A stretch of DNA of 64,000 nt from Sphingopyxis panaciterrae (GTDB lineage Bacteria > Pseudomonadota > Alphaproteobacteria > Sphingomonadales > Sphingomonadaceae). Made by a program: the position numbers and the translations under genes. Location: contig NZ_JAASQN010000001.1 of the NCBI RefSeq assembly GCF_011762125.1, positions 310,001-374,000 of the forward strand, written 5' to 3'. The notes beneath the pieces were generated by a model that saw nothing but the letters and a program-made list of their open reading frames with translations, did no database searches and was not told the origin of the DNA. This document shows positions 1 through 64,000 of the stretch, one piece after another. Numbering within the stretch: position 1 is the stretch's first letter; each line of letters starts with the position of its first letter.

Positions 1-421
1 CCAGTCCGACCGCGACGATATCGTTGAGCCACGCATAGCGTTCGTCGCCGGTTTCGAACATCGGGGTGGTGCGGAAATAGATTTCGGCGCGGTCGGCGTC
101 GGTCTGCGGTCCGCCGCTGCGCGCATGTTTATGCGCGACCGACAGCGGGCGCAGCACGCCGCGATAGGACACATAGATCAGCGCTCCGTCATGCGTTTCG
201 AAGGTGATCCGCGCGTCGAGCCGCAGCGTGTCATTGTCGTCGATCGTCGCCCAGTCGCCGCCGCTCGGCATGACGCGGCCGCGCAGTCGCTCGCCCTCGA
301 CTTCGCCGCCGGTCAGCGCGGCGATCATACGGCGCCCGAAATGCGCCTTGCCGATCTGCTGCTGCGGCTCGGTGAAAGCGGCGCGGTACGAGCAAAGATA
401 ACGGAAATCGGGCTGCTGCAT
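1..421 (-). CDS. DUF3237 family protein, 3' end cut by window edge
   Basis: The reading frame starts with ATG at 421, after a GGAGGAA ribosome site, and gives 140 codons before the left edge of the window. The protein begins MQQPDFRYLCSYRAAF and contains GRRMIAALTGGEVEGERLRG and TFETHDGALIYVSYRG, which fit the DUF3237 (UPF0311) family, a small beta-barrel family of unknown biochemical role. There is no signal peptide. It lies 67 bp downstream of a TonB-dependent receptor on the same strand, so it is probably co-transcribed with it. Families like this are often found in aromatic or xenobiotic catabolic loci, but no substrate can be read from the sequence. The C-terminus is not visible. Confidence 0.8.
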   Translation of the reverse strand, partial: MQQPDFRYLCSYRAAFTEPQQQIGKAHFGRRMIAALTGGEVEGERLRGRVMPSGGDWATIDDNDTLRLDARITFETHDGALIYVSYRGVLRPLSVAHKHARSGGPQTDADRAEIYFRTTPMFETGDERYAWLNDIVAVGL

Positions 422-488
422 CGAAAATTCCTCCATGGGCCGGAAAAGGGCGGGCGCGGCGGGGCAGGGGTGCCCGCCGCGCCGCCGG

Positions 489-2675
489 TCAGATTTTGAA
501 CGCCACCGTCACGCCATAGGTGCGCGGCGGCGCATAAGGCGTCAGGATCTGGCGATAGGCACCGAAATAGGTGACATAGGTCGGCACCAGCTCGTCGGTC
601 AGATTCTTGCCCCACACCGACAATTCCCACTGCTCGCCGGGCCCCGCGATGCTCAGTCGCGCGTCGAGATTCTGGTGGCTCGGCCACAATTGCTGCGGAA
701 TGTTCGATGCCTCGAAATAGGCGTCGTCGACCCAGCTGTAATCGACGCGCAGCTTGCCCGACAGCTCGCCGAGCGGGGTTTCATATTGTCCGCCGATGTT
801 GAACTTATGCTTGGGCGAACGCGGCAGGCGGTTGCCGGTATAGGCCTGCCCCGGGATCGTATATTCGCTGAACTTGGCGTCGAGCCAGGCATAGCTGCCG
901 TCAAGCTGCAGCCCCTGGACCGGGCGCACCACCACCTCGACCTCGGCGCCCTTGATCTTCGCCTTCGCCGCATTGCTGACGACGACGCAGCACAATGGGA
1001 CGAGCTGCGAGACCTGAAGGTCCGAATAGTCGGTCTTGAACAGCGCGGCATTGATGCGCAGCTTGCGGTCGAACCAGTCGGTCTTGGCGCCGATTTCATA
1101 GCTCCACGCAAATTCGGGGTCATAAGGCGTCGACGCGCCCGCGGCGGTGCCCGACAGGCCCTGGAAGCCGCCGCTCTTGTACCCGCGCGCGACCGAGCCA
1201 TAGAGGAGGACGTCGTCGGTCGCCTTCCAGTTCAGCGCGAAGCGCGGCGTGAATGCCTTCCACTTCTTGGCCGCGGTCACGTCATAACCGCCCAGCGTCC
1301 CGAGCGGCGGGGGCAGCCCCGGGCCGTCGTCGCCCTTATAGCCTGCGAACCGCCCGCTCTTGCGCTCCCACGTCATGCGCGCGCCGACGGTAGCGGTCAG
1401 CGACGGGACGATCTCATAATCGAGCTGGCCGAAGATCGCGAAGCTGCGCGCATTCACCGACTGCGGGAAAATGCCGATGCCGGTGATCGCCGGGGTCGCG
1501 AAATCCTGGATCTGCCCCTGCACGCGATCGGTATTTTCCTTTAGATAATAAACGCCGGTCTGCCCGCTCAGCCGTCCGTCGAACGCGTCGAAGGCAAGGC
1601 GCAGTTCCTGGCTGAACTGCTTGTTCTTCTCGTCGCCGAAATCGGTCGATTCGATCTGGTTCGGCGGGTTGATCGGGTTGCTGAAAAAGGGCGTCTCGAA
1701 TTCGAAATCGACCTTGCGCAGCGCGGTCAGCGACGTCAGCGTCCCGAACGGCAGGTCAAGGTTCACTTCGGCTGAATAGGATTGCGTCGTCCGCTTGATC
1801 AGCCCGTCGATATAGGCGTTCACCACACGCGGGTCGGGGTTGATCCCGACGCAGTGGACGCCGCCGTCAAAGCTGGTGTCGCAATTATTGTGGCGCGGAT
1901 TGCCCTTCTGGTCCTGATGCGAGACATCGGCGCGCAGGATGATGTCGAGCGTGTCGGTCGGCACGAAACGCAGCGCGACGCGGCCCGTCGTGACGTTCTG
2001 GTCGTTGACGTCATGCCCCGTCGTCTCGTTGAACTCGAACCCGTCGCGCTGCTTGTGCGACAGGCCGGCCGAAAGATAGATTTTGTCGGTCAGCGCCATA
2101 TTGCCGCGCGCGATGACGCCGACGCGGTCGTAATTGCCGTAGGTGCCTTCGAAGTAAAAGCTGTTGTCGGCCGACGGCTTGCGGCTGACGAACTGGACGA
2201 TGCCGCCGATCGCATTCTTGCCGAACAGCGTGCCCTGCGGCCCGCGCAGCACTTCGACGCGCTCGAGGTCGAGGACGTCAAGGTCGGGGGTGCCGCCGCG
2301 GCCCGCGTAAACGCCGTCGACGAACACGACGACCGACGGATCGCCGCCCGCATTCTGGCTGATCCCCGGCGCGCTGCCGATGCCGCGCATCGCGAAATTG
2401 GTGTTGATCGGGTCGACCGCGCTGGCCGAAAGCCCGGGGGTGCGGGTCGCGATGTCGGCGACCGTTTCGATATTATTGTCGCGAAGCTGTTCGGAACCGA
2501 AGGCGGTGACCGACACCGGCACATCCTGCAATTTCTGTTCCTGGCGCTGCGCGGTGACGATGATGTCGCCGCTCGTGTCCACCGCGGCGTCCTGCGCCAA
2601 GGCGGTACCCGGTATTGCCGCCATCGCGGCTCCGCTCAGCAAAAGGGCGGACGCACGCCTGCGATATTCGGACAT
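489..2675 (-). CDS. TonB-dependent receptor (first of three)
   Basis: Outer-membrane active-transport receptor of 728 residues. The start MSEYRRRASALLL follows a GGGAGAG ribosome site and opens a signal peptide ending near TALAQ. A TonB box (GDIIVTAQR, about residue 36) and plug domain follow (VLRGPQGTLFGKNAIGG, about residues 130-150), and the barrel ends in the aromatic-terminal strand GVTVAFKI. This is the catechol/sphingomonad type of receptor without siderophore-specific marks, so the ligand is unknown. Its start faces a divergent MFS gene across a short region holding a perfect palindrome, suggesting joint control of outer- and inner-membrane uptake. A DUF3237 gene follows on the same strand. 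An upstream in-frame TTG/ATG extension is possible but would precede the signal peptide and is unlikely. Confidence 0.93.
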   Translation of the reverse strand: MSEYRRRASALLLSGAAMAAIPGTALAQDAAVDTSGDIIVTAQRQEQKLQDVPVSVTAFGSEQLRDNNIETVADIATRTPGLSASAVDPINTNFAMRGIGSAPGISQNAGGDPSVVVFVDGVYAGRGGTPDLDVLDLERVEVLRGPQGTLFGKNAIGGIVQFVSRKPSADNSFYFEGTYGNYDRVGVIARGNMALTDKIYLSAGLSHKQRDGFEFNETTGHDVNDQNVTTGRVALRFVPTDTLDIILRADVSHQDQKGNPRHNNCDTSFDGGVHCVGINPDPRVVNAYIDGLIKRTTQSYSAEVNLDLPFGTLTSLTALRKVDFEFETPFFSNPINPPNQIESTDFGDEKNKQFSQELRLAFDAFDGRLSGQTGVYYLKENTDRVQGQIQDFATPAITGIGIFPQSVNARSFAIFGQLDYEIVPSLTATVGARMTWERKSGRFAGYKGDDGPGLPPPLGTLGGYDVTAAKKWKAFTPRFALNWKATDDVLLYGSVARGYKSGGFQGLSGTAAGASTPYDPEFAWSYEIGAKTDWFDRKLRINAALFKTDYSDLQVSQLVPLCCVVVSNAAKAKIKGAEVEVVVRPVQGLQLDGSYAWLDAKFSEYTIPGQAYTGNRLPRSPKHKFNIGGQYETPLGELSGKLRVDYSWVDDAYFEASNIPQQLWPSHQNLDARLSIAGPGEQWELSVWGKNLTDELVPTYVTYFGAYRQILTPYAPPRTYGVTVAFKI

Positions 2676-2742
2676 ATTATCTCTCCCATCCAGTCCCGTC
2701 TTGTCTGTGCATCCGATCCAGCTTGACTCTGTGATGCGCATA

Positions 2743-2760
2743 TACTTAGATAACTAAGTA
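2743..2760. promoter_or_regulatory. Palindromic operator between TonB receptor and MFS gene
   Basis: TACTTAGATAACTAAGTA is an inverted repeat with 7-bp arms and a 4-bp spacer. For the MFS direction a sigma70-like promoter is visible: TTGACT at 2723-2728, 17 bp, then TTAGAT at 2746-2751, so the dyad covers the -10 box and would suit a repressor of MarR, TetR or GntR type. No regulator gene lies next to it inside the window. The motif differs from the dyad shared by the genes to the right. Confidence 0.55.
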
Positions 2761-2844
2761 AATACCCTATATAGAAGCGTTTGACATTGCGCAAGCGTCG
2801 GGCCGCGAGAGTCCGGCGGGCGAAGAAAAAAGACGGGAGAGCGT

Positions 2845-4200
2845 GTGACCGATCCGATCGAAAGCAGCGAAACCGCGGCGCCGTGGCCGCGCCCGGCTTA
2901 CAGCTGGTATGTCGTCGGCGTCCTGCTGCTTGCCTATACGCTGTCGTTCGTCGACCGGATGATCCTCAGCCTGCTCGTCGCGCCGATTCGGGCCGCGCTC
3001 GATATTTCGGATACCCAGGTCAGCCTGCTCATCGGGCTCGCCTTCGCGCTCTTCTATACCCTGCTCGGCCTGCCGCTCGCCTGGATCGCCGATCGTCATA
3101 ATCGCCGCAACCTGATCGTGGCGGGGATCGGTTTCTGGAGCGTGATGACCACGGCGTGCGGCTTTGCCGGCAGCTATGCGACGCTGTTCCTCGCGCGGAT
3201 GGGGGTCGGCGTCGGCGAAGCGACGCTGTCGCCCGCCGCCTTTTCGATGCTCAGCGACTATTTTCCGCGCGACAAGCTGGCGCGCGCGATCGCGGTCTAT
3301 TCGATCGGGGTGCCGCTGGGGTCGGGGATTGCGCTGATCCTCGGCTCGTTTGTCGTCCAGGCGGTGCTCGCCGCGCCGATGGTCGACCTGCCTTTTTATG
3401 GCCCGATCGATGCGTGGCGGATGATCTTCGTCTGGGTCGGCGCGCCGGGGCTGCTGATCTGCCTGCTGATGCTGACCGTCCGCGAACCCGTTCGCCGCGA
3501 CGTCAGGCGCCTCCAGGCGGCGATGTCATCGGCGCCGGCGGCCCCCGGACTGCTCGCGCATCTGAAACGGCAACGCGCCGCGCTCGGCGCGCTGTTCCTC
3601 GGCATGTCGCTGATCGGGCTGGTGATGTACGGCGTCATCGCCTGGGTGCCGACCTTCTTTGCCCGCACCTATGGCATGAATGTCGCCGACGCCGGCCTGT
3701 GGTTCGGCATCATCATGGCGATCGGCGGTGCGGCGGGGCTGATTCTCGGCGGGTCGCTCGCCGATCGCCTCTATGCGCGCGGCGTCGCCGACTCGCATCT
3801 GCGCGTGATGCGGCTGTCGATCCTGCTCGGCGCGCCGCCGCTGTTCGCTGCCGCCTTCATGCCGGGGGCGCCGCTTGCCTTCGTGATGCTGGCCTGCGCC
3901 TTTCCGATGCTGACGATGCACGGCGTCGGCACGGTGGCGCTGCAATTGATTACCCCCAACCAATATCGCGCGCGGATGACGGCGCTGTATTTCTTCATCG
4001 TCAACCTGACCGGGCTCGGCTTCGGGCCGATGGTCATCGCGCTGCTCACCGACAATCTGTTCGCCGACGACGGGGCGCTGCGGTACTCGATCGCGATCGT
4101 CACTGCGGTCGCGATGCCGCTCGCCGCGATCATCCTGACGTGGGGGTTCAAGGCCTTCGCTCGCGAACTGGAACGGATGTCGGCAGCGGAAACCGCCTAG
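2845..4200 (+). CDS. MFS transporter, spinster-like
   Basis: Inner-membrane secondary carrier of 451 residues with about 12 hydrophobic segments. A GTG start at 2845 is chosen because GGGAGA lies at 2834-2839. The N-terminal half holds the MFS signature region with SFVDRMILSLL in TM1 and LAWIADRHNRRNL in the loop between TM2 and TM3; ARMGVGVGEATLSPAAFSMLSDYFP resembles the spinster-like subfamily that moves organic anions or lipids in bacteria. The substrate cannot be told. It is divergent from the TonB receptor and probably carries the same compound across the inner membrane. The gene ends just before an intergenic repeat. Confidence 0.88.
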   Translation: MTDPIESSETAAPWPRPAYSWYVVGVLLLAYTLSFVDRMILSLLVAPIRAALDISDTQVSLLIGLAFALFYTLLGLPLAWIADRHNRRNLIVAGIGFWSVMTTACGFAGSYATLFLARMGVGVGEATLSPAAFSMLSDYFPRDKLARAIAVYSIGVPLGSGIALILGSFVVQAVLAAPMVDLPFYGPIDAWRMIFVWVGAPGLLICLLMLTVREPVRRDVRRLQAAMSSAPAAPGLLAHLKRQRAALGALFLGMSLIGLVMYGVIAWVPTFFARTYGMNVADAGLWFGIIMAIGGAAGLILGGSLADRLYARGVADSHLRVMRLSILLGAPPLFAAAFMPGAPLAFVMLACAFPMLTMHGVGTVALQLITPNQYRARMTALYFFIVNLTGLGFGPMVIALLTDNLFADDGALRYSIAIVTAVAMPLAAIILTWGFKAFARELERMSAAETA

Positions 4201-4205
4201 GCTGC

Positions 4206-4417
4206 GTGGACAAATTCGAATGTCCATTGGCGGCCGGAAGCTGCCGTTCCCTTCGTCGTCACCCCGGACTTGATCCGGGGTCCCGCTGGACGTCGAAACC
4301 TGCGCTACCTTCAAAAAAGCGGGATCCCGGGTCAAGCCCGGGGTGACGAAGGTGAGTGGAGCTCATGGCAGCTCCCCACCCCAAAGCCGACGTTCGACAA
4401 GTTGCGAATTTGTCCAC
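4206..4417. repeat. MITE-like palindromic intergenic repeat, copy A (212 bp)
   Basis: The element begins with GTGGACAAATTCG (4206-4218) and ends with its exact inverse CGAATTTGTCCAC (4405-4417). Nested inside is a second inverted repeat of the sphingomonad REP type: CACCCCGGACTTGATCCGGG near 4260-4280 and CCCGGGTCAAGCCCGGGGTG near 4326-4345. A second full-size copy lies at 30314-30548. It sits between the convergent 3' ends of the MFS gene and purU, so it may also act as a transcription terminator. Confidence 0.75.
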
Positions 4418-4423
4418 CGACTC

Positions 4424-5263
4424 TTAAAGCACCACCGTCTTGTTGCCGTTCGCGAAGATGCGGTGTTCGGCGTGCCAGCGGACGGCGCGGCTCAGCACCG
4501 ATGCTTCGATTTCGCGGCCGATCGCGACCATCTCGTCGGCGGCGACGGCGTGGCTGACGCGGCGGACATCCTGTTCGATGATCGGCCCTTCGTCGAGGTC
4601 GGCGGTCACGAAATGGGCGGTCGCGCCGATGATCTTGACCCCGCGGCCATGCGCCTGATGGTACGGCTTGGCGCCCTTGAAACTCGGCAGGAAGCTGTGG
4701 TGGATGTTGATGCAGCGGCCGTCGAGTTTCGTGGAAAAATCGTCCGACAATATCTGCATGTAACGCGCGAGCACGGTGAGTTCGGCGCCGCTTTCGTCGA
4801 TGATCGACAGGAAACGGGATTCCTGCGCTTCCTTGCCGTCGCTCATCGGCAGGTGGTGATAGGGCAGGCCGTGCCACTCGACCGTCCTGCGCATCGCATC
4901 ATGGTTGGACACGACGCCGACGATCTCGATCGGCAACTGGCCGATCTCCTGCTTGTGGATCAAGTCTACCAGGCAATGGCCGAATTTGGAAACCGCGATC
5001 AGCACCCGCTGCTTGCGGCCAAGGTCCTTGAGGTCCCAGTCGAAGGTGAATTGCTCTGCGGTTGCCGCCAGCTTTGCCGCCAGCACTTCCTGATCGACGG
5101 GGCTGGTCAGTTCCATGCGGCAAAAGAAATGGGCGGTTTCGGGATCGCCATAGACTTCGGCGGCGCGGATGTCGCAGCCTTGCGCGGCGACAAGCGGGGT
5201 CACGGCGGCCATGATCCCCGGGCGATCGGGCGAGCGAAAGCGCAGGACGAAATTGTGGGTCAC
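4424..5263 (-). CDS. purU: Formyltetrahydrofolate deformylase
   Basis: Cytoplasmic enzyme of 279 residues that hydrolyses 10-formyl-THF to formate and THF. An N-terminal ACT domain (about residues 5-85, RSPDRPGIMAAVTPLVAAQG) precedes the formyltransferase fold with VVSNHD, HHSFLPSFKGAKPY and GATAHFVTADLDEGPIIEQD, which hold the Asn-His-Asp catalytic set of the family. Length matches E. coli PurU (280). The start is a GTG at 5263 behind AGGAG; no ATG is better placed. It is the last gene of the sox operon, 22 bp after soxG, as in Pseudomonas soxBDAG-purU loci. It would regenerate free THF from the one-carbon unit released by sarcosine oxidation. Confidence 0.95.
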   Translation of the reverse strand: MTHNFVLRFRSPDRPGIMAAVTPLVAAQGCDIRAAEVYGDPETAHFFCRMELTSPVDQEVLAAKLAATAEQFTFDWDLKDLGRKQRVLIAVSKFGHCLVDLIHKQEIGQLPIEIVGVVSNHDAMRRTVEWHGLPYHHLPMSDGKEAQESRFLSIIDESGAELTVLARYMQILSDDFSTKLDGRCINIHHSFLPSFKGAKPYHQAHGRGVKIIGATAHFVTADLDEGPIIEQDVRRVSHAVAADEMVAIGREIEASVLSRAVRWHAEHRIFANGNKTVVL

Positions 5264-5285
5264 GAGTGGGGCTCCTGATCGAAAA

Positions 5286-5849
5286 TCAAGCGCGGGCGAA
5301 CAGGCGCCCGGCATAGGCGGCCATCGTCTGGTCGACGATGATCCGGAAACGGGGGGCATCGCCCGTATCGGCGAGCCGGGCGATGAACAGGCCGGTGTCG
5401 CCGAGCAACGAGCGTGCGGCGGCGCCGGCCGGAAAGGCGTCGGGCCAGAGGTCGAGCGGGCAATGCGCCGCGAGCGCCGCGCGGGCGCTTTCGCCTTCCA
5501 GCAGGAAGGCGGTACGCGCGTGGCTGAAATCGATCGCCAGCAGGTCATCGGCGCCGAGCGCGGTCGCGCGCTCGACCCACGCCGCAACCGCGGCTTCGGC
5601 GCCGGTGATCAGCCACTCGCCGGGCGCCAGCCAGGCAAAGGCGAGATCCCCGCTCCCGATTTCGCGGCAGGGAAGAGGCGGGGCAATGCCGGCGATCTCC
5701 TGAAAGCGCGCGTCGGCGGCGCGCCCGAAAATGCGCAGCTTGGCGATGCCCAGCCCGGTTTCGGTCCGGACGGACAGGCCCGGCCGGACGATGTCGGCGA
5801 CATCGGGGCCTGTGCGGCGCAGCAGGGCGGTGGGGTTGGAATCAGCCAT
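5286..5849 (-). CDS. soxG: Sarcosine oxidase gamma subunit
   Basis: A 187-residue protein starting MADSNPTALLRRTGPDV and carrying the GcvT-like fragment typical of SoxG (GWLI-type segment seen as GEWLITGAEAAVAAWVERA, then DLLAIDFSHARTAFLLEG). SoxG is the gamma subunit of the four-subunit sarcosine oxidase and helps assemble the complex. The ATG overlaps the end of soxA by 8 bp, showing translational coupling, and purU follows after 22 bp. The family is poorly conserved, so the assignment rests on both the motif and operon position. Confidence 0.9.
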   Translation of the reverse strand: MADSNPTALLRRTGPDVADIVRPGLSVRTETGLGIAKLRIFGRAADARFQEIAGIAPPLPCREIGSGDLAFAWLAPGEWLITGAEAAVAAWVERATALGADDLLAIDFSHARTAFLLEGESARAALAAHCPLDLWPDAFPAGAAARSLLGDTGLFIARLADTGDAPRFRIIVDQTMAAYAGRLFARA

Positions 5850-8769
5850 GGGTGCGCTCTCCTGCGGGGTCGAAGAAGCGCGGGTCGGCGATCCGCGCCG
5901 CGCGCCATTGGCCGAGATCCCAGATGCGCACCGTCTCGCCCATCCGGTCGCGCCCGCGTTCGACGAGCGCCATTGCGATTGGGCGTTCGAGCGTCGGCGA
6001 ATAGACGCTCGACGTCACCCAGCCCTGGGTGCCGCGCGCTTCGGTCGCATCCGCCGGAAGGACATGCGCGCCGACCTCGATCGGCGGCCCGCCGTCGGTC
6101 ACCTCGAGCCCGACGAGCTGGCGCCGGTCTTCGCGCAGGCCATCGGGCCGCATCGTCGAGCGGCGGCCGACGAAATCATCCTTCTTCTTGGCGATCGCGG
6201 GGCCAAAGCCCAGATCCTGCGGATAGGTCGTGCCGTCGGTATCCGACCCGACGTGCAGGAAGCCCTTTTCGATCCGCATCGCCATCAGCGATTCGACGCC
6301 GAAGGGGGTGATGCGATGGGGTTGCCCCGCCTCCATCAGCGCGTCCCATAGCGCGGCGCCATAGCCCCACGGTACCGCGATTTCATAGGAAAGCTCGCCG
6401 GTGAAGCTCACCCGCTGCACCCGCGCGGGCACGCCGCCGACGGTGCCGGCGCGATATTGCATGTGGGCAAAGGCGTCGGCCGACAGGTCGATATCGGTGC
6501 CAACCGCCGCGAATATCTCGCGCGCCTTCGGGCCGGCGATATTCATCACCGCCCAGCCGGTCGTCACATTCTCGACCAGCACCCGCAGGTGCGGCCATTC
6601 GCATTGCAGCCATTCGTGGAGCGTTTCGGTGATCGCGGCGGCATGGCCGCTCGTCGTCCCGACCAGAAAATGATCCTCGCCGATCCGCGCGAACACGCCG
6701 TCGTCATAGACGATGCCATGTTCGCTCAGCATCAATCCGTAACGGCACTGCCCGACCTTCAATGTCCGGACGCCGCCGACATAGATGCGCTGCAGGAATT
6801 CGGCGGCGTCGGGCCCCTTGACCTCGATCTTGCCGAGCGTCGAGGCGTCGAACAGCCCCGCCGACCGGCGCACTGCATGGACCTCGCGCGCGATCGTCTG
6901 CTGCTCGCTCTCGCCGGCTTGCGGGAAATAGGCGGGGCGCAGCCAGCCGCCGTAATTCTCCATCTTCGCGCCCAGCGCGACCTGCGCGGCGTGCGAGGGC
7001 GTGCGTGCGAGCGGCGCCAGATCTTCGCCCACCGCGCGGCCAGCGAAGGCGCCGATCGTCACCGGGTCGAACGGCGGCCGGAACTTGGTCGTGCCGATCG
7101 CCGGGGCCGGGGTCTTGAGCAGGCCCGACAGGACATGAATGCCCGCAACGTTCGACGTCTTGCCCTGATCGGACGCCATGCCCAGCGTCGTGTAACGCTT
7201 CAGATGCTCGACCGAGCGGAAATTCTCGCGGCTCGCGAGCTGGACGTCGGCGACCGTCACGTCGTTCTGGAAATCGAGCCAGGCGGTCTGCGCCCTGGTG
7301 TCGCCATCGGCAAAGCGCCGGGTCGGACCGACGGCGGCCTGCACCGGCGCTTCGACCGGCTCACCGCGCATCGCGGCGCGTGCGGCATCGATCGCGGTAT
7401 CGCTGTCGAGGATGCCGGCGGCAGCGCCGACGCTGATCGCGTCCTGCGGCGCGCCCTTGGGCAGGAACGCCTGCAACCCCTCATTATAGGCCAGCGATCC
7501 GCCCGCCTGCGAATGGAGATGCACCGCCGGGTTCCAGCCGTCGGACGTCAGGATCGTGTCGCAGGCGATGCGCCGCCGTACGCCGCCGCCGAGCGCCGCG
7601 ACCTCCAGCCCGCGCACCGCGCGCCGGCCCTTCGCGGCGAGCGGCACGAAGCCCGCCAATATCTCGATCCCCCGCTGCCGCGCCGCGTCGGCACCGGCGC
7701 CCGGCGCCGCCCGCGAATCGACGATCGCGGCGACGGTGCAGCCCAGATCGTGGAGCGCGAAGGCGGCATCATAAGCGCCGTCATTGTTGGTGCACAGCAC
7801 CGCGCGCGTGCCGGCCAGCGCGCCATAACGCCGCGCATAGGTCTGCGCCGCCGAGGCGAGCATCACGCCGGGCAGGTCGTTGCCCGAGAAGGCGATCGGC
7901 CGTTCGAACGCGCCCGTCGCCAGAATCACCTTCTTGCACCGCACCTTCCACAAGCGCTGGCGCGGCCCCGACCGCTGTTCGGGCGGCAGGTGATCGCTCA
8001 CCCGCTCGTACAGCGCGACGAGCCCATGGTCGTAGAAACCCGACGCCATCGTGCGGTTGAGCAGCAGCATGTTCGGCGCCGCACGCAGCCGCGCCAGCGC
8101 CGCGTCACGCCACGCGAGCGGGGCCAGCCCCTCGACCGGTTCGGCCGCGGACAACAGCCCGCCGCCATATTCGAAATCGGCTTCGACCAGCATGACGCGT
8201 TCATTGCCGGGCAGCGCCGCCGCGGCCTCGGCGGCCGCCAGCCCCGCGGCGCCCGATCCGACGATCAGCGTGTCGACGTGGGCAAAGCGATGTTCATAAT
8301 GGTCGGGATCGCGTTCGGCCGGCGCGTCGCCGAGACCCGCCGCCTTGCGGATCGACGGCTCGAACAATCGCCAACTCGGCCAGAAGAAGGTCTTGTAATA
8401 AAAGGCGGCCGGGATGAAGCGCTTGAACAGCGAATTCACCGCGAGCAGGTCGAACTCGACGCTCGGCTTCGCATTGACCGGCGTCGCCGACAGGCCTTCG
8501 TAAAGTTCGATCTGCGTCGCCTTGACGTTGGGCACGGTGACCGCGCCCGCTTCGAGCTGGACGATGCCGTTCGGTTCCTCCAGCCCCGCCGCGATCAGGC
8601 CGCGCGGCCGGTGATATTTGAAGCTGCGCCCGATGATCGAAACGCCGTTGGCGATCAGCGCCGAAGCGAGCGTGTCGCCGGCATAGCCCTGATAGGATTT
8701 GCCGGCCCAGCGGAAGCTGATCGGCTTGCTGCGGTCGATTGCGCCGCCTTCGGAACGCCGGCCGCTCAT
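5842..8769 (-). CDS. soxA: Sarcosine oxidase alpha subunit
   Basis: Large cytoplasmic subunit of 975 residues. An N-terminal ferredoxin-like segment (SFRWAGKSYQGYAGDTLASAL) is followed by an NAD(P)-binding flavoprotein domain (DTLIVGSGAAGLAAAEAAAALP, about residues 165-190) and a C-terminal GcvT/aminomethyltransferase domain (about 590-970, HAVRRSAGLFDASTLGKIEVKGPDAAEFL) that binds folate and captures the methyl group as 5,10-methylene-THF. The start MSGRRSEGG at 8769 is chosen because it overlaps the soxD stop in an ATGA junction; upstream in-frame codons lie inside soxD. Length fits the family (about 965-1005). It works with SoxB, SoxD and SoxG to convert sarcosine to glycine with formation of hydrogen peroxide. 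Confidence 0.97.
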   Translation of the reverse strand: MSGRRSEGGAIDRSKPISFRWAGKSYQGYAGDTLASALIANGVSIIGRSFKYHRPRGLIAAGLEEPNGIVQLEAGAVTVPNVKATQIELYEGLSATPVNAKPSVEFDLLAVNSLFKRFIPAAFYYKTFFWPSWRLFEPSIRKAAGLGDAPAERDPDHYEHRFAHVDTLIVGSGAAGLAAAEAAAALPGNERVMLVEADFEYGGGLLSAAEPVEGLAPLAWRDAALARLRAAPNMLLLNRTMASGFYDHGLVALYERVSDHLPPEQRSGPRQRLWKVRCKKVILATGAFERPIAFSGNDLPGVMLASAAQTYARRYGALAGTRAVLCTNNDGAYDAAFALHDLGCTVAAIVDSRAAPGAGADAARQRGIEILAGFVPLAAKGRRAVRGLEVAALGGGVRRRIACDTILTSDGWNPAVHLHSQAGGSLAYNEGLQAFLPKGAPQDAISVGAAAGILDSDTAIDAARAAMRGEPVEAPVQAAVGPTRRFADGDTRAQTAWLDFQNDVTVADVQLASRENFRSVEHLKRYTTLGMASDQGKTSNVAGIHVLSGLLKTPAPAIGTTKFRPPFDPVTIGAFAGRAVGEDLAPLARTPSHAAQVALGAKMENYGGWLRPAYFPQAGESEQQTIAREVHAVRRSAGLFDASTLGKIEVKGPDAAEFLQRIYVGGVRTLKVGQCRYGLMLSEHGIVYDDGVFARIGEDHFLVGTTSGHAAAITETLHEWLQCEWPHLRVLVENVTTGWAVMNIAGPKAREIFAAVGTDIDLSADAFAHMQYRAGTVGGVPARVQRVSFTGELSYEIAVPWGYGAALWDALMEAGQPHRITPFGVESLMAMRIEKGFLHVGSDTDGTTYPQDLGFGPAIAKKKDDFVGRRSTMRPDGLREDRRQLVGLEVTDGGPPIEVGAHVLPADATEARGTQGWVTSSVYSPTLERPIAMALVERGRDRMGETVRIWDLGQWRAARIADPRFFDPAGERTHG

Positions 8770-9050
8770 GCTGCCGACCCCTCTGCCAGCGTCTCGCCCA
8801 TCGGATAGACCGCCGCGATCTCGTGCGTGATCGTGTCGCGTGCGACGTTGAACCATTGGCCGCAGCCCGCCACATGGAGCCAGCGCTCGCGATGGCCGCC
8901 CTTGGGATTGGCGCGGTAGAAAAGATAATCGGCCCAGGCCTGGTCGCTGACCTGGTCATGCGGCCCCGGCCGCTCGACATGCGCTTCGCCGCCGCAGCGA
9001 TACTCGATTTCGGCGCGCGGACCGCAGTGAGGGCAAGTGATCAATAGCAT
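8766..9050 (-). CDS. soxD: Sarcosine oxidase delta subunit
   Basis: A 94-residue zinc protein. Cys6 and Cys9 (ITCPHCG) together with His59 and Cys63 (WLHVAGCGQWFN) match the zinc ligands described for the delta subunit of heterotetrameric sarcosine oxidase. It starts 12 bp after soxB and its stop overlaps the soxA start. The role is structural, helping to hold the complex together. Confidence 0.96.
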   Translation of the reverse strand: MLLITCPHCGPRAEIEYRCGGEAHVERPGPHDQVSDQAWADYLFYRANPKGGHRERWLHVAGCGQWFNVARDTITHEIAAVYPMGETLAEGSAA

Positions 9051-9062
9051 CTGGAAAACCCC

Positions 9063-10310
9063 TTAGTGCGCGATGCCCGAGGCCGAGGCCTCGTCGATCA
9101 GCGCCCCGGTTTTGAAACGTTCGATGCCGAACGCGGCGGCAAGCGGGTGCGACGTGCCGGTCGCCATCGCATGCGCAAGGCACCAGCCCCCCGCCGGGAT
9201 CGCCTTGAAGCCGCCGGTTCCCCAGCCGCAATTGACATAGAATCCGCCAAGGTCGGTGGCGCCGATGATCGGCGTCGAATCATGGACGACGTCGCAGATG
9301 CCCGCCCACTGGCGCAGGAAGCGCATCCGCGAGAAAGCGGGGAACAGTTCGATCACCCCCGCGGCGGCGCGCTCCATCCACGGCAGATTGCCGCGCTGGG
9401 CGTACGACAGATAGAGGTCGAGCCCGGCCCCGATGACCAGTTCGCCCTTGTCCGACTGGCTGAGATAAGTGCCCGTCGCGGGCGACAGCAGCACCGTGTC
9501 GAGGCAGGGCTTCACCGGTTCGGAGACGAACGCCTGCAGTGCATAGGAGTTGATCGGCAGGCGGACGCCGGCCTTTTCGGCGACGACGGTCGAATGGCCC
9601 GCGACCGCCATGCCGACGGTTTCGCTGCGGATCGTGCCGCGACTCGTCTCGACCCCGCGGACATGGCCGTCCTCGATCAGAAAGCCCTGCACCTCGCAAT
9701 TCTGGATGATGTCGACGCCCAGCGCCGACGCGCCGCGGGCATAGCCCCATGCGACCGCATCGTGGCGCGCCGATCCCGCGCGCGGCTGGTTGAGGCCGCC
9801 GAGGATGGGAAAGCGCGCCGCGGTGTTGAGTCCGGGGATTTCCGCACGCACCGCGGCTTCGTCATGCAGTTCGGCGTCGATGCCGTTGAGGCGCATCGCA
9901 TTCGCCGACCGGCGCAGCATCTCCATGCCGTGCCGGTCATGGCCGAGCATCCACATGCCGCGCTGCGAGAACATGATGTTGTAGTTGAGCTCGTGCGACA
10001 GGCCTTCGTAGAGCTTCAGCGCGAATTCGAAGAAGGCCGCAGTTTCGGGGAAGAAATAGTTCGACCGGATGATCGTGGTGTTGCGGCCGGTGTTGCCGCC
10101 GCCGATCCAGCCGCGCTCGATCAGCGCGACCTTGGTGATGCCGTGGTTTTTGGCCAGATAATAGGCGGTCGCCAGCCCATGCCCGCCGCCGCCGATGACG
10201 ATTGCATCGTAACGCGGCTTGGGATCGGCGTCTTCCCACGCGGGCTGCCAGCCGCGCTGGCCGTTCAGGCCTTCGCGAAGCAGGGACAGGGCGGAATAAT
10301 GTCTGGTCAA
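9063..10310 (-). CDS. soxB: Sarcosine oxidase beta subunit
   Basis: Flavoprotein of 415 residues that carries the sarcosine-oxidising site. The dinucleotide motif VIGGGGHGLATAYYL lies at about residues 38-52, and ARHDAVAWGYARG places His183 at the position of the covalent FMN ligand of the family. The first codon is TTG at 10310, eight bases behind GGAGGA; the family usually begins near this RYS/HYS segment and no ATG fits. First gene of soxBDAG-purU. The promoter just upstream (TTGAAA, 17 bp, TATGCA) overlaps a copy of the shared dyad, so sarcosine use is probably controlled with the surrounding peptidases. N-methylglutamate dehydrogenase subunits are homologous, but the synthase genes of that pathway are missing here. 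Confidence 0.96.
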   Translation of the reverse strand: MTRHYSALSLLREGLNGQRGWQPAWEDADPKPRYDAIVIGGGGHGLATAYYLAKNHGITKVALIERGWIGGGNTGRNTTIIRSNYFFPETAAFFEFALKLYEGLSHELNYNIMFSQRGMWMLGHDRHGMEMLRRSANAMRLNGIDAELHDEAAVRAEIPGLNTAARFPILGGLNQPRAGSARHDAVAWGYARGASALGVDIIQNCEVQGFLIEDGHVRGVETSRGTIRSETVGMAVAGHSTVVAEKAGVRLPINSYALQAFVSEPVKPCLDTVLLSPATGTYLSQSDKGELVIGAGLDLYLSYAQRGNLPWMERAAAGVIELFPAFSRMRFLRQWAGICDVVHDSTPIIGATDLGGFYVNCGWGTGGFKAIPAGGWCLAHAMATGTSHPLAAAFGIERFKTGALIDEASASGIAH

Positions 10311-10330
10311 TCTCGGATCCTCCGATAGTT

Positions 10331-10359
10331 TGCATACAGAGGTGTATTTTAATTTTCAA
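10331..10359 (-). promoter_or_regulatory. soxB promoter with shared dyad (site 1)
   Basis: On the minus strand TTGAAA (10359-10354) and TATGCA (10336-10331) are separated by 17 bp. The dyad CATACA-GAGG-TGTATT occupies 10333-10348, covering the -10 box and part of the spacer, about 23 bp before the soxB start. ATACA and TGTAT are exact inverse halves. The location suggests repression. Confidence 0.6.
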
Positions 10360-10377
10360 CTGCAATTTTGGCCAAAT

Positions 10378-11268
10378 TCATTCCTGAAAAGCCAAGTTTT
10401 CAGCGGATCGATCGTCCCGCACCAAGCCGCGTTCGGCGGATGCAATAGTGTTTTCCATCAACATGGTGACGGTCATCGGACCGACGCCGCCGGGGACCGG
10501 GGTGATGCACGAGGCTTTGGCCGAAACGCCGTCGAAATCGACGTCGCCGGTGATGCGTCCGTCGGGCAGCCGGTTGATCCCGACGTCGATGACGACCGCG
10601 CCGGTCTTGACCATCTGCGGGATGATCAGCCCGGGCACGCCTGCGGCGACGACGAGGATGTCGGCCAGGATGGTGAATTGGGCAAGGTCGCGCGTTTTCG
10701 CGTGACAGATTGCGACGGTCGCATCGCGCGCCATCAGCATCAGCGCCATCGGCTTGCCGACGATGTTGCTGGCGCCGACGACGACGACATTCTGGCCTTC
10801 GATGGCGATATTCTCGCTTTCGAGCAGCTTGACGACGCCATAGGGGGTGCAGGGCGAAAAGATGGTGTTTCCCGTCACCAGCCCGCCGACATTGTAGAGG
10901 TGAAAGCCGTCGACGTCCTTTTCGACCGAGATTGCCTCCAGTACCTGATCGAGCGCGATATGCGGTGGCAGCGGCAACTGGACGAGGATGCCGTCGATGC
11001 CCGCATCTTCGTTGAGCAACGCGATCGTCGCCAGCAATTCGTCATTGCTGACGGTGGATGGAAAGCGAAGGCAGGTCGACTGGATGCCCGTCGCTTCGCA
11101 GGCGCGGATCTTGTTGCGCACATAGACGGCCGACGCCGCGTCGTCGCCGACCAGGATGACGGCAAGGCCGGGTGCCGCGCCGCGCTGTTCGGCGATCGCG
11201 CCCGCGCGCGCCAGCAAACCCCCGCGCAAGGCGCGCGCCAGCCTCTGTCCGTCGATTATCTTCGCCAT
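10378..11268 (-). CDS. folD: Methylene-THF dehydrogenase / methenyl-THF cyclohydrolase
   Basis: Bifunctional cytoplasmic enzyme of 296 residues interconverting 5,10-methylene-THF and 10-formyl-THF with NADP. Tyr49 and Lys53 (SAVYVRNK) are the catalytic pair of the family; QLPLP, PCTPYG, VVGASNIVGKP and TPVPGGVGPMT are further signatures. It lies between the second TonB receptor and soxB on the same strand. With SoxA delivering methylene-THF and PurU consuming formyl-THF, FolD completes the route for the sarcosine methyl group. It may be a dedicated second copy of the housekeeping gene, which cannot be tested here. Confidence 0.95.
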   Translation of the reverse strand: MAKIIDGQRLARALRGGLLARAGAIAEQRGAAPGLAVILVGDDAASAVYVRNKIRACEATGIQSTCLRFPSTVSNDELLATIALLNEDAGIDGILVQLPLPPHIALDQVLEAISVEKDVDGFHLYNVGGLVTGNTIFSPCTPYGVVKLLESENIAIEGQNVVVVGASNIVGKPMALMLMARDATVAICHAKTRDLAQFTILADILVVAAGVPGLIIPQMVKTGAVVIDVGINRLPDGRITGDVDFDGVSAKASCITPVPGGVGPMTVTMLMENTIASAERGLVRDDRSAENLAFQE

Positions 11269-11384
11269 TTACTAAACCCTCGTTGGAAAAACTGTCTCGA
11301 TCCTGGCGATTGCCCCGACGCAGGACAGCGGCCCCGCCGGAACGGAGCCGCTGCAATCGCCGCGACAAGGTGCGGGATGGTGCG

Positions 11385-13544
11385 TCAGAAATTCATGCGC
11401 GCATTGACCCCGATCGTGCGCGGGCGCTGTTCCAGATTCTCGAGGAACACCCCGAACGGGCCGACGATGTTCGGCGCATCCTCGTTGAACAGATTGTTGG
11501 CGAACACCGCGACTTCGACCGGCCCGATTGCGGCCCCGACCCGCGCATTGACCAGATCGCGGCCGGGGCGGGGGATGATTTGCCCGCCGAAGTTGCGCAG
11601 CGTGATCTGCCCGGCTGCGGCATGCTGGTAATCGACGCGGACGATGCCGGTGACATCGCCGCCGAGCGATGGGCGGAAGTCGAGCGAGGCCGACCAGGAT
11701 TCGGGCACCGCAGCGTCGACCGGATCGCCCGGCAGCTTGTCGGCGGTCACATTCTTATATTCCAGATTGTTCCAGCTATAGGTGGCGCTAAGCGTCAGCG
11801 CCGGCATCGGCCGGACCATCGCCGACAGGTCGACGCCCCAGCCGGCGACATCGCCCGAATTGGTCGTGATCGTGATCGGGCTGCCCGGCGCGAAGGCATA
11901 GGATTGCACGTCCGACCACAGGGTGCGGTAGACGCTGGCATCGAGCATCAGCTTGCCGCCGAACAGCTGGTGCTTGGTGCCCAGCTCATAGGTCCAGACC
12001 ACGTCGGGCTTGAAGCTTGGCGGAACGTCGTAAATCCCGCCGCCCGCGGACGTCAGGTTGAACCCGCCGCCGCGGAAGCCCTTGGCGACGCTCGCATACA
12101 CCATCGAATCGGGGGAGATTTCATAGCTGATGTTCAGGCGCGGATTGACGGTTTCGAACGTGCCCTGATTGATGTCGACAACGTCGATGCCGAAATTCGT
12201 GCTGTCCGAAACCTGGCTTTTCCGTTCGTGGAAATAGCGGACGCCGGCGGTGACCTTCAATTCGGGCGTGATCGTTCCGGTCACTTCGCCGTACAGCGCG
12301 AGATAGCGGATCTTGGTCCGCTGATCGAGGTAGAGGATCGATTGCCGCCCGTCGCCGAACAGGGCGTCGGCGGGCACCTCGTTCGGCGCGGTCTGCGCAT
12401 CCGATGTGACGCGATTTTTCAATTCGCGATAGTTGATGCCCAGCGACCAGTCGATCGCCGATTCACCGTGCGACGCAAGCCGCAGTTCGGAATTGAAGAT
12501 TTGCTGATTATAGCCGGCGGCCAGGGTGACCTGATCGATGAAGCCGGGCGCGAGACCCAGCCCGCCCAAGGCGCGCGGGGCGGTCAGCACCGGCACATAG
12601 AATGGCGACAGATCGTTGGCGCTCCGGTTGCTGCGGTCGATATAGCTCAGCGAACCCGCCAGCACGGTGCCGCCAAGGTCGTAGTCGAACTTGCCCTGCA
12701 CCAGCGTATAGCGTTCCTTGTTGAACGCCGGACTGGCGACCGTCGTCTGGCGATTGACGCCGAAATCCTGATTGGCCTGATCGCTCTTCTGGTAAAGCCC
12801 CATCAACGACAGGCTGAGCTGGTCGGTCGGCTCGACCAGCAAGCTGCCCCGCACCGTGTAAAGATCCTGCGCGTTGACGTTCTTGTCGCCGGTCGTGACA
12901 TTGTCGATCCACCCGGCGCCACGCTCGTAACCGCCAACGAGGCGCACCGCGGCGATCTCGCCGAGCGGCAGGTTGATGACCCCGACGCCCTTGTATCCGT
13001 CGCCGCCGTACCGCGTTTTGCTATACTCGCCCTCGGCCGAACCGCTGACCTGACCAAGCTTCGGGGCAGCAGGAATATAGCGGATCGTGCCGCCCATCGA
13101 CCCTTCGCCGTAAAGCGTCGCCTGCGGCCCGCGCAGCACCTCGACCCGCTCCATGTCGAGCAGGCGGACCGAGATCGAATCCCCCTGGATGTCGAGCGCG
13201 AGCGGCGTTTCGTCGAGATAGACGCCGACGGTCGACGCGCCCTGAATGTTCGCCATGCCGCGCAGCTGGACCACCTGCTTGCCGGGCCCATATTCATAGA
13301 GCGACAGGCCGGGGACCGAATATTGCAGGTCGCCGAGCGAGGTGGCGCCGCGCGAGGCGAGTTCGTCGGCGCCGATCGCCGAAATCGATACCGGCACGTC
13401 CTGAAGCCGCTGCTCGTAGCGCTGGGCGGTGACGATGATATCGCCGGGGGCGGCGTCGGCGCTGTCGGCGGCATCCGACTGGGCATTCGCGGCGACCGGA
13501 CACAGCGCCGTGCCGACCCAAAACGCCACCATCAATCGTTTCAT
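11385..13544 (-). CDS. TonB-dependent receptor (second of three)
   Basis: Outer-membrane receptor of 719 residues. The start MKRLMVAFWVGTAL gives a clear signal peptide ending near AANAQ and is preceded by GAGGAAA; an in-frame upstream start would add 24 non-signal residues. A TonB box (GDIIVTAQR), plug segment VLRGPQATLYGEGSMGGTIRY, and terminal strand IGVNARMNF are visible. It is the only outer-membrane importer transcribed toward folD-sox, 116 bp upstream of folD, so it likely brings in the substrate of the island. Its promoter contains the longest version of the shared dyad. Confidence 0.93.
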   Translation of the reverse strand: MKRLMVAFWVGTALCPVAANAQSDAADSADAAPGDIIVTAQRYEQRLQDVPVSISAIGADELASRGATSLGDLQYSVPGLSLYEYGPGKQVVQLRGMANIQGASTVGVYLDETPLALDIQGDSISVRLLDMERVEVLRGPQATLYGEGSMGGTIRYIPAAPKLGQVSGSAEGEYSKTRYGGDGYKGVGVINLPLGEIAAVRLVGGYERGAGWIDNVTTGDKNVNAQDLYTVRGSLLVEPTDQLSLSLMGLYQKSDQANQDFGVNRQTTVASPAFNKERYTLVQGKFDYDLGGTVLAGSLSYIDRSNRSANDLSPFYVPVLTAPRALGGLGLAPGFIDQVTLAAGYNQQIFNSELRLASHGESAIDWSLGINYRELKNRVTSDAQTAPNEVPADALFGDGRQSILYLDQRTKIRYLALYGEVTGTITPELKVTAGVRYFHERKSQVSDSTNFGIDVVDINQGTFETVNPRLNISYEISPDSMVYASVAKGFRGGGFNLTSAGGGIYDVPPSFKPDVVWTYELGTKHQLFGGKLMLDASVYRTLWSDVQSYAFAPGSPITITTNSGDVAGWGVDLSAMVRPMPALTLSATYSWNNLEYKNVTADKLPGDPVDAAVPESWSASLDFRPSLGGDVTGIVRVDYQHAAAGQITLRNFGGQIIPRPGRDLVNARVGAAIGPVEVAVFANNLFNEDAPNIVGPFGVFLENLEQRPRTIGVNARMNF

Positions 13545-13589
13545 CTTTTCCTCCCCAACTGGTCGATACCGAGTCATTATTCTTTCATG

Positions 13590-13616
13590 ATCATACAGTA
13601 GTGTACTGTATGTCAA
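13590..13616 (-). promoter_or_regulatory. TonB receptor promoter with perfect dyad (site 2)
   Basis: On the minus strand TTGACA (13616-13611) and TATGAT (13595-13590) are separated by 15 bp, somewhat short. A perfect inverted repeat, CATACAGTA / GTG / TACTGTATG, fills 13592-13612, spanning both promoter boxes, 48 bp before the receptor start. Its left 16 bp, CATACAGTAGTGTACT, fit the shared motif CATRCA-N4-TGYATG. A regulator bound here would block RNA polymerase. Confidence 0.65.
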
Positions 13617-13760
13617 TGTCTAAATTATTTTGCCTGTAATGCCCGGAAACCGGGACGTTTTCGGCCTTCTTTCGGATCGCAATTCCGCGATTATGTCGAC
13701 CTCAAACCCAAAGGAAATGCCTGGCACGAGGGTAGCGAGCGGACGATGCTTTCCACCGCT

Positions 13761-13835
13761 TCGTCATCCCGGACCTGATCCGGGATCCACCGCACCGCCC
13801 AAGTCGCGGACCCCCGATCAGGTCCGGGATGACGA
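13761..13835. repeat. REP-type palindromic repeat, copy B
   Basis: CGTCATCCCGGACCTGATCC and its inverse GGTCCGGGATGACGA bracket a 75-bp unit in the gap between the S9 peptidase stop and the second receptor's promoter (13617-13851 holds no gene). It is the short version of the repeat family also present at 4206, 19291, 30314 and 61476. Confidence 0.7.
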
Positions 13836-13851
13836 GGGGAAAGAACGGCGG

Positions 13852-15855
13852 CTATAGACCCGAATTCGCCGGCATATGCCTCTCAAACCACGCCATCGTC
13901 CGCGCGGTGTAATCGAACGACGCCGGCATCGTGCGGACGCCATGCCCTTCGTGCGGATAGGTGACAAGCACGCTCTCGATCCCCGCGATCTGTAGCGCGT
14001 GATGGAACTCGAGCGCCTGCCCCGCCGGGGTGATCTTGTCGAGCGCGCCGCAGATGTTCAGCGTCGGTGTCTTTGCCCGGTCCGCGAAATGGATCGGGCT
14101 GCGCGTGAAATATTTGCCGGTCGGATTGCTCAGCCGGTCGTCGAGGAAGATTTCGCAAAAGGTCGGGACGTGACAGGTCAGATGCTCGCTGACCCAGTTG
14201 GTCACCGGCGCCACCGGAACCGCCGCGGCGAAGCGCTGGTCCTGCGTGATGAGCCACGAGGTCATGAAGCCGCCATAGCTGCCGCCGGTCACGCCGAGCC
14301 GCGCCGGGTCGGCGATGCCGGCTTTCTCCAGCGCGTCGAGCCCCGACAGATAATCATGGGTATCGGCGCCGCCCATGTCGCCGAACACCTTGCGTGCGAA
14401 CGACTGGCCGCGCCCGCTCGATCCGCGCGGATTGGGCTGGAACAAGGCATAGCCTGCGGCGAGCGCCATCTGGGGCAGCGCCGAACGGCCGATGTAGATC
14501 GGCCGTGTGTACCAGACCGGGCCGCCATGGACCTGCATGATCAACGGATGCGGCCCGGGGCCCGGCGGAGTGAGCAGCCAGCCATGCATCTCCAGCCCGT
14601 CGGGGGCGGTCCAGCTGAAATCGCGCGCCGACCCCAGCCCGGCGACCGCCGCCGCGACCTCGCTGGTGCCGAAGCGGCGGATCTCGCGTTCGGTGCCGGC
14701 TTCGAGCGCCACCAACGCCGGCGCCTCGAAGAAGGATTCGCACAGGAACAGGACATCGCCGGGGTTGGCGCCGAGCGGCGCGGCCTCGGGGAACATCGCA
14801 CCCGACGGCGTACGCTCGCCGCCGCGCCACAGCTCGCGGCTCGTCTCCGCCGCCCGGTCGAGCAGGCCGATCACCGTTTCGGGGCCCGCCGCCGCGACGA
14901 ACAGCAGCTCATCCTCGTTCCGCCAGCTCAGTTGAACGACGTCACCGCCGAGCGCCGCCGGCCGCGCGATCGCGCCGCTCGCCACGTCGATCAGCCGCAC
15001 GTCGCCCGCGACGATATTGCGGTCGCTGCACACCGCTTCGACCACCGCGACGGTGGCGCCGCCCTTCGTCGCCGCCAGCGCGCCGAGTTGGTCGGTCGGC
15101 CGAAAGAGCGTGCGGACGCTGCCGCTGCCGATCTCGATCAACCGCACGTCGGCCGAATACCACCACGTCTCCTCGGGCTGGTCCGAACAGAAGGCGGCGA
15201 TATGGTCCGCGCCGCACCAGACCGCCTGCCAGACATTGACCCCCGCCGGCGTCACCTGCCGCGCCGTGTCGGCGGCGACATCGTAAAGCCACACCGTACG
15301 CCATGGCGCCGCCTCGGGCATACCCTCCACCACCGGAGCCCACGCGGGCCGCTCGCCCGCTTCGCCTTCCAGGTCGACCGAAAAAGCGCCCTGCGCCCCC
15401 GCCAGATCGGAGCCAAAGCCCGCGACGCCAAGCAGGATCGCAGTGCCGTCGGCCGACCATTGCAGATATTCGACGAAGCCGTTTACCGCTGCGGTGGCGC
15501 GGTCGGTGCCGCTTTCGACGTCGAGGATGCGCAAGCGATTGGCATAGGCCTGCTCGCGGTCCGACAGAAAAGCGATCGCGCGGCCGTCGGGCGACCAGGC
15601 CGGCGCGCTGTCCGATCGCGGGCCGTCGGTGACGGTCTCGAGCTCGCCCGACGTGAGGTCGATGATCGCAAGCCGCGTCGAAGGCGCGCCTTCGAGCGCT
15701 TCGCACAAGAGCGCCGCCGCCGCCGCCCGGCGGCCGTCGGGGCTGGCCACGAGTTGGCCGAGCGCGGCGACCTCGCCCGTTCCGGGGCGGAGCCAGGCGC
15801 GGGTGAGATCTTCGGCCTTTGTGAACAGCGGATGCTGGCGAAAATCGGACTGCAT
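13852..15855 (-). CDS. S9 family serine peptidase, acylaminoacyl/dipeptidyl type
   Basis: A 667-residue protein with an N-terminal WD/TolB-like propeller (WSPDGRAIAFLSDREQ, about residues 80-105) and a C-terminal alpha/beta hydrolase. Ser526 lies in VTGGSYGGFMTS; GALDKITP and PHEGHGV supply the expected Asp and His. The family removes short N-terminal units from small peptides, with access limited by the propeller. There is no signal peptide, so it works in the cytoplasm on imported peptides. ATG at 15855 follows GAGGAAA. Upstream, 52 bp away, is a copy of the shared dyad. It is next to a prolyl oligopeptidase on the same strand. Confidence 0.92.
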   Translation of the reverse strand: MQSDFRQHPLFTKAEDLTRAWLRPGTGEVAALGQLVASPDGRRAAAAALLCEALEGAPSTRLAIIDLTSGELETVTDGPRSDSAPAWSPDGRAIAFLSDREQAYANRLRILDVESGTDRATAAVNGFVEYLQWSADGTAILLGVAGFGSDLAGAQGAFSVDLEGEAGERPAWAPVVEGMPEAAPWRTVWLYDVAADTARQVTPAGVNVWQAVWCGADHIAAFCSDQPEETWWYSADVRLIEIGSGSVRTLFRPTDQLGALAATKGGATVAVVEAVCSDRNIVAGDVRLIDVASGAIARPAALGGDVVQLSWRNEDELLFVAAAGPETVIGLLDRAAETSRELWRGGERTPSGAMFPEAAPLGANPGDVLFLCESFFEAPALVALEAGTEREIRRFGTSEVAAAVAGLGSARDFSWTAPDGLEMHGWLLTPPGPGPHPLIMQVHGGPVWYTRPIYIGRSALPQMALAAGYALFQPNPRGSSGRGQSFARKVFGDMGGADTHDYLSGLDALEKAGIADPARLGVTGGSYGGFMTSWLITQDQRFAAAVPVAPVTNWVSEHLTCHVPTFCEIFLDDRLSNPTGKYFTRSPIHFADRAKTPTLNICGALDKITPAGQALEFHHALQIAGIESVLVTYPHEGHGVRTMPASFDYTARTMAWFERHMPANSGL

Positions 15856-15906
15856 GTCATTTCCTCGGTTGAAAGTCGAAACGCGATGATATCGGGATTA
15901 TCGGAA

Positions 15907-15922
15907 CATGCAATGGTGTATG
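15907..15922. promoter_or_regulatory. Shared dyad before S9 peptidase (site 3)
   Basis: CATGCA-ATGG-TGTATG, with arms that differ from perfect symmetry at one position. It lies 52 bp upstream of the peptidase start. On the minus strand a TTGACA at 15939-15934 sits 11 bp before the dyad, so the site covers the place where the -10 box should be. Confidence 0.55.
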
Positions 15923-15935
15923 GAAATTGCCACTG

Positions 15936-17975
15936 TCAAGCGCCGGCCCCATCGGCGCGCATGCCGAGCTGATCCATTACAAAAGCCAGCCATTCGCCAT
16001 TCCACGCCGCCCCCTTGGCCGGATCGGTCACCCCGTGCCCGGTATCGCGCCATACGCGCAGGTGGATCGGTCGGCCGCCGGCATCGGCCTCGTCGAGCCG
16101 CGCGGTGAACTTGCGGCCGTGGAAGGGCATGCATCCGACATCCTTCTCGCCGAATATCTGGTAGATTGCGGGATAGGCGACCCCGTCGGCGATATTGTGA
16201 TACGGCGACCAGCGGATCACCGACCGGGCGACTTCGGACATGGTGGTGTCACCATAATCCTCATACATGATCGCGCGGACGCCGGCGGTCGCGGCGGTCA
16301 GCGGCAACATCTCCATGATGTCGAAGATCGGCACCGACGGAACCACCGCGCGCCACAGATGCGACTGCTGGACGATCGCGATGCCGGCGAGCAGGCCGCC
16401 GTTGCTCGCGCCCATGAACGCCATCAGTTCGGGCTGCGACACCCCGTCGGCGATCAGCGCCTCGGCGACGGCTTCCAGATCATCGAACGTGTTCTGCTTG
16501 TTGTCGAGGCGCCCGCCGTCGTGCCACGCCTTGCCATATTCGGCGCCGCCGCGCAGCGACGCCTGAACGAACACGCCGCCGGCTTCGATAAAGGGGACGA
16601 AGTTCGCCGGGAAACTCGGCAGCATCGATATGTTGAAACCGCCATAGGCATGGACCAGCGTCGGCTGCGGACCGTCCTGCGGCAGGTCCTTCCGGCGCAC
16701 GATAAAATAGGGAATGCGCGTCCCGTCGCGGCTGGTCGCAAAGCGCTGTTCGGCAACGGCGTCGTCCAGCTGGTGCGCCGGTACGCCATGTTGCTGCAAT
16801 TCACCGGTTTCAGGATCGTGGGTGACCAGGACCGCGGCGCGCGTGAAGGTGCCATGGGTGAAGGCGAGCGCATCGCCGCGGCGCACGCATCGTTCGAGCA
16901 GCATTGAGGGCGACGACCCCGGATTTTCGAGCGGCAGCGCTCCGGCAAGCTGGCCATCCAGGTCGAACAGGCGCACGCGCAGCGACACGTCGACGAGGTC
17001 GCCGACATAAAGCCGCTGGCCGATCACCCCGGCCCAGCCGATGAAGCCGTCGCCAGCGGGGACCAGTTCGCGCCATGCCGCGCGATCGATCGAACGCGAT
17101 GCCGGAATGGCGACGACGCGCCCGCGCGGCGCCCCGTCGTTGACGCGCGCGACATAGGTTTCGGCGTCGGCCCAGCTTCCGTCGCATTCGCCGTCCCAGC
17201 CGTCGGGAAGAAAGCGCGTCACGGCGAGCGTGTCGAGGTCGAGCAGGGCTAGCGCGATATGCTCATGCGGTTCGGTGACCACCACGGCGCGGCGCCCGTC
17301 GGGCGAAATATGCGGGGTCAGGCCGCTGTGCTTTGCTTCGACCAGCGTTTCGGGGAGCACGACGTCGGGGCGTGCGGCGGCGCCGTCAGCAACGGGGACG
17401 AAGCGCAGGCGGTGCAGCCCTTCGTCGGTTCGCCCGTCGAGCCAGAAGCCGCTCTCGTCGGGCAGCCAGCCGGGTCGTGCGCCGGTATAGGACAGCGCGG
17501 GAACATCGACGACGCGCCGGCCCGTCGCGGTCTCGAACACCGTCCACTGACCGCTCATGTCACCGTCGCGGCCCCATGCCAGTGCGACGAAGTGCCCGTT
17601 CGGCGACGGTTCGAACCAGGTCATCATCACGGCGCCGCCGCCCGCCGCCTTGGCGAGCGCGGCGGCGGAGGTGATCGTCCGGCCCTTCCCAAGCGCGGTT
17701 TCGCCGGCTGTCAGGACATGGTCACCGCCGACATTCTGGTGACCGAACCAGAGGCCCCCGGCCTTGCGCGGGGCAAAGGGGCTGCCCGCGCCGGCCAGCG
17801 CCAGCAGCCGGTCATACACCGGGCGGTAATTGGGTGACGCCTCGGCGGCCGCTTGCGCCGTACGATCGCGTGCCCATTGCCATTCCAGCGCGGCGGGCGT
17901 GTCGTCGTGCAAATGGGCGAAACGGTCCTCGAATGACACGCCGCCAACGGTTTTCTGAACGGGCTGGGCTTGCAT
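15936..17975 (-). CDS. Prolyl oligopeptidase family protein (S9A)
   Basis: A 679-residue protein with a propeller N-terminal half and a hydrolase C-terminal half. Ser524 lies in FMGASNGGLLAG; GEKDVGCMPFHGRKF and DTGHGV provide the Asp and His region. The signature YGGFNISMLPSF and ASLRGGAEYGKAWHDGG are typical of prolyl oligopeptidases, which cut after proline in short peptides. There is no signal peptide, indicating a cytoplasmic site. The start MQAQPVQKTVGG at 17975 is preferred to an upstream in-frame ATG that would run through the promoter region. It is divergent from the AraC regulator and 80 bp upstream of the other S9 peptidase. Confidence 0.92.
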   Translation of the reverse strand: MQAQPVQKTVGGVSFEDRFAHLHDDTPAALEWQWARDRTAQAAAEASPNYRPVYDRLLALAGAGSPFAPRKAGGLWFGHQNVGGDHVLTAGETALGKGRTITSAAALAKAAGGGAVMMTWFEPSPNGHFVALAWGRDGDMSGQWTVFETATGRRVVDVPALSYTGARPGWLPDESGFWLDGRTDEGLHRLRFVPVADGAAARPDVVLPETLVEAKHSGLTPHISPDGRRAVVVTEPHEHIALALLDLDTLAVTRFLPDGWDGECDGSWADAETYVARVNDGAPRGRVVAIPASRSIDRAAWRELVPAGDGFIGWAGVIGQRLYVGDLVDVSLRVRLFDLDGQLAGALPLENPGSSPSMLLERCVRRGDALAFTHGTFTRAAVLVTHDPETGELQQHGVPAHQLDDAVAEQRFATSRDGTRIPYFIVRRKDLPQDGPQPTLVHAYGGFNISMLPSFPANFVPFIEAGGVFVQASLRGGAEYGKAWHDGGRLDNKQNTFDDLEAVAEALIADGVSQPELMAFMGASNGGLLAGIAIVQQSHLWRAVVPSVPIFDIMEMLPLTAATAGVRAIMYEDYGDTTMSEVARSVIRWSPYHNIADGVAYPAIYQIFGEKDVGCMPFHGRKFTARLDEADAGGRPIHLRVWRDTGHGVTDPAKGAAWNGEWLAFVMDQLGMRADGAGA

Positions 17976-18041
17976 GGGTCTATCCTCTCGTCGAATATTG
18001 ACCGCGATCATAGCCGCGACTGGACGGCGCGCTTTCGTCAA

Positions 18042-18057
18042 CGTACAAAACTGTTTG
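18042..18057. promoter_or_regulatory. Shared dyad between prolyl oligopeptidase and AraC gene (site 4)
   Basis: CGTACA-AAAC-TGTTTG, a weaker match to the island motif (TACA and TGTT half sites). It is placed 67 bp before the peptidase start and 37 bp before the AraC start, so one site could serve both directions and give autoregulation. Confidence 0.5.
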
Positions 18058-18093
18058 GCTAGCGTCGGGAATCGACAGCGCCGGGAGAATGCC

Positions 18094-19245
18094 ATGCGTC
18101 AATCGAGCCATGTCCCCGCAACGCGGCCCGCCGTGTCCGGTCCGCCGCCGGGCGGACGGCGCGTCGCCAAGGCCCGGGCGGCCGCCGGCACCGATGCCGT
18201 CCGGCCGCGACGCTTCCCGGTGTCGACGGGCGCGCTGCGGCCCGTCGCGCTGACCTATGCCATCGCCGACTATCTGATGGCCGCGGACGAGCAACCGCCG
18301 GGCGAGGTCGAATCGCTCGAATCGCTGGGCCATCCGGGCCATTACCGGATGGCTTTTTCAAAAGAATATGGGATGGGATACGCCGAATTCTGCGGAATGG
18401 CGGACGGCTTCTTCACCCATATCGGCGAAGTGACCTTCGCCACGCCCTATGCGATGTCCGTGTCGGCATCCGACATGTTGCGCCTGCGGATCGCCAGCGA
18501 CGGCGACGGCGAATATGTCGCGTCGCGCGGCGACACGCTCGACATCAAGGGGCCCGGCGCGTCGATCATCATCGAACCGGGCGGGCTGCCACCTTCCGAG
18601 GCGGTGTTCGCCGGCCATCACCATATGGTGCAGGTCTGTATCCATCGCGACGCGCTCAAATTGCTCTATGCCGAACGCGAGGCGGAACTGCCCGCGGTGC
18701 TGCAGGCGTTTCTGGCGGGCACGCTGCAACGCACGGTCGCCCGCCGCCTACCGCTCGACCCCGCACTGCTGCGCTGTCTGGAGCGTCTGCACGGCTCGAC
18801 GCTGAAGGGGCATCGCCGTCGGCTGTTCATTCAGTCGAAGGCGGTCGAGATACTCTGCCATGCGTTCGAGCTGCTGGAACAGGAGGAGCGCGAGCTGCCC
18901 GAGGCGTCGGCGCTGACGACGCGGGGCGTGCTCAAGGCACAGCAGCTACTCATGGAAAATTTCGTCGCGCCGCTGACGCTTGAGGACCTCGCGCAGCAAG
19001 TGGGGCTCAGCCGCAGCGGACTTTGCGCCGGTTTCCGCCAGATCGTCGGACAGACGGTGTTCGATTATATCGCCGACCTGCGCATGCAGCACGCGCTGGC
19101 GCTCCTCAACCAGCGCGGCAACTCGATCACCCAGATCGCCTATGCGGTGGGTTATAACCATCCGTCGAGCTTTTCGGTCGCGGTCCAGCGCCGCTTCGGC
19201 ATCAGCCCCAGCGACCTCCGCCGCGGTCTGCTGCCGCCGATCTGA
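18094..19245 (+). CDS. AraC family transcriptional regulator
   Basis: DNA-binding protein of 383 residues. The C-terminal part holds the two AraC helix-turn-helix units: LTLEDLAQQVGLSRSGLCAGF (about 290-310) and ITQIAYAVGYNHPSSFSVAV (about 345-365). The N-terminal part is a long effector domain without recognised ligand residues. The start at 18094 has GGGAGA 6 bases upstream; an earlier TTG frame would overlap the operator. It sits centrally in the peptide/sarcosine island, has a copy of the shared dyad in its own promoter, and a broken relative lies at 25890-26040. It is the best candidate for the island's regulator. Confidence 0.92.
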   Translation: MRQSSHVPATRPAVSGPPPGGRRVAKARAAAGTDAVRPRRFPVSTGALRPVALTYAIADYLMAADEQPPGEVESLESLGHPGHYRMAFSKEYGMGYAEFCGMADGFFTHIGEVTFATPYAMSVSASDMLRLRIASDGDGEYVASRGDTLDIKGPGASIIIEPGGLPPSEAVFAGHHHMVQVCIHRDALKLLYAEREAELPAVLQAFLAGTLQRTVARRLPLDPALLRCLERLHGSTLKGHRRRLFIQSKAVEILCHAFELLEQEERELPEASALTTRGVLKAQQLLMENFVAPLTLEDLAQQVGLSRSGLCAGFRQIVGQTVFDYIADLRMQHALALLNQRGNSITQIAYAVGYNHPSSFSVAVQRRFGISPSDLRRGLLPPI

Positions 19246-19290
19246 GCGTGGTCGGCTGGCGGCGGCCGAAAGTTGCCGTTCGCCAGTCCC

Positions 19291-19382
19291 GTCGCCCCGG
19301 ACCTGATCCGGGGTCCTGCCTGGCGTCGAAACCTGCCGCTGCCCAAAAAAGCGGGATCCGGGTCAAGCCCGGGCTGGCGAAG
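19291..19382. repeat. REP-type palindromic repeat, copy C
   Basis: CCCCGGACCTGATCCGGGG near 19295-19313 is paired with GGATCCGGGTCAAGCCCGGG near 19354-19373. It lies in the 350-bp gap between the AraC gene and the GGT-like gene, followed by site 5 of the shared dyad. No gene is seen in the gap. Confidence 0.65.
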
Positions 19383-19466
19383 TGAAGCGAAGGCAGCCAT
19401 TCGCCCGATGCCACCATTCCTTCCCCCATCCCTTCCCATCTCCGAACAAAGGGGCTTGCATCAAAA

Positions 19467-19482
19467 AAGACAGTAATGCATG
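19467..19482. promoter_or_regulatory. Shared dyad before first GGT-like gene (site 5)
   Basis: AAGACA-GTAA-TGCATG; the right half is a perfect TGYATG, the left half is degenerate. A possible promoter overlaps it: TTGCAT at 19456-19461, 17 bp, CATGTT at 19479-19484. It is 117 bp upstream of the gene start. Confidence 0.45.
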
Positions 19483-19598
19483 TTAATTGAAAGCACCCAG
19501 TTCAGTCCTGTCCGGATTCCGCAAACCCGCAAAGGGAAGCGCCGGCAGGGGCGCTTGGAGCGGCAGTCAGGCCGCCGCATCGGGACAGGAGACGATTG

Positions 19599-21305
19599 AT
19601 GAGCAGGAATCTCGCAGACTATATCCGCAATCCGGGACCCAAGACGCCGGTGACCGGCCTCCGCACCGCGGTCACCACCGACAGTGCGATCGTCACCGAA
19701 ACGATCATGAAGGTGCTGAATTCGGGGGGTAACGCTGCCGATGCGGTGATCGCGGGCGCGATGGTCCAGGCCGCGGTCGAACCCTTCATGACCAATCACG
19801 CCGGGCTCGTCACCATGCTCTATTATGAAGCGAAGACCGGCCGGGTCCACCAGCTCGACAGCCTCGGCGGACATCCGTCGGGCCTGCCGCCGTTCAAGCC
19901 GGTGCCGCCGGGCCTCGGCAGCTATTCGACCTCGCCGCCGTCGGCGATCATTCCGGGTTTCATGCCGGGACTGAAAGCGATTCACCAGAAATTCGCGACG
20001 AAGGACTGGGCCGAGCTTTGCGCCGACGCCGTGCACTGGGCCGAGACGGGGCACCAAGTGTCGACCTTCGAATATGGCGTGAACATCTATGGCGAGAAGT
20101 TCATCACCTATTTCCCCGAGGGCCGCGACTTCTACCAGCCGAACGGCTATTTCCCCAATGTCGGCGACATCTTCACCCCGCCGGGCATGGCCGACACGCT
20201 GCGCGGCGTCCGCGACGACGGACCCGACCATATGATCACCGGCCCCTGGGCCGAGAAATTCGTCGCCAAGGGCAATGACCTCGGCTGGAAGGTCACGATG
20301 GATCATATGACCGAAACGCCGCCGCGCTGGGTCGAGCCGCTACGCTTCGCCTATCATGAATATGAGATCCTCTTCCTCGGGCCGCCGCAAGCGCAGGGCT
20401 TTTTCTCCGGCGTCGCGCTCGGCGTGCTCAAACATCTCGGCATCCGCGATATGGCGCCGGGCTCGGCCGAGCATATCTGGGCGATGGGCCACGCCTTGCG
20501 CCAGGGCCAGCGGCACTGGGAATATGCCCGCGACGATCATGTCTATGACGTGCCGCGCGCCGAAGTGCTCGACGATGATTATCACAAGCATCTGGCGAAG
20601 CTGATCCGGGGGTCGCGGCCGAAGGTCGACATGACCGACCATATCCGCCTGTCGGGCGACGGCCCCTCCGGGGCGGGCGACATGATGGCGGCCATCGCGG
20701 GCCCCTCGGGCAAGCCGCGGCTCGTTCATCACGAGGAAAAACAGCCGAGCGGCAGCTGCGAGATTGCGGTGGTCGATGCCGAAGGCAATTGGTGCCAGTT
20801 CATGGACACGCTGCAGGGCTCGGGCATTCCGGGGCAGGTCATTGGCGGCATCCCGATGGTCGGCAGCCATTCGACCTTCGGTGCTTTGCAGAGCCCGATG
20901 GACACGGTGCTGATCAAGGGCGCAAAGGCGCGCTGCATCATCGGCAACACGTTGGTGCTCAAGGACGGCAAGCCGGTCTTCTCGGCGGGATCGCCGGGCA
21001 ATATCCATTGCACGCTGCCGCAGGTTCTTGCCTATCTGCTCGACTTCAAGCTCGCCCCCTATGCCGCGGTCGACGCGCCGCGGATGCTGCCGATGAGCGA
21101 CGGGCAACTCGTCGCGATCGAGGATCGCCTCGCGCCCGGCGTCGTCCAGGATTTGCACAAGCTGGGGGTCCGCGTCGGTGCGCTGTCGGGCTATGATTAT
21201 CACATGGGCAGCTTCTCGGTGATCGCGCGCGACGAGGCGAGCGGAACCTTGACCGCCGTTGCCGATCCGCGCCGCTGCGCGGTCGCCGATGGCATTGCGG
21301 CGTGA
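19599..21305 (+). CDS. Gamma-glutamyltransferase-like Ntn hydrolase, copy 1
   Basis: A 568-residue member of the GGT superfamily, proenzymes that cut themselves to expose an N-terminal nucleophile. TGLRTAVTTDSAIVTETIMKVL and GGNAADAVIAGAMVQAAVEPFM fit the large subunit, and GSGIPGQVIGG plus FSAGSPGNIHCTLPQ the small one. The canonical TTHxSVVDxxGN reads SCEIAVVDAEGN here, so Ser386 takes the nucleophile place. There is no signal peptide, unlike periplasmic GGT. The ATG at 19599 follows GGGACAGGAG. First gene of an operon with DUF885 and an esterase. Cephalosporin-acylase-like or amidohydrolase activity on an N-acyl or peptide substrate is as likely as true GGT activity. Confidence 0.88.
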   Translation: MSRNLADYIRNPGPKTPVTGLRTAVTTDSAIVTETIMKVLNSGGNAADAVIAGAMVQAAVEPFMTNHAGLVTMLYYEAKTGRVHQLDSLGGHPSGLPPFKPVPPGLGSYSTSPPSAIIPGFMPGLKAIHQKFATKDWAELCADAVHWAETGHQVSTFEYGVNIYGEKFITYFPEGRDFYQPNGYFPNVGDIFTPPGMADTLRGVRDDGPDHMITGPWAEKFVAKGNDLGWKVTMDHMTETPPRWVEPLRFAYHEYEILFLGPPQAQGFFSGVALGVLKHLGIRDMAPGSAEHIWAMGHALRQGQRHWEYARDDHVYDVPRAEVLDDDYHKHLAKLIRGSRPKVDMTDHIRLSGDGPSGAGDMMAAIAGPSGKPRLVHHEEKQPSGSCEIAVVDAEGNWCQFMDTLQGSGIPGQVIGGIPMVGSHSTFGALQSPMDTVLIKGAKARCIIGNTLVLKDGKPVFSAGSPGNIHCTLPQVLAYLLDFKLAPYAAVDAPRMLPMSDGQLVAIEDRLAPGVVQDLHKLGVRVGALSGYDYHMGSFSVIARDEASGTLTAVADPRRCAVADGIAA

Positions 21306-21319
21306 AGGGGCAGATTATC

Positions 21320-23020
21320 ATGACTGAACCCCAGGAACTGAAACAATTCGCCGACGATTATTGGGCCTTTCGCTCCGCCGAATTCCCGATCGAGGCGATC
21401 ATGGCGGGCATCGCCGTCGACGGCGACAGCCTGTTTCGCGAGTCGCCCGCCGACCAACGGCGGCGGGCGGTGTGGGCGGGGGCTGCGCTTGCGAAACTGC
21501 GCGCGATTGCGCCCGACGGGCTGGGTCCGCAGGACCGGGCAAGCTGGCTGCTCCTCGAACATGAACTCGCGTCGTTCGTCGAGGGGGTCGCGAGCCGCGC
21601 CTATCTCCGGCCGCCGCTCTATCCGCTCGGCCCCGACTTCACCCTCACTTATTGGGCGAATGCGACCGCGCTTGCCACCGTCGACGATGCGCGCACCTAT
21701 CTCGCGCGGTTGCGCACGGTCCCGGCGGCGTTCGACGACATTCGCGCCCTGTTGGCCGAAGGCGCGGAGCAAGGACTTCGCTATCCGCGGCTGGTGATCG
21801 AGCGCGCGGTCGAACAGGCGCGCGGGATGGTGTCGATGCCCGTCGCGGCCAACGCCTTCTTCCAGCCACTTGCGCGCGCCGCGGACCGGTCGCCCACATG
21901 GGCGACGCTGGCCGAAGAGGGCCGGGCGGTCGTCGAACAGACTGTCTATCCCGCGGTGCTCGCTTATGCGGACTTTCTCGAAACAGTGCTGCTGCCGGTC
22001 GCCCGCGAAGGGCTGGCGAGTACCGGCGATGTCGACGGCGCGCGCTTCTATGGTCATCTGATCAAGGAATATACGACCATCGCCGGGGATCCCGAGGCGA
22101 TACACGCGCTCGGCCTGTCGGAGGTCGATCGCATCACCGGCGAGATGCTGGCAGTCGCCGCCGACGCCGGCTGCGAAGGCGACCTCGCGGAATTTCGCCG
22201 CCGCCTCCAGACCGACAATGGCCAGATCGCCGAAAGCGGCGAGGCGCTGCGCGAGCAGATCGAGATATTGTCGAAGCGGATCGATGCGCGCATTCCCGAA
22301 TTCTTCGGCCGCGTCCCGCGCACCACCTATGGCGTGCAGAGTATTCCCGAGGCGGTGGCCGAAAAAATGCCGCCCGCCTATGCGCAGCCCAATCCCGCCG
22401 ACGGCAGCATGTCGGGGGTCCACTGGATCACCTCGATTCCCGGAAAATGCCCGCGCTACATGCACCTGCCGCTCGCGCTCCACGAAGCGTGGCCGGGGCA
22501 TCTGATGCATCTGGCGCTCATCCAGGAAATGGACCACCTCCCCGATTTCCGCCGCTTCGGCGGGCTGCGCTACTCGGCATGCCTCGAAGGCTGGGCGCTC
22601 TATTGCGAGCATCTTGGCGAAGAAATGGGTTTCTACACCACCCCCGAAAAACGTTACGGGCGGCTGGAGATGGAGATCTGGCGCGCGGTCCGGCTCGTCG
22701 TCGACACCGGCATCCACGCGAAGGGGTGGAGCCGCGAGCAGGCGATCGCCTATTTCCAGGCGAATATGGCGATGTCGCTCGACACCGTCACCGCCGAGGT
22801 CGATCGCTACATCGGCCTGCCCGGGCAGGCGCTGGCCTATCAGATCGGCAACCTCAAATTCCGCGAGATTCGCGCGCGCGCCGAGGCGGCGCTCGGTGAC
22901 CGCTTCCGCATCCGCGATTTCCACGACGCGCTGATGGCGGCGGGACCGGTCACGCTGCCCGTGCTCGAGGCGCTGATCGACGACTGGACCGCGCGGCAGC
23001 GGGTCGAGGAGGCGGCATGA
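21320..23020 (+). CDS. DUF885 family protein, putative zinc metallopeptidase
   Basis: A 566-residue protein with the DUF885 hallmark HEAWPGHLMHLAL, an HExxxGH-type metal motif, and a downstream CLEGWALYCEHLGEEMGFY with conserved Glu that could be the third ligand. No signal peptide is present. The start MTEPQELKQF at 21320 has AAGGGG before it; an in-frame GTG at 21302 overlaps the previous stop and is less likely. The gene is 14 bp after the GGT-like gene and overlaps the next gene by ATGA. Enzyme activity is not established for most of this family; the setting argues for a cytoplasmic peptidase. Confidence 0.9.
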   Translation: MTEPQELKQFADDYWAFRSAEFPIEAIMAGIAVDGDSLFRESPADQRRRAVWAGAALAKLRAIAPDGLGPQDRASWLLLEHELASFVEGVASRAYLRPPLYPLGPDFTLTYWANATALATVDDARTYLARLRTVPAAFDDIRALLAEGAEQGLRYPRLVIERAVEQARGMVSMPVAANAFFQPLARAADRSPTWATLAEEGRAVVEQTVYPAVLAYADFLETVLLPVAREGLASTGDVDGARFYGHLIKEYTTIAGDPEAIHALGLSEVDRITGEMLAVAADAGCEGDLAEFRRRLQTDNGQIAESGEALREQIEILSKRIDARIPEFFGRVPRTTYGVQSIPEAVAEKMPPAYAQPNPADGSMSGVHWITSIPGKCPRYMHLPLALHEAWPGHLMHLALIQEMDHLPDFRRFGGLRYSACLEGWALYCEHLGEEMGFYTTPEKRYGRLEMEIWRAVRLVVDTGIHAKGWSREQAIAYFQANMAMSLDTVTAEVDRYIGLPGQALAYQIGNLKFREIRARAEAALGDRFRIRDFHDALMAAGPVTLPVLEALIDDWTARQRVEEAA

Positions 23021-23934
23021 CGGCGGCCGAACTGATTCCCGCTCCGGGCGCCGCACCCGGGATCGAAAGCTTCCTTATCGAGCCGCCCGGGCTCGGCACC
23101 GCCTTGCGCATCTCGATCGCGCGGCGGGTCAAGCCGGCGACGGGGCAGAGCGATGGCGCGAGCGCCGTCGTCTATGTGACCGACGCCGACTATTTCTTCG
23201 GCACCGTCGTCGATGCGGCGCGCGTCGGCAGCTTTGGCGGCGACCTGGCGCCGGCGGTCATCGTCGGCATCGGCTATGCCGAGGAGCAGGGTGATCTGGC
23301 GTTCGTCTCCACGCGCCGCTTCCTCGATTTCTATCGCGGGCCGCGGCGCAGCTTTGCCGCCGGGGCCTATGGCAGCTTTGAATTCGGCGGCGCCGATGCG
23401 TTCCTCGCTGCCTTGCGCGACCATGTCATCGCGGGCGTCGAGCGGCATGTTCCGGGGATCGACCCGGCGCGCCGCGTCCTTCTCGGTACTTCGGCAGGTG
23501 GGCACTTCGCCGCTTATGTGCTGGCGCAGGATCCGGGGTTGTTCCAGGGCTATGCCTTGATGAGCCCGATGCTTGTCGATCCGCAGTCGCCGATCGACGG
23601 CGGTCTCGCGCCCGCGGTGGGCGACCCGGTGATGGTGCGGCTGATCGAGGAACTGCCGGACGGCGCGCTCCCGCCGGGGGTGCGTGCTTTCCTGTCGGCC
23701 GGGGCGCTCGAAGAGGATCCGGGAACGATGTTCGCCGATTTTGCGATCATCAGCAATGCGTTGAAGATGCGCGCCGCGCTCGCCCGCCATGGCGTCGAGA
23801 CGCGCTTTACCCAGTTTCCGGGTGAGACGCATGGATCGGTGGCGGGTGCCGCGATCACGCGCGCGCTGCAATTCCTCTTGCCCCCGGTCGATGCAAAGCC
23901 CGACTGGCAGGCGGCGCTCGCAGCGAGCGAGTGA
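23017..23934 (+). CDS. Alpha/beta hydrolase, esterase D/PF00756-like
   Basis: A 305-residue hydrolase. GTSAGGHFAAYVL holds the nucleophile elbow (GxSxG), with ETHGSVAGAAI giving the expected His near the C-terminus and an Asp/Glu in SAGALEEDPG. The N-terminal part (VVYVTDADYFFGTVVDAARVG) resembles the putative esterase family that includes siderophore esterases and S-formylglutathione hydrolases. No signal peptide. It overlaps the DUF885 stop by 4 bp, so it is translationally coupled. It could release an ester or acyl cap from an imported compound; substrate unknown. Confidence 0.88.
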   Translation: MTAAELIPAPGAAPGIESFLIEPPGLGTALRISIARRVKPATGQSDGASAVVYVTDADYFFGTVVDAARVGSFGGDLAPAVIVGIGYAEEQGDLAFVSTRRFLDFYRGPRRSFAAGAYGSFEFGGADAFLAALRDHVIAGVERHVPGIDPARRVLLGTSAGGHFAAYVLAQDPGLFQGYALMSPMLVDPQSPIDGGLAPAVGDPVMVRLIEELPDGALPPGVRAFLSAGALEEDPGTMFADFAIISNALKMRAALARHGVETRFTQFPGETHGSVAGAAITRALQFLLPPVDAKPDWQAALAASE

Positions 23935-23940
23935 TGGCCG

Positions 23941-23964
23941 GGGAGGGCGGCAATGCGCCCTCCC
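23941..23964. terminator. Hairpin between convergent genes
   Basis: GGGAGGGCG and CGCCCTCCC form a perfect 9-bp stem with a 6-base loop, in the 40-bp gap between the esterase and the second GGT-like gene. No run of T follows on either side, so it may be a weak bidirectional terminator. Confidence 0.6.
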
Positions 23965-23974
23965 GCTCCAACTG

Positions 23975-25759
23975 TCAGAAGGCGGTGGCTTGCCCGTTCG
24001 TGTAGGTCGGCGAAATCGCGGTGAGTTCCCCCGTCGTCTGGTCGCGGCGGATCGCGACCCAGAGCCCTTGTGCGAAGCGCGCTTCGACGGGCTGCAGGCG
24101 CTTGATCTCCAGCCCGGTGGCATCCAGCACCTCGTCTGAAAACTCGCCGTCGATGACGCGCAGGATCAATTCGCGCTGGCTGGCGTCGGGCGAAATCGGT
24201 AACAGCAGACGCGGCGCATTGGCCGTTTGCTCCAGGTCCATTCCGAAATCGACGATGTTGAGCAAGGATTGCGTCGTCTGATAGTGAAGCCCGACCCCCA
24301 TCGACGACCAGGCGGTATCGGCCTTGCCGTCTTTCAGGATGATCCCGACCTCGATCGGGTTGGGAAGCTGCCCGCCGCGCGGGGTCGCCGCGACCAAAGT
24401 CTGCATATAGGCGGCGGGATCGCCCACCGACACGCCGTCGACGACGATCGCGGTGCGGCCCCAGATCAGGCAATTGATCGAGTGGCAGAGCGCGGCCATG
24501 TTGCCGTCGGCGTCGACCGCGACGACGACGTCGGAATGCGTGCCCTTGGGCAGGAAGCGGATCGGCGATTGCTCTTCGAGACGTGCCCAGAGGTCCCGGG
24601 CATGCGCCTTGCCGAGCCGCGCCGTGCGGCCCATGTCGAGGCCGGGAAAGGCGGCCGCCTGCTCTTCCTCGGTCTCGTACCGCATGCCGCCGATCGCGGC
24701 GCAGCATTTGGCGAGGCGGATCAGGCTGTCGGCGGAGGTCGACCAATGACCGCGCTCCCGGATCCCCGCGACTTCGCAGAGGTTGAGCGTTTCGACGAGA
24801 TTGACGCTGCCCTCGCACGGTTCGCCGAGCAGGGCGATGCTATGGTCGCGGCGCTCGATCGTCACCGGGTCCGACCAGACCGGCTGATAGGCCGCAAGAT
24901 CGTCGAGCGTCATCCGCCCGCCATCGGCCTGGATCGCCTCGATGCACTTCGCTGCCCAGGCGCCGCTGTACATATAATCGGCGCCCTCGGCAGCGATCCG
25001 GCGCAGCGTTTCGGCGAGCGCCGGCTGCCGGAAATGATCGCCTTCGGCATAGGGCGTGTCGTCGGGCTTGAAGAAGACCGCCTTGGTTTCAGGCAATCGC
25101 GCCAGATCCTGCTTGCGGATGTCGATATAGCGCGCCAGCCCGGGCGAGACGATGAACCCGTCGTCGGCGAGTTCGATCGCCGCTTCGAACAGGCGCGCAA
25201 AGGGCAGCTTGCCATGGCGGCGGTGCGCCGCTTCGAGCCCGCGCATGAAGCCGCCGACGAGCGCGGTGCGGCCCGACGGTTCGCCCGTACCCATCATATT
25301 GGCAATGCCGTCGCCCGCGGCGTTCAGCGTGCCCGGGATCGACAGCGGGTCGTCCTCGCCCTGAACCGTGTTCCAGCCGGCGTTGAGCGAGGTCACCTCG
25401 CCGCTCTCGCCATCGACATGCATCAGCGCCATGATGCCGAAGAAGCTGATCACCGCGCCGCCGCCGAGCACGATCTGCGCCAGTGCGGCGCTCAGCACCG
25501 CGTCGACCGCCGAACCGCCCTGGCGCAGCGCCTCTTCGCCGACCCGCGCGGCAAAGCCGTTGAGCGCGGTGGAAACGGCGCCGCCATGGCCGCGGCCGGC
25601 CGGGTTCCCGGGCAGCGAATCCTGCTGGATGCGCCAGAAGCGCTCGCGATCCGCAGCGGGCCAGCCCGACGGGGCGAGCGTCGCGGGGGCATCGGCGGTG
25701 CCAGCGGGTGAAAGGGTCTCGGTGCCGCTGCCGGCCTCGTTGTTCGGCGCTTCCGTCAT
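23975..25759 (-). CDS. Gamma-glutamyltransferase-like Ntn hydrolase, copy 2
   Basis: A 594-residue GGT-superfamily protein distinct from copy 1. GGSAVDAVLSAALAQIVLGGG and GTLNAAGDGIANMMG belong to the large subunit. The processing site reads THSDVVVAVDADGN, so Ser409 stands where GGT has its Thr nucleophile; Thr407-His408 lie two residues earlier. The start at 25759 (MTEAPNNEAG) is chosen over a more upstream GTG/TTG. No signal peptide. A low-complexity N-terminal stretch (about residues 1-40) precedes the domain. It converges on the esterase gene and carries its own copy of the shared dyad 106 bp upstream, so it seems to be in the same regulon. Confidence 0.87.
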   Translation of the reverse strand: MTEAPNNEAGSGTETLSPAGTADAPATLAPSGWPAADRERFWRIQQDSLPGNPAGRGHGGAVSTALNGFAARVGEEALRQGGSAVDAVLSAALAQIVLGGGAVISFFGIMALMHVDGESGEVTSLNAGWNTVQGEDDPLSIPGTLNAAGDGIANMMGTGEPSGRTALVGGFMRGLEAAHRRHGKLPFARLFEAAIELADDGFIVSPGLARYIDIRKQDLARLPETKAVFFKPDDTPYAEGDHFRQPALAETLRRIAAEGADYMYSGAWAAKCIEAIQADGGRMTLDDLAAYQPVWSDPVTIERRDHSIALLGEPCEGSVNLVETLNLCEVAGIRERGHWSTSADSLIRLAKCCAAIGGMRYETEEEQAAAFPGLDMGRTARLGKAHARDLWARLEEQSPIRFLPKGTHSDVVVAVDADGNMAALCHSINCLIWGRTAIVVDGVSVGDPAAYMQTLVAATPRGGQLPNPIEVGIILKDGKADTAWSSMGVGLHYQTTQSLLNIVDFGMDLEQTANAPRLLLPISPDASQRELILRVIDGEFSDEVLDATGLEIKRLQPVEARFAQGLWVAIRRDQTTGELTAISPTYTNGQATAF

Positions 25760-25864
25760 TGTGAAATTCCTCTGCCTCGTCGCAAGATCATGCGCCATGC
25801 CGACTTTCGTGGTCGGGCGGCGCAGGGCGCGTTCGGCATGCTACCGAACAGTGCTTTGCTAAAT

Positions 25865-25880
25865 CAAGCACTAATGTATA
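25865..25880. promoter_or_regulatory. Shared dyad before second GGT-like gene (site 6)
   Basis: CAAGCA-CTAA-TGTATA; read on the minus strand TATACATTAGTGCTTG, with TATACA possibly serving as a -10 box. An additional inverted pair, AGTGCTT (25850-25856) and AAGCACT (25866-25872), overlaps it. The site separates the gene from the AraC remnant. Confidence 0.5.
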
Positions 25881-25889
25881 AAATTACGA

Positions 25890-26040
25890 TCAGGCGCCGG
25901 GCAGCCTGCGACGGCGCAATTCGCTGGCGGTGGTACCGAAGCGGCGCTGAACCGCGACCGAGAAGCTCGACGGGTGGCTATATGCTGCAGATGTCCGGTG
26001 ATGAACGCTTGCAACACCGCGGGCAATTCATGATCGTCGC
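25890..26040 (-). pseudogene. Remnant of a second AraC regulator
   Basis: On the minus strand two pieces match the intact AraC protein of this window. The first (about 26032-25990) encodes HELPAVLQAFITGHLQ, the counterpart of AELPAVLQAFLAGTLQ near residue 200. The second (about 25983-25890) encodes SHPSSFSVAVQRRFG and a short tail to a TGA stop, the counterpart of the C-terminal helix near residue 355. About 145 codons between them are deleted and the join is out of frame; an in-frame stop sits five codons before the first piece. The gene is dead. It points to an old duplication of the regulator at both ends of the island. Confidence 0.8.
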
Positions 26041-26327
26041 TCGATTACCGGCCGCAGCTGAGCGACAGCGCCATCGGCATCGGCATCGTCATCGGCGCGA
26101 ACGCCAGGTTCTGAACCGCGGCGTCAGGGTTCGCCAACCCAGGCTGGTGGCCGATGGCGCCACCAGCCGACGGCCGCCTCGAGCTGGTAGGCGAGCGCGA
26201 GCAGCAGGGCTTCGCCGCCTAGCCGCGGGTGGACGAACAGGATGGCCCGCTGCACTGCTGGCGCCGACCGACCGTCTGAAACGCATGGGGAATGGCGGGG
26301 CCGGAAATACCGGCCCCGCGCAACGCA
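26041..26327. other. Degenerate stretch without a supported gene
   Basis: Between the AraC remnant and the zinc-ribbon gene no reading frame looks like a conserved protein. A 52-codon ATG frame on the minus strand starts at about 26286 (MRFRRSAPAVQRAILFVHP) and might be a further gene fragment. I see no hairpin or promoter that stands out. Confidence 0.4.
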
Positions 26328-26627
26328 TCAGTCGAACAATTCCTCGAGAAAGGATTTGCGACGTTTCGGATATCCTTTGTGATGTCCGCCATGCCGGTCC
26401 CACGCGGCAGGCGGTGCGCTTTGCGGATAGGGCTGTTGCGGTGGCGCCGCCGCCGCGCGCGCCGGTTCATCGGCGGCGCTGCGTTCGATGATCTTGTCGA
26501 GTTCGCCCCGATCGAGCCACACGCCGCGGCACTGTGGGCAATAATCGATCTCGACGCCCTGCCGGTCGCTCATCGCGAGCGGAACCTTGCAGACGGGGCA
26601 GGGCATTCCCACGGCCGGGCCGGTCAT
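26328..26627 (-). CDS. Zinc-ribbon protein, TFIIB-like zf family
   Basis: Small 99-residue protein. MPCPVCKVPL and DYCPQCRGVWLDRGELDKII give two CxxC knuckles and the WLDRGEL helix of the zf-TFIIB (PF13453) family, followed by a Pro/Gln-rich linker and a basic, His-rich tail (GGHHKGYPKRRKSFLEELFD). Members occur widely and have no settled role. The start ATG at 26627 lacks a strong ribosome site. It stands alone, convergent or separate from its neighbours. Confidence 0.85.
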   Translation of the reverse strand: MTGPAVGMPCPVCKVPLAMSDRQGVEIDYCPQCRGVWLDRGELDKIIERSAADEPARAAAAPPQQPYPQSAPPAAWDRHGGHHKGYPKRRKSFLEELFD

Positions 26628-26916
26628 GACTGGCGCCCTTGGTTCGCGTGACGGGCAGGCTGCCGTTCGCAGGCGTCGGTGTAAAAGGGATGCGGCATCG
26701 CATAGACTCCAGATGGTGATCCAACCGAGATATCGATGCGGCTTGGGAAATGCGTAAGTCGAGCCAACATCGAGGATTCCCGATGCGGTCCGACATCACG
26801 ATCCATCGGATCGTCAGAGGGGCCCGGCCCGCCATCCGAACATAGGCCTTGCGCGTTCGAGTTCAATGCGCGCGCGATGACCCGCCCATAATCGCCGTCG
26901 ATGACCATAAAATCTC

Positions 26917-26940
26917 TTGACCCTGACGCGGCGTCATAGT
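26917..26940 (+). promoter_or_regulatory. MerR-type operator/promoter before MFS gene
   Basis: TTGACC at 26917-26922 is followed by the dyad TGACG-CGG-CGTCA at 26924-26936, the arrangement seen before many MerR-controlled genes (TTGACC with an ACG...CGT dyad). It ends 17 bp upstream of the MFS start. The rest of 26628-26953 shows no gene. The MerR protein encoded after the MFS gene is the natural partner. Confidence 0.55.
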
Positions 26941-26953
26941 GCAGAGGGCGGCG

Positions 26954-28255
26954 ATGAAACTGGCCGCTCCCGCCTATCTGGCGTCGTATTTTCTGTCGAT
27001 CCTCGGCAATTCCATCGCGGCGATCGCGCTGCCGCTCATTGTCCTGCAAAAAACGGGAAGCGTCCTCGGGACGGGGTCGGTTGCGGCGGCGACCGCAATT
27101 CCCGCGATCTTTGCCGGGTTGTTCATGGGCGTCGTCATCGACCGGTTCAATCGGCGCGACTGTTCGATCGTGACCGACCTTATTTCGGCTGCTTCGGTCG
27201 CGGCGCTGCCGATTGTCGATCAGATTTCGGGCCTTACCCTGTCCTGGTTCATCCTGCTGGGAATCGTCGGCTCGCTGGGCGACTTGCCGGGGCTCGCCGC
27301 AAGGACCGCGCTTTTGCCTGCGGTCCTGCGCCATAGCGGGGCGTCGGCCGAGCGGATGGCCGGATTTTCGCAGGTTCTGGTATCGCTTGCCTTGTTGACG
27401 GGACCGGCGCTCGCGGGAACATTGATGTCGGCGCTGCCGGGGTCGACGGTCCTTTGGATCACCGCCGCGACATCGGCGCTGGCAGCCGTGACCACCTTCC
27501 TTATCCCGCGGCATGTCGGGGCGGTGCCGAAGGGCGAGCCGACACCGGATGCCGGGCGCGCCGCTTCGGGCTGGAAAGCGCTGCGCGAGGGGTGGCTGGT
27601 TCTGCTGCGCAGCCCGTTCCTGGTCACGCTCTGTGCGATCAGCAGCCTGTCGGTCGTCGCCTTCGGCGCGCTTCAGGGGTTGATCCTGCCCGTCTATTTT
27701 ACCGGTATCGATCAGCCGTCGTCGCTGGGATTCGTCCTCTCGGCGATGGCGTTGGGGACGCTGGCGGGCGGTGCGATATACGGGATGGCGGGCCGTCATG
27801 GCCCCCGGCGACGCTGGCTGGTAACGGGAATGATCGGCACCACGATCGGGTTCGCTGCCATCGCCACATTGGTTTCGGTGACCGCCATCCTGATCGGCGC
27901 CGTCATTCTGGGATTGTCGAGCGCCTTGTTCAATGGCTTGTTCGGCGTCCTGTCGATCGAGCGTATCCCCGAACATGTGCGTGGACGAATTGCCGGAATC
28001 CAGAATGCGCTGATCACCGCGGCGGCGCCGCTGGGCATCATGGGTGCCGCCGTTTTGATCGAGCTGAACAGCTTGTCGGCCGCCGTCATCGTCGCGGCGG
28101 GCGTGTGGGCCGTGGCGGCCGCAACGGGCATATTTTCCCCGGCTCTTCGCGATCTCGCGTCGGGCTCGGGCGGCACGGACGCCGCGCCGCGCCCGGCAGA
28201 TTCGGGTGAGCCGACCGGCGACCGGCCCGCGCTGGCGGATGCCTGCGATGCGTAG
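26954..28255 (+). CDS. MFS transporter, multidrug-efflux-like
   Basis: A 433-residue inner-membrane carrier with about 12 membrane segments, starting MKLAAPAYLASYFLSILGNS after GAGGGCGG. GLFMGVVIDRFNRRDCSIVTDLIS is the loop between TM2 and TM3, and the overall look (SVLGTGSVAAATAIPAIFAG) is that of drug-efflux MFS proteins. An in-frame GTG at 26939 would overlap the operator and is less likely. Its stop overlaps the MerR gene by 8 bp, so the two form an operon in which the regulator likely senses the exported compound. Confidence 0.88.
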   Translation: MKLAAPAYLASYFLSILGNSIAAIALPLIVLQKTGSVLGTGSVAAATAIPAIFAGLFMGVVIDRFNRRDCSIVTDLISAASVAALPIVDQISGLTLSWFILLGIVGSLGDLPGLAARTALLPAVLRHSGASAERMAGFSQVLVSLALLTGPALAGTLMSALPGSTVLWITAATSALAAVTTFLIPRHVGAVPKGEPTPDAGRAASGWKALREGWLVLLRSPFLVTLCAISSLSVVAFGALQGLILPVYFTGIDQPSSLGFVLSAMALGTLAGGAIYGMAGRHGPRRRWLVTGMIGTTIGFAAIATLVSVTAILIGAVILGLSSALFNGLFGVLSIERIPEHVRGRIAGIQNALITAAAPLGIMGAAVLIELNSLSAAVIVAAGVWAVAAATGIFSPALRDLASGSGGTDAAPRPADSGEPTGDRPALADACDA

Positions 28256-28982
28256 CAAGGTGGTCGCGGGGTTGGCCGGGGTCACGCCGCGCGCGCTGCG
28301 CCACTATCACCAGATCGGCTTGTTGCCGGAGCCGTTTCGCGACCGCAACGGCTATCGGCGCTACGCTGTTCCGGACCTCATCCGGCTGCTCCGGATCAAG
28401 GGACTGGCCGCGGCGGGGGTCACATTGGCCGACATTCCGTCGTTTCTGGAAAGCCGGGGTGCGCCGGCGGATGATTTGCTGGACGCGCTCGACAAGCAGC
28501 TTCTCGACCAGATCGGCCAGCTCGAGCAACAAAGGGCGTTGGTCGCGAGGCTGCGCAACGGCATCCACGCGCCGGGCGCCGGGACGGAACTGGCCGAGCC
28601 GTTCAGGGTCCTGAGCGACGGGCGTTCGGAATCGTCGAACGCGGCCTGGCGCGAACAGCTCACCCTGTTTTCGCATTTGCTGGGCCGGGAGGATCTGGCG
28701 AAGCTGTACGCAATCTATGAGCGAATGGCGGATCAATCGGAAGAATTTCTGGCGCTGGGAAGGAAATTCGATGCGCTGGGACCGGATAGCAACGCGAAGC
28801 ATATCGATGATCTGGCCGGCGAATATGCCGGTCACTTCCGCGATATGGTTGCGGAATTCCGCGACGTGTTTCTGGTTTCGGATAAAATGGCGATCCTCAA
28901 GCTGGTGCGCGCGCATACGCTGAACAGCGTCAATGACAGCCAGCGAAAAATGCTGCTCGCGGTCGCATCGCGGATGCGCTGA
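28248..28982 (+). CDS. MerR family transcriptional regulator
   Basis: A 244-residue regulator. The N-terminal winged helix VVAGLAGVTPRALRHYHQIGLLPEPFRDRNGYRRY covers residues 4-38, followed by the dimerising helix and a long C-terminal ligand-type domain of about 140 residues. No cysteine pair for metal binding is seen, so an organic ligand is more probable. ATG at 28248 overlaps the MFS stop. It is expected to act on the dyad at 26917-26940 to control its own operon. Confidence 0.9.
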   Translation: MRSKVVAGLAGVTPRALRHYHQIGLLPEPFRDRNGYRRYAVPDLIRLLRIKGLAAAGVTLADIPSFLESRGAPADDLLDALDKQLLDQIGQLEQQRALVARLRNGIHAPGAGTELAEPFRVLSDGRSESSNAAWREQLTLFSHLLGREDLAKLYAIYERMADQSEEFLALGRKFDALGPDSNAKHIDDLAGEYAGHFRDMVAEFRDVFLVSDKMAILKLVRAHTLNSVNDSQRKMLLAVASRMR

Positions 28983-29147
28983 TTGCCGGGCCATTTCGCC
29001 GATAGTGCGGGGCGTCACAGCCGTGCCTTGCATCGGCGCATTATCAGTGCCGCTCGATTGGTGGATCGATCGTACGGGCAAAGGCGGCTATCGCACCGCA
29101 GATGATGGTACGGAGGCAAGCTTCCGCAAGGCTGGAGAGACGTTGGC

Positions 29148-30290
29148 GTGGGAATGATGCAAGCCAGGGCATGGACGATCGCTGCGGTGCTGCTGGGCGC
29201 CGCACCGGGGGGTAACCCGGCGCGTGCCGAAGAGGCGCGGCGTCCCGTTGCCACGCATGAAGCCGCGCGCGTCCTCGTCGGCAATACGCTGGTCTATACG
29301 AAGGCCGATCGGGACGGCGACGAGGAGACCGTCTATTTTCGGCTGGATGGATCGGGACTGGCGGCGACCCGCGGCGAGCATGGCCTGAGCGAAGCGCGAC
29401 CGATTATATGGGCCACCATGTCGGACGGGCAGTTTTGCGTCGCCGACAGCGGGCGCAAGATCTGGGACGGCGATTGCGGAACATTGTCGATCGACGGCGA
29501 TGCCGCGACGCTGGCGCCCGCCAATGGTCCGGCCTGGAGCGGAAAGCTGCTGGCGGGAGATGCCCGGCATCTCGATCCTGCCACGGCGGGGCAGCAAAGG
29601 CTGGACGGCGAAGCCGCGATCCGGCCGCTGACCGGCAACACGCTCGTCTTCATTCCGATGGGCGGCCGGCGCGAATATCTGGCCTTTCACTTTCTCGCCG
29701 ACGGGACGGTGCGGCGGGCGCAGAATGATGAGCCGGACTTCGACAATTGGGTGCTCCACCGCGATGAAAGCTGGTCGATCCGCAAAAAAGACGGCGCCCT
29801 GTGCCTTCGCGGTGGGGAGTGGAAGCAGGATTATTGCGCCGCGATCACGGTGACCGGCGACCTTGTGGCGCTGAAGTCCGAAGGGGCCGGTTTGACGCAC
29901 GGCCGGCTTTTGCCAGGCGATGCCCGCAACCTTTCGCCCGCCGCTGCGGCGGCGACCAAGGCGATGATGGATAGGTTGACCGGTCACACCCTTTTGCTCG
30001 TGCGCCCCGAGGCCGTCTCGGCAAAAAAGGATGTGGCGATCTATTTCCAGCGCGGTGGTGTCGGCCAAGCGCGCGAGCGAAGCGGCGGCGGGCCTGACGT
30101 ATCGAAGCCGGTGAAATGGCTGTTGCAGCCGGGCGGGAAGCTCTGCGTTGTCGATGACGGGCGAAAATTCGGCAACGGCGACTGCGCCGCTCTGTCGATC
30201 GAGGGCGAGCTTGTCGTTTTGGAAGGACAGGGCAGGCCGAAGATCGCCGGCCGTTTGCTGAGAGGCAAGGTCGCGCTCCCGAAAGAATAG
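29148..30290 (+). CDS. Exported protein with three internal repeats, unknown function
   Basis: A 380-residue protein with a signal peptide (WTIAAVLLGAAPGGNPARAEE). The mature part consists of three copies of a unit of about 110 residues, each starting L-x-GNTL or GHTL (near 41, 162, 282), with W, then G-x-LCV-x-DxGRKxxxGDC and ending in GRLLPGDAR or a variant. Each repeat holds a conserved Cys pair (CV...DC). I do not recognise the family with certainty; the repeats resemble periplasmic beta-rich domains. The GTG start has GGAGAG eight bases upstream; ATG at 29154 is an alternative. It stands alone between the MerR gene and a repeat. Confidence 0.8.
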   Translation: MGMMQARAWTIAAVLLGAAPGGNPARAEEARRPVATHEAARVLVGNTLVYTKADRDGDEETVYFRLDGSGLAATRGEHGLSEARPIIWATMSDGQFCVADSGRKIWDGDCGTLSIDGDAATLAPANGPAWSGKLLAGDARHLDPATAGQQRLDGEAAIRPLTGNTLVFIPMGGRREYLAFHFLADGTVRRAQNDEPDFDNWVLHRDESWSIRKKDGALCLRGGEWKQDYCAAITVTGDLVALKSEGAGLTHGRLLPGDARNLSPAAAAATKAMMDRLTGHTLLLVRPEAVSAKKDVAIYFQRGGVGQARERSGGGPDVSKPVKWLLQPGGKLCVVDDGRKFGNGDCAALSIEGELVVLEGQGRPKIAGRLLRGKVALPKE

Positions 30291-30313
30291 GGCAGCTTCC
30301 CTCTCCAGGTGAT

Positions 30314-30548
30314 GTGGACAAATTCGAATGACGGCTAACGGCGGTTAGTTGCCGTTTGCATTTTCGTCACCCCGGACTTGATCCGGGGTCCCGCTGGACG
30401 TCGAAACCTGCGCTACCTTCAAAAAAGCGGGATCTCGGGTCAAGGCGGAAGAGCCACGGGTCTCCTCCGCGGATGACGAAGGTGAGTGGAGCTCATGGCA
30501 GTTTCCCACCCCGATGCTGTCGTTTCGACAAGTTTCAAATTTGTCCGC
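30314..30548. repeat. MITE-like palindromic repeat, copy D (235 bp)
   Basis: Left end GTGGACAAATTCG at 30314-30326 is identical to copy A; the right end is degenerate (CAAATTTGTCCGC, 30536-30548). The inside carries CACCCCGGACTTGATCCGGG and a core nearly identical to copy A (GTCCCGCTGGACGTCGAAAC), with an extra segment near 30446-30474. It fills most of the gap between two plus-strand genes. Confidence 0.72.
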
Positions 30549-30560
30549 GCAACCTGGGGA

Positions 30561-30600
30561 TTGACAATTTCCATTCAGAGCATTTACGTTCATATATGAA
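30561..30600 (+). promoter_or_regulatory. Promoter and palindrome before the S12 hydrolase
   Basis: A consensus TTGACA is present at 30561-30566; the -10 box is weak (TTACGT at 30584-30589). Immediately after it lies the perfect 12-bp palindrome TTCATATATGAA (30589-30600), placed where a repressor would cover the start of transcription. The gene begins 94 bp downstream of the palindrome. Confidence 0.45.
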
Positions 30601-30694
30601 AATAATTTCAATATAGAAATATCGCTTGCGTCCCGACACCTTCGGTATCGCATGTGGCGCAATCGACGGTCCGCGCTGGAAATGGAGCAAAATC

Positions 30695-32260
30695 ATGATG
30701 ATGAATGTGCGCATGAAGTCTCTCGTCCTGTCTGCTGCGAGTCTGTCCTTGCTTGCGGGGCCGGCTTTCGCCCAGACTGCGGTCCTGGTTGCCCCGACTG
30801 CACCGGCGCCCGCGACACCGCCGACGACCGCCGCGGCGCTCGCGGGGCTCGACGCCTATATCGAGGGCGCCCGCGGCGCGTGGCAGATGCCGGGCCTGTC
30901 CATCGCCATCGTCAAGGACGACCAGATCGTCTATTCGAAGGGCTTCGGCGTCCGCGAGGAAGGCAAGCCCGGCAAGGTCGACGCCGACACGGTCTTTGCG
31001 ATCGGATCGGCCAGCAAGGCCTTCACTTCGGCGGCGCTCGGCATGCTGGTCGATGAAAAGAAGATCGGCTGGGACGGCACGGTGCATGACTATATGCCGT
31101 CGTTCGAGCTTCATGATCCCTATGTCACCCGCCACGTGACGGTCCGCGACCTGTTGTCGCACCGCACCGGCGTCGTCACCAACGGCAACCTCTGGTACGG
31201 GTCGGGGTTCGATCGCCAGGAAATCATCCGGCGGCTGCGCTTCCAGACCGAAACGCTCGGTTTCCGCAACAAATATCAATATCAGAACGAGATGTTCATC
31301 GTCGCGGGCGAGGTGGTCGGCGCGGTGTCGGGGATGAGTTACGACCGCTTCGTCGCCAGCCGGATCTTCGCGCCGCTCGGCATGCGCCGCACCAGCACCA
31401 GCGTCACCGATCTCAAGGCGCTGGCGAATGTCGCGAGCCCGCACGTCCTGGTCGATGGCAAGGCGGTGCCGGTCGCCTATCGCCTGATCGACAATGTCGG
31501 CGGTGCCGGCGCGATCAATTCCAGCGCGCGCGACATGGCGCAGTGGCTGCGGCTGCAATTGGGCGGCGGTATGTTCGAGGGCAAGCAGCTGATCGCCCCG
31601 GCAACGCTCGCGGAGATGCATAGCGGCCAGATCGTGCTGCCTGCCAGCGCCCCCGATCCGCTGTTCAAATTTACCGAATATGGCCTGGCGTGGGGCTTGC
31701 GCGAATATCGCGGGCAAAAGGTCGTGGTCCATACGGGGGCGATCGACGGGATGAATAGCGCCGTCGCGATGATCCCCGACCGGAAGCTTGGCGTCGTCGT
31801 GCTGACCAACGGTCTGCCGAGCAGCCTTGCCGCCGCGGTCCAGCTGCGGGTGCTCGACGCCTTTATCGGCGGCCCCGCCACCGATCACAGCGCGGTGATG
31901 AAGCAGGCGCTGGAAGATACGGCGCGGACCGCACAGGAAAAGGCGGCGGCTGCGGCACCATCATCGGCGGCGGCGGCGCCCGCGCGGCTGCCGCTCGATC
32001 GCTATGCGGGCACCTATTCGAGCGAGCTGCTCGGCGACGTCGTCATCACGCTGGCGAACGGCAAGCTGATGCTCGCGCGGCCCCAGGCCACCGCGGTGCT
32101 CGAACATGAGCGGAGCGACATGTTCAAGGCGCAGTGGAGCAGCCTCGCCCAGAAGAGCATTTTCGGCGAGACCCCGGCGGGGTTCACCTTCGGCGCGGAT
32201 GGTGCGATTGCGACGCTCGACCTCGGCGGCGACACGTACGCGCGCAAGCACGGTCAGTAA
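30695..32260 (+). CDS. Exported serine hydrolase, beta-lactamase-related (S12)
   Basis: A 521-residue protein with a signal peptide ending near AFAQ. The class C/S12 triad is visible: Ser105-xx-Lys108 (GSASKAF), Tyr196-x-Asn198 (YQYQNE) and HTG (VVVHTGAIDG). The catalytic domain spans about residues 45-390; a linker rich in Ala follows (AAAAPSSAAAAP) and then a C-terminal beta domain of about 95 residues (YAGTYSSELLGDVVITL). The family covers D-aminopeptidases, esterases and peptidoglycan enzymes as well as class C beta-lactamases; the extra domain argues against a plain beta-lactamase. ATG at 30695 has GGAG before it. Confidence 0.9.
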   Translation: MMMNVRMKSLVLSAASLSLLAGPAFAQTAVLVAPTAPAPATPPTTAAALAGLDAYIEGARGAWQMPGLSIAIVKDDQIVYSKGFGVREEGKPGKVDADTVFAIGSASKAFTSAALGMLVDEKKIGWDGTVHDYMPSFELHDPYVTRHVTVRDLLSHRTGVVTNGNLWYGSGFDRQEIIRRLRFQTETLGFRNKYQYQNEMFIVAGEVVGAVSGMSYDRFVASRIFAPLGMRRTSTSVTDLKALANVASPHVLVDGKAVPVAYRLIDNVGGAGAINSSARDMAQWLRLQLGGGMFEGKQLIAPATLAEMHSGQIVLPASAPDPLFKFTEYGLAWGLREYRGQKVVVHTGAIDGMNSAVAMIPDRKLGVVVLTNGLPSSLAAAVQLRVLDAFIGGPATDHSAVMKQALEDTARTAQEKAAAAAPSSAAAAPARLPLDRYAGTYSSELLGDVVITLANGKLMLARPQATAVLEHERSDMFKAQWSSLAQKSIFGETPAGFTFGADGAIATLDLGGDTYARKHGQ

Positions 32261-32288
32261 TGGGCGGCCAGATAGGCGGTCGCTGGCT

Positions 32289-33671
32289 TTAACTCCAGCC
32301 GCCGCCCAAGGCCTTGAACAAATCGATCCGCGTCGAACCCAGCTGCTGTTCCGATGCGGCGAGCGTCGCGCGCGCCTCGATCAGCGATTGCTGCGCGATG
32401 ACGGTGTCGAGCAGCGACACCGATCCGGCGCGATAGCGGGCCTGCGCGAGGTCATAGGCGGTCTGCGCCCGGTCGCGTGCTTCGGTCAGCGCGGCGTTGC
32501 GCCGTTGTCCGGCATCGTAGCGTGCCAGCGCCTGCTCGACCTCCTTGAGCGCGCCGATCACCTTGCCGTCGAACGTCGCGAGCGAAGCATCGCCCTGCGC
32601 TTCGGCCTGCCGGACGCGCGAACGGGCGACCGCCATATTGGGGAAGCTCCACGACAGCAGCGGCCCGAGCGAGAAGCTGAAGCTATCGCTTCCCTTCACA
32701 TCGTCATTGCGCAGGAAGTTGCCGCCCGCGCCCAGCCGGATCTGCGGATAGAGATCGGCGGTCGCCACCCCGATCCGCGCCGTGTCGGCGGCCAGGCGGC
32801 GTTCGGCTTCGCGCAGATCGGGGCGGCGGCGGAGCAGCGCATTGCCTTCGCCGACCGGCAGCGCGGCGACCGGCGCGGGGATCCGGGTGCAGCTTTGGGC
32901 CGCGGCGGGAACGTCGCCCGGCTGGCCGCCGAGCAGCGCCGCGAGTTCGAGCAGCGCGACGCGGCGCCGGCCCTCGACCTCGGGAATTGCGGCGCGCGCC
33001 GTGGCAACATCGCCCGCCGCGCGTTCGACTTCCAGCCGCCCGACCGATCCGGCTTTTTGCTGGGCGGTGACGATGCGCAGGCTTTCCTCTGCCGTTTCGA
33101 GCGACGTGACCGCGATCGCGGTCGAGGCGCCAAAGGCACAGGCGTCGCCATAGGCGCGCGCGGTTTCGGCCGCGACGGTGACGCGCACCGCATCGCGCAC
33201 CGCTTCGACCGCTTCGGCGTCGGCGCGCGCCGCGCCGATCACGCGGCCGACGCGTCCGGACAGATCGACTTCCCACGACAGGGCCAGCCCGCCGCTATGC
33301 GTCCATTGCCGCCCGCCCGCGGGTTGCGCGATGCCCCCGGCAGCGTCGCCATAGCTGGTGCCGCCGCTGAGTTCGGTGGCCGGCAGCCGCCCGGCGCGGG
33401 CTTCGCCGAGTACGGCATCGGCCTTGGCGAGATTGGCGTTGGCGACGCGCAGGTCGGTATTGGCGGCGAGCGCGCGCGCGATCAGGCCGTCGAGAACGGG
33501 GTCGTCGTAGAGCCGCCACCAATGATCGGGCAGGTCGGCGGCGCCATCGATGCCCAGCGCGGCGGTTGTATAGCCGCCGGCCGATTTCACCACCGGCTGC
33601 GGCGGTTCATAATGGGGGCCGACCGCGCAGCCGGTGGTGCAGAGCAGGATGAGGGAAAGCAGTTTACGCAT
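32289..33671 (-). CDS. RND efflux outer-membrane lipoprotein, NodT/OprM type
   Basis: A 460-residue outer-membrane factor. The N-terminus MRKLLSLILLCTTGCAVGPHYEPP has the lipoprotein Cys and the CAVGPxY start of the NodT family. Two outer-membrane-efflux repeats follow with long helices (ARLRQAEA-like and AQTAYDLAQARYRAGSVSLL). It forms the trimeric exit channel for the RND pump whose gene overlaps its start by 8 bp. Last gene of the adaptor-pump-channel operon. Confidence 0.93.
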   Translation of the reverse strand: MRKLLSLILLCTTGCAVGPHYEPPQPVVKSAGGYTTAALGIDGAADLPDHWWRLYDDPVLDGLIARALAANTDLRVANANLAKADAVLGEARAGRLPATELSGGTSYGDAAGGIAQPAGGRQWTHSGGLALSWEVDLSGRVGRVIGAARADAEAVEAVRDAVRVTVAAETARAYGDACAFGASTAIAVTSLETAEESLRIVTAQQKAGSVGRLEVERAAGDVATARAAIPEVEGRRRVALLELAALLGGQPGDVPAAAQSCTRIPAPVAALPVGEGNALLRRRPDLREAERRLAADTARIGVATADLYPQIRLGAGGNFLRNDDVKGSDSFSFSLGPLLSWSFPNMAVARSRVRQAEAQGDASLATFDGKVIGALKEVEQALARYDAGQRRNAALTEARDRAQTAYDLAQARYRAGSVSLLDTVIAQQSLIEARATLAASEQQLGSTRIDLFKALGGGWS

Positions 33672-36600
33672 ATGCGACCTCCGCCTGTGCGAGTTCGGTT
33701 TCGCGCGCGCTGTGCGACGCCGCGCGATGATCCCTGGCGATCAGGCTGTAGATGGTGGGAAGAACGAAGAGAGTGAACAGCGTGCCGACCAGCATACCCA
33801 TCACCACCACGATGCCGATGGCGAAGCGGCTGGATGCCCCGGCGCCGTTGGCGAACAGCAGCGGAACGAGCCCCGCGACCATCGCCGCGGTGGTCATCAG
33901 CACCGGCCGCATGCGCACCGCCGCCGATTTGCGGATCGCGGCGATCCGGTCGAGCCCCTCCTGCTTCTGGATCTGGTTGGCGAAGGACACCATCAATATG
34001 CCATGTTTCGAAATCAGCCCGATCAGCGTCACCAGCCCGATCTGGGTATAGATGTTGAGCGTCGTGTAACCGAGCCACAGCGGCACCAGCGCGCCGCAGA
34101 TGGCAAGCGGGACGGTGACGAGGATGACCAGCGGATCGCGGAAGCTTTCGAATTGCGCCGCGAGCACCAGGAAGATCACGATCAGCGCAAAGCCGAACGA
34201 TATCGTCAGCCGGTCGCCCTCGGTCACATATTGGCGGCTGTCCGACAGCCAGTCGACGCTGGTGCCCGCGGGCAGCGGCTGGCTGTTGAGGAAATCGACC
34301 GCCTGTCCCATCGTCACCCCGGGGGCGAGGATCGCCGACAGCGTCGCCGAGTTCATCTGGTTGAACTGCGACAGCCGGTTCGCTTCGGGGCGCACCTCCA
34401 CTTTGGTCACCGTCGACAGCGGTACCAGCGTGCCCGACGCGGTCTTGACATAATATTGGCCCAGATTGTCGGGGGTCAGCCGCTGCGCGGCGGGAACCTG
34501 CGCGATGACGTCGTACGACCGGTCGTGCCAGTTGAAGCGGTTGACGTAATTTTCGCCCACCATCGTCGCCAGCGTATCGGCGACGGCTTCCATGGTGATC
34601 CCCATTTCGCCGGCCTTGGCGCGGTCGATGCTGATCCGCGCTTCGGGGCTGTCGAAGGCGAGGTCGCTGTCGACGAAGGCGAACAGCCCGCTTTTCCAGG
34701 CGGCGCCCTTTACCTTTTCCAGCGCTGCATAGAGCGTGGTGAAATCGTCGGACGAGCGGATGACCATCTGTACCGGCAGCCCGCCGCTCGACGCAGGGAG
34801 GGCGGGCGCCTGAAAGGCGGCGGCATAGACGCCGGTGATCCCGGCGCCCTTGGCGTTGAGTTCGGCCTGGACCGCATCGGCACCGCGTTCGCGATCGTCC
34901 CATTCCTTCAGGATGACGCCGCCGAATCCGTTGTTCAGGCCGTCGGTGCCATTGTCGAACCAGCTGCTGACATATTCGGGCAGCCCGCGAAACATCCGCT
35001 CGACCTCGTGCGCGTAGCGCGCGGTATAGTCGACATTGGCATATTGCGGTGCCTTGGTCTGGACGAAGACATAGCCCTGGTCCTCCTGCGGCGCGAGTTC
35101 GCGCTGCGCGCCGGTGAACAGGATGACGATCGCGCCCAGCACCACCGCGCCGACCAGCATCACCGCCGGCCGCGCCGCGAGCGTCGCGCCAAGCAGGCGG
35201 CCGTAGCTTTGCGTCGCGCGCTGCATATTATGCTCGATCGCGCGCGACAATTTGCCCTCGTTCATCTGGCTGTTGAGCAACAGGCTGCTCATCATCGGCG
35301 ACAGCGTCAGCGCGACGACCCCCGACACGACGACCGATCCGGCGAGCGTGAAGGCGAATTCGCGGAACAGCGCCCCGGTCAGCCCGCCCATCAGGCCGAT
35401 CGGCGCATAGACGGCGGCAAGCGTCAGGGTCATGCCGACGACCGGCCCCACAATCTCGCGCGCGCCGAGCAGCGCGGCGCGGACCGGCGACAGGCCCTCC
35501 TCGATATGACGGTGGATATTCTCGACGACGACGATCGCGTCGTCGACGACGAGCCCGATCGCCAAAACCATCGCGAGCAAGGTCAGAAGGTTCAGCGAAA
35601 AGCCGAAAGCCAGCATCAGTGCCGCGGTGCCGACCAGCGACAGCGGGATCGTCACCACCGGGATCAGCACCGCGCGCAGCGAGCCGAGGAACAGGAAGAT
35701 CACGATGACGACGATCACGATTGCCTCGACCAGCGTATGGCTGACCTCGTCGATCGAGGCATTGACGAAATGCGCGACGTCGAACTGGCTGATCACCTCG
35801 ACACCCGGCGGCGCGACGCGCTGCATGTCGGGGACGAGCGTCTTGACCGCCTTGACGATTTCGAGCGGATTGCCGTCGGGGGTCGGCGTGATGGCGATGG
35901 TGACCGACCGGCGGCCCGAGGTCATCGCGCTGCTGTCATAATTTTGCCCGCCGATCTCGACCGTCGCGACGTCGCCCAGCCTGACGATGCCGCCGTCGAC
36001 GCGCTTCACCACCATCTGGCGGAAGGCATCGAGGTCGCGCAGGTCGGTGCCGGCGGTGATATTGATCGCGGTATCACTGCCCTTCAGGCGGCCCGGCGCG
36101 GCCTGGACATTGTTCGCACGCAGCGCGGCGGCAATATCGCTCGCCGACAGGCCGCGCGCCGCGAGGCGTACCGGATCGACCCAGACGCGCATCGCCAGCG
36201 TCTGGCCGCCACTGATTTCAGCCGATGCGACGCCCGGAACCGCGGTGATCAGCGGCTGCGCGATGCGGCTGGCGAAATCGGTGATCTGCGGGACGGGCAG
36301 GGTGTCGCTGACGAAGGCGAGATATTGCACCGCCGACGCCCCGTCGGTCATCTTGGTGATGACCGGATCATTGGCGCCCGCGGGCAGGCGAAATTTCACC
36401 TGCTGCACCTTGGCCAATATCTCGGTCATCGCGCGGTCGGCGTCGGCATTGAGCACCAGCTTGGCCTTCACCTGGCTCTTGCCGAGGGTCGAGGTCGACG
36501 TGAGATAATCGATGCCGTTCGCGGTCGCGATCGCCTGCGCGATCGGGGTGGTGACAAAGCCCTGCATCACGTCCTGCGTCGCGCCGGGATAGCCGGTGTC

Positions 36601-36741
36601 GACGACGATCGTCGCGCTTTCCATGTTCGGATATTCGCGTACCGGAAGCGAAAACAGCGCGGCGCCGCCGACGAGCAGGATCAGCAGGCTGACGACCACC
36701 GCCAGGATCGGGCGGCGGATGAAAATGTCGGTGAAGGCCAT
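33664..36741 (-). CDS. RND efflux pump, HAE1 family inner-membrane permease
   Basis: A 1025-residue proton-driven exporter in the AcrB/MexF superfamily. The start MAFTDIFIRRPILAVVVSLL is TM1. Two sets of periplasmic domains and 12 membrane helices are seen; ANVGLVVDDAIVVVEN-like motif reads AIGLVVDDAIVVVENIHRH in TM4 with the paired Asp residues of proton transfer. PGATQDVMQGFVTTPIAQ fits the porter domain. A gap of 1 bp separates it from the adaptor gene. Substrate range cannot be given. The opposite strand holds an overlong open frame that is a composition artefact. Confidence 0.96.
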   Translation of the reverse strand: MAFTDIFIRRPILAVVVSLLILLVGGAALFSLPVREYPNMESATIVVDTGYPGATQDVMQGFVTTPIAQAIATANGIDYLTSTSTLGKSQVKAKLVLNADADRAMTEILAKVQQVKFRLPAGANDPVITKMTDGASAVQYLAFVSDTLPVPQITDFASRIAQPLITAVPGVASAEISGGQTLAMRVWVDPVRLAARGLSASDIAAALRANNVQAAPGRLKGSDTAINITAGTDLRDLDAFRQMVVKRVDGGIVRLGDVATVEIGGQNYDSSAMTSGRRSVTIAITPTPDGNPLEIVKAVKTLVPDMQRVAPPGVEVISQFDVAHFVNASIDEVSHTLVEAIVIVVIVIFLFLGSLRAVLIPVVTIPLSLVGTAALMLAFGFSLNLLTLLAMVLAIGLVVDDAIVVVENIHRHIEEGLSPVRAALLGAREIVGPVVGMTLTLAAVYAPIGLMGGLTGALFREFAFTLAGSVVVSGVVALTLSPMMSSLLLNSQMNEGKLSRAIEHNMQRATQSYGRLLGATLAARPAVMLVGAVVLGAIVILFTGAQRELAPQEDQGYVFVQTKAPQYANVDYTARYAHEVERMFRGLPEYVSSWFDNGTDGLNNGFGGVILKEWDDRERGADAVQAELNAKGAGITGVYAAAFQAPALPASSGGLPVQMVIRSSDDFTTLYAALEKVKGAAWKSGLFAFVDSDLAFDSPEARISIDRAKAGEMGITMEAVADTLATMVGENYVNRFNWHDRSYDVIAQVPAAQRLTPDNLGQYYVKTASGTLVPLSTVTKVEVRPEANRLSQFNQMNSATLSAILAPGVTMGQAVDFLNSQPLPAGTSVDWLSDSRQYVTEGDRLTISFGFALIVIFLVLAAQFESFRDPLVILVTVPLAICGALVPLWLGYTTLNIYTQIGLVTLIGLISKHGILMVSFANQIQKQEGLDRIAAIRKSAAVRMRPVLMTTAAMVAGLVPLLFANGAGASSRFAIGIVVVMGMLVGTLFTLFVLPTIYSLIARDHRAASHSARETELAQAEVAYA

Positions 36742-36742
36742 C

Positions 36743-37882
36743 TCAGCGACCCCCCTTGGCCGGCGCCGGACGCGCCGGTGCCAGCGTGACCGGGGCGCCG
36801 GGCTGGACGCGCAGCTGGCCGTTGATCACGACGATGTCGCCGGGGCGAAGCCCGCTGGTCACCACGACCTTGTCGCCGAAGCGGCGGCCCGTGGTGACGG
36901 GGATTACCTCCGCGATGCCGTCCCGGCCGGTCTTGCCCGGCTTGACGCGCGTCATGCTGTCGCCCGAGGCCGAGGTCTGGATTGCGGTCGCGGGAACGAC
37001 CAGCGCCCCGGCGATCGGCGGCAGCGCCAGCCGGGCGGTGACATACATGCCGGGGCGCAGCGCCAGGCCCGGATTGGGCAAGGTCGCCTGGACCATGATA
37101 TTGCGCGTATCCTTGCCGACCTGCGGTTCGATCGCGGTGACGCGCGCGGTGAAGCGGCGGTCGGGCCAGGCGTCGGAGACGACGTCGACCGTGGCGCCCG
37201 GCTGCAATCGGGCGAAATCCTGCTGCGGCAGCGCAAAGTCGACATAGAGGCTGTCGAGCGCGGTCAGCGTCGCCACCGCATCGCCCGGATTGAGATATTG
37301 GCCGAGGTTGACCTGCCGGACGCCCAGCGTGCCCGCAAAGGGCGCTCGAAGCTGTTTCTGGACGATCCGGGCGTCGATCTGCCGGACCGCAGCATTCGCC
37401 TGTGCATGCTCGGCGCGCCGCTGTTCCAGCAATTCACGCGGTTCGGCGCCCGATGGCGCCAATTCTTGCGAACGGGTCAATTGCAGCCCGGCGAAATCGG
37501 CCTTTGCCCTGGCCGCGGCGCGGTCCGCGCGCTCGGGCGCGTCGAACAATTGCACGAGCAACTGGCCGGCGCCGACCCGCTCGCCCGCGGCAAAGCGGAT
37601 CGCGGTCACGCGGCCGGCCACTTCGGGCGCGAGCACGACCTCGCGCACCGCGCGCAGCGAGCCGACCGCCTCCAGTGCGGCGGGGACTTCGGTCGGCGTA
37701 ACGACGATCGTCGTCACCGGCACCGGCGGCATCTGGCCGGGCGCCGTCTCGCCGGTTCGGGCGGAACGCCAAGCATAGAGGCCGCCCGCGAGCAGGAGCA
37801 GCACGCCGCCGACGAGGAGCAGCGAACGCCAGCGCAGCGCGCGAGGGGGCGTGATTTCGAGGGGAGAGTCGGAGGGGGACAC
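36743..37882 (-). CDS. RND efflux periplasmic adaptor (membrane fusion protein)
   Basis: A 379-residue adaptor with one N-terminal membrane anchor (SLLLVGGVLLLLAGGLYAW) and the barrel-sandwich/lipoyl halves split by a helical hairpin (LAPEVAGRVTAIRFAAGERV about residues 83-102, and LRAPFAGTLGVRQVNLGQYL about 158-177). The GTG start at 37882 follows AAAGG. It is the first gene of the efflux operon and faces a divergent TetR gene 114 bp away, the usual repressor-pump layout. Confidence 0.94.
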   Translation of the reverse strand: MSPSDSPLEITPPRALRWRSLLLVGGVLLLLAGGLYAWRSARTGETAPGQMPPVPVTTIVVTPTEVPAALEAVGSLRAVREVVLAPEVAGRVTAIRFAAGERVGAGQLLVQLFDAPERADRAAARAKADFAGLQLTRSQELAPSGAEPRELLEQRRAEHAQANAAVRQIDARIVQKQLRAPFAGTLGVRQVNLGQYLNPGDAVATLTALDSLYVDFALPQQDFARLQPGATVDVVSDAWPDRRFTARVTAIEPQVGKDTRNIMVQATLPNPGLALRPGMYVTARLALPPIAGALVVPATAIQTSASGDSMTRVKPGKTGRDGIAEVIPVTTGRRFGDKVVVTSGLRPGDIVVINGQLRVQPGAPVTLAPARPAPAKGGR

Positions 37883-37899
37883 GGAGGACCTTTCAGAAT

Positions 37900-37945
37900 T
37901 CGACTATGAGTCGATATTATTGCGAATGATTATTAATAATGCGAG
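37900..37945. promoter_or_regulatory. Operator region between efflux operon and TetR gene
   Basis: Two dyads lie in the short divergent gap: TCGACT-ATG-AGTCGA at 37900-37914 and the perfect ATTATTAATAAT at 37929-37940. The second is embedded in ATTGCGAATGATTATTAATA, which also looks like half of an alphaproteobacterial Fur box (TGCGAATGAT). The first dyad suits TetR; iron control through the second is only a possibility. Confidence 0.5.
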
Positions 37946-37996
37946 CGGCCGTCAAGAGGGTCGCATTCGCGGCGCGGAAGCTGCTAGGCTGCCTGG

Positions 37997-38656
37997 ATGT
38001 CAGGAAGAGCATTCATCCGCGGCAAAAGACCGTCGGCGCGGCCCGTTCGCCGACCCCCAAGGCCGCGTGCAACCGGCCCGCTTCCGCCGAGCAAGGCCGA
38101 TCTGCGCCGCGCCCAGCTGGTCCAGGCGGCGATTGCGTTGATGGTCGACGAGGGGCTGCCGGAAAGTTCGATCGACGACATTGCCGCGCGGGCGGGCGTC
38201 GCCAAGGGAACATTCTACCATTATTTCGTGAGCAAGGCGGCGCTGATCGACGCGTTGCGCAGCCATTTCAGCGATGCCTTTCAGGCGAGCGTGGTTGCGG
38301 CTGTCGATGCCCGCCCGCCCGGCGACTGGGACGGCCGGTTCGAGGCATGGATCGTTACGGCGACAGAGGCCTATTTCGATATGCACGCCCTGCATGATCT
38401 GGTTTTCCACGGGCCGGCGATGCCGCAGCGTCAGGCACTCGATGACACCGACATCGTCCGGCATCTCGCGGCGCTGGTGGCCGAGGGGCAGGCGAGCGGC
38501 GCGTGGCATCTGGGCGGGGAGGAACCGGCCAGGGTTGCCGCGCTCATCTTCCACGCGATGCATGGCATGGCCGATGACGCGCTGGCGGCGGGCCGATCGG
38601 CGGGCCAGCTCGGCCCGCTGATCGCGCGGCTTTCGAAGCGCATGCTGGCGGGCTGA
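37997..38656 (+). CDS. TetR family transcriptional regulator
   Basis: A 219-residue repressor. After a basic, Pro-rich N-terminal tail of about 30 residues comes the helix-turn-helix IDDIAARAGVAKGTFYHYFVSKAAL (about residues 58-82), the TetR hallmark, then an all-helical ligand domain. It is divergent from the adaptor-pump-channel operon and so probably represses it. The start MSGRAFIRGKRP could be later; the next usable Met is not close, so this start is kept with moderate certainty. Confidence 0.9.
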   Translation: MSGRAFIRGKRPSARPVRRPPRPRATGPLPPSKADLRRAQLVQAAIALMVDEGLPESSIDDIAARAGVAKGTFYHYFVSKAALIDALRSHFSDAFQASVVAAVDARPPGDWDGRFEAWIVTATEAYFDMHALHDLVFHGPAMPQRQALDDTDIVRHLAALVAEGQASGAWHLGGEEPARVAALIFHAMHGMADDALAAGRSAGQLGPLIARLSKRMLAG

Positions 38657-38809
38657 AGAGCCCATATTTCCATGCTGTGCGTGCAAGACATGCTCCCGTT
38701 CGCGAATCGTGGAGCACCTCCATAAAAGCTCAACCTAAGTTAAGGTAAAGCAATAAATCGCCGGTGGTATGGATCTCCGGTCGCACGGCCTCGCCGCCGC
38801 GCCCATTCC

Positions 38810-39574
38810 CTATCCGCTATAGGCGCGAACGAAAAATATGACCGTGGTGGCGCCGGTCACCAGCAGCGTCCAGATGCGCACGGCGCGATGACTGAGCCGT
38901 TTGCCGATCACCGCGCCCAGCCAGCCGCCGACGATCGAGCCCACCAGCATCGGCAGGCAGGCCCACCACCACACCATCGCAAAGCCGATGAAGACGAACG
39001 CCGCCGCGAGGTTGGCCACCCCGAGCATCATGGTCCGGATCGCAAAAAGTTCGCGCGGGCGGATGTTGGCGAGCAGGCCATAGAGCGCGGTCGTGATCAA
39101 TCCCACCCCGCCGCCGAAATAGCCGCCATAGACGCCGAGCAGCGCCTGAACCGCGAGCAAAGTCGGCCTGCCGATGGTGACGCGCGCATGAAGCCAGTCG
39201 GCGGCGCGCTTGCCGAACACCATCACCGCGAAGGCGAAGAGCAGCAGCCACGGGATGATGATGTCGAACGTCTCGGTCGGGGTCAGGACGAGCAGCAGGC
39301 TGCCGATCAGCCCGAAGGAAAAGGTCAGCGCTGCGAGCAGCCGGACCGAAATGCCCGCAACCGGGCCAAGTTCATGGCGATACGCCCAGGCGCTGGTTCC
39401 CGCCCCGGGGAGCAAGGCGACATTCGATGTGGCGTTGGCGATATTCGCCGGCAGCCCGAGCGCGATCAATACAGGGAGCGTCGCGAAGGTGCCGCCGCCA
39501 GCCAGCGCGTTCATGGCGCCGCCCAGAATACCCGCACCGGCGGCGATGAATATCGTCGATGGATCGATCACCAT
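38810..39574 (-). CDS. TauE/SafE family permease
   Basis: A 254-residue membrane protein with about seven to eight hydrophobic segments. GAGILGGAMNALAGGGTF near the N-terminus and GVYGGYFGGGVGLITTALYGL in the middle are the two repeated signature loops of the TauE/SafE sulfite-exporter family. Members move sulfonates, sulfite or other small organic anions. It stands alone and the substrate is unknown. Confidence 0.92.
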   Translation of the reverse strand: MVIDPSTIFIAAGAGILGGAMNALAGGGTFATLPVLIALGLPANIANATSNVALLPGAGTSAWAYRHELGPVAGISVRLLAALTFSFGLIGSLLLVLTPTETFDIIIPWLLLFAFAVMVFGKRAADWLHARVTIGRPTLLAVQALLGVYGGYFGGGVGLITTALYGLLANIRPRELFAIRTMMLGVANLAAAFVFIGFAMVWWWACLPMLVGSIVGGWLGAVIGKRLSHRAVRIWTLLVTGATTVIFFVRAYSG

Positions 39575-39821
39575 GTCACTCCGCCCCGGCCATCATCGAC
39601 CGGCTGAACGCGCCTTTCGCCGGGATGGCAATAGCGGTCAAGGCGCCGTCATCGCTAGGGTCAGGACCTGGTCGCGCGATTGCGGGTCGGGGAAGCCCGC
39701 GCCGATCGCGGTCGTGTATATGATCGGCCGGCATGGCGCCCTTGAGATGTCGAACAAAATGCGGTGCGTGTCACGGCGACCCTGAGTTTACTCCGATATG
39801 GTCCGGCGCTAACATCGTGCC

Positions 39822-42800
39822 ATGGTCGGACGCCGCCTTATGCCGTGGCTTGCGCTGTTGGCAGCGACGAGCGCTTCATCGTCCGCCGCCCAATTCATCC
39901 CGCGTCCTGCGATGATCCCGGGCGAGATCGCTGCCCGGCGCGTGGCTGCCGATCAGTCCGGTCCTACTCCGGCCCAGCTCGACCAGATACTGGCTCTGGA
40001 GCGCGAGGCCCGGATCGACCAGCCGTGCAACACGGCCTCCGAAAAGATCCTGGAAACCCCCCGCCGCACCCTGCTGCGCCTATATGAAGAAACCTACGGT
40101 CCCGGGCATCCGGCGACGGCGCGGCCATTGCTGTCGCTGCTTTGCCATCTTTCCTACAATGGCAAAACGGCCGCCGGCCTCGCCGAACGCGAACAATTCA
40201 TCGCCCGGCTCGTCGCCATCGGCCGGGACAGGGCGCAGCCGGCCACGCTGTTCGCCGGTCTCGACGCGCGGTCACAGCTCCGGATCGAAGGCGGGAATTT
40301 CGATGGAGCGATCGAAGATGCGACCGAAGCCCTTGGTCTCGCACGTCGCCTGTTCGCGGACTGGCCCGAGATCGGCGCGTCGAGCGCGGGCCTGCTCGCC
40401 TCGGCGTTCGAGGGTGCGGGCCGGACGACCGAAGCCGAGCCGCTGCGGCAGGAACAGGTCAATTTGCTGCAGCCGATCAAGGGCGGCGACCGCTTCGCGC
40501 TGGCCGCCGCCTATGAACAACTCGCCAATAATTTCGTGAAGCAGATGCGGATGGCGGACGCCAAAATCTGGTTCTCCCGCGAACTGGATCTGTTCGAAGC
40601 CGAATTGCCCGACGCCGATGACAGGCAGTTGACCAACGTCGTTCTCTATTCACAAAAGCTGTTCTGGACCGACCCCGCGCGCGTCGAGGCGTTGTACCGC
40701 GCGGTGCTGGAACGGCAGGAGGCGGCGCCGGCGAGCGACGACAAGCGCAACTGGATGACGATATGGAACCTCGCCAAGTCGGCGCGGGTTCGCGGCGACC
40801 CTGACAGCGCGATCGGCTACCAGCGCCGCGTGATCGCGGCCATGGGGCCGGGGGTCGGTCAGGGTTTCGCGCTGGAACTGGCCGCCATGCTGTCGGATCG
40901 CCGCGAGACCGCTGCCGAGGCGGCGGGCATTTATCATCGGGCGCTGGAACAGGATCCCGACAATCCCGCGCTGATCGAGAGTTATGGCAGCAGCTTGTGG
41001 ATGCTCGGCCGGTTCGCAGAAGCCCTGCCGATGCGCAAACGGGCGATCGGGATCGCCAGCGCCCGTTATGGACCGGGCCATCGTGAGACGTTGCGGCTCG
41101 TCCAGAATCTCGGCGTCGCCTTGTGGATCGAAAAACGGCCTGCCGAGGCGCGGCCCTATTATGAAGACGTCCTCGCCGGATACCGGTCCGAGCTTTCGGC
41201 CCTCCCGGAAACGGCGAACGCCGAATATCGCCGTAACCTCAGCGGCTTCATCAGCAGCAAGGCGAGCGACCTGCTGAAACTTTATTGGACCGACCGCGCG
41301 AACCCGGGGCAGGGCGGCGATGCTGCCAGTCGCGCACGGGGATTCGCGGTCGCGCAGCTGGCGCACCCGTCGGTTTCGAGCGCCGCGATCAGCGAGACCG
41401 CGGCGCGCTCGCTCGCGGCGCGCGCCGGCAAGGGGGAGATTTTCGCGCGATGGGCGGCGGCGCGCGATCGCGTCGTCGCGCTCGATCAGGCCATCACCCA
41501 GGCCGCGCAGCGTGGCACCGGCGGCGACGACGACCGGGTCCGGTTGCTGGGCGAGCGCGCCGCCGCCGGCCAGTCGCTGGCTGTCGCGGCCGCCGTGCTC
41601 ACCGGCGAACTGCCCGATATCTTTGCCACCCTGCGGCCTGAACCGGTACCGCTGGCCGAGGTAACGGGGGGTGGGCGCCGCCCCCCGCTTCTCCGCAAGA
41701 ACGAAGCGCTCGTCCTGCTTTATCCGGGGATGCCGGATGCGCGCGGCGAGATGAGCCGCGGCGTCGTCTTTGCCGTCACCCGCGAAGGGTCGGCGTGGGC
41801 CGAAATTCCCGTCGATGGTGCCGACCTCGCCCGGACGGTCGGCGACCTCGACGGCCAACTGGGCGACGGCCAGTTCTCCGGGGCGACCGCGCTGGGTACC
41901 GCGGAGGATCCGGCCGGCTTCCTGCGCTACGATCGCGGTGCCGCGCATCGCGTGTATCGGGCGCTGTTCGGCGATCCATCGATCGCCGGGCTGCTCGACG
42001 GCAAGGATCGCTGGATCGTGGTGCCGGAAGGGCCGCTGCTTTCGCTCAACTTTTCGGCGCTCGTGTCGGGCTCCCCCGAGGGCGGTGCGGCCGGCGATAT
42101 CGATCCGGCGATGCTGCGGGCAACGAAGTGGCTTGGTCTCGAGCGGATCATATCGGTCATCCCGTCTGTCGATGCGCTGCGCACGGCCCGCCGGAGCGCC
42201 ACGGGAGCATGGTCTGCCGGTACCTTCTTCGGCCTCGGAGACCCGGCATTTCGTGGCATCGCCGACCCGGCGCCGAAGCCGGTGCCTGCGCGCACCCGTG
42301 GCGGTCCGATCGGTTCTTTGACGACAAAGGGCGTCGCGCATCTTTCGCGCGAGCGATTATACCGCGACGGCATCGCTGATCCGGCCATGCTCGGAAAGCT
42401 TCCGCGGCTCGACTATAGCGCTGCCGAAGTGCGCGAGATTGCCAGGCTTTTGGGGGCGTCATCCGATCGGCAAATCCTTCAACTCGACGCGACACAGGCG
42501 CGGGTCCAGCGCGGCAGTTCGGACGGAACGCTTCGCGACAGCTCGGTTGTCCTGTTCGCCACCCACGCCCTTCTCGGCGGCGATTTCAATGGCGCGCTGT
42601 CAGAGCCTGCCCTCGCGCTGACGCCGGGGGCACAGGTCGGAGGAAAGCTCGACGCGGGCAATGATGGGCTCCTCACGGCCTCCGAGGTGGCGCAGCTGCG
42701 GTTCAATTCTGCGCTCATCATCCTTTCGGCTTGCGATACGGCGGCCGGTTCCAACGGCGGCGACGGGTTTAGCGGGCTGACGCGATCTTTCCTTCTCGCC

Positions 42801-43022
42801 GGCGCGCGGGCGGTGCTGGCAACCTATTCGCCCGTCGTGGACGAGGTCGGCGAGCGAATGACAACGACCGCCATAGCAGGTCTGAGGGGCAGAAACGATC
42901 TTGCCGGGGCGTTGCGCGACGCGATGCGCGAGGTTGCCGCGGATCGCTCCTTCGACGCGCGGGGGGCCTCGCTCGCGCACCCCGCCGCATGGGCCGTCTA
43001 TGTGGCGATCGACCCTTCTTAG
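39822..43022 (+). CDS. Exported TPR-CHAT caspase-like protease
   Basis: A 1066-residue protein. MVGRRLMPWLALLAATSASSS is a signal peptide, so the protein is exported. Residues about 60-500 are TPR-like helical repeats (YGPGHPATARPLLSLL, YGPGHRETLRLVQNLGVALW). The C-terminal CHAT domain begins near residue 730 (WIVVPEGPLLSLNFSALV) and carries the catalytic pair His915 (LFATHALLGG) and Cys971 (ILSACDTAAG). CHAT proteases cut specific partners on a signal sensed by the TPR part. ATG at 39822 lacks a clear ribosome site; ATG at 39840 is possible. Neighbouring genes encode a Gly-rich secreted protein, a subtilisin and an ECF sigma system. Confidence 0.9.
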   Translation: MVGRRLMPWLALLAATSASSSAAQFIPRPAMIPGEIAARRVAADQSGPTPAQLDQILALEREARIDQPCNTASEKILETPRRTLLRLYEETYGPGHPATARPLLSLLCHLSYNGKTAAGLAEREQFIARLVAIGRDRAQPATLFAGLDARSQLRIEGGNFDGAIEDATEALGLARRLFADWPEIGASSAGLLASAFEGAGRTTEAEPLRQEQVNLLQPIKGGDRFALAAAYEQLANNFVKQMRMADAKIWFSRELDLFEAELPDADDRQLTNVVLYSQKLFWTDPARVEALYRAVLERQEAAPASDDKRNWMTIWNLAKSARVRGDPDSAIGYQRRVIAAMGPGVGQGFALELAAMLSDRRETAAEAAGIYHRALEQDPDNPALIESYGSSLWMLGRFAEALPMRKRAIGIASARYGPGHRETLRLVQNLGVALWIEKRPAEARPYYEDVLAGYRSELSALPETANAEYRRNLSGFISSKASDLLKLYWTDRANPGQGGDAASRARGFAVAQLAHPSVSSAAISETAARSLAARAGKGEIFARWAAARDRVVALDQAITQAAQRGTGGDDDRVRLLGERAAAGQSLAVAAAVLTGELPDIFATLRPEPVPLAEVTGGGRRPPLLRKNEALVLLYPGMPDARGEMSRGVVFAVTREGSAWAEIPVDGADLARTVGDLDGQLGDGQFSGATALGTAEDPAGFLRYDRGAAHRVYRALFGDPSIAGLLDGKDRWIVVPEGPLLSLNFSALVSGSPEGGAAGDIDPAMLRATKWLGLERIISVIPSVDALRTARRSATGAWSAGTFFGLGDPAFRGIADPAPKPVPARTRGGPIGSLTTKGVAHLSRERLYRDGIADPAMLGKLPRLDYSAAEVREIARLLGASSDRQILQLDATQARVQRGSSDGTLRDSSVVLFATHALLGGDFNGALSEPALALTPGAQVGGKLDAGNDGLLTASEVAQLRFNSALIILSACDTAAGSNGGDGFSGLTRSFLLAGARAVLATYSPVVDEVGERMTTTAIAGLRGRNDLAGALRDAMREVAADRSFDARGASLAHPAAWAVYVAIDPS

Positions 43023-43092
43023 AATCAAGATCCGCGGTGGGCCGCTCGCCATGCCGACAGTTGGCCGACAGCAATTGGCCGGGTTCAGAAAA

Positions 43093-43120
43093 AATGCGTC
43101 GGCGCTATGGCCGACGCATT
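43093..43120 (-). terminator. Rho-independent terminator
   Basis: AATGCGTCGGC and GCCGACGCATT form an 11-bp stem with a 6-base loop. On the minus strand the stem is followed by TTTTTTC, so it terminates the Gly-rich protein gene that ends at 43142. It may also stop the convergent CHAT gene. Confidence 0.85.
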
Positions 43121-43141
43121 CCGTCCCTTCGGGTGGGCGCT

Positions 43142-44080
43142 TTAATCGTTGCGCGCATGGCCGCGTTCGGCACGGCTCCGCTTCTGCGATGCCTGCGGGG
43201 CGGGCTCGCCGGCGGGCCGGGCAGCGGATGCACTGCCTGCGCCCTCCTGTTGCTCGGCGCTCTCTTTCAGCTGGCCTTTGGTCATGCCGGTGACCAGCAC
43301 ATCGCCCGACCCGGCAAAGTTCGCCGCGGGAAGCGTCGCGACGCGGTTGCCGACCTCGACCGCCACCGCCTGCACGACCCCGCGGCCCGTCTGGCGCAGT
43401 TCCTGAACATGGCCGATCACCTTCCCGCGCGCGTCGGTCACCGCCATGCCGGGTTCGACTGCGAACATGCCGGTGCCGCTCGCTGCGCCGCTGCCCGCGG
43501 CCGCCAGTTGTCCAAGGCTGCCCTGAAAGCTGCCCGCCGCTGAACCGGCGGCGCTTGCGGTGCCCGGCACGCCCGGCAGCGCGCCGCCGGCCTGATCGCG
43601 GACATGGCCCGCCGCGCCGCGTGCGGTGCCGGTCAAGGTCGAGGCCGCGCCCTGGCTGGAGCTGACGGCACCGTGCGCGGTCTGGCCGATATAATCGGTG
43701 CCGACCGCCTGCGCATCGAGGCTGCCATTACCCGAAGCGCTGCCCGAGCCGTCGGCATTGCCGCGGACCGGATTGCCGAGCAGATTGCCATTGCCATCCG
43801 CCGACCCCTTGCCGTTCGCACCGGCATTGCCCTTGCCTTGGACGCGGCCCGAGCGGCGGTCGATATGGGTTTCGCCGCGACCCGAGCCGGTCAGCTCGCC
43901 AGTCGAACCGATCGTGCCACCGATAGGGCCGGTCGGGTTGGCAAGCGTCCCGCCAAGCGTGCCGCCGAGGTTGCCGCCCAGGCCGCCGCTGCCACCGAGC
44001 AGCTGCGCCGAGGCCGGCGCGGAAAAGGCCATTGCCGACGCGGCCAGCGCGATAGCGGAGATGAAGATATGTTTTGCCAT
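43142..44080 (-). CDS. Gly/Ser-rich secreted protein with PRC-like C-terminal domain
   Basis: A 312-residue exported protein. After a signal peptide (SAMAFSAPASAQ) come about 170 residues of Gly/Ser/Asn-rich low complexity (LLGGSGGLGGNLGG, GNAGANGKGSADGNGN), then a compact segment at about 205-275 (VEPGMAVTDARGKVIGHVQ, VAVEVGNRVATLPAANF) that resembles a PRC-barrel or QRC-like fold, and a charged tail. Function unknown; an envelope or surface role is likely. Its promoter matches the ECF motif of the neighbouring sigma gene, which suggests that it belongs to that stress regulon. Confidence 0.82.
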   Translation of the reverse strand: MAKHIFISAIALAASAMAFSAPASAQLLGGSGGLGGNLGGTLGGTLANPTGPIGGTIGSTGELTGSGRGETHIDRRSGRVQGKGNAGANGKGSADGNGNLLGNPVRGNADGSGSASGNGSLDAQAVGTDYIGQTAHGAVSSSQGAASTLTGTARGAAGHVRDQAGGALPGVPGTASAAGSAAGSFQGSLGQLAAAGSGAASGTGMFAVEPGMAVTDARGKVIGHVQELRQTGRGVVQAVAVEVGNRVATLPAANFAGSGDVLVTGMTKGQLKESAEQQEGAGSASAARPAGEPAPQASQKRSRAERGHARND

Positions 44081-44128
44081 TGTTCTACTCCCGAGATTGC
44101 GGCCCGGAGGGGTCGGGCCCGAGGAAAG

Positions 44129-44154
44129 AACGATGGCGGGTTCGATCTTCTTCC
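44129..44154 (-). promoter_or_regulatory. ECF-type promoter of the Gly-rich gene
   Basis: On the minus strand GGAAG (44154-44150), 17 bp, CGTT (44132-44129), with the extended -35 GGAAGAA. This equals the motif found twice in the divergent promoter at 45492-45523. Transcription would start near 44120, giving a 40-base leader. It overlaps the 3' border of the subtilisin gene region. Confidence 0.65.
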
Positions 44155-44173
44155 AAAAAAATTCAGGATATGA

Positions 44174-45445
44174 TCAGCGACCGCCGCAGCTGCCGCAAAT
44201 CAGCCCATGACCATAGATCTTGTCGCGCCCGGGCTTCCCCATGTCGCGCGCTTCCATGACCAGCGACGAGATCGCCGGGGCGATGCGGTCGATCGCGGGC
44301 GCGGGATAAAGCAGCGCTAGCCGGCCGGCCACCAGCGGTGCGGCAAAGGAGGTTCCGCGCAGCCGGTCGGTACTAGCCACCCCCGTCGCCGCCAGCACGG
44401 CATCGCCGGGCGCCGCGAAATCGACATGAAGCGCACGGCCCGCCTCGGGCAGGGCGCGCCCCTTCGCATCGACGCCGGTTACGGCTAATACCCCGCGATA
44501 CGAAGCCGGATAGGCTGGCGGCGCGGCGGGGCCGTCGTTGCCGACCGCGGCGACGATCAACATCCCGCGCTGCTGCGCGCGCGCGATCGCCGCGGCCAAT
44601 AATTTATTGTCGGGTCCGACGAGGCTGATCGTCGTCACCGCGATCCCCTTCTGCACGAGCCAGCCGAGCGCGCGGGCAATGGCGCTGGCATTGCCGCCCG
44701 CGGGATCGGTGCCATAGACGTCGGCCGAAACGATGTGCTGACCGGCGGCCGCACCCCGAACCGTCCCGGTGCCGGCCAGCAGCGAAGCGACCGCGGTACC
44801 GTGGCGGCTGGCCGCGGGCGCTCCACGGGCGAAGCCACGCTGTTCGACCCGCCCTGCGACCGAGGGATGCGCGGCCACGCCGCCGTCGATCAGGCCGAGG
44901 CTTGCCGTGGCGGCGGGCGCAGCGGCGGCTAGCGCGCTCTGCGGCAACGCCCCGCCGGGCCCGCTCACGAAATAGATATTGTCGACATCGACCTCGGCAT
45001 CGGGAAGCAGTTTCGCAAGCTGTTTGCGCGCCCGGGCGAGGTTCCGCCCCTCGGGGACATGAAATCGCGCGATGTCGAGATCGAGCCCCTCGATCCGTTC
45101 GCGGTCGATGAGCGCGAAGCCGTCCTTTGCCGCGCGCGCGATCATCGCGGAGTCGACGCCGTTCGCAACCAGGACCCCTCGCACCGCGGGCTCGCCGCGT
45201 TCGTCGAGTTCGATGCTGTCGCGATTACGCCGGACAAGCGAGGCGATCCGGTCGAGCCGGACCCCGGGCAACCGGTCGCCCGCCGAAATCAGCGGCTGCG
45301 TATCGATATCGGGCAGCGATGGCACCGTCCGTATTGCGCCAGGGAGCTGGACCTGCGGCAAGGCGACCTGCGCGGCCACCCGCTGGTCCGCCCCGCCGGC
45401 CATGACGCAGACCGCCGCCAGCAATATCGTCGCAAATCGCATCAT
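44174..45445 (-). CDS. Exported S8 family serine peptidase (subtilisin-like)
   Basis: A 423-residue exported protease. A signal peptide (TILLAAVCVMAGGADQRVAAQ) is followed by a prodomain-like region of about 130 residues and the subtilase domain. Asp187 (LGLIDGGV), His215 (SRHGTAVASLLAG) and Ser366 (RGTSFAAPLVAG) form the triad; AAVGNDGPAAP holds the oxyanion Asn. Two Met codons follow one another at the start; a TTG three bases earlier is also possible. The C-terminal end CGSCGGR is unusual. It is divergent from the ECF sigma gene and shares its symmetric promoter, so it may be an output of the pathway or may process the anti-sigma. Confidence 0.93.
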   Translation of the reverse strand: MMRFATILLAAVCVMAGGADQRVAAQVALPQVQLPGAIRTVPSLPDIDTQPLISAGDRLPGVRLDRIASLVRRNRDSIELDERGEPAVRGVLVANGVDSAMIARAAKDGFALIDRERIEGLDLDIARFHVPEGRNLARARKQLAKLLPDAEVDVDNIYFVSGPGGALPQSALAAAAPAATASLGLIDGGVAAHPSVAGRVEQRGFARGAPAASRHGTAVASLLAGTGTVRGAAAGQHIVSADVYGTDPAGGNASAIARALGWLVQKGIAVTTISLVGPDNKLLAAAIARAQQRGMLIVAAVGNDGPAAPPAYPASYRGVLAVTGVDAKGRALPEAGRALHVDFAAPGDAVLAATGVASTDRLRGTSFAAPLVAGRLALLYPAPAIDRIAPAISSLVMEARDMGKPGRDKIYGHGLICGSCGGR

Positions 45446-45491
45446 CAATCTCGCGTCCGTTGTTCTTTGACGGAAAAATTTAGCAGGATGC

Positions 45492-45523
45492 GGAAGAAAC
45501 GATAGAAGGTCGTCGTTTCTTCC
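45492..45523. promoter_or_regulatory. Mirror-symmetric bidirectional ECF promoter
   Basis: GGAAGAAACGA (45492-45502) and its exact inverse TCGTTTCTTCC (45513-45523) are separated by 10 bp. Read to the right this gives GGAAG at 45492-45496, 17 bp, CGTT at 45514-45517; read to the left GGAAG at 45523-45519, 17 bp, CGTT at 45501-45498. Both match the GGAA...CGTT form of ECF promoters. The sigma operon begins 29 bp after its CGTT; the subtilisin gene begins 53 bp after its own. Confidence 0.75.
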
Positions 45524-45545
45524 TCGAACAATCGAAAAGGCGACA

Positions 45546-46034
45546 ATGCGCTTCGAAGAGGAACTGGTCGAACTGCTGCCACGGCTGCGCCGTTTTGCGC
45601 GCGGGCTGGCGCGTGATGTCAGCGACGCGGACGATTTATGTCAGGCTGCGATCGAACGCGCGCTGAAGTCGCGGGAACAATGGCAACAAGGAACGAGACT
45701 GGATAGCTGGATGTACCGCATCACGCGTAATCTCTGGATCGATGAGCGCCGCGCCGCGGGCCGCCGCGGTATTCACGCGCCGATCGATGACGCCGTCACG
45801 CAGGTCGCGGGCGAGGGCGCCTCCGAGGTCGAGGCGGGCGCGCTGCGCGGCGATGTCGACGGCGCGATGGCGCACCTGCCCGACGAGCAGCGCGAGGTGG
45901 TGATGCTCGTCCTTGTCGAGGGCTATGCCTATCGCGAGGCGGCAGAATTGCTGGAGATACCGATCGGCACGATCACCTCGCGCCTGGCGCGCGGGCGCGA
46001 GACCTTGATGCATTTGCTGGGAGAAGCGGCATGA
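45546..46034 (+). CDS. ECF sigma factor
   Basis: A 162-residue sigma factor with only regions 2 and 4. Region 2 is seen in DVSDADDLCQAAIERAL and DSWMYRITRNLWIDERR; region 4 in LPDEQREVVMLVLVEGYAYREAAELLEIPIGTITSRLARGRE. Length is normal for ECF proteins. The stop overlaps the next gene by ATGA, typical for sigma/anti-sigma pairs. No PhyR or NepR gene is near, so it is not the general stress EcfG system. The gene lies directly behind the symmetric GGAAG-CGTT promoter and is probably autoregulated. Confidence 0.94.
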   Translation: MRFEEELVELLPRLRRFARGLARDVSDADDLCQAAIERALKSREQWQQGTRLDSWMYRITRNLWIDERRAAGRRGIHAPIDDAVTQVAGEGASEVEAGALRGDVDGAMAHLPDEQREVVMLVLVEGYAYREAAELLEIPIGTITSRLARGRETLMHLLGEAA

Positions 46035-46726
46035 GTTTCGACTCGACCATGGTCGCGGCCTTCGTCGACGGCGAGCTGGACGATCTCACCGCGCGGCGTA
46101 TCGAGCGTGAAGCCGAAAGCGACATGGCGCTCGCCGCCGAAATCGCGCGCCATCGCGTCCTGAAAACGAAGCTCAAGGCTCATTTTGCGCCGGTGGTCGA
46201 AGAGGCGGTTCCAGAGCGTTTGCGGGCGCTGCTCATCGAACCAAAGATCAGCAACAGCCTGTCCTCGCGCCGCGAGGCAAGGCGGGCGCGTTTCGCTCCG
46301 ATCCACTGGGGTGCCATCGCGGCAGCGCTGGTGCTGGGACTGACGATCGGCCTCAAGCCCTGGATGCCCGTCGCCGATGTCGGCGACGCGAACGGTGCGC
46401 TCGTCGCGTCGGGCGCGCTTGCCACCGCACTCGACACACAGCTCGCATCGAACCAGCGCGCGGGCGCCGCGGTGCGCATCGGACTGAGCTTCCGCGACAA
46501 GCAGGGGCGCACGTGCCGCAGCTTCGAAGGCCGCAAACTTTCGGGTATCGGATGCCGCGACCAGGGCCGCTGGGCGCTCGAACGCACGCTGACCGGTCAA
46601 GCCGGCAACGACTATCGCCAAGCTTCATCGGGTGCGCTTGCGGCCGATGCTGCAGCGATGATGGCAGGAGACCCTTTTGATGCCGCCACGGAACGGGCGG
46701 CGCGCGATAGAGGCTGGAGCGACTGA
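46031..46726 (+). CDS. Membrane anti-sigma factor
   Basis: A 231-residue protein translationally coupled to the ECF sigma gene. The cytoplasmic N-terminus (VAAFVDGELDDLTARRIEREAESD) has the form of anti-sigma domains but lacks the zinc HxxxCxxC motif. One membrane helix (WGAIAAALVLGLTIGL, about residues 94-110) is followed by a periplasmic domain of about 115 residues with two Cys (TCRSFEGRKLSGIGC), which could respond to redox or be a cleavage target. It is expected to hold the sigma factor inactive until an envelope signal, possibly via the divergent subtilisin. Confidence 0.88.
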   Translation: MSFDSTMVAAFVDGELDDLTARRIEREAESDMALAAEIARHRVLKTKLKAHFAPVVEEAVPERLRALLIEPKISNSLSSRREARRARFAPIHWGAIAAALVLGLTIGLKPWMPVADVGDANGALVASGALATALDTQLASNQRAGAAVRIGLSFRDKQGRTCRSFEGRKLSGIGCRDQGRWALERTLTGQAGNDYRQASSGALAADAAAMMAGDPFDAATERAARDRGWSD

Positions 46727-46747
46727 CCGGAACGCCGCGTCCCGGAC

Positions 46748-46823
46748 TGGTGCCGGCTGTCAGACTCGAACTGACGACCTACCGCTTACAAGGCGGTTGC
46801 TCTACCAACTGAGCTAAGCCGGC
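46748..46823 (-). tRNA. tRNA-Thr (anticodon TGT)
   Basis: On the minus strand a complete cloverleaf begins GCCGGCTTAGCTCAGTTGG, has the anticodon stem/loop CCGCC-TTGTAAG-CGG with anticodon TGT, a GTTCGAGTC T loop, and an acceptor stem closing with GCCGGC and an encoded ACCA. Total length is 76 bases including CCA. It lies between the anti-sigma gene and a dispersed repeat; no integrase or direct repeat indicates use as an attachment site. Confidence 0.97.
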
Positions 46824-46843
46824 GCGACGTTTGCGCCCCTAGA

Positions 46844-46904
46844 GCATTTTCCGGCCCGATGGAAACATCTGACGGTCAGAAAATTCGACCAAAGCGGAAA
46901 ATGC
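46844..46904. repeat. Dispersed alphaproteobacterial palindromic repeat
   Basis: GCATTTTCCG (46844-46853) and CGGAAAATGC (46895-46904) are exact inverse arms around a 41-bp core with AGAGCATTTTCC at the left. This form of short intergenic palindrome is common in alphaproteobacterial genomes. It lies between the tRNA and the 3' end of the DUF429-like gene and could act as a terminator. Confidence 0.6.
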
Positions 46905-46963
46905 AGACTTTCCGGCCCGAAGCAAATGAACCGGCGGCAAAAAATCGTAACATCGAGTCCGGT

Positions 46964-47836
46964 TCAGACGATGCCGAAGGTCCAGCCCTCGGTGCGCGCG
47001 AGATCGCCGGTCAGCGGAGCGGGCGACCAGCGGGCCGGATCGCCGGCGATCGTGCGGAGCCAAGCGGCGGCGAGCAAGGCGTCGCTCGCGTGGTCGCTCA
47101 CCGGGCCATCGATGCCCGCAGGCGGAGAACTGAGCACCGCGAGCGCGGCGTCGAGTGCGCTGCCGTCGCGAATCTTGCTGCGCCCCGGCGCCATTCCCGC
47201 GGCGCGCGCGGCGAGGCTGGTGTAAATTTCGACAAGCAGTGGCCCGCGCGCGGGCACGGGATCGAGCGGCCAGAGCGGAATCCGGCCCCGCAGCCGGTGG
47301 AGCAGCCGCATTCCCGCCAGGCTGGCCTTGCCGACCTGCGCCGCGCCGACGAGATTGAAATTGCTGACGCTCGCCGCCTGCTTCGTCACGCGCTGATGCT
47401 GTTCGACCACCCGCAGCCGTCCCGCGCCGGGCTCGAACAGGTCGCCGGTGTCGCCCCGGCCGTGGCGAAAATGGCGGCGCGCGTCGGGATGGGCGAGGAA
47501 GGCGGCGATCTCATAATGCGGATCCCCGGCGGCGAGGCGTTCGACCAGCGCCCATAATCCGGGCAAATCGACGGGGCTTTCGCCCCATTCGGGAAAATAG
47601 GCGCCCCGGTCGGCAAAGGCGAAGGCGGCGGAAAAGTCGAAACCGATCAGCATATTCTCGCCCGCTGCAGCGACCGCTTCGAGCCAGCCCAATATTTCGG
47701 CCCGCGACCAGACATGGGCCGGACGCACCAGCGCGGGCGCATCGCCGCCGCTCGCCACCGCCAGCGCGATCCCCGGTTGCCGCGGCCCGCGAGCGCCCGA
47801 CCAGTCGAGGGCGGCGAAATGGGTGAAGCGGCGCAT
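46964..47836 (-). CDS. DUF429-like protein, possible RNase H fold
   Basis: A 290-residue protein with acidic motifs spaced as in the DUF429/RNase H-like group: FAALDWSGARG at the N-terminus, MLIGFDFSAAFAF near residue 80, and VSDHASDALLAAAWLR near 255. These Asp residues could bind metal in a nuclease-like site. No signal peptide. ATG at 47836 (MRRFTHFAAL) is chosen; an earlier ATG at 47869 has no ribosome site. It is divergent from nfuA. The family role is unknown. Confidence 0.75.
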   Translation of the reverse strand: MRRFTHFAALDWSGARGPRQPGIALAVASGGDAPALVRPAHVWSRAEILGWLEAVAAAGENMLIGFDFSAAFAFADRGAYFPEWGESPVDLPGLWALVERLAAGDPHYEIAAFLAHPDARRHFRHGRGDTGDLFEPGAGRLRVVEQHQRVTKQAASVSNFNLVGAAQVGKASLAGMRLLHRLRGRIPLWPLDPVPARGPLLVEIYTSLAARAAGMAPGRSKIRDGSALDAALAVLSSPPAGIDGPVSDHASDALLAAAWLRTIAGDPARWSPAPLTGDLARTEGWTFGIV

Positions 47837-47914
47837 TCCTGACCCTAGCGCATCTATAGGGTGGCGCATCTATGTTATCTTGCACAAAGCGCCGCCGCGT
47901 CCCACATGCAGCCC

Positions 47915-48490
47915 ATGCTGATCGAAACCGAATCGACGCCCAACCCCGCGACGCTCAAATTCCTGCCCGGCCAGGCGGTGATGGCGACGGGAACGCGCGA
48001 CTTTGCGAGCCCCGAAGAGGCCGAAGCATCGCCGCTTGCGCGCGCGCTATTCACCCTCGGCGATGTCACCGGCGTCTTCTTCGGCCGCGACTTCGTGTCG
48101 GTGACCATCGCGCCGGGCAGCGAGTGGGCCGATGTGAAACCCGACGTGCTCGGCATCGTGATGGATCATTTTCTTGGCGGTTTGCCGCTGTTTCACCCGG
48201 CGGCAGCCGGCTTTTCGGTCCCTGCGGAAGAAGAGGCCGGCTTTGCCGACGATCCCGCCGACGCCGACATCATCGAGCAGATCAAGGAACTCATCGAAAC
48301 GCGGGTTCGTCCCGCGGTCGCGAACGACGGCGGCGACATCGTCTATCGCGGTTTCGACAAGGGCAATGTCTATCTGAAGATGCAGGGCGCCTGCGCCGGC
48401 TGTCCGTCGTCGACCGCGACGCTGAAGAACGGCATCGAATCCCTGCTCAAACATTATGTTCCCGAAGTCACGGCGGTCCACGCCGTCTGA
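47915..48490 (+). CDS. nfuA: NfuA/NifU-type iron-sulfur scaffold protein
   Basis: A 191-residue Fe-S carrier. It begins MLIETESTPNPATLKFLPG, the Nfu N-terminal domain, and ends with the NifU C-terminal domain holding VRPAVANDGGDIVY and the cluster-binding CxxC in GACAGCPSSTATLKNGIE. It hands [4Fe-4S] clusters to target enzymes such as MiaB, which is encoded a few kilobases away. An in-frame ATG nine bases upstream (MQPMLIE) is an alternative start. Confidence 0.95.
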   Translation: MLIETESTPNPATLKFLPGQAVMATGTRDFASPEEAEASPLARALFTLGDVTGVFFGRDFVSVTIAPGSEWADVKPDVLGIVMDHFLGGLPLFHPAAAGFSVPAEEEAGFADDPADADIIEQIKELIETRVRPAVANDGGDIVYRGFDKGNVYLKMQGACAGCPSSTATLKNGIESLLKHYVPEVTAVHAV

Positions 48491-48526
48491 CGGGATCTGC
48501 CCAACCCACCGACAGGAGAATGCCCG

Positions 48527-49120
48527 ATGAGCGAGCCGCTTTCCGATAGCGCCCTCGACCAGCTGTTTCGTACCGCGCGCACCTATAACGGCTATGTCGA
48601 CAAGCCGGTGTCGGAAGACCAGTTGCACGCGATCTGGGACCTGGTGAAATTCGGCCCGACGAGCGCCAACAGCCTGCCGGCGCGGATCGTCTGGTGCGTG
48701 TCCGACGAAGCGAAGCAAAAGCTGGCCGCGCTGGCGATGCCCGCCAATGGCGAAAAAATCCTCCAGGCTCCGGTCACCGCGATCATCGCCATGGACCATG
48801 AATTTTACGAAAATCTTCCAGACCTCTTTCCTCACACCGACGCGCGCAGCTGGTTCGCCGGCAACGAGGCGCTTGCGCAGACGACGGCCTTTCGCAATGC
48901 CAGCCTGCAGGGCGCCTATTTCATTCTTGCGGCGCGCGCGCTCGGCCTCGACACCGGGCCCATGTCGGGTTTCGACAATGCGGCGGTCGACGACGCCTTC
49001 TTCGCCGGCCAGCCCAGCGTGAAGAGCAATTTCATCTCGACCCTCGGCTATGGCGATCCGGCGAGCATCTTCGAACGTAGCCCGCGGCCCGATTTCGGCC
49101 GCTTCAACCGCGTCGTCTGA
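48527..49120 (+). CDS. Malonic semialdehyde reductase-like nitroreductase (RutE/HadB family)
   Basis: A 197-residue flavin nitroreductase-fold protein. [38 protein letters not shown] and [20 protein letters not shown] match the RutE/YdfG-partner family, which in E. coli reduces malonic semialdehyde in pyrimidine breakdown. No other rut genes are near, so the physiological role is open. ATG follows AGGAGA. It sits 36 bp after nfuA in the same direction. Confidence 0.88.
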
Positions 49121-49142
49121 GCGGGCCTCCGCGCGTCTTTCC

Positions 49143-49760
49143 ATGCGGCAACTGGTCATCGATTCGGCAAGCGAGGCCTGTTCGGTGGCGTTGCTCGATG
49201 CGGGGGTGGTCGTCGACCGTCGTCACGAGGTCATTGGCCGTGGCCATGCCGAACGGCTGGTCCCGCTGATCGCCGAACTGGATGGTGGCGGCCGTGCAGA
49301 CACGCTCTTTGTCGGGTGCGGTCCCGGCAGCTTCGCCGGCGTACGGATCGGGGTTGCCGCGGCGCGCGGGCTGGCGCTGGGCTGGCGGATCCCGGTGCGC
49401 GGCTTTTCGACCCTCGCGCTCGTCGCGGCGGGGGCGGCGGAAGAGGCCGCCGCTGCGGGCGGCGCGCTCGTCGTGATGGAGGGCGGGCATGGCCAATGGT
49501 TCGTCCAGCCCTTCGCTGCCGACCTGACGCCGCGATCGGCGGTGCGCTCATTGCTTCCCGACGATGCGATCCTGATCGACGATGCCCTCGTCGTCGGCAA
49601 TCGTGCCGAAGCCTTCGTCGCGCGGCGCGGCGCGGGGCGTGCATTGCCGTTGCTGCCCGACGCGCGCGCCTTTTCCCTCCTGCCCGGTGGCGCGCTGTTC
49701 GACGATCCCAGCCCGATCTATGGCCGCGCGCCCGACGCCAAGCCGATGGGGACCGCATGA
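49143..49760 (+). CDS. tsaB: tRNA threonylcarbamoyladenosine biosynthesis protein TsaB
   Basis: A 205-residue ASKHA-fold protein beginning MRQLVIDSASEACSVALL, with GRGHAERLVPLIAEL and the conserved FVGCGPGSFAGVRIGVAAARGLAL. TsaB partners with TsaD and TsaE to make t6A on tRNAs that read ANN codons, including the Thr tRNA found in this window. It overlaps rimI by ATGA, the usual tsaB-rimI order. Confidence 0.95.
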   Translation: MRQLVIDSASEACSVALLDAGVVVDRRHEVIGRGHAERLVPLIAELDGGGRADTLFVGCGPGSFAGVRIGVAAARGLALGWRIPVRGFSTLALVAAGAAEEAAAAGGALVVMEGGHGQWFVQPFAADLTPRSAVRSLLPDDAILIDDALVVGNRAEAFVARRGAGRALPLLPDARAFSLLPGGALFDDPSPIYGRAPDAKPMGTA

Positions 49761-50227
49761 CCGGGTTTCGCCTCGCCACCGCGCGCGTCGCCGATCTGTC
49801 GGCGGTGATGCGCGTGATGGATGGCGCCTTCGATCCCGTTTATGGCGAGGCATGGAGCGCCGCGCAGTTGCTGACGCTTTTCGCCTTGCCGTCGGCGCGC
49901 GTCTGCCTTGCCTGGGACGCCGACCTGCCGTGCGGCTTTTCGGCGGCGCGCATCGCCGGGCCGGAAAGTGAATTGTTGCTGCTCGCCGTCGACCCCGATG
50001 CGCGGGGACGGGGCGTTGGCAAGCTGCTGATGGACGATTGGCAGCAATGGGCGGCGTCTGCGGGTGCCGACGACTATTTCCTTGAAATGCGTGCCGACAA
50101 TGATGCCGTTCATCTTTACGAAGCTGTGGGCTTTTCGGAATGCGGGCGCCGGCCTGCCTATTACCGCGGCGGCGACGGCATCCTTCGCGACGCGATTACC
50201 ATGCGGCGTGCTCCCCGACTGATATAA
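49757..50227 (+). CDS. rimI: Ribosomal-protein-alanine N-acetyltransferase-like GNAT
   Basis: A 156-residue GNAT enzyme. The acetyl-CoA motif reads LLLLAVDPDARGRGVGKLLMDDW (Q/RxxGxG/A type, about residues 73-95), and NDAVHLYEAVGFSECGRRPAYY is the C-terminal RimI-like signature. RimI acetylates the N-terminal Ala of ribosomal protein S18. Start overlaps the tsaB stop. Confidence 0.92.
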   Translation: MTGFRLATARVADLSAVMRVMDGAFDPVYGEAWSAAQLLTLFALPSARVCLAWDADLPCGFSAARIAGPESELLLLAVDPDARGRGVGKLLMDDWQQWAASAGADDYFLEMRADNDAVHLYEAVGFSECGRRPAYYRGGDGILRDAITMRRAPRLI

Positions 50228-50285
50228 CTTAGTATTCTACCGTTGCGGCTTTGCCGCCAATCTGGCATGAATATCGGCGGGTCGA

Positions 50286-50319
50286 AGAAGAATCCTAATA
50301 TTCGCAACCCTATTCTTCT
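50286..50319. promoter_or_regulatory. Inverted repeat before mucR
   Basis: AGAAGAAT (50286-50293) and ATTCTTCT (50312-50319) are exact inverse arms 18 bp apart, ending 24 bp before the mucR start in an AT-richer stretch. It could be a leader hairpin or an autoregulatory site; MucR proteins often repress their own gene. Confidence 0.35.
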
Positions 50320-50343
50320 GGGAAATAGCAAGGAAACGCTCTT

Positions 50344-50781
50344 ATGTCGGATCAAACCGATACATCTGAAATGCTCGTGACGCTGACGGCCGATATTGTC
50401 GCCGCGCACGTCAGCAACAATAGCGTCGCGATCTCCGATCTCGCGGTGCTGATCAATAATGTCCACGCCGCGCTCTCTAATCTTGGGCATCAGGAAGTTC
50501 CTGAAGAAAAGCCCGTGCCGGCTGTTTCGATCCGCTCTTCGGTAAAGCCCGACCATATCGTGTGTCTCGAGGATGGCAAAAAGCTGAAGATGCTGCGGCG
50601 CCACCTGATGACGCACTATGGCATGACCCCCGACGATTATCGGGCCAAATGGGGCCTGCCCGCCGACTATCCGATGGTTGCACCGAACTACGCCGAGCGG
50701 CGACGCGTGCTGGCCAAGGAAATCGGCCTCGGTACCAAGGGCCGCGGCGGCGGACGCAAGCCCAAGGCCAAGCGCGGCTAA
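50344..50781 (+). CDS. mucR: MucR/Ros family transcriptional regulator
   Basis: A 145-residue DNA-binding protein of the Ros/MucR zinc-finger family. The core is VCLEDGKKLKMLRRHLMTHYGMTPDDYRAKWGLP (about residues 78-111), where the first zinc ligand pair is C-x2-D instead of C-x2-C, a variant known in this family, with two His after it. The tail is basic (GRGGGRKPKAKRG). MucR proteins silence AT-rich promoters and influence surface polysaccharides and motility. Ribosome site AAGGAAA precedes the ATG. Confidence 0.94.
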   Translation: MSDQTDTSEMLVTLTADIVAAHVSNNSVAISDLAVLINNVHAALSNLGHQEVPEEKPVPAVSIRSSVKPDHIVCLEDGKKLKMLRRHLMTHYGMTPDDYRAKWGLPADYPMVAPNYAERRRVLAKEIGLGTKGRGGGRKPKAKRG

Positions 50782-50886
50782 ACGCTGGCGACAAGCTTAT
50801 AATGGCAAATGGGGCGGCGCCATATCGGCGCCGCCCTTGTCCTATCGGCGGCGCGACCCTATACAGATTTCAGAACAAAGATACGG

Positions 50887-50899
50887 CTGCATATTGCAG
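50887..50899. promoter_or_regulatory. Short dyad before the fur gene
   Basis: CTGCA-TAT-TGCAG lies directly before the ribosome site of the Fur-family gene. With five-base arms it could be an autoregulatory half or chance; the position within 12-24 bp of the start makes an effect on initiation possible. Confidence 0.3.
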
Positions 50900-50910
50900 G
50901 AAAGGCCCGC

Positions 50911-51336
50911 ATGACCGGTTCCATCGACCTTGAAGCCTTGTGCCACGAAAAGGGGCTGCGCATCACCGAGCAGCGCCGCATCATCGCCCGTGTGATCTCC
51001 GATTCCGAAGATCATCCGGACGTCGAGACGCTTTATGAACGCGCGTCGAAGATCGACAGTGGCATCTCGATCGCCACCGTTTACCGCACCGTCCGCCTGT
51101 TCGAAGAAGCGGGCATCCTCGATCGCCATGATTTCGGCGACGGCCGCTCACGATATGAAGCCGCGCCCGAGGCGCATCACGACCATCTGATCGACGTCGA
51201 AACGGGCAAGGTGATCGAATTCGTCGATCCCGAACTCGAGGCGCTGCAAAAGGTGATCGCCGAACGACTGGGCTTCCGCCTCGTCGACCATCGCATGGAG
51301 CTTTACGGTGTCTCGCTCGATCGCAAGCGCGACTGA
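50911..51336 (+). CDS. fur: Fur family metalloregulator
   Basis: A 141-residue regulator. The winged helix includes LRITEQRRIIARVI and ISIATVYRTVRLFEEAGIL; the metal region is APEAHHDHLIDVETGKVIEFVDPE. The cysteines of the E. coli structural zinc site are absent, as is common in alphaproteobacteria. With iron it should repress uptake genes, such as the heme-type receptor at 58.1 kb whose promoter carries a Fur-like box. ATG at 50911 has AGGAAAGG upstream. Mur or Irr relatives cannot be fully excluded. Confidence 0.9.
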   Translation: MTGSIDLEALCHEKGLRITEQRRIIARVISDSEDHPDVETLYERASKIDSGISIATVYRTVRLFEEAGILDRHDFGDGRSRYEAAPEAHHDHLIDVETGKVIEFVDPELEALQKVIAERLGFRLVDHRMELYGVSLDRKRD

Positions 51337-52102
51337 CCGCGCGTCGGTCAACTGGCGATCGATCGTCCGCCTCACCTTGATGGTGCTGGCGCTGCTGTTC
51401 CTGATCGTGCCGCATCTTTGCTACCGCGCCGTCGGGCGCCCGTCGCCAATGGTGATGGCGTTCCTGAACGCCGCCGGCTGGATCGCGGGACTGCGCGTCC
51501 GGACCACCGGCACGCGGCTGCGGCGCAATGTCCTTTTCGCGGCCAATCATTTGAGCTGGCTCGACATATTGGCGCTCGGCGGCGCAGCGCGATCGGCCTT
51601 TGTGTCAAAGGCCGAGGTCGAAGGCGTGCCGCTTGTTGGCTGGCTCGCCGACCAGAACGGCACCATCTATGTCCAGCGCGAGGCGCGGCGCGAAATCCAG
51701 GCGCAGACCGACAGCCTGCGCGGCGCCCTCACGCGCGGCCGCCCGGTGACCTTGTTTCCCGAAGGAACGACCGGGCCGGGCGACGGGCTGCTGCCTTTCC
51801 GCGGTTCGCTGTTCCAGGCGGTGATACCGCCGCCGCCGAACCTGCGCATCCAGCCGGTGTTTCTCGATTATGGCGACGAGGCGACGGGCATTGCTTGGCA
51901 GGATCCCGAATCCGGGCTCGACAATTTCAAGCGGCTGATCGCGCGCAAGCGCCCGATCCCGCTGACCATCCATTATCTCGACCCGCTGCCGGCCGAGGTA
52001 ACGCACGACCGCAAGGCGATCAGCGAAGCGGCGCGCGCGGCGATCGCTCGCCGGATGGCCGAGGTCGGCCGCCCTTCCGCCGCGGCGCTCCATCGCCTAT
52101 AG
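51308..52102 (+). CDS. plsC: 1-acyl-sn-glycerol-3-phosphate acyltransferase
   Basis: A 264-residue membrane-bound acyltransferase with an N-terminal hydrophobic helix ([20 protein letters not shown]). The HX4D motif is NHLSWLD and the substrate motif is TLFPEGTT. It makes phosphatidic acid from lysophosphatidic acid. The GTG start at 51308 overlaps the fur gene by 29 bp and is backed by GGAG nine bases before it; an internal ATG at 51380 is less likely because it would cut the membrane helix. Confidence 0.9.
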
Positions 52103-52109
52103 CGCGCCG

Positions 52110-53459
52110 ATGAAATCCGACTCTTCCCAAAACCCTGCCAAGACCTTCCACGTCAAATCCTTCGGTTGTCAGATGAACGTCTATGACGGCGAGCGCATGG
52201 CCGAGATGCTGGGCGCCGAGGGTTATGTCGCCGCAGCCGAGGGCGCCGACGCCGATCTCGTCGTGCTCAACACCTGCCACATTCGCGAAAAGGCCGCCGA
52301 AAAAGTCTATTCGGATATCGGCCGGCTGAAGCGGGCCGACGGCAGCCGCCCGACGATCGCCGTCGCCGGCTGCGTCGCGCAGGCCGAGGGTGCCGAGATT
52401 GCGCGCCGTGCACCTTCGGTCGATGTGGTCGTCGGTCCGCAGGCCTATCACCGGCTGCCAGACCTGATCGCCCGCGCCGCGCGCGGCGAAAAGGCGGTCG
52501 ATCTCGACATGCCCGCCGACAGCAAATTCGGCGCGCTGCCAGCGCGTGCCGGCGGCCAGCGCCCGACCGCCTTCCTGACGGTGCAGGAAGGCTGCGACAA
52601 ATTCTGCACCTATTGCGTCGTGCCCTATACCCGCGGCGCCGAGATCAGCCGGCCGTTCGCCGATCTGATCGCCGAAGCGCGCGCGCTCGTCGCGGGCGGC
52701 GTGCGCGAAATCACCCTGCTCGGCCAGAACGTCAACGCATGGGACGGCCAAGATGACAAGGGCAGGGCGATCGGCCTCGACGGGCTGATCCGCACCCTCG
52801 CGAAAGAGGATGGGCTCGAACGTATCCGTTATACGACCAGCCATCCCAACGACATGACCGAGGGGCTGATCGCCGCGCATGGCGAAGTCGAGAAGCTGAT
52901 GCCCTTCCTCCACCTGCCGGTGCAGGCGGGCAGCGACCGCATCCTCGCCGCGATGAACCGCAGCCACAGCATCGACAGCTATCTGGGGATCATCGAGCGC
53001 GTCCGTACGGTGCGCCCCGACATCGCGATTTCGGGCGACTTCATCGTCGGTTTCCCTGGCGAGAGCGACGCCGATTTCGAAGCGACGCTCGCTATCGTCC
53101 GCGCCACCAACTATGCGATGGCGTACAGCTTCAAATATTCGCGCCGCCCCGGCACGCCGGCCGCGACGATGGCCGGCCAGATCGACGAAGCCGTCCTGAA
53201 CGACCGTCTTCAGCGCTTGCAGGCCTTGCTCAACGAACAACAGCGCGCGTTCAACGAGGCGACCGTCGGCCGGACGACGCGCCTGCTCCTCGAACGCAAG
53301 GGCAAGCTCGAAGGTCAATTGATCGGCAAGTCGCCCTGGCTCCAGTCGGTGCATGTCATCGCGCCGGGGCTCAAGATCGGCGACATGGTCGACGTGCGCA
53401 TCACCTCGGCCGGCGCCAACAGCGTCGGCGCCGAAGCGCTCACGGAAGAGGTCGCCTAG
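52110..53459 (+). CDS. miaB: tRNA-2-methylthio-N6-dimethylallyladenosine synthase MiaB
   Basis: A 449-residue radical SAM methylthiotransferase. Cys20 (SFGCQMN), Cys56 (LNTCHIRE) and Cys88 (VAGCVA) bind the auxiliary cluster; CDKFCTYC is the CxxxCxxC site for the SAM cluster. A C-terminal TRAM domain follows (about residues 380-445). It thiomethylates A37 of tRNAs that read UNN codons. It lies between plsC and phoH in the order typical of alphaproteobacteria. Confidence 0.97.
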
Positions 53460-53474
53460 TGCCGGCTCGGAATT

Positions 53475-53562
53475 TGTGTGTCCCCGCGAAGGCGGGGACA
53501 CATCTCCTTCCGTCGCATTCCGACACCACAGGAGATGGACTCCCGCTTTCGCGGGAGTACAC
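53475..53562. repeat. Palindromic repeat, CCCGCGAAGGCGGG family, copy 1
   Basis: TGTCCCCGCGAAGGCGGGGACA at the left and CTCCCGCTTTCGCGGGAG at the right are two hairpins, joined by an arm with ATCTCC and its inverse GGAGAT. The unit separates miaB from phoH. A similar unit follows phoH. Confidence 0.7.
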
Positions 53563-53594
53563 AGTTATTGCACCAAGCTAGGAGCCTTGCCCAT

Positions 53595-54605
53595 ATGTCC
53601 AAACGCCCGCTGACCGCCTCCACCCCCGCCGAACCCGGCGACCGCGTCCGACTGACCGCGGAATTCGAGCGAACGCAGCTTTTGGGCATTCTCTTCGGCG
53701 AATTCGACCGCAACCTCGTTGCCATCGAAAACCGCCTTGGCGTATACATCTCCGCGCGCGGCAACCGCGTGCAGATCGAGGGCGAAGCCGAAGCCGCGGC
53801 GCGCGCGCGCGACGTGCTGACCGAACTTTATAACCGCATCGAACAGGGGCAGGAGGTTGACGCGGGGCTCGTCGACGGGGTGATTGCCATGTCCGCGCAG
53901 CCCACGCTGGCCGGCATCATCCGCCATGACAAGGACGAAGCGGCGCCCGTGGTGATGATCCGCACGCGCAAGAAGACGATCGTCCCGCGTGCGCCGTCGC
54001 AGGTCCCCTATATGCAGGCGCTCGCGCGCGATGAGATCATCTTCGCGCTGGGTCCGGCGGGCACCGGCAAGACCTATCTCGCGGTCGCGCAGGCGGTCGC
54101 GCAGCTCATCACCGGCAGCGTCCAGCGGCTGATCCTCTCGCGCCCTGCGGTCGAGGCGGGCGAAAAGCTCGGCTTCCTTCCCGGCGACATGAAGGAAAAG
54201 GTCGATCCCTACCTGCGCCCGCTTTACGACGCGCTTCACGACTGCCTGCCCGCCGAACAGGTCGAGCGCCGCATCGCGTCGGGCGAGATCGAGATCGCGC
54301 CGCTCGCCTTCATGCGCGGGCGCACGCTGGCCGATGCCTTCATCATCCTCGACGAAGCGCAGAATACGACGATCCCGCAGATGAAGATGTTCCTGACCCG
54401 CTTCGGGATGAACAGCCGCATGGTGATCTGCGGCGACCCCAAGCAGGTCGATCTGCCGCTTCCGGCAAGCTCGGGCCTCGCCGACGCGGTCGGCCGGCTC
54501 GAAGGGGTCGAGGGCATCAACGTCAGCTATTTCACCAGCGCCGACGTCGTCCGCCACCCGATCGTCGGGCGCATCGTCGATGCCTATGAGGGGCCGGGCG
54601 CGTAG
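53595..54605 (+). CDS. phoH: PhoH-like ATPase
   Basis: A 336-residue PhoH/YbeZ protein. An N-terminal KH-like segment (NRLGVYISARGNRVQIEGEA) is followed by the ATPase with Walker A LGPAGTGKTYLA and Walker B FIILDEAQN. YbeZ works with YbeY in rRNA processing, yet ybeY does not follow here. ATG at 53595 is preceded by AGGAG; upstream in-frame codons translate the repeat and are not used. Confidence 0.95.
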   Translation: MSKRPLTASTPAEPGDRVRLTAEFERTQLLGILFGEFDRNLVAIENRLGVYISARGNRVQIEGEAEAAARARDVLTELYNRIEQGQEVDAGLVDGVIAMSAQPTLAGIIRHDKDEAAPVVMIRTRKKTIVPRAPSQVPYMQALARDEIIFALGPAGTGKTYLAVAQAVAQLITGSVQRLILSRPAVEAGEKLGFLPGDMKEKVDPYLRPLYDALHDCLPAEQVERRIASGEIEIAPLAFMRGRTLADAFIILDEAQNTTIPQMKMFLTRFGMNSRMVICGDPKQVDLPLPASSGLADAVGRLEGVEGINVSYFTSADVVRHPIVGRIVDAYEGPGA

Positions 54606-54631
54606 AGCGGGTGGCCTTGGAATAAGCTGCG

Positions 54632-54716
54632 TGCTCCCGCGAAGGTGGGAGCCCATCTCCGGTCAGTGCTATTTTATACCCACCGGAGATGGGTCCCCGC
54701 CTTCGCGGGGACACAT
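54632..54716. repeat. Palindromic repeat, CCCGCGAAGGCGGG family, copy 2
   Basis: GCTCCCGCGAAGGTGGGAGC and GTCCCCGCCTTCGCGGGGAC, linked by CCATCTCCGG and its inverse CCGGAGATGG. It is close to the inverted layout of the unit before phoH, so phoH is bracketed by related elements. Confidence 0.7.
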
Positions 54717-54753
54717 GACACTTCTACGGCGCTTTACTCAATGGCGATCTGCC

Positions 54754-55614
54754 TCAACTCCCGACCTTTTTGAACGTCACTGGCGTCGATCCGCCCGCCG
54801 GCACGATCTCTCGCGTCCCCTTGCGCACCGTCCCGTCGGGCCAGCGGACCTGATAGACGAAGCGGCCCGACATGCTCCGGGTGACGCCGGTTTCGACCTC
54901 ATTCCATTTACAGGCAAAGCGGTCCCACGGATCGGGCTGCTTGCGCACGCAGACCTTGAAGGCGAAGGCGCTGATCATCCACAATTCGCCGGCCGTTGGC
55001 TCGGTGCGGAATTTTACGCCGGGCGCTGGGCTCGGGCGAACCGCGCTCGGCCGTCCGGGGCTGTTCGGCGCTGCCATCGGCGGCGGCGAGCATTCGCGAT
55101 ATTCGAAGACCGGCGACAGCGGCGCCTTGGCGTCCGCGCGTGCGGCCTCGAGCGCATCGGCCAGCACGGTATAGGGATCGCCGTTCGTCGCCCTCTCATC
55201 GGCCCTGGCGATCGATTCGCGTTCGAAAGCCAGCAGCGGTTCGGCATAGATGCTGGCCGGGTAGTGAATCCGCTGAAGTTCGGTGCGCAGCCGGGCGGTT
55301 TCCAGCGCGACATAGCCATATCGTGCGAGCAGCGGATCGGAGCCTTCGGCCCGCGGTCGCTCGGTATCGCACGCGACCAGATTATAGGATTGCTCGGGTG
55401 TCGCGGGCAGCACCCCGGCTGGCCGCGGAAATTCGGCAACCTGCGCTTCGGCGGCGATGCGGATGTCGTAATAGCCGTCGGGATACCATTCTTGCTTCGG
55501 CACGGTCGCCTCCAGCGCCTGCATCGCGGCGCCATCGTCGGGCGCGGCGTCCTGCGCCGCCGCGGCGGCCGGGCTCGTCAGCGCGAGCAGCGCCGCCAGC
55601 GTCCGTCCGCTCAT
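54754..55614 (-). CDS. Exported protein of unknown function, paralogue 1
   Basis: A 286-residue exported protein (signal LAALLALTSPAAAAAQ). It shares with the adjacent upstream gene an N-terminal block (QEWYPDGYYDIRIAAEAQ), a central block (DPLLARYGYVALETARLRTE, YAEPLLAFERESI) and a C-terminal block (INAFAFKVC-like FAFKVCVRKQPDPWDRFACK, then SGRFVYQVRWPDGTVRKGTR). Conserved Cys residues in both blocks suggest disulfides in the periplasm. I do not recognise the family. ATG follows GGGGAG and the gap to the previous gene is 2 bp. Third gene of an operon headed by a TIR protein. Confidence 0.85.
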   Translation of the reverse strand: MSGRTLAALLALTSPAAAAAQDAAPDDGAAMQALEATVPKQEWYPDGYYDIRIAAEAQVAEFPRPAGVLPATPEQSYNLVACDTERPRAEGSDPLLARYGYVALETARLRTELQRIHYPASIYAEPLLAFERESIARADERATNGDPYTVLADALEAARADAKAPLSPVFEYRECSPPPMAAPNSPGRPSAVRPSPAPGVKFRTEPTAGELWMISAFAFKVCVRKQPDPWDRFACKWNEVETGVTRSMSGRFVYQVRWPDGTVRKGTREIVPAGGSTPVTFKKVGS

Positions 55615-55616
55615 CT

Positions 55617-56579
55617 TCAGCTCCCCGTTTTCTTGAAGGTCACCGTCGCCGCGGTGTCATCGTCGTAATTGGGGACGATATCGCGCGTCCCCTTGCGCAC
55701 CGTTCCGTCGGGCCATTTGACCTGATACACATAGCGGCCCGACAGCTGCTTCTCGACCCCGGTCTCGATCTCGTTCCATTTGCATGCGAACCGGTCCCAC
55801 GGATCGGGCTTCTTGCGCGTGCAGACCTTGAAGGCGAAGGCGTTGATCAACAGCACCTCGCCCTGCGGCGGCAGCGTCTTGACGATCACCGCGCTGCCTT
55901 CGCCGGCACCGCAGCCGCCGTCGGCGAGCACCTTGGGCAGCTTTGGCGCCAGCCGCTGGCGGTTCGCCTCGACCGCCTCGGCAAGGATCATATAGGGATC
56001 CTTGTAAGTTTCGCTTTCGCCCACGCTGTCTTCGGCCGCCGCCGCGGCCGCATCCGCCGCCGCTTCGGCCGCCTCTGCGTCCATGGCGGCATCGGCGGCC
56101 GTCTGATCGGCTGCCATGGCGGCCGTTATCTCGGCGTCGGACATCGGGTCGGGCGCGGTCTTCGCTTCCTCGATCTTCGCCCGCTCGAATGCCAGCAGCG
56201 GTGCGGCATAGAGTGCGGGCGGATATTTCATCCGCTCGAACTCGCCGCGCAACCGCGCGACCTCCAATGCCACCGGGCCATAGCGCGCGGTCAGCGGATC
56301 GGTTTCGTCGAGGCTGACAAATTCGGCATTGCAATCGATCACGTCATAATAAGGTGGCTGGCCGTCGCCCCAGTCCATCGTCAGATTGTCGCGCGGGAAA
56401 TCGACGATCTGCCCCTCGGCGGCGATCCGGATGTCGTAATAGCCATCGGGGTACCAGCTTTGCGGCGGAACCTTCGCTTCGATCGCTTTCAGCCCGGCGG
56501 CGTCGAGCGGTTCCTTCGCGGCCGCCGTCAACGGCGACGCGATCGCCGCCATCAGCATCAGCATCCTTGCCTTGCGCAT
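55617..56579 (-). CDS. Exported protein of unknown function, paralogue 2
   Basis: A 320-residue exported protein (signal MLMLMAAIASPLTAAA) and a clear tandem paralogue of its downstream neighbour: QSWYPDGYYDIRIAAEGQ, DPLTARYGPVALEVARLRGE, FAFKVCTRKKPDPWDRFACK and SGRYVYQVKWPDGTVRKGTR. It differs by an Ala/Asp-rich helical insert near residues 148-190 that looks like a coiled coil. Its start codon lies directly next to the stop of the TIR gene, so translation is coupled. Family unknown; a periplasmic partner or sensor of the TIR protein is one reading. Confidence 0.85.
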   Translation of the reverse strand: MRKARMLMLMAAIASPLTAAAKEPLDAAGLKAIEAKVPPQSWYPDGYYDIRIAAEGQIVDFPRDNLTMDWGDGQPPYYDVIDCNAEFVSLDETDPLTARYGPVALEVARLRGEFERMKYPPALYAAPLLAFERAKIEEAKTAPDPMSDAEITAAMAADQTAADAAMDAEAAEAAADAAAAAAEDSVGESETYKDPYMILAEAVEANRQRLAPKLPKVLADGGCGAGEGSAVIVKTLPPQGEVLLINAFAFKVCTRKKPDPWDRFACKWNEIETGVEKQLSGRYVYQVKWPDGTVRKGTRDIVPNYDDDTAATVTFKKTGS

Positions 56580-57560
56580 CTATCCCTCCTGTTTCAGTCG
56601 TCGCGGCCCGCCCATCCATCCCGCGACCAGCAGCGCCGCCGCCATCGCGGCAAGCGCCCATGCCGCCGCGAGGATCAATTTCACCCGTCCGATCGATGCC
56701 GCGGTCCACAGTGCCGCCGGATCATAAGCCGCGTCGGCGAGCGCGTCGGACGGCAGGTCGGGGCATTCGCTCTCGAAAACCAGCCGGGCATCAGGGGTGC
56801 ATTCGCTCCCGCGCACCAGCGGCGCGCCATTCTCGCCGGCGACGACATAGGCGCTGTGCGCCCAGCCATAGGTGGCGGCGGCAGCGAGCAGCATTGCCAG
56901 CAGGGCGCTGCGCATCGCGCTCCGGGACCATAAACCAGCCCCGCCGCTTGCGACCGCCCCGGCGGGGATGACAAGCGCGAGCAGCGCGGCGAGCCAGCCC
57001 GCCGGCGACTCCGGCGGCGCCAGCCCGCCCAGCCATGCCGCGAGCAGCAACAATGCCAGCACCGCGCCGCCAGCCCCGGCGCGCACCAGCGCATTGTTCC
57101 AGTTGAGGCTCTTCGCCCCGCGCGCCTTGCGCGGAATATAATCGCCGCGCCCCGCCACGCCGCTCACCAGCTGGTCGATCACCTCGCCCAGCCGCGTAAT
57201 ATGGTCTTCGACCGGCGGCGACAGCGCGTCGAGCCAGTGCGGGACGCTCATGAAATATTCGAGGCTGCGTTCGGGCAGCACATCCTCGATGCGAAAGGGG
57301 ATGATCGGCATGCCCAGGTGCACCGCGCGCTCGACTTCGCGCAATATCTGCGGCGACGCGTTGGCGTGCTGCGAAAAGACGAGGACAAAGACGCTGGCCT
57401 CTTTCAGTCCGTCGATAATCGCTTCGCCCCACGCCGTGCCCGGGATGATGTCGCGCGGTGCGATCCAGCAGCGATGCCCGCGCTCTTCGAGCAGCGCACA
57501 CACCATGTTCGCGACCGTCCGGTCCTTCGACGAGTAACTGATGAAAACCTGTGCCGCCAT
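56580..57560 (-). CDS. Membrane-anchored TIR domain protein
   Basis: A 326-residue protein. Residues 1-140 are a TIR domain: QVFISYSSKDRTVANMV (box 1), CWIAPRDIIPGTAWGEAI, and SPQILREVERAV, where Glu75 is the likely NADase glutamate. Residues about 170-320 contain four membrane helices (AVLALLLLAAWLGGLA, AALLALVIPAGAVASGGAG, LLAMLLAAAATYGWA, ILAAAWALAAMAAALLVAG). The start MAAQVFIS is preferred; a much longer in-frame extension upstream translates repeat DNA. First gene of a three-gene operon with the two exported paralogues. NAD cleavage on a signal from outside the cytoplasm is inference. Confidence 0.88.
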   Translation of the reverse strand: MAAQVFISYSSKDRTVANMVCALLEERGHRCWIAPRDIIPGTAWGEAIIDGLKEASVFVLVFSQHANASPQILREVERAVHLGMPIIPFRIEDVLPERSLEYFMSVPHWLDALSPPVEDHITRLGEVIDQLVSGVAGRGDYIPRKARGAKSLNWNNALVRAGAGGAVLALLLLAAWLGGLAPPESPAGWLAALLALVIPAGAVASGGAGLWSRSAMRSALLAMLLAAAATYGWAHSAYVVAGENGAPLVRGSECTPDARLVFESECPDLPSDALADAAYDPAALWTAASIGRVKLILAAAWALAAMAAALLVAGWMGGPRRLKQEG

Positions 57561-57720
57561 GGGCCCCCCGCACGGCATCATGCCGCGCGCGGCGGGGAAG
57601 GGCAATCGGGGATCTCGGCTTGCTTGCCGCGCCTGTGGAGTCGCTCTTCGCATCGAGGCTGGGTGAAGGGGTGACGAAGTGAGAGGCAGGAAGCGGCCGA
57701 TTGCGGACGCTAGCCAAATA

Positions 57721-57867
57721 ACCGTCGCCCCCGCGAAGGCGGGGGCCGCTGGCAACCTTGCGCTCGGCCGATTGCGGCCAGTTAAGGGTTGGACATGCCC
57801 CCGGCATGTCCAAGAATGGTCCGGGGGACCATTCGACCCTTCACTCCTTCGCGGGGGCAACGGTTAT
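57721..57867. repeat. Compound palindromic repeat, CCCGCGAAGGCGGG family, copy 3
   Basis: CCCCCGCGAAGGCGGGGG near 57723-57740 and the half CTTCGCGGGGG near 57847-57857 enclose two small hairpins: GGACATGC/GCATGTCC (57791-57811) and AATGGTCC/GGACCATT (57815-57833). It lies in the 520-bp divergent gap between the TIR operon and the heme-type receptor; the rest of that gap holds only the receptor promoter and no gene. Confidence 0.6.
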
Positions 57868-58011
57868 GGATGGTTAGCGAACGTCCCGCTCACCACCCCA
57901 AAGCCGGCATTCTCCACGGCGCGCAAAGGACAAATCATCGCCTTGGCGGGTACGCCACACGCGCCTGGCACCTCCCGCAATTCACGCAAACGATTATCAA
58001 TAGCATAATGC

Positions 58012-58065
58012 TTGACCTCTCGCGCCGCCGCCCCTAATGCGCCGCTATTGCGAGTCAGTCGCAAT
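58012..58065 (+). promoter_or_regulatory. Receptor promoter with Fur-like box
   Basis: TTGACC (58012-58017), 17 bp, TAATGC (58035-58040) form a sigma70-like promoter. The perfect dyad ATTGCGA-GTCAG-TCGCAAT at 58047-58065 covers the expected transcription start and resembles alphaproteobacterial Fur boxes (TTGCGA...TCGCAA). This would shut the receptor under iron-rich conditions. Confidence 0.65.
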
Positions 58066-58082
58066 CAACAAGGGGAAGAAAT

Positions 58083-60350
58083 TTGACTATGGTCCGTTCG
58101 CCGTCCGCCTTCCGTTTTGCCACGGGCAGCGCACTGGGCTTCGTGCTTGCCGCTGCTGCGCAGCCCGCGGCGGCGCAGGACAATGACGGCGACTATTGGG
58201 CGGCGCGCAAGAACCAGATCGTCGTCACCGCGACGCGCACCGAAGCGAAGGCCGAGGATGTTCCGGTCACGATCACCGTCAGGACCGCCGAACAGATCGC
58301 CGACGAGCTGGTCACCGACATCCGCGATCTCGTCCGCTTCGAACCCGGCGTCAGCGTCCAGCGCCAGCCCGCGCGTTTCAATGCAGCGCTCAGCGCGACC
58401 GGCCGCGCCGGCAACGACGGCTTCAACATCCGCGGCATCGGCGGCAACCGCGTGCTGATCCAGGTCGACGGCGTCCGCGTTCCCGACGGTTTCAGCTTCG
58501 GGGCGCAGGCGGCGGGGCGCGGCGATTATGTCGACCTCGGCCTCATCAAGTCGGTCGAAATCCTGCGTGGCCCCTCGTCGGCGCTCTACGGCAGCGACGG
58601 GCTCGCCGGCGCGGTCAGCTTCGTTACCGCCGATCCCGCCGATTTCCTCCAGAACGGCAAGAATGTCGGCGGGCTCCTGCGCGCCGCCTACAGCAGCGCC
58701 GACAAGGAATTCAGCGAGACCGCGATCGTCGCCGGGCGCAGCGGCGACTGGTCGATCATGGGGGCCTATACCCGCCGCGACTATAACGAACTCGACAATA
58801 AGGGGACCGTCGGCGGCACCGGTGCTGCGCGGACCCGGCCCAATCCGCAGGACGGCCGCTCGAACGCCGCGCTCGCCCGCATCGTCTACGACCCCGCCAA
58901 CGGACATAAATTGCGCCTGACCGGCGAATATCTCGATACCCGTCTGTTCACCGAAGGGCTCACCGGCCGCAGCGCGACGGTCGAACTGCTCGAGGCCGTC
59001 GATACCGGAAAGCGCAAGCGCGTGTCGCTCGACTGGAGCTGGGAAGGCGAGGGCGCGATCGATTTCGCGCGCGTCGCGCTCTATTGGCAGGACGGCGAGG
59101 ATGTGCAGTTCACCGACGAGGACCGCACCCCCGCCGCCGACCGCGAGCGGCTCAACACCTTCGAAAACCGGGTGATCGGCGCCTCCGCCGACGCGCGCGC
59201 CGACTTCGCGACCGGTGCGATCACCCACCGCATCGTCTTCGGCGGCGACATCAGCAAGACGCGCCAGCGCGGTCTGCGCGACGGTGTGTTGCCGACCCCG
59301 CCCGACGTCTTCCCGACGCGGGCCTTCCCGACCACCGACTTCACGCGCGGCGGGCTATTCGTCGGCGACGAGATCGGTATCGCCGACGGCCGCCTGCTCC
59401 TCTATCCCGCGCTGCGCTTCGACTGGTACGACCTGTCGCCGCGGAACGACGCGCTCTTCCCGGGCGCTGCGGCGGCGGATCAGAGCGGTTCGCGCGTGTC
59501 GCCCAAATTCGGGGCGGTATGGAAGCTCAACGACACGGTCCGGCTGTTCGCCAACTATGCGACGGGTTTCAAGGCGCCCGAACCCAGCCAGGTGAACCAG
59601 TTCTTCGAAAATCTCGCCTTCGGCTACACGTCGCGGCCGAACCCCGACCTCGGGCCCGAACGGAGCCAGAGCTTCGAGGGCGGCGTGCGTTTCGCGTCCG
59701 ATGCAGTCAGCCTCGACCTCACGGCCTTTTCGGCGCGTTACAAGGATTTCATCAGCCAGGAGGTCGTGGGGGGCAGCGGCACCTTTGCCGATCCCGCCAT
59801 CTATCAATTCATCAATCTCGATCGCGTCCGGGTCAAAGGGGCCGAGGCGCGGTTCGAGGGGCGAGCGTCGTCCGGCCTATATACGACGCTCGCCCTATCC
59901 TATGCGACCGGCACGCAGCGTGGGCTTGGTCAGGAGCGGCTGCCGCTGCAGTCGATCGATCCGCTCAAGCTCGTCGCCGGGGTCGGTTATCGCGCGCCGG
60001 GCGGCCGTTTCGGCGGTCAGCTCATCATGACCCATAGCGCTGGCAAGGACGTGTCGCGGACCGTCGGCACCGACGTCGATGGCGATTCGACGACGATCTG
60101 CAACGGCGCGCCCTGCTATCGCCCCGACAGCTTCACCATCCTCGATGCGACCGCCTTCGTGCGTATCGTCGACGCGCTGACGCTGCGCGCCGGCGTCTTC
60201 AACATCCTCGACAGGAAATATAGCTGGTGGAGCGATGTCCGGGGCCTCGCAATGGGCGGAACGGCGGTAAGCCCGACCATCCCGGCGAGCGCCGATGCCT
60301 ATACCCAGCCCGGCCGCAACGCCAGCGTGTCGCTGAGCTTCCGCTTCTAA
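58083..60350 (+). CDS. TonB-dependent heme/hemoglobin-type receptor
   Basis: A 755-residue outer-membrane receptor. The signal peptide ends near AAAQ; the TonB box is NQIVVTATRTEAK; the plug contains VEILRGPSSALYGSDGLAGAVSF. The heme receptor region reads ATGFKAPEPSQVNQFFENL and NPDLGPERSQSFEGG, close to the FRAP and NPNL boxes. The barrel ends SVSLSFRF. TTG at 58083 has AAGGGGAAG at a good distance; ATG at 58089 is the alternative. It heads an operon with a DUF6607 gene and stands behind a Fur-like box, so heme iron or hemoprotein uptake is likely. Confidence 0.92.
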   Translation: MTMVRSPSAFRFATGSALGFVLAAAAQPAAAQDNDGDYWAARKNQIVVTATRTEAKAEDVPVTITVRTAEQIADELVTDIRDLVRFEPGVSVQRQPARFNAALSATGRAGNDGFNIRGIGGNRVLIQVDGVRVPDGFSFGAQAAGRGDYVDLGLIKSVEILRGPSSALYGSDGLAGAVSFVTADPADFLQNGKNVGGLLRAAYSSADKEFSETAIVAGRSGDWSIMGAYTRRDYNELDNKGTVGGTGAARTRPNPQDGRSNAALARIVYDPANGHKLRLTGEYLDTRLFTEGLTGRSATVELLEAVDTGKRKRVSLDWSWEGEGAIDFARVALYWQDGEDVQFTDEDRTPAADRERLNTFENRVIGASADARADFATGAITHRIVFGGDISKTRQRGLRDGVLPTPPDVFPTRAFPTTDFTRGGLFVGDEIGIADGRLLLYPALRFDWYDLSPRNDALFPGAAAADQSGSRVSPKFGAVWKLNDTVRLFANYATGFKAPEPSQVNQFFENLAFGYTSRPNPDLGPERSQSFEGGVRFASDAVSLDLTAFSARYKDFISQEVVGGSGTFADPAIYQFINLDRVRVKGAEARFEGRASSGLYTTLALSYATGTQRGLGQERLPLQSIDPLKLVAGVGYRAPGGRFGGQLIMTHSAGKDVSRTVGTDVDGDSTTICNGAPCYRPDSFTILDATAFVRIVDALTLRAGVFNILDRKYSWWSDVRGLAMGGTAVSPTIPASADAYTQPGRNASVSLSFRF

Positions 60351-60370
60351 AAAACAGAAGGACTGCACCG

Positions 60371-61348
60371 ATGACATATTATCGCACCATCGCCGCCGGC
60401 CTGCTGCTGCTGTCGGCCGCGCTGCCGGTCGCCGCGCCCGCACATCCGCCGATCGCCGCCGAAGCGGCCGCCGCCAGTTTCGAGGCGGACCGCGCCGACA
60501 TCCTCGCGATGGCGGGCAATTACCGCGTCAGCTTCAACATGCAGGAATCGACGCGCTGGGACCCCGATTACGAAGTCCTCGAACCCAAACGCTCGGGCGG
60601 CAACGAAGTCGTGCGCGTGATCGAGGATACGGGGCGCAAGATCGTGCTCCAGCACATGCTCGTCATCACCGGCGACGACGACAAGAGCATGATCATCAAA
60701 CATTGGCGGCAGGACTGGGAATATGAGCCCGCGAAGCTGCTCGTCTACTCGGACCGCAACATATGGAAATGGGAAGACGTCCCCGAAAAGATGCGCACCG
60801 GTCGCTGGTCGCAGACCGTCTGGCAGGTCGATGACAGCCCGCGCTACGGCGGCTGGGGCCAGTTCGAAACCCAGGCAGGTGTCCGCCGCTGGCGTTCGAA
60901 CTGGACATGGCGCCCGCTGGCGCGCCGCGATGCGGTGCGGAAGCCCGTTTACGACCGCTATTATTCGATCAACCGCCACCAGCCATCGCCCGACGGCTGG
61001 GTCCATTGGCAGGACAATACGAAGATGGGGATCAAGGACGGCAAGCTGGTGCCGATCGTCCAGGAATATGTCCTCAACACCTATATCAAATATGATCAGT
61101 ATGACGTGAAGGCGGCCGACGATTATTGGGCCGCGACCAAGGATTACTGGGCCGCGGTCCGCGCCGAATGGGACCGCGTCGCCGCCGCCAAGGGCGGCAT
61201 CGCGATCCAGGAGGAAGCCGAAACCGGCACCGTGATCAGCGGGCGCCTGCTGACCATGGCCGACGAGGTGCAGGAAAAGAAGCTGACCACCGAAAAGGCG
61301 ATCGCCGAGGCGAAGAAGCTGATCGAGACGAATACCCGCAAGCTCTGA
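60371..61348 (+). CDS. DUF6607 family exported protein
   Basis: A 325-residue exported protein (signal GLLLLSAALPVAAPAHP). NYRVSFNMQESTRWDPDYEVLEPKRSGGNEVVRVIED and IKHWRQDWEYEPAKLLVYSD are typical of the DUF6607 family, which often accompanies TonB-dependent heme-type receptors. A charged helical tail closes the protein (EVQEKKLTTEKAIAEAKKLIE). Rich in Trp. Its task is unknown; a heme- or iron-handling helper in the periplasm is inference. It starts 20 bp after the receptor stop, behind AAGGAC. Confidence 0.88.
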   Translation: MTYYRTIAAGLLLLSAALPVAAPAHPPIAAEAAAASFEADRADILAMAGNYRVSFNMQESTRWDPDYEVLEPKRSGGNEVVRVIEDTGRKIVLQHMLVITGDDDKSMIIKHWRQDWEYEPAKLLVYSDRNIWKWEDVPEKMRTGRWSQTVWQVDDSPRYGGWGQFETQAGVRRWRSNWTWRPLARRDAVRKPVYDRYYSINRHQPSPDGWVHWQDNTKMGIKDGKLVPIVQEYVLNTYIKYDQYDVKAADDYWAATKDYWAAVRAEWDRVAAAKGGIAIQEEAETGTVISGRLLTMADEVQEKKLTTEKAIAEAKKLIETNTRKL

Positions 61349-61374
61349 CGAATTTCATCATGCAACGCCCGACT

Positions 61375-61398
61375 GGGGCGGCCCGGGAGGGCCGCCCC
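61375..61398 (+). terminator. Rho-independent terminator after DUF6607 gene
   Basis: GGGGCGGCCC and GGGCCGCCCC form a perfect 10-bp stem with a 4-base loop, followed by CATTTTG. It ends the receptor operon 27 bp after the stop codon. Confidence 0.8.
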
Positions 61399-61475
61399 CA
61401 TTTTGCGGGGTGACAGGGTGCGGGCCTCCGGGATGCGGGTGTCCGGTCGCGGCCGGAAGTGGCCATGTCCTTTTT

Positions 61476-61571
61476 CGTCACCCCGGACTTGATCCGGGGT
61501 CCCGCTTGATACCGAAACTGCCGATGCTCCCCAAGAAAAGCGGGATCCCGGGTCAAGCCCGGGATGACGAG
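61476..61571. repeat. REP-type palindromic repeat, copy E
   Basis: CGTCACCCCGGACTTGATCC at the left and CCCGGGTCAAGCCCGGGATG at the right, with a core like copies A and D (GTCCCGCTTGATACCGAAAC, then GCGGGATCC). It lacks the outer GTGGACAAATTCG ends. It lies before the GGDEF gene. Confidence 0.7.
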
Positions 61572-61709
61572 GATGGGCGAAGCAACGTCTGCTCACCACC
61601 CAAAACCGGCCATCGCCATAAGAATCCACACCACCGCCATCCCGTACCAGCGACATTATTTGCTAACCGGTACATGCCATCGTCGGTCCGATATTGTATT
61701 GGACAGCCG

Positions 61710-63200
61710 ATGCCCATTCAAAGCCAAGAGGATAGCGGCGCTGCGCCGGGGCCATGGCAGGCCTTCCCGATGCGCCTGCAGGCGGCCTTTCTGCCGTTGC
61801 TTTTCGTTGTGCTGCACGGTGCCCTGCTGATCGTCGGCGGGCGGCATGCCTGGCTCGTCTCGCTCATCTTTCTCACCCTCGCGCCGTTGATGGCGGGCGC
61901 CGCCTGTCTCTACCGGGCGCGGCAGGGCGGCTTTGCGAGGGGCTGGCTCGCGCTGGCGATCGCGATGCTATTGTGGGCCGGCGGCATGGCCGGCAACCTG
62001 TTCAGCGGGATCGTGCTCGATAGCTGGTCGGGGGTCGGCGCGCTTAGCATGCTGCTGTTTATCCTCTACGGGGTCCCGATCATCCTCGTCCTCGCGGTGC
62101 CCGAACGCGAGCCCTGGCCCGTGCGCCTGATCGATGCCGCGCTGGCACTGGCGCTCGGTTATCTGTTCTTCCGGCACACCTTTGCGCTCGCGTCGATGGC
62201 GGACACGAGCGCGGCGAACGTCGTCAGCCTGCGGCTGATGTTCGACATCGAAAACCTCTATATCGTCCTGTTCGCCCTGATCCGCTTTCATGCGAGCGCC
62301 AATTCCGCACAGCGCGCCTTTTTCGGCAGTCTTGCGATATATGCGCTGCTTTATCTGGCGACCGCTGCCTTCATCAATCACCTGCATTCGGACGTCTATT
62401 ACGGACAATGGCCCGACCTGGCGATCGGGCTGCCCTTCCTGATCCTCGCGGGGCTCGCGCTGGCGGAAAGCGGCGGGGCGGTGTCACGTGCCTCGCGCGG
62501 GTTCGAACAGGTGGTGCGGGCGGGCGGTCCGTTGATGCTTCCCGCGACCCTGCTGACCGTTTCGGCGGTGCTCGTCCGCACCCATCCGCTCCACGCGATC
62601 GCCGGCTGTGCCGCGGCGATCCTTGGCTATGGCCTGCGCACCATCTGGGTGCAGGTCCGCCACCTCGACGTCCATGACCGGCTCGAGCGGCTGACCCTCG
62701 TCGATCCGCTGACCGGACTGGGCAACCGCCGGCAATTCGACGACAGCCTGCGCCGCGAATGGGCGCGGGCGCGGCGGACGGGGCAGGGGGTCGCGCTGCT
62801 GATGATCGACGTCGATCATTTCAAAATGCTCAACGATGCCTATGGTCACCCCGTCGGCGATCGGCGGTTGCACGAGGTCGCCGAGGCGCTCGCTGGATGC
62901 GCGACGCGCGGCGCGGATATTGTCGTGCGCTATGGCGGCGAGGAATTTGCCGCGATCGTGCCCGCGGTGACGCCGGAGCAGGCGACGCTGCTCGCCGAGG
63001 TCATGCGCATCGCGGTCGAGCGGCTGGATCTGCCGTCCCCGGCACCCGCCGGGCGGGTCACCGTCAGCATCGGGGTCGGCCATATCGATCATGTCGCGGG
63101 CGACGACGTCGCCGCACTGACCGCGGCCGCCGATGCGGCGCTCTACGAAGCGAAGCAGCGCGGCCGCAACCGGACGATGGCGCACGCCGCGGCGCGCTAG
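61710..63200 (+). CDS. Membrane diguanylate cyclase (GGDEF)
   Basis: A 496-residue inner-membrane enzyme. The first 320 residues contain about nine hydrophobic segments (AFLPLLFVVLHGALLIVGG, LALAIAMLLWAGGMAGNLF). The catalytic domain begins LTLVDPLTGLGNRRQFDDSL and holds DVDHFKMLNDAYGHPVGD and the intact active site YGGEEF (409-413), so it should make cyclic di-GMP. An inhibitory RxxD site (Arg400-Asp403) lies five residues before it. ATG at 61710 (MPIQSQED) lacks a strong ribosome site; ATG at 61674 is possible. Confidence 0.92.
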   Translation: MPIQSQEDSGAAPGPWQAFPMRLQAAFLPLLFVVLHGALLIVGGRHAWLVSLIFLTLAPLMAGAACLYRARQGGFARGWLALAIAMLLWAGGMAGNLFSGIVLDSWSGVGALSMLLFILYGVPIILVLAVPEREPWPVRLIDAALALALGYLFFRHTFALASMADTSAANVVSLRLMFDIENLYIVLFALIRFHASANSAQRAFFGSLAIYALLYLATAAFINHLHSDVYYGQWPDLAIGLPFLILAGLALAESGGAVSRASRGFEQVVRAGGPLMLPATLLTVSAVLVRTHPLHAIAGCAAAILGYGLRTIWVQVRHLDVHDRLERLTLVDPLTGLGNRRQFDDSLRREWARARRTGQGVALLMIDVDHFKMLNDAYGHPVGDRRLHEVAEALAGCATRGADIVVRYGGEEFAAIVPAVTPEQATLLAEVMRIAVERLDLPSPAPAGRVTVSIGVGHIDHVAGDDVAALTAAADAALYEAKQRGRNRTMAHAAAR

Positions 63201-63231
63201 ATTTTTGGCCGGCGGGCCGTCGCCGGCACCG

Positions 63232-63612
63232 TCATCTTCTCGCCTGGCCGTCGACGCTCCAGATACCGGCGCCGCGGGTCGCGATGAACAGGAAGATGAA
63301 GCAGTACAGCACCGCCGCCTCGCCGCCGTTGACGATGGGATAAAGGCTCTTGCTGCCATGGGCGATCCAGTACGCCGCGGCCGCCATGCCGCTGGCGATG
63401 AACGCGGCGGGGCGGGTGAACAGGCCGATGATGATCAGCCCGCCCGCGACCAGCTCGATGGTGCCCGCCGCTTGCAGCAGCGGATTGAGCGGCATCGGAA
63501 AGGCCACCGGAAAGCCGAAGAATTTCTGGACGCCATGCGCCAGGAAGAGCAGGCCCGCGACGATGCGCAGCAGTGCATAGGCCTGTTCGCCAAATCCATC
63601 GAGAAACTTCAT
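63232..63612 (-). CDS. DoxX family membrane protein
   Basis: A 126-residue protein with four membrane helices. LLRIVAGLLFLAHGVQKFFGFP and LLQAAGTIELVAGGLIIIGLFTRPAAF are the DoxX signature. The family is linked to redox balance or quinone-related processes, without a fixed activity. The gene converges on the GGDEF gene and is divergent from the gene at the right edge. Confidence 0.93.
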   Translation of the reverse strand: MKFLDGFGEQAYALLRIVAGLLFLAHGVQKFFGFPVAFPMPLNPLLQAAGTIELVAGGLIIIGLFTRPAAFIASGMAAAAYWIAHGSKSLYPIVNGGEAAVLYCFIFLFIATRGAGIWSVDGQARR

Positions 63613-63759
63613 CGATAATCCCCTCCAGTGAAAGACGGGGCGATGCTAGTGCCGCTTCGCGGGCTGTCAAAGCCATTGTCCGAAACATATCGTTTCCAGA
63701 GGGATGCCCCGGCCGCGACCGGAAAAAACCGGGCGCCGCCGGAATTTTTTCCGGGCCCA

Positions 63760-63786
63760 TGTCACATCTCCCGATCCTGTTTCGTC
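63760..63786 (+). promoter_or_regulatory. ECF41-type promoter
   Basis: TGTCACA (63760-63766), exactly 16 bp, CGTC (63783-63786). This is the promoter described for ECF41 sigma factors, which control genes for carboxymuconolactone decarboxylases, oxidoreductases and epimerases. It is 32 bp upstream of a gene of the first kind. The sigma gene is expected just beyond the right edge. Confidence 0.8.
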
Positions 63787-63818
63787 ATGCAGGTACAACC
63801 GAACAAAGGAGACATGAC

Positions 63819-64000
63819 ATGACGCAGGTAACCGACCCCTTCGCCGCCTCGCCGCAGCTGATGAAGCAGTGGATGGCGGTCAGCCTCGCCGCGCAGAACA
63901 GCCTCGAGCCGAGCCTGATCGAGCTGGTCAAGATCCGCTCCTCGATCCTCAACGCCTGCGCCAACTGCATCAATATGCACACCATCGAGGCGCGCGCGAA
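63819..64000 (+). CDS. Carboxymuconolactone decarboxylase/AhpD family protein, cut by window edge
   Basis: Only the first 60 codons are present. MTQVTDPFAASPQLMKQWMAV and LIELVKIRSSILNACANCINMHTIEA match the CMD/AhpD-like family; Cys47-xx-Cys50 and His54 (CANCINMH) form the redox-type motif of the AhpD subgroup, suggesting a peroxide-related role. AAGGAG precedes the ATG. It lies behind an ECF41-type promoter. Confidence 0.9.
   Translation, partial: MTQVTDPFAASPQLMKQWMAVSLAAQNSLEPSLIELVKIRSSILNACANCINMHTIEARA

Follow-up and report, generated by a model that had tools for sequence, protein, structure and literature searches.

In a 64,000-nucleotide stretch of Sphingopyxis panaciterrae DNA (hereafter, the window), six copies of a 16-bp dyad precede genes of a sarcosine oxidase/peptidase island (Table 1), and these dyads are likely to serve as operators for a TetR-family protein whose gene lies outside the window, probably on contig C3. 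The core of the dyad (i.e., RTACA-N4-TGTAY) is a hallmark of a single TetR subfamily. Islands that carry TonB receptor, peptidase, and sarcosine oxidase genes are thereby given an operator, a likely regulator, and a regulon open to testing. The results also suggest that the regulator of an island need not be the one encoded within it.

Dyads of the sarcosine oxidase/peptidase island

In a test for heterotetrameric sarcosine oxidase, the soxB and soxA products exceeded the curated cutoffs, and those of soxD and soxG matched the correct models at scores under the cutoffs, the soxD query being a cut piece. All six of the 16-bp sites named in an earlier note on this DNA were confirmed by a check of the window sequence. 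With the start codons that we chose, the dyads lie 23 bp (soxB; measured from the 14-bp core), 47 bp (TonB receptor), 51 bp (S9 peptidase a), 66 bp (S9 peptidase b; 36 bp from the AraC gene on the other side), approximately 115 bp (GGT1), and 66 bp (GGT2) from the starts, in agreement with the 23 to 120 bp given previously. The perfect 21-bp palindrome claimed for the receptor site was also seen, as two 9-bp arms with a 3-base center. Promoter-like boxes overlap the dyad at soxB and at the TonB receptor (TTGACA-18-GATCAT, 13616 to 13587, at the latter), as had been proposed, and they do so at S9 peptidase a as well (TTTCCA-18-GATAAT, 15926 to 15897). The proposal of a single regulon is borne out in that one operator-like dyad is common to the TonB receptor, the S9 peptidases, the gamma-glutamyltranspeptidase (GGT)-type Ntn hydrolases, and sarcosine oxidase.

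Table 1. Genes and dyads of the island and the candidate regulator gene (window positions unless a contig is given)
Feature	Position	Strand	Evidence, context, or core
purU, formyltetrahydrofolate deformylase	4424..5587	-	TIGR00655, 313.9 bits (cutoff 286)
soxG-like, sarcosine oxidase gamma	5286..5849	-	TIGR01375, 65.9 bits (under cutoff 144)
soxA, sarcosine oxidase alpha	5842..8856	-	TIGR01372, 1241 bits (cutoff 1164)
soxD-like, sarcosine oxidase delta	8853..9062 (approximate)	-	TIGR01374, 86.9 bits (cutoff 116.5; query, cut piece)
soxB, sarcosine oxidase beta	9063..10310	-	TIGR01373, 651.9 bits (cutoff 529)
Dyad	10333..10348	.	Upstream of soxB and sox-purU genes; core ATACAGAGGTGTAT
folD	10378..11268	-	PF02882 and PF00763
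TonB-dependent receptor	11385..13544	-	PF00593, PF07715 (longer reading frame to 13616)
Dyad in 21-bp palindrome	13592..13612	.	Upstream of TonB receptor; core ATACAGTAGTGTAC
S9 peptidase a	13852..15855	-	PF00326
Dyad	15907..15922	.	Upstream of S9 peptidase a; core ATGCAATGGTGTAT
S9 peptidase b	15936..17975	-	PF00326, PF02897 (longer frame to 18095)
Dyad	18042..18057	.	Between divergent S9 peptidase b and AraC; core GTACAAAACTGTTT
AraC-family protein	18094..19245	+	PF12833 (longer frame from 17974)
Dyad	19467..19482	.	Upstream of GGT1-DUF885-esterase genes; core AGACAGTAATGCAT
GGT1, gamma-glutamyltranspeptidase-like Ntn hydrolase	19596..21305	+	PF01019
DUF885 protein	21302..23020	+	PF05960
Esterase-like alpha/beta hydrolase	23017..23934	+	PF00756
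GGT2, gamma-glutamyltranspeptidase-like Ntn hydrolase	23975..25798	-	PF01019
Dyad	25865..25880	.	Upstream of GGT2, weakest of six; core AAGCACTAATGTAT
TetR-family gene	Contig C3, 446,744-447,388		PF00440 (TetR_N helix-turn-helix), 37.6 bits (cutoff 24)

With up to three mismatches, the loose consensus CATRCA-N4-TGYATG occurs in the window no more often than expected by chance (36 matches vs. 41 expected). When up to two are allowed, the window contains seven matches, six of which are the named sites. Within the intergenic DNA (5.7 kb by our own gene calls), these six are the sole such matches (shuffle mean, 0.36; maximum in 500 shuffles, 4), and gaps of 0 to 3 and 5 to 8 yielded 0 or 1 match there. 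Comparison with two related strains likewise favors the sites: 58 of the 60 arm columns are identical among the window, G019, and G036, vs. 407 of the 1,030 columns in the remaining intergenic stretches. The conservation line of another alignment leaves out six distant rows. Arm positions are fully kept (10/10) at soxB, the receptor, S9 peptidase b/AraC, and GGT1, 8/10 are kept at S9 peptidase a, and the GGT2 dyad falls within a 26-bp block that is identical across the three genomes.

The motif search of the whole genome that had been suggested gave a divided result. The loose consensus with up to two mismatches proved unspecific (at least 200 matches per strand; control, 40), and the tight core RTACA-N4-TGTAY was rare, occurring at 5 places in the 4.84-Mb genome as counted from the list of 16 exact RTRCA-N4-TGYAY places (reversed control, 5). 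These five places belong to soxB and the TonB receptor of the island, a second TonB receptor paralog, a TetR gene, and an S15 peptidase gene. The dyads are therefore not confined to the island, and the expectation of sites only before it is not supported; this genome also has exact dyads at its TetR locus and in a second island.

Association of the dyad with one TetR subfamily

Of 547 TetR relatives that were confirmed, the best 80 (1.41 Mb of loci) were taken to sample the subfamily; some of the loci are near-identical (e.g., L081 and L083), and such loci, like related genomes, are non-independent samples. Exact RTACA-N4-TGTAY is present in 67 of these 80 loci (95 copies), and gaps of 0 to 3 and 5 to 8 gave 0 to 2 copies in the same set. 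Between -200 and +60 of the estimated TetR start, exact ATACA-N4-TGTAT was found at 21 of the best 80, and the same arms with other gaps (0 to 9) were found at 0 to 2 of 80. The spacer control is weaker with up to two mismatches (gap 4 near 34 of the 80 TetR genes vs. 1 to 25 of 80 for other gaps).

A matrix was built from sites upstream of TetR genes outside the genus of the window (30 of 79 loci, with a site within one mismatch; L056, from that genus, was excluded). Trained on sites chosen by a pattern first noticed in the window's genome, it placed the six named sites at ranks 1 to 5 and 7 of 63,979 window positions. The soxB site ranks first, followed by the receptor palindrome (ranks 2 and 6, i.e., two overlapping registers), GGT1 (rank 3), S9 peptidase a (rank 4), S9 peptidase b/AraC (rank 5; score, 17.9), and GGT2 (rank 7; score, 10.0).

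SoxA or soxB lies in the flanks of 26 of the best 80 TetR loci, and in 13 of the 21 TetR-linked soxB loci an exact RTRCA-N4-TGYAY is located no more than 300 bp from soxB (other gaps, 0 or 1). Our display of soxB promoters covers 15 of these 21 loci (L056 as L047) and four from the genus; it omits L074, L075, L076, L099, and L104, which have no site within one mismatch, and L085, which has a one-mismatch site. Among 30 of the 35 soxB matches (i.e., those with loci), the exact dyad is upstream of soxB in 16 of the 18 TetR-positive loci, including the window's own locus and its two orthologs, vs. none of the 12 TetR-negative loci (Fisher P = 1e-6), among which G083 was scored despite a weak TetR hit (2e-17). 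The TetR-positive loci without the dyad are G029 and the second G116 copy. TetR-negative G045 has a two-mismatch site upstream of soxB with a matrix score (17.0) near that of the S9 peptidase b/AraC site and above that of GGT2, and we read this site as a decayed one.

Within the genus, two or more copies of perfect ATACA-N4-TGTAT are present in 10 of the 12 TetR-positive vs. 1 of the 60 TetR-negative genomes, and one or more copies are present in 10 vs. 5 of these genomes, with G021 and G058 (TetR hits, 2e-17 and 2e-20) scored as TetR negative. The TetR gene of G035, a genome with no AraC hit, lies within the sox island, where dyads are located upstream of or at the start of soxB, the TetR gene (one mismatch), the receptor gene, and an S9 gene. 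Elsewhere, the exact dyad was found upstream of 1 of 6 DPP4-like S9 homologs and of none of the homologs of GGT1 (0/5), GGT2 (0/3), DUF885 (0/5), S9 peptidase a (0/2), S9 peptidase b (0/1), and purU (0/3). Some TetRs of the subfamily adjoin unrelated genes (e.g., those for a 2OG-Fe(II) oxygenase and a nucleoside hydrolase; L084).

The candidate regulator and the AraC protein

A dyad (ATACAGAAATGTAT) also lies approximately 190 bp 5' of the start codon that we chose for the C3 TetR gene, upstream of the conserved coding part and inside the longest reading frame. The fold predicted for the protein is that of the TetR family, including a helical ligand domain: the model is all-helical, with ten predicted helices (pLDDT, 89.7), and EthR and QacR are among its best solved folds (TM, ~0.6 to 0.7; E, 1.5e-4 to 1e-3). 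When the sequence was compared with solved structures, the matches centered on the helix-turn-helix (HTH). The C3 TetR falls in a 14-row clade (support, 100/99); without it and its two orthologs, 9 of the remaining 11 rows are from sox islands (two of them represent one locus). Its closest named relative among the best 80 of 547, from Sphingomonas sp. ERG5 (L051), is encoded divergently from soxB with the dyad in between, and soxA, soxG, and purU follow. Because the C3 gene shows no linkage to the island in this genome and two paralogs exist (C8, 34%; C2, 32%), the exact regulator protein is unsure; we infer that the C3 TetR is to be preferred over these paralogs and that it would bind the dyads directly. 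Another TetR gene, located in the window (37997 to 38656) beside an RND pump, is not a candidate, because its product matches the C3 TetR at 27% identity across 71 residues and no dyad was found between this gene and the pump genes, a stretch that also holds none of the 25 best matrix sites.

The AraC-family protein of the island carries an AraC-type DNA-binding domain (PF12833, 82.7 bits). Its gene looks like a target because it has a dyad of its own, and araC is likely under dyad control rather than the source of it. A rather unlikely arrangement, compatible with the TetR reading, has two tiers, in which the TetR acts on the symmetrical dyads and the asymmetric CGTACAAAACTGTTTG upstream of the araC genes is an autoregulatory site of the AraC protein or is shared by the two regulators. 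This would fit the presence of the 16-mer, unchanged, upstream of araC genes (7 copies in four of the 119 genomes) and the conservation that continues past the dyad in the S9 peptidase b/AraC intergenic stretch (76% of the remainder; shared flanks), but CGTACAAAACTGTTTG itself ranks fifth with the TetR-site matrix, and at the equivalent place upstream of two further araC genes of this family there is CGTACAATAGTGTAT, an exact RTACA-N4-TGTAY.

The earlier note had favored the AraC protein as the likely regulator; that the dyads are its sites, through which it activates or represses all six promoters, now appears highly improbable. Relatives of the protein adjoin TonB receptor relatives in four genomes, a CGTAC-type site in fixed orientation is upstream of 13 of 14 araC relatives, and at least two perfect dyads occur in 3 of 4 AraC-positive vs. 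8 of 68 AraC-negative genomes of the genus (P = 0.01); all four of these AraC-positive genomes also carry a TetR. Against this, close relatives (48 to 100% identity) are present in 4 of the 119 genomes, with four more having distant hits only (28 to 35%), and 11 of the 15 genomes with an exact dyad upstream of soxB lack a close AraC. The dyad tracks the TetR subfamily, the sites of TetR genes alone predict all six dyads, and a typical activator would need more room than the soxB dyad leaves before the start codon. GbdR, the characterized AraC regulator of the choline pathway, is distant (equivalog NF052371, 35.6 bits on the island protein vs. a cutoff of 480), and no model for SouR, which is also AraC-type, was among the 25 of 30 families listed. 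On the basis of gene distribution, upstream sites, and the TetR-site matrix, AraC was rejected as the main regulator. That the similarity arises by chance or from a general promoter feature (i.e., A+T-rich -10 regions in a G+C-rich genome) would suit the loose-consensus counts in the window and the genome, but the shuffles, the three-genome conservation, and the TetR association speak against it, and the spacer controls in the best 80 of 547 loci largely refute it, leaving it almost no credence.

Proposed circuit and related systems

Under the TetR reading, the C3 protein is predicted to bind the dyads and repress the island promoters until it is released by an inducer that derives from the substrate of the island. 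The probable inducer is sarcosine itself or a peptide that bears sarcosine or is N-methylated in another way. Repression is proposed because the soxB dyad ends approximately 23 bp from the start codon and leaves little promoter space downstream. The TonB receptor would import peptides, the S9-type, DUF885, and gamma-glutamyl hydrolases would cleave them, sarcosine oxidase would demethylate the freed sarcosine, and FolD and PurU would process the one-carbon unit, with AraC as one of the controlled genes and perhaps a second-tier activator. The makeup of the co-regulated set points to imported peptides, and not betaine, as the source of sarcosine in this organism; the available part of PMC10531186 contains nothing on cleavage beside sarcosine.

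We tentatively extend this scheme to one TetR repressor branch of the Alpha- and Gammaproteobacteria, which may use the single operator ATACA-N4-TGTAT to run the catabolism of sarcosine-bearing or N-methylated peptides, with TonB receptors importing them, prolyl-type and dipeptide hydrolases cutting beside the N-alkylated residue, and sarcosine oxidase and folate enzymes burning the methyl group. In the lineage of the window, the repressor may have left the island and may now act remotely on several islands, to which AraC proteins would belong as subordinate regulators. Neither a TetR switch of sarcosine oxidase nor the dyad operator was found in the literature searched, in which subscription journals are thinly covered.

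EthR, QacR, 5yek (BioQ), AcrR, MtrR, and TtgR bind other operators. Like these fold neighbors (EthR and QacR) and sequence neighbors (the other four), the C3 TetR has a TetR_N domain and an all-helical predicted fold, and as in palindromic-operator TetR repressors, the subfamily dyad lies near its own gene and neighboring genes. Its sequence similarity to the best solved proteins spans little beyond the HTH, and it differs from the named TetR proteins in its putative targets, which are sarcosine oxidase, a TonB receptor, and peptidases. According to the part of PMC8864220 that was available, AmtR of Corynebacterium glutamicum is a TetR-family protein that represses creatine-use genes; it resembles the C3 TetR in placing this family on a neighboring pathway (creatine to glycine) and differs from it as a central nitrogen regulator. 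In Pseudomonas aeruginosa, GbdR and SouR activate soxBDAG and betaine genes (available parts of PMC12093977 and PMC8864220). The island resembles that system in having a soxBDAG sarcosine oxidase operon under control. In contrast to these activators (GbdR being of the AraC family), the regulator indicated by the present evidence is of the TetR type and would act as a repressor, and, as far as these sources extend, a TetR-type switch of sarcosine oxidase would follow a logic different from that of GbdR and SouR.

Six dyads in the sarcosine/peptidase island

From the left, the island comprises purU, soxG-like, soxA, soxD-like, soxB, folD, a TonB receptor, and two S9 peptidase genes (S9a and S9b), followed rightward by the AraC gene, GGT1, DUF885, an esterase, and, on the minus strand, GGT2 (GGT1 and GGT2 are gamma-glutamyltranspeptidase-like Ntn hydrolases). 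In a profile search, soxA, soxB, and purU scored above curated cutoffs, while soxD and soxG matched the right models with scores below the cutoff. The island is kept from purU to GGT2 in two genomes of the same genus (i.e., G019 and G036). Adjoining features are listed in the table.

Features of the window and related coordinates
Feature	Position	Observation
Six dyads	window 10331-25880	before soxB, receptor, S9a, S9b/AraC, GGT1, GGT2
Short repeat, possibly a REP-like element	window 13761-13835	matches one G019 place (local 32259-32333) on both strands; that place is also matched by window stretches near 4252, 30361, and 61471
Likely remnant of an araC gene, judged from sequence	window 25886-25977	~90 bp adjoining the GGT2 dyad; reverse match (82%) to the 3' end of the G019/G036 araC orthologs
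Extra DNA relative to G019 (20 kb)	window 26000-46747	tRNA gene at its end; MFS, MerR, beta-lactamase-like, RND pump with TetR, TauE, CHAT-TPR, S8, ECF sigma
tRNA-Thr	window 46748-46823	G019 resumes after GGT2 at window 46746
C3 TetR gene	contig C3, 446,744-447,388	outside the window

All six dyads described in the earlier note were found in place by a sequence check. The consensus CATRCA-N4-TGYATG as written is loose (36 window matches at up to 3 mismatches versus 41 expected). The proposal that a genome search would single out the sites held for the window's intergenic DNA (5.7 kb), where they were the sole matches at up to 2 mismatches (dinucleotide-keeping shuffles, n = 500: mean, 0.36; largest, 4) and spacers of 0 to 3 and 5 to 8 gave 0 or 1 match, but not for the whole genome, where 2 mismatches gave at least 200 matches per strand. 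In this genome the exact tight core RTACA-N4-TGTAY occurs only at soxB, at two TonB-receptor genes (the island's own and a second paralog), at a TetR-family gene on contig C3, and at the S15 peptidase of that TetR locus; the dyads are thus not limited to the island.

Conservation of the dyads in relatives was borne out. In three-way alignments with G019 and G036, the arms (10 positions per dyad, six dyads) were identical in 58 of 60 columns, compared with 407 of 1030 columns elsewhere in these intergenic regions. The contrast is smaller at soxB, S9a, and S9b/AraC because the remaining columns there reach 68 to 76% identity. At GGT2, the bases surrounding the dyad are identical (26/26), whereas the flanks barely align; this dyad is the weakest of the six sites. 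The promoter-like box at GGT2 faces away from that gene.

A TetR subfamily and its dyad

A scan of paralogous islands revealed the dyad before three genes of the TetR family, or across the start of their open frame: two in the window's genome (C3 and C8) and one in the related genome G035. In G035, the TetR gene lies within a sox island, between soxB and a TonB receptor, and no AraC relative was found. Of 547 loci matched in named genomes with the three proteins as queries, the 80 best were retained. Most carry the label Alphaproteobacteria, Gammaproteobacteria, or plain Pseudomonadota, and two are assigned to Actinomycetota. The perfect form ATACA-N4-TGTAT was present at -200 to +60 of the estimated TetR start in 21 of these 80 loci, versus 0 to 2 for the other gaps from 0 to 9; at up to 2 mismatches the contrast was weaker (34 loci versus 1 to 25). 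Some rhizobial loci have the dyad 1.1 to 1.3 kb off, close to neighbour genes. Over the 80 loci (1.41 Mb), the exact tight core occurred 95 times, in 67 loci, while gaps of 0, 1, 2, 3, 5, 6, 7, and 8 yielded 2, 0, 0, 1, 2, 0, 0, and 0 occurrences, respectively. On sequence grounds, the dyad appears to belong to the TetR subfamily of the C3, C8, and G035 regulators.

Rhizobial locus L084 and similar ones (L098, L107, L111, and L118), on the same TetR branch, carry the perfect putative operator ATACAGTACTGTAT near other genes; those of L084 (2OG-Fe(II) oxygenase and nucleoside hydrolase) may form another regulon of the same TetR switch. Seven gammaproteobacterial records (L093, L095, L101, L103 [an Olavius Gamma 3 symbiont], L115, L125, and L130) have two dyads 22 bp apart upstream of TetR, which suggests tandem operators.

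A symmetric matrix of 22 columns, built from 30 TetR-upstream sites outside the window's genus, was scored at 63,979 window positions. The named sites ranked 1 (soxB), 2 (receptor), 3 (GGT1), 4 (S9a), 5 (S9b/AraC), and 7 (GGT2); rank 6 went to the 21-bp palindrome read in its other register, and rank 8 lay inside the AraC gene. The sequences behind the matrix are independent of the window, but the idea is not, since the training-site pattern was first seen in the window's genome; the gap controls cover this point.

The flanks of the 80 loci contain soxA/soxB homologs in 26 cases, purU in 14, an M19 dipeptidase in 8, and TonB-receptor homologs in 17 and 18 (two receptor queries). Exact RTRCA-N4-TGYAY lay within 300 bp of 13/21 soxB, 5/8 M19, 8/19 receptor (TBDT2 query), and 1/6 DPP4-like S9 homologs; none was found before those of GGT1 (0/5), GGT2 (0/3), DUF885 (0/5), S9a (0/2), S9b (0/1), or purU (0/3). 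When 19 soxB promoters were aligned at the dyad (leaving aside L074, L075, L076, L099, and L104, with no site at up to one mismatch, and L085, with a one-mismatch site), agreement of at least 70% was confined to the dyad arms. The dyad-to-start distance was 11 to 66 bp (19 to 29 bp in 13 of the 19).

TetR, AraC, and the choice among paralogs

At an E value of 1e-80 or lower, soxB was matched 35 times in 28 of 119 related genomes, and 30 of these matches had loci. An exact gap-4 dyad lay within 300 bp of soxB in 16 of 18 loci with a TetR match (E below 1e-25), including those of the window, G019, and G036, versus 0 of 12 without (Fisher p, 1e-6; p values are guides only, as related genomes are not independent). 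No exact dyad with any other gap of 0 to 8 was found near these 30 soxB loci. The exceptions among the loci with TetR were G029 and the second G116 copy. We reassign the dyads from AraC, the likely regulator in the earlier note, to what is very likely a TetR-family protein. G045 (L210), with a 91% identical soxB and without TetR, has a two-mismatch site (CTACAGCACTCTAT; score, 17.0, nonetheless on a level with those of some window sites) before soxB, which we read as a putative decayed dyad, as if TetR loss freed the operator. G008, with a related receptor and neither a TetR nor a soxB match, showed no site in 30 kb. Within the genus, two or more perfect dyads occur in 10/12 genomes with TetR versus 1/60 without, and at least one in 10/12 versus 5/60; the two exceptions with TetR (G020 and G040) have TetRs of the C8 branch only and a variant dyad before soxB.

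Within the genus, perfect dyads are associated with AraC as well, though less strongly (3/4 against 8/68 genomes; p, 0.01, likewise a guide). Close relatives of the island AraC (48 to 100% identity) are confined to the window's genome (5), G019 (2), G020 (3), and G036 (4), all of which also have TetR; distant matches (28 to 35%) occur in four further genomes of the 119. A CGTAC-type site in fixed orientation precedes 13 of the 14 araC genes (exception, C1:539,994), and the exact 16-mer of the S9b/AraC site has 7 copies in the 119 genomes, all in the same four. Most simply, the araC genes would themselves be targets of the predicted TetR regulation, and AraC may act at the site before its own gene.

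The best matches of the C3 TetR in G019 and G036 share 87 to 88% identity with it. The tree groups it with these two orthologs and 11 further rows in one clade (14 rows; 100/99). Of the 11, 9 come from sox islands (G035 and L056 are one locus); in L052 and L058, no sox gene was found within the sequence examined. The closest row with a name belongs to Sphingomonas sp. ERG5. There, TetR is divergent from soxB, which shares 87% identity with soxB of the window and is preceded by a dyad; soxA, soxG, and purU are present as well. The C3 dyad lies ~190 bp upstream of the chosen TetR start, yet inside the longest frame. In G020, a C8-type TetR sits in an island that also has purU, GGT1, DUF885, and sox genes, so TetR types may to some extent have been exchanged. 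The predicted structure of the C3 TetR (pLDDT, 89.7) matches EthR and QacR, and its segment VTRGSFYWHF (recognition helix) is among the best conserved of the subfamily.

Predicted switch and known systems

The proposed single regulon of six dyads is supported and extended, as a set of predicted operators. At soxB and the receptor, as first described, and likewise at S9a, the dyads overlap promoter-like boxes. The dyad lies 23 bp from the start of soxB, with a Shine-Dalgarno-like GGAGG in between, so that transcription probably begins in or beside the dyad, fitting a TetR that would act as a repressor. We infer the inducer and peptide substrate only from gene content (i.e., peptidases, gamma-glutamyl hydrolases, and N-methylglycine oxidase); S9 and S15 peptidases likely prefer proline-like bonds. 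Least secure are the predicted binding and ligand, the assignment to one TetR paralog over the others, and the GGT2 site.

A literature search of partial coverage pointed to no TetR switch of sarcosine oxidase and not to this dyad operator. According to published work, soxBDAG of Pseudomonas aeruginosa requires the activators GbdR and SouR (PMC12093977, PMC8864220), and the TetR-family protein AmtR is reported to repress creatine genes in Corynebacterium glutamicum (PMC8864220).
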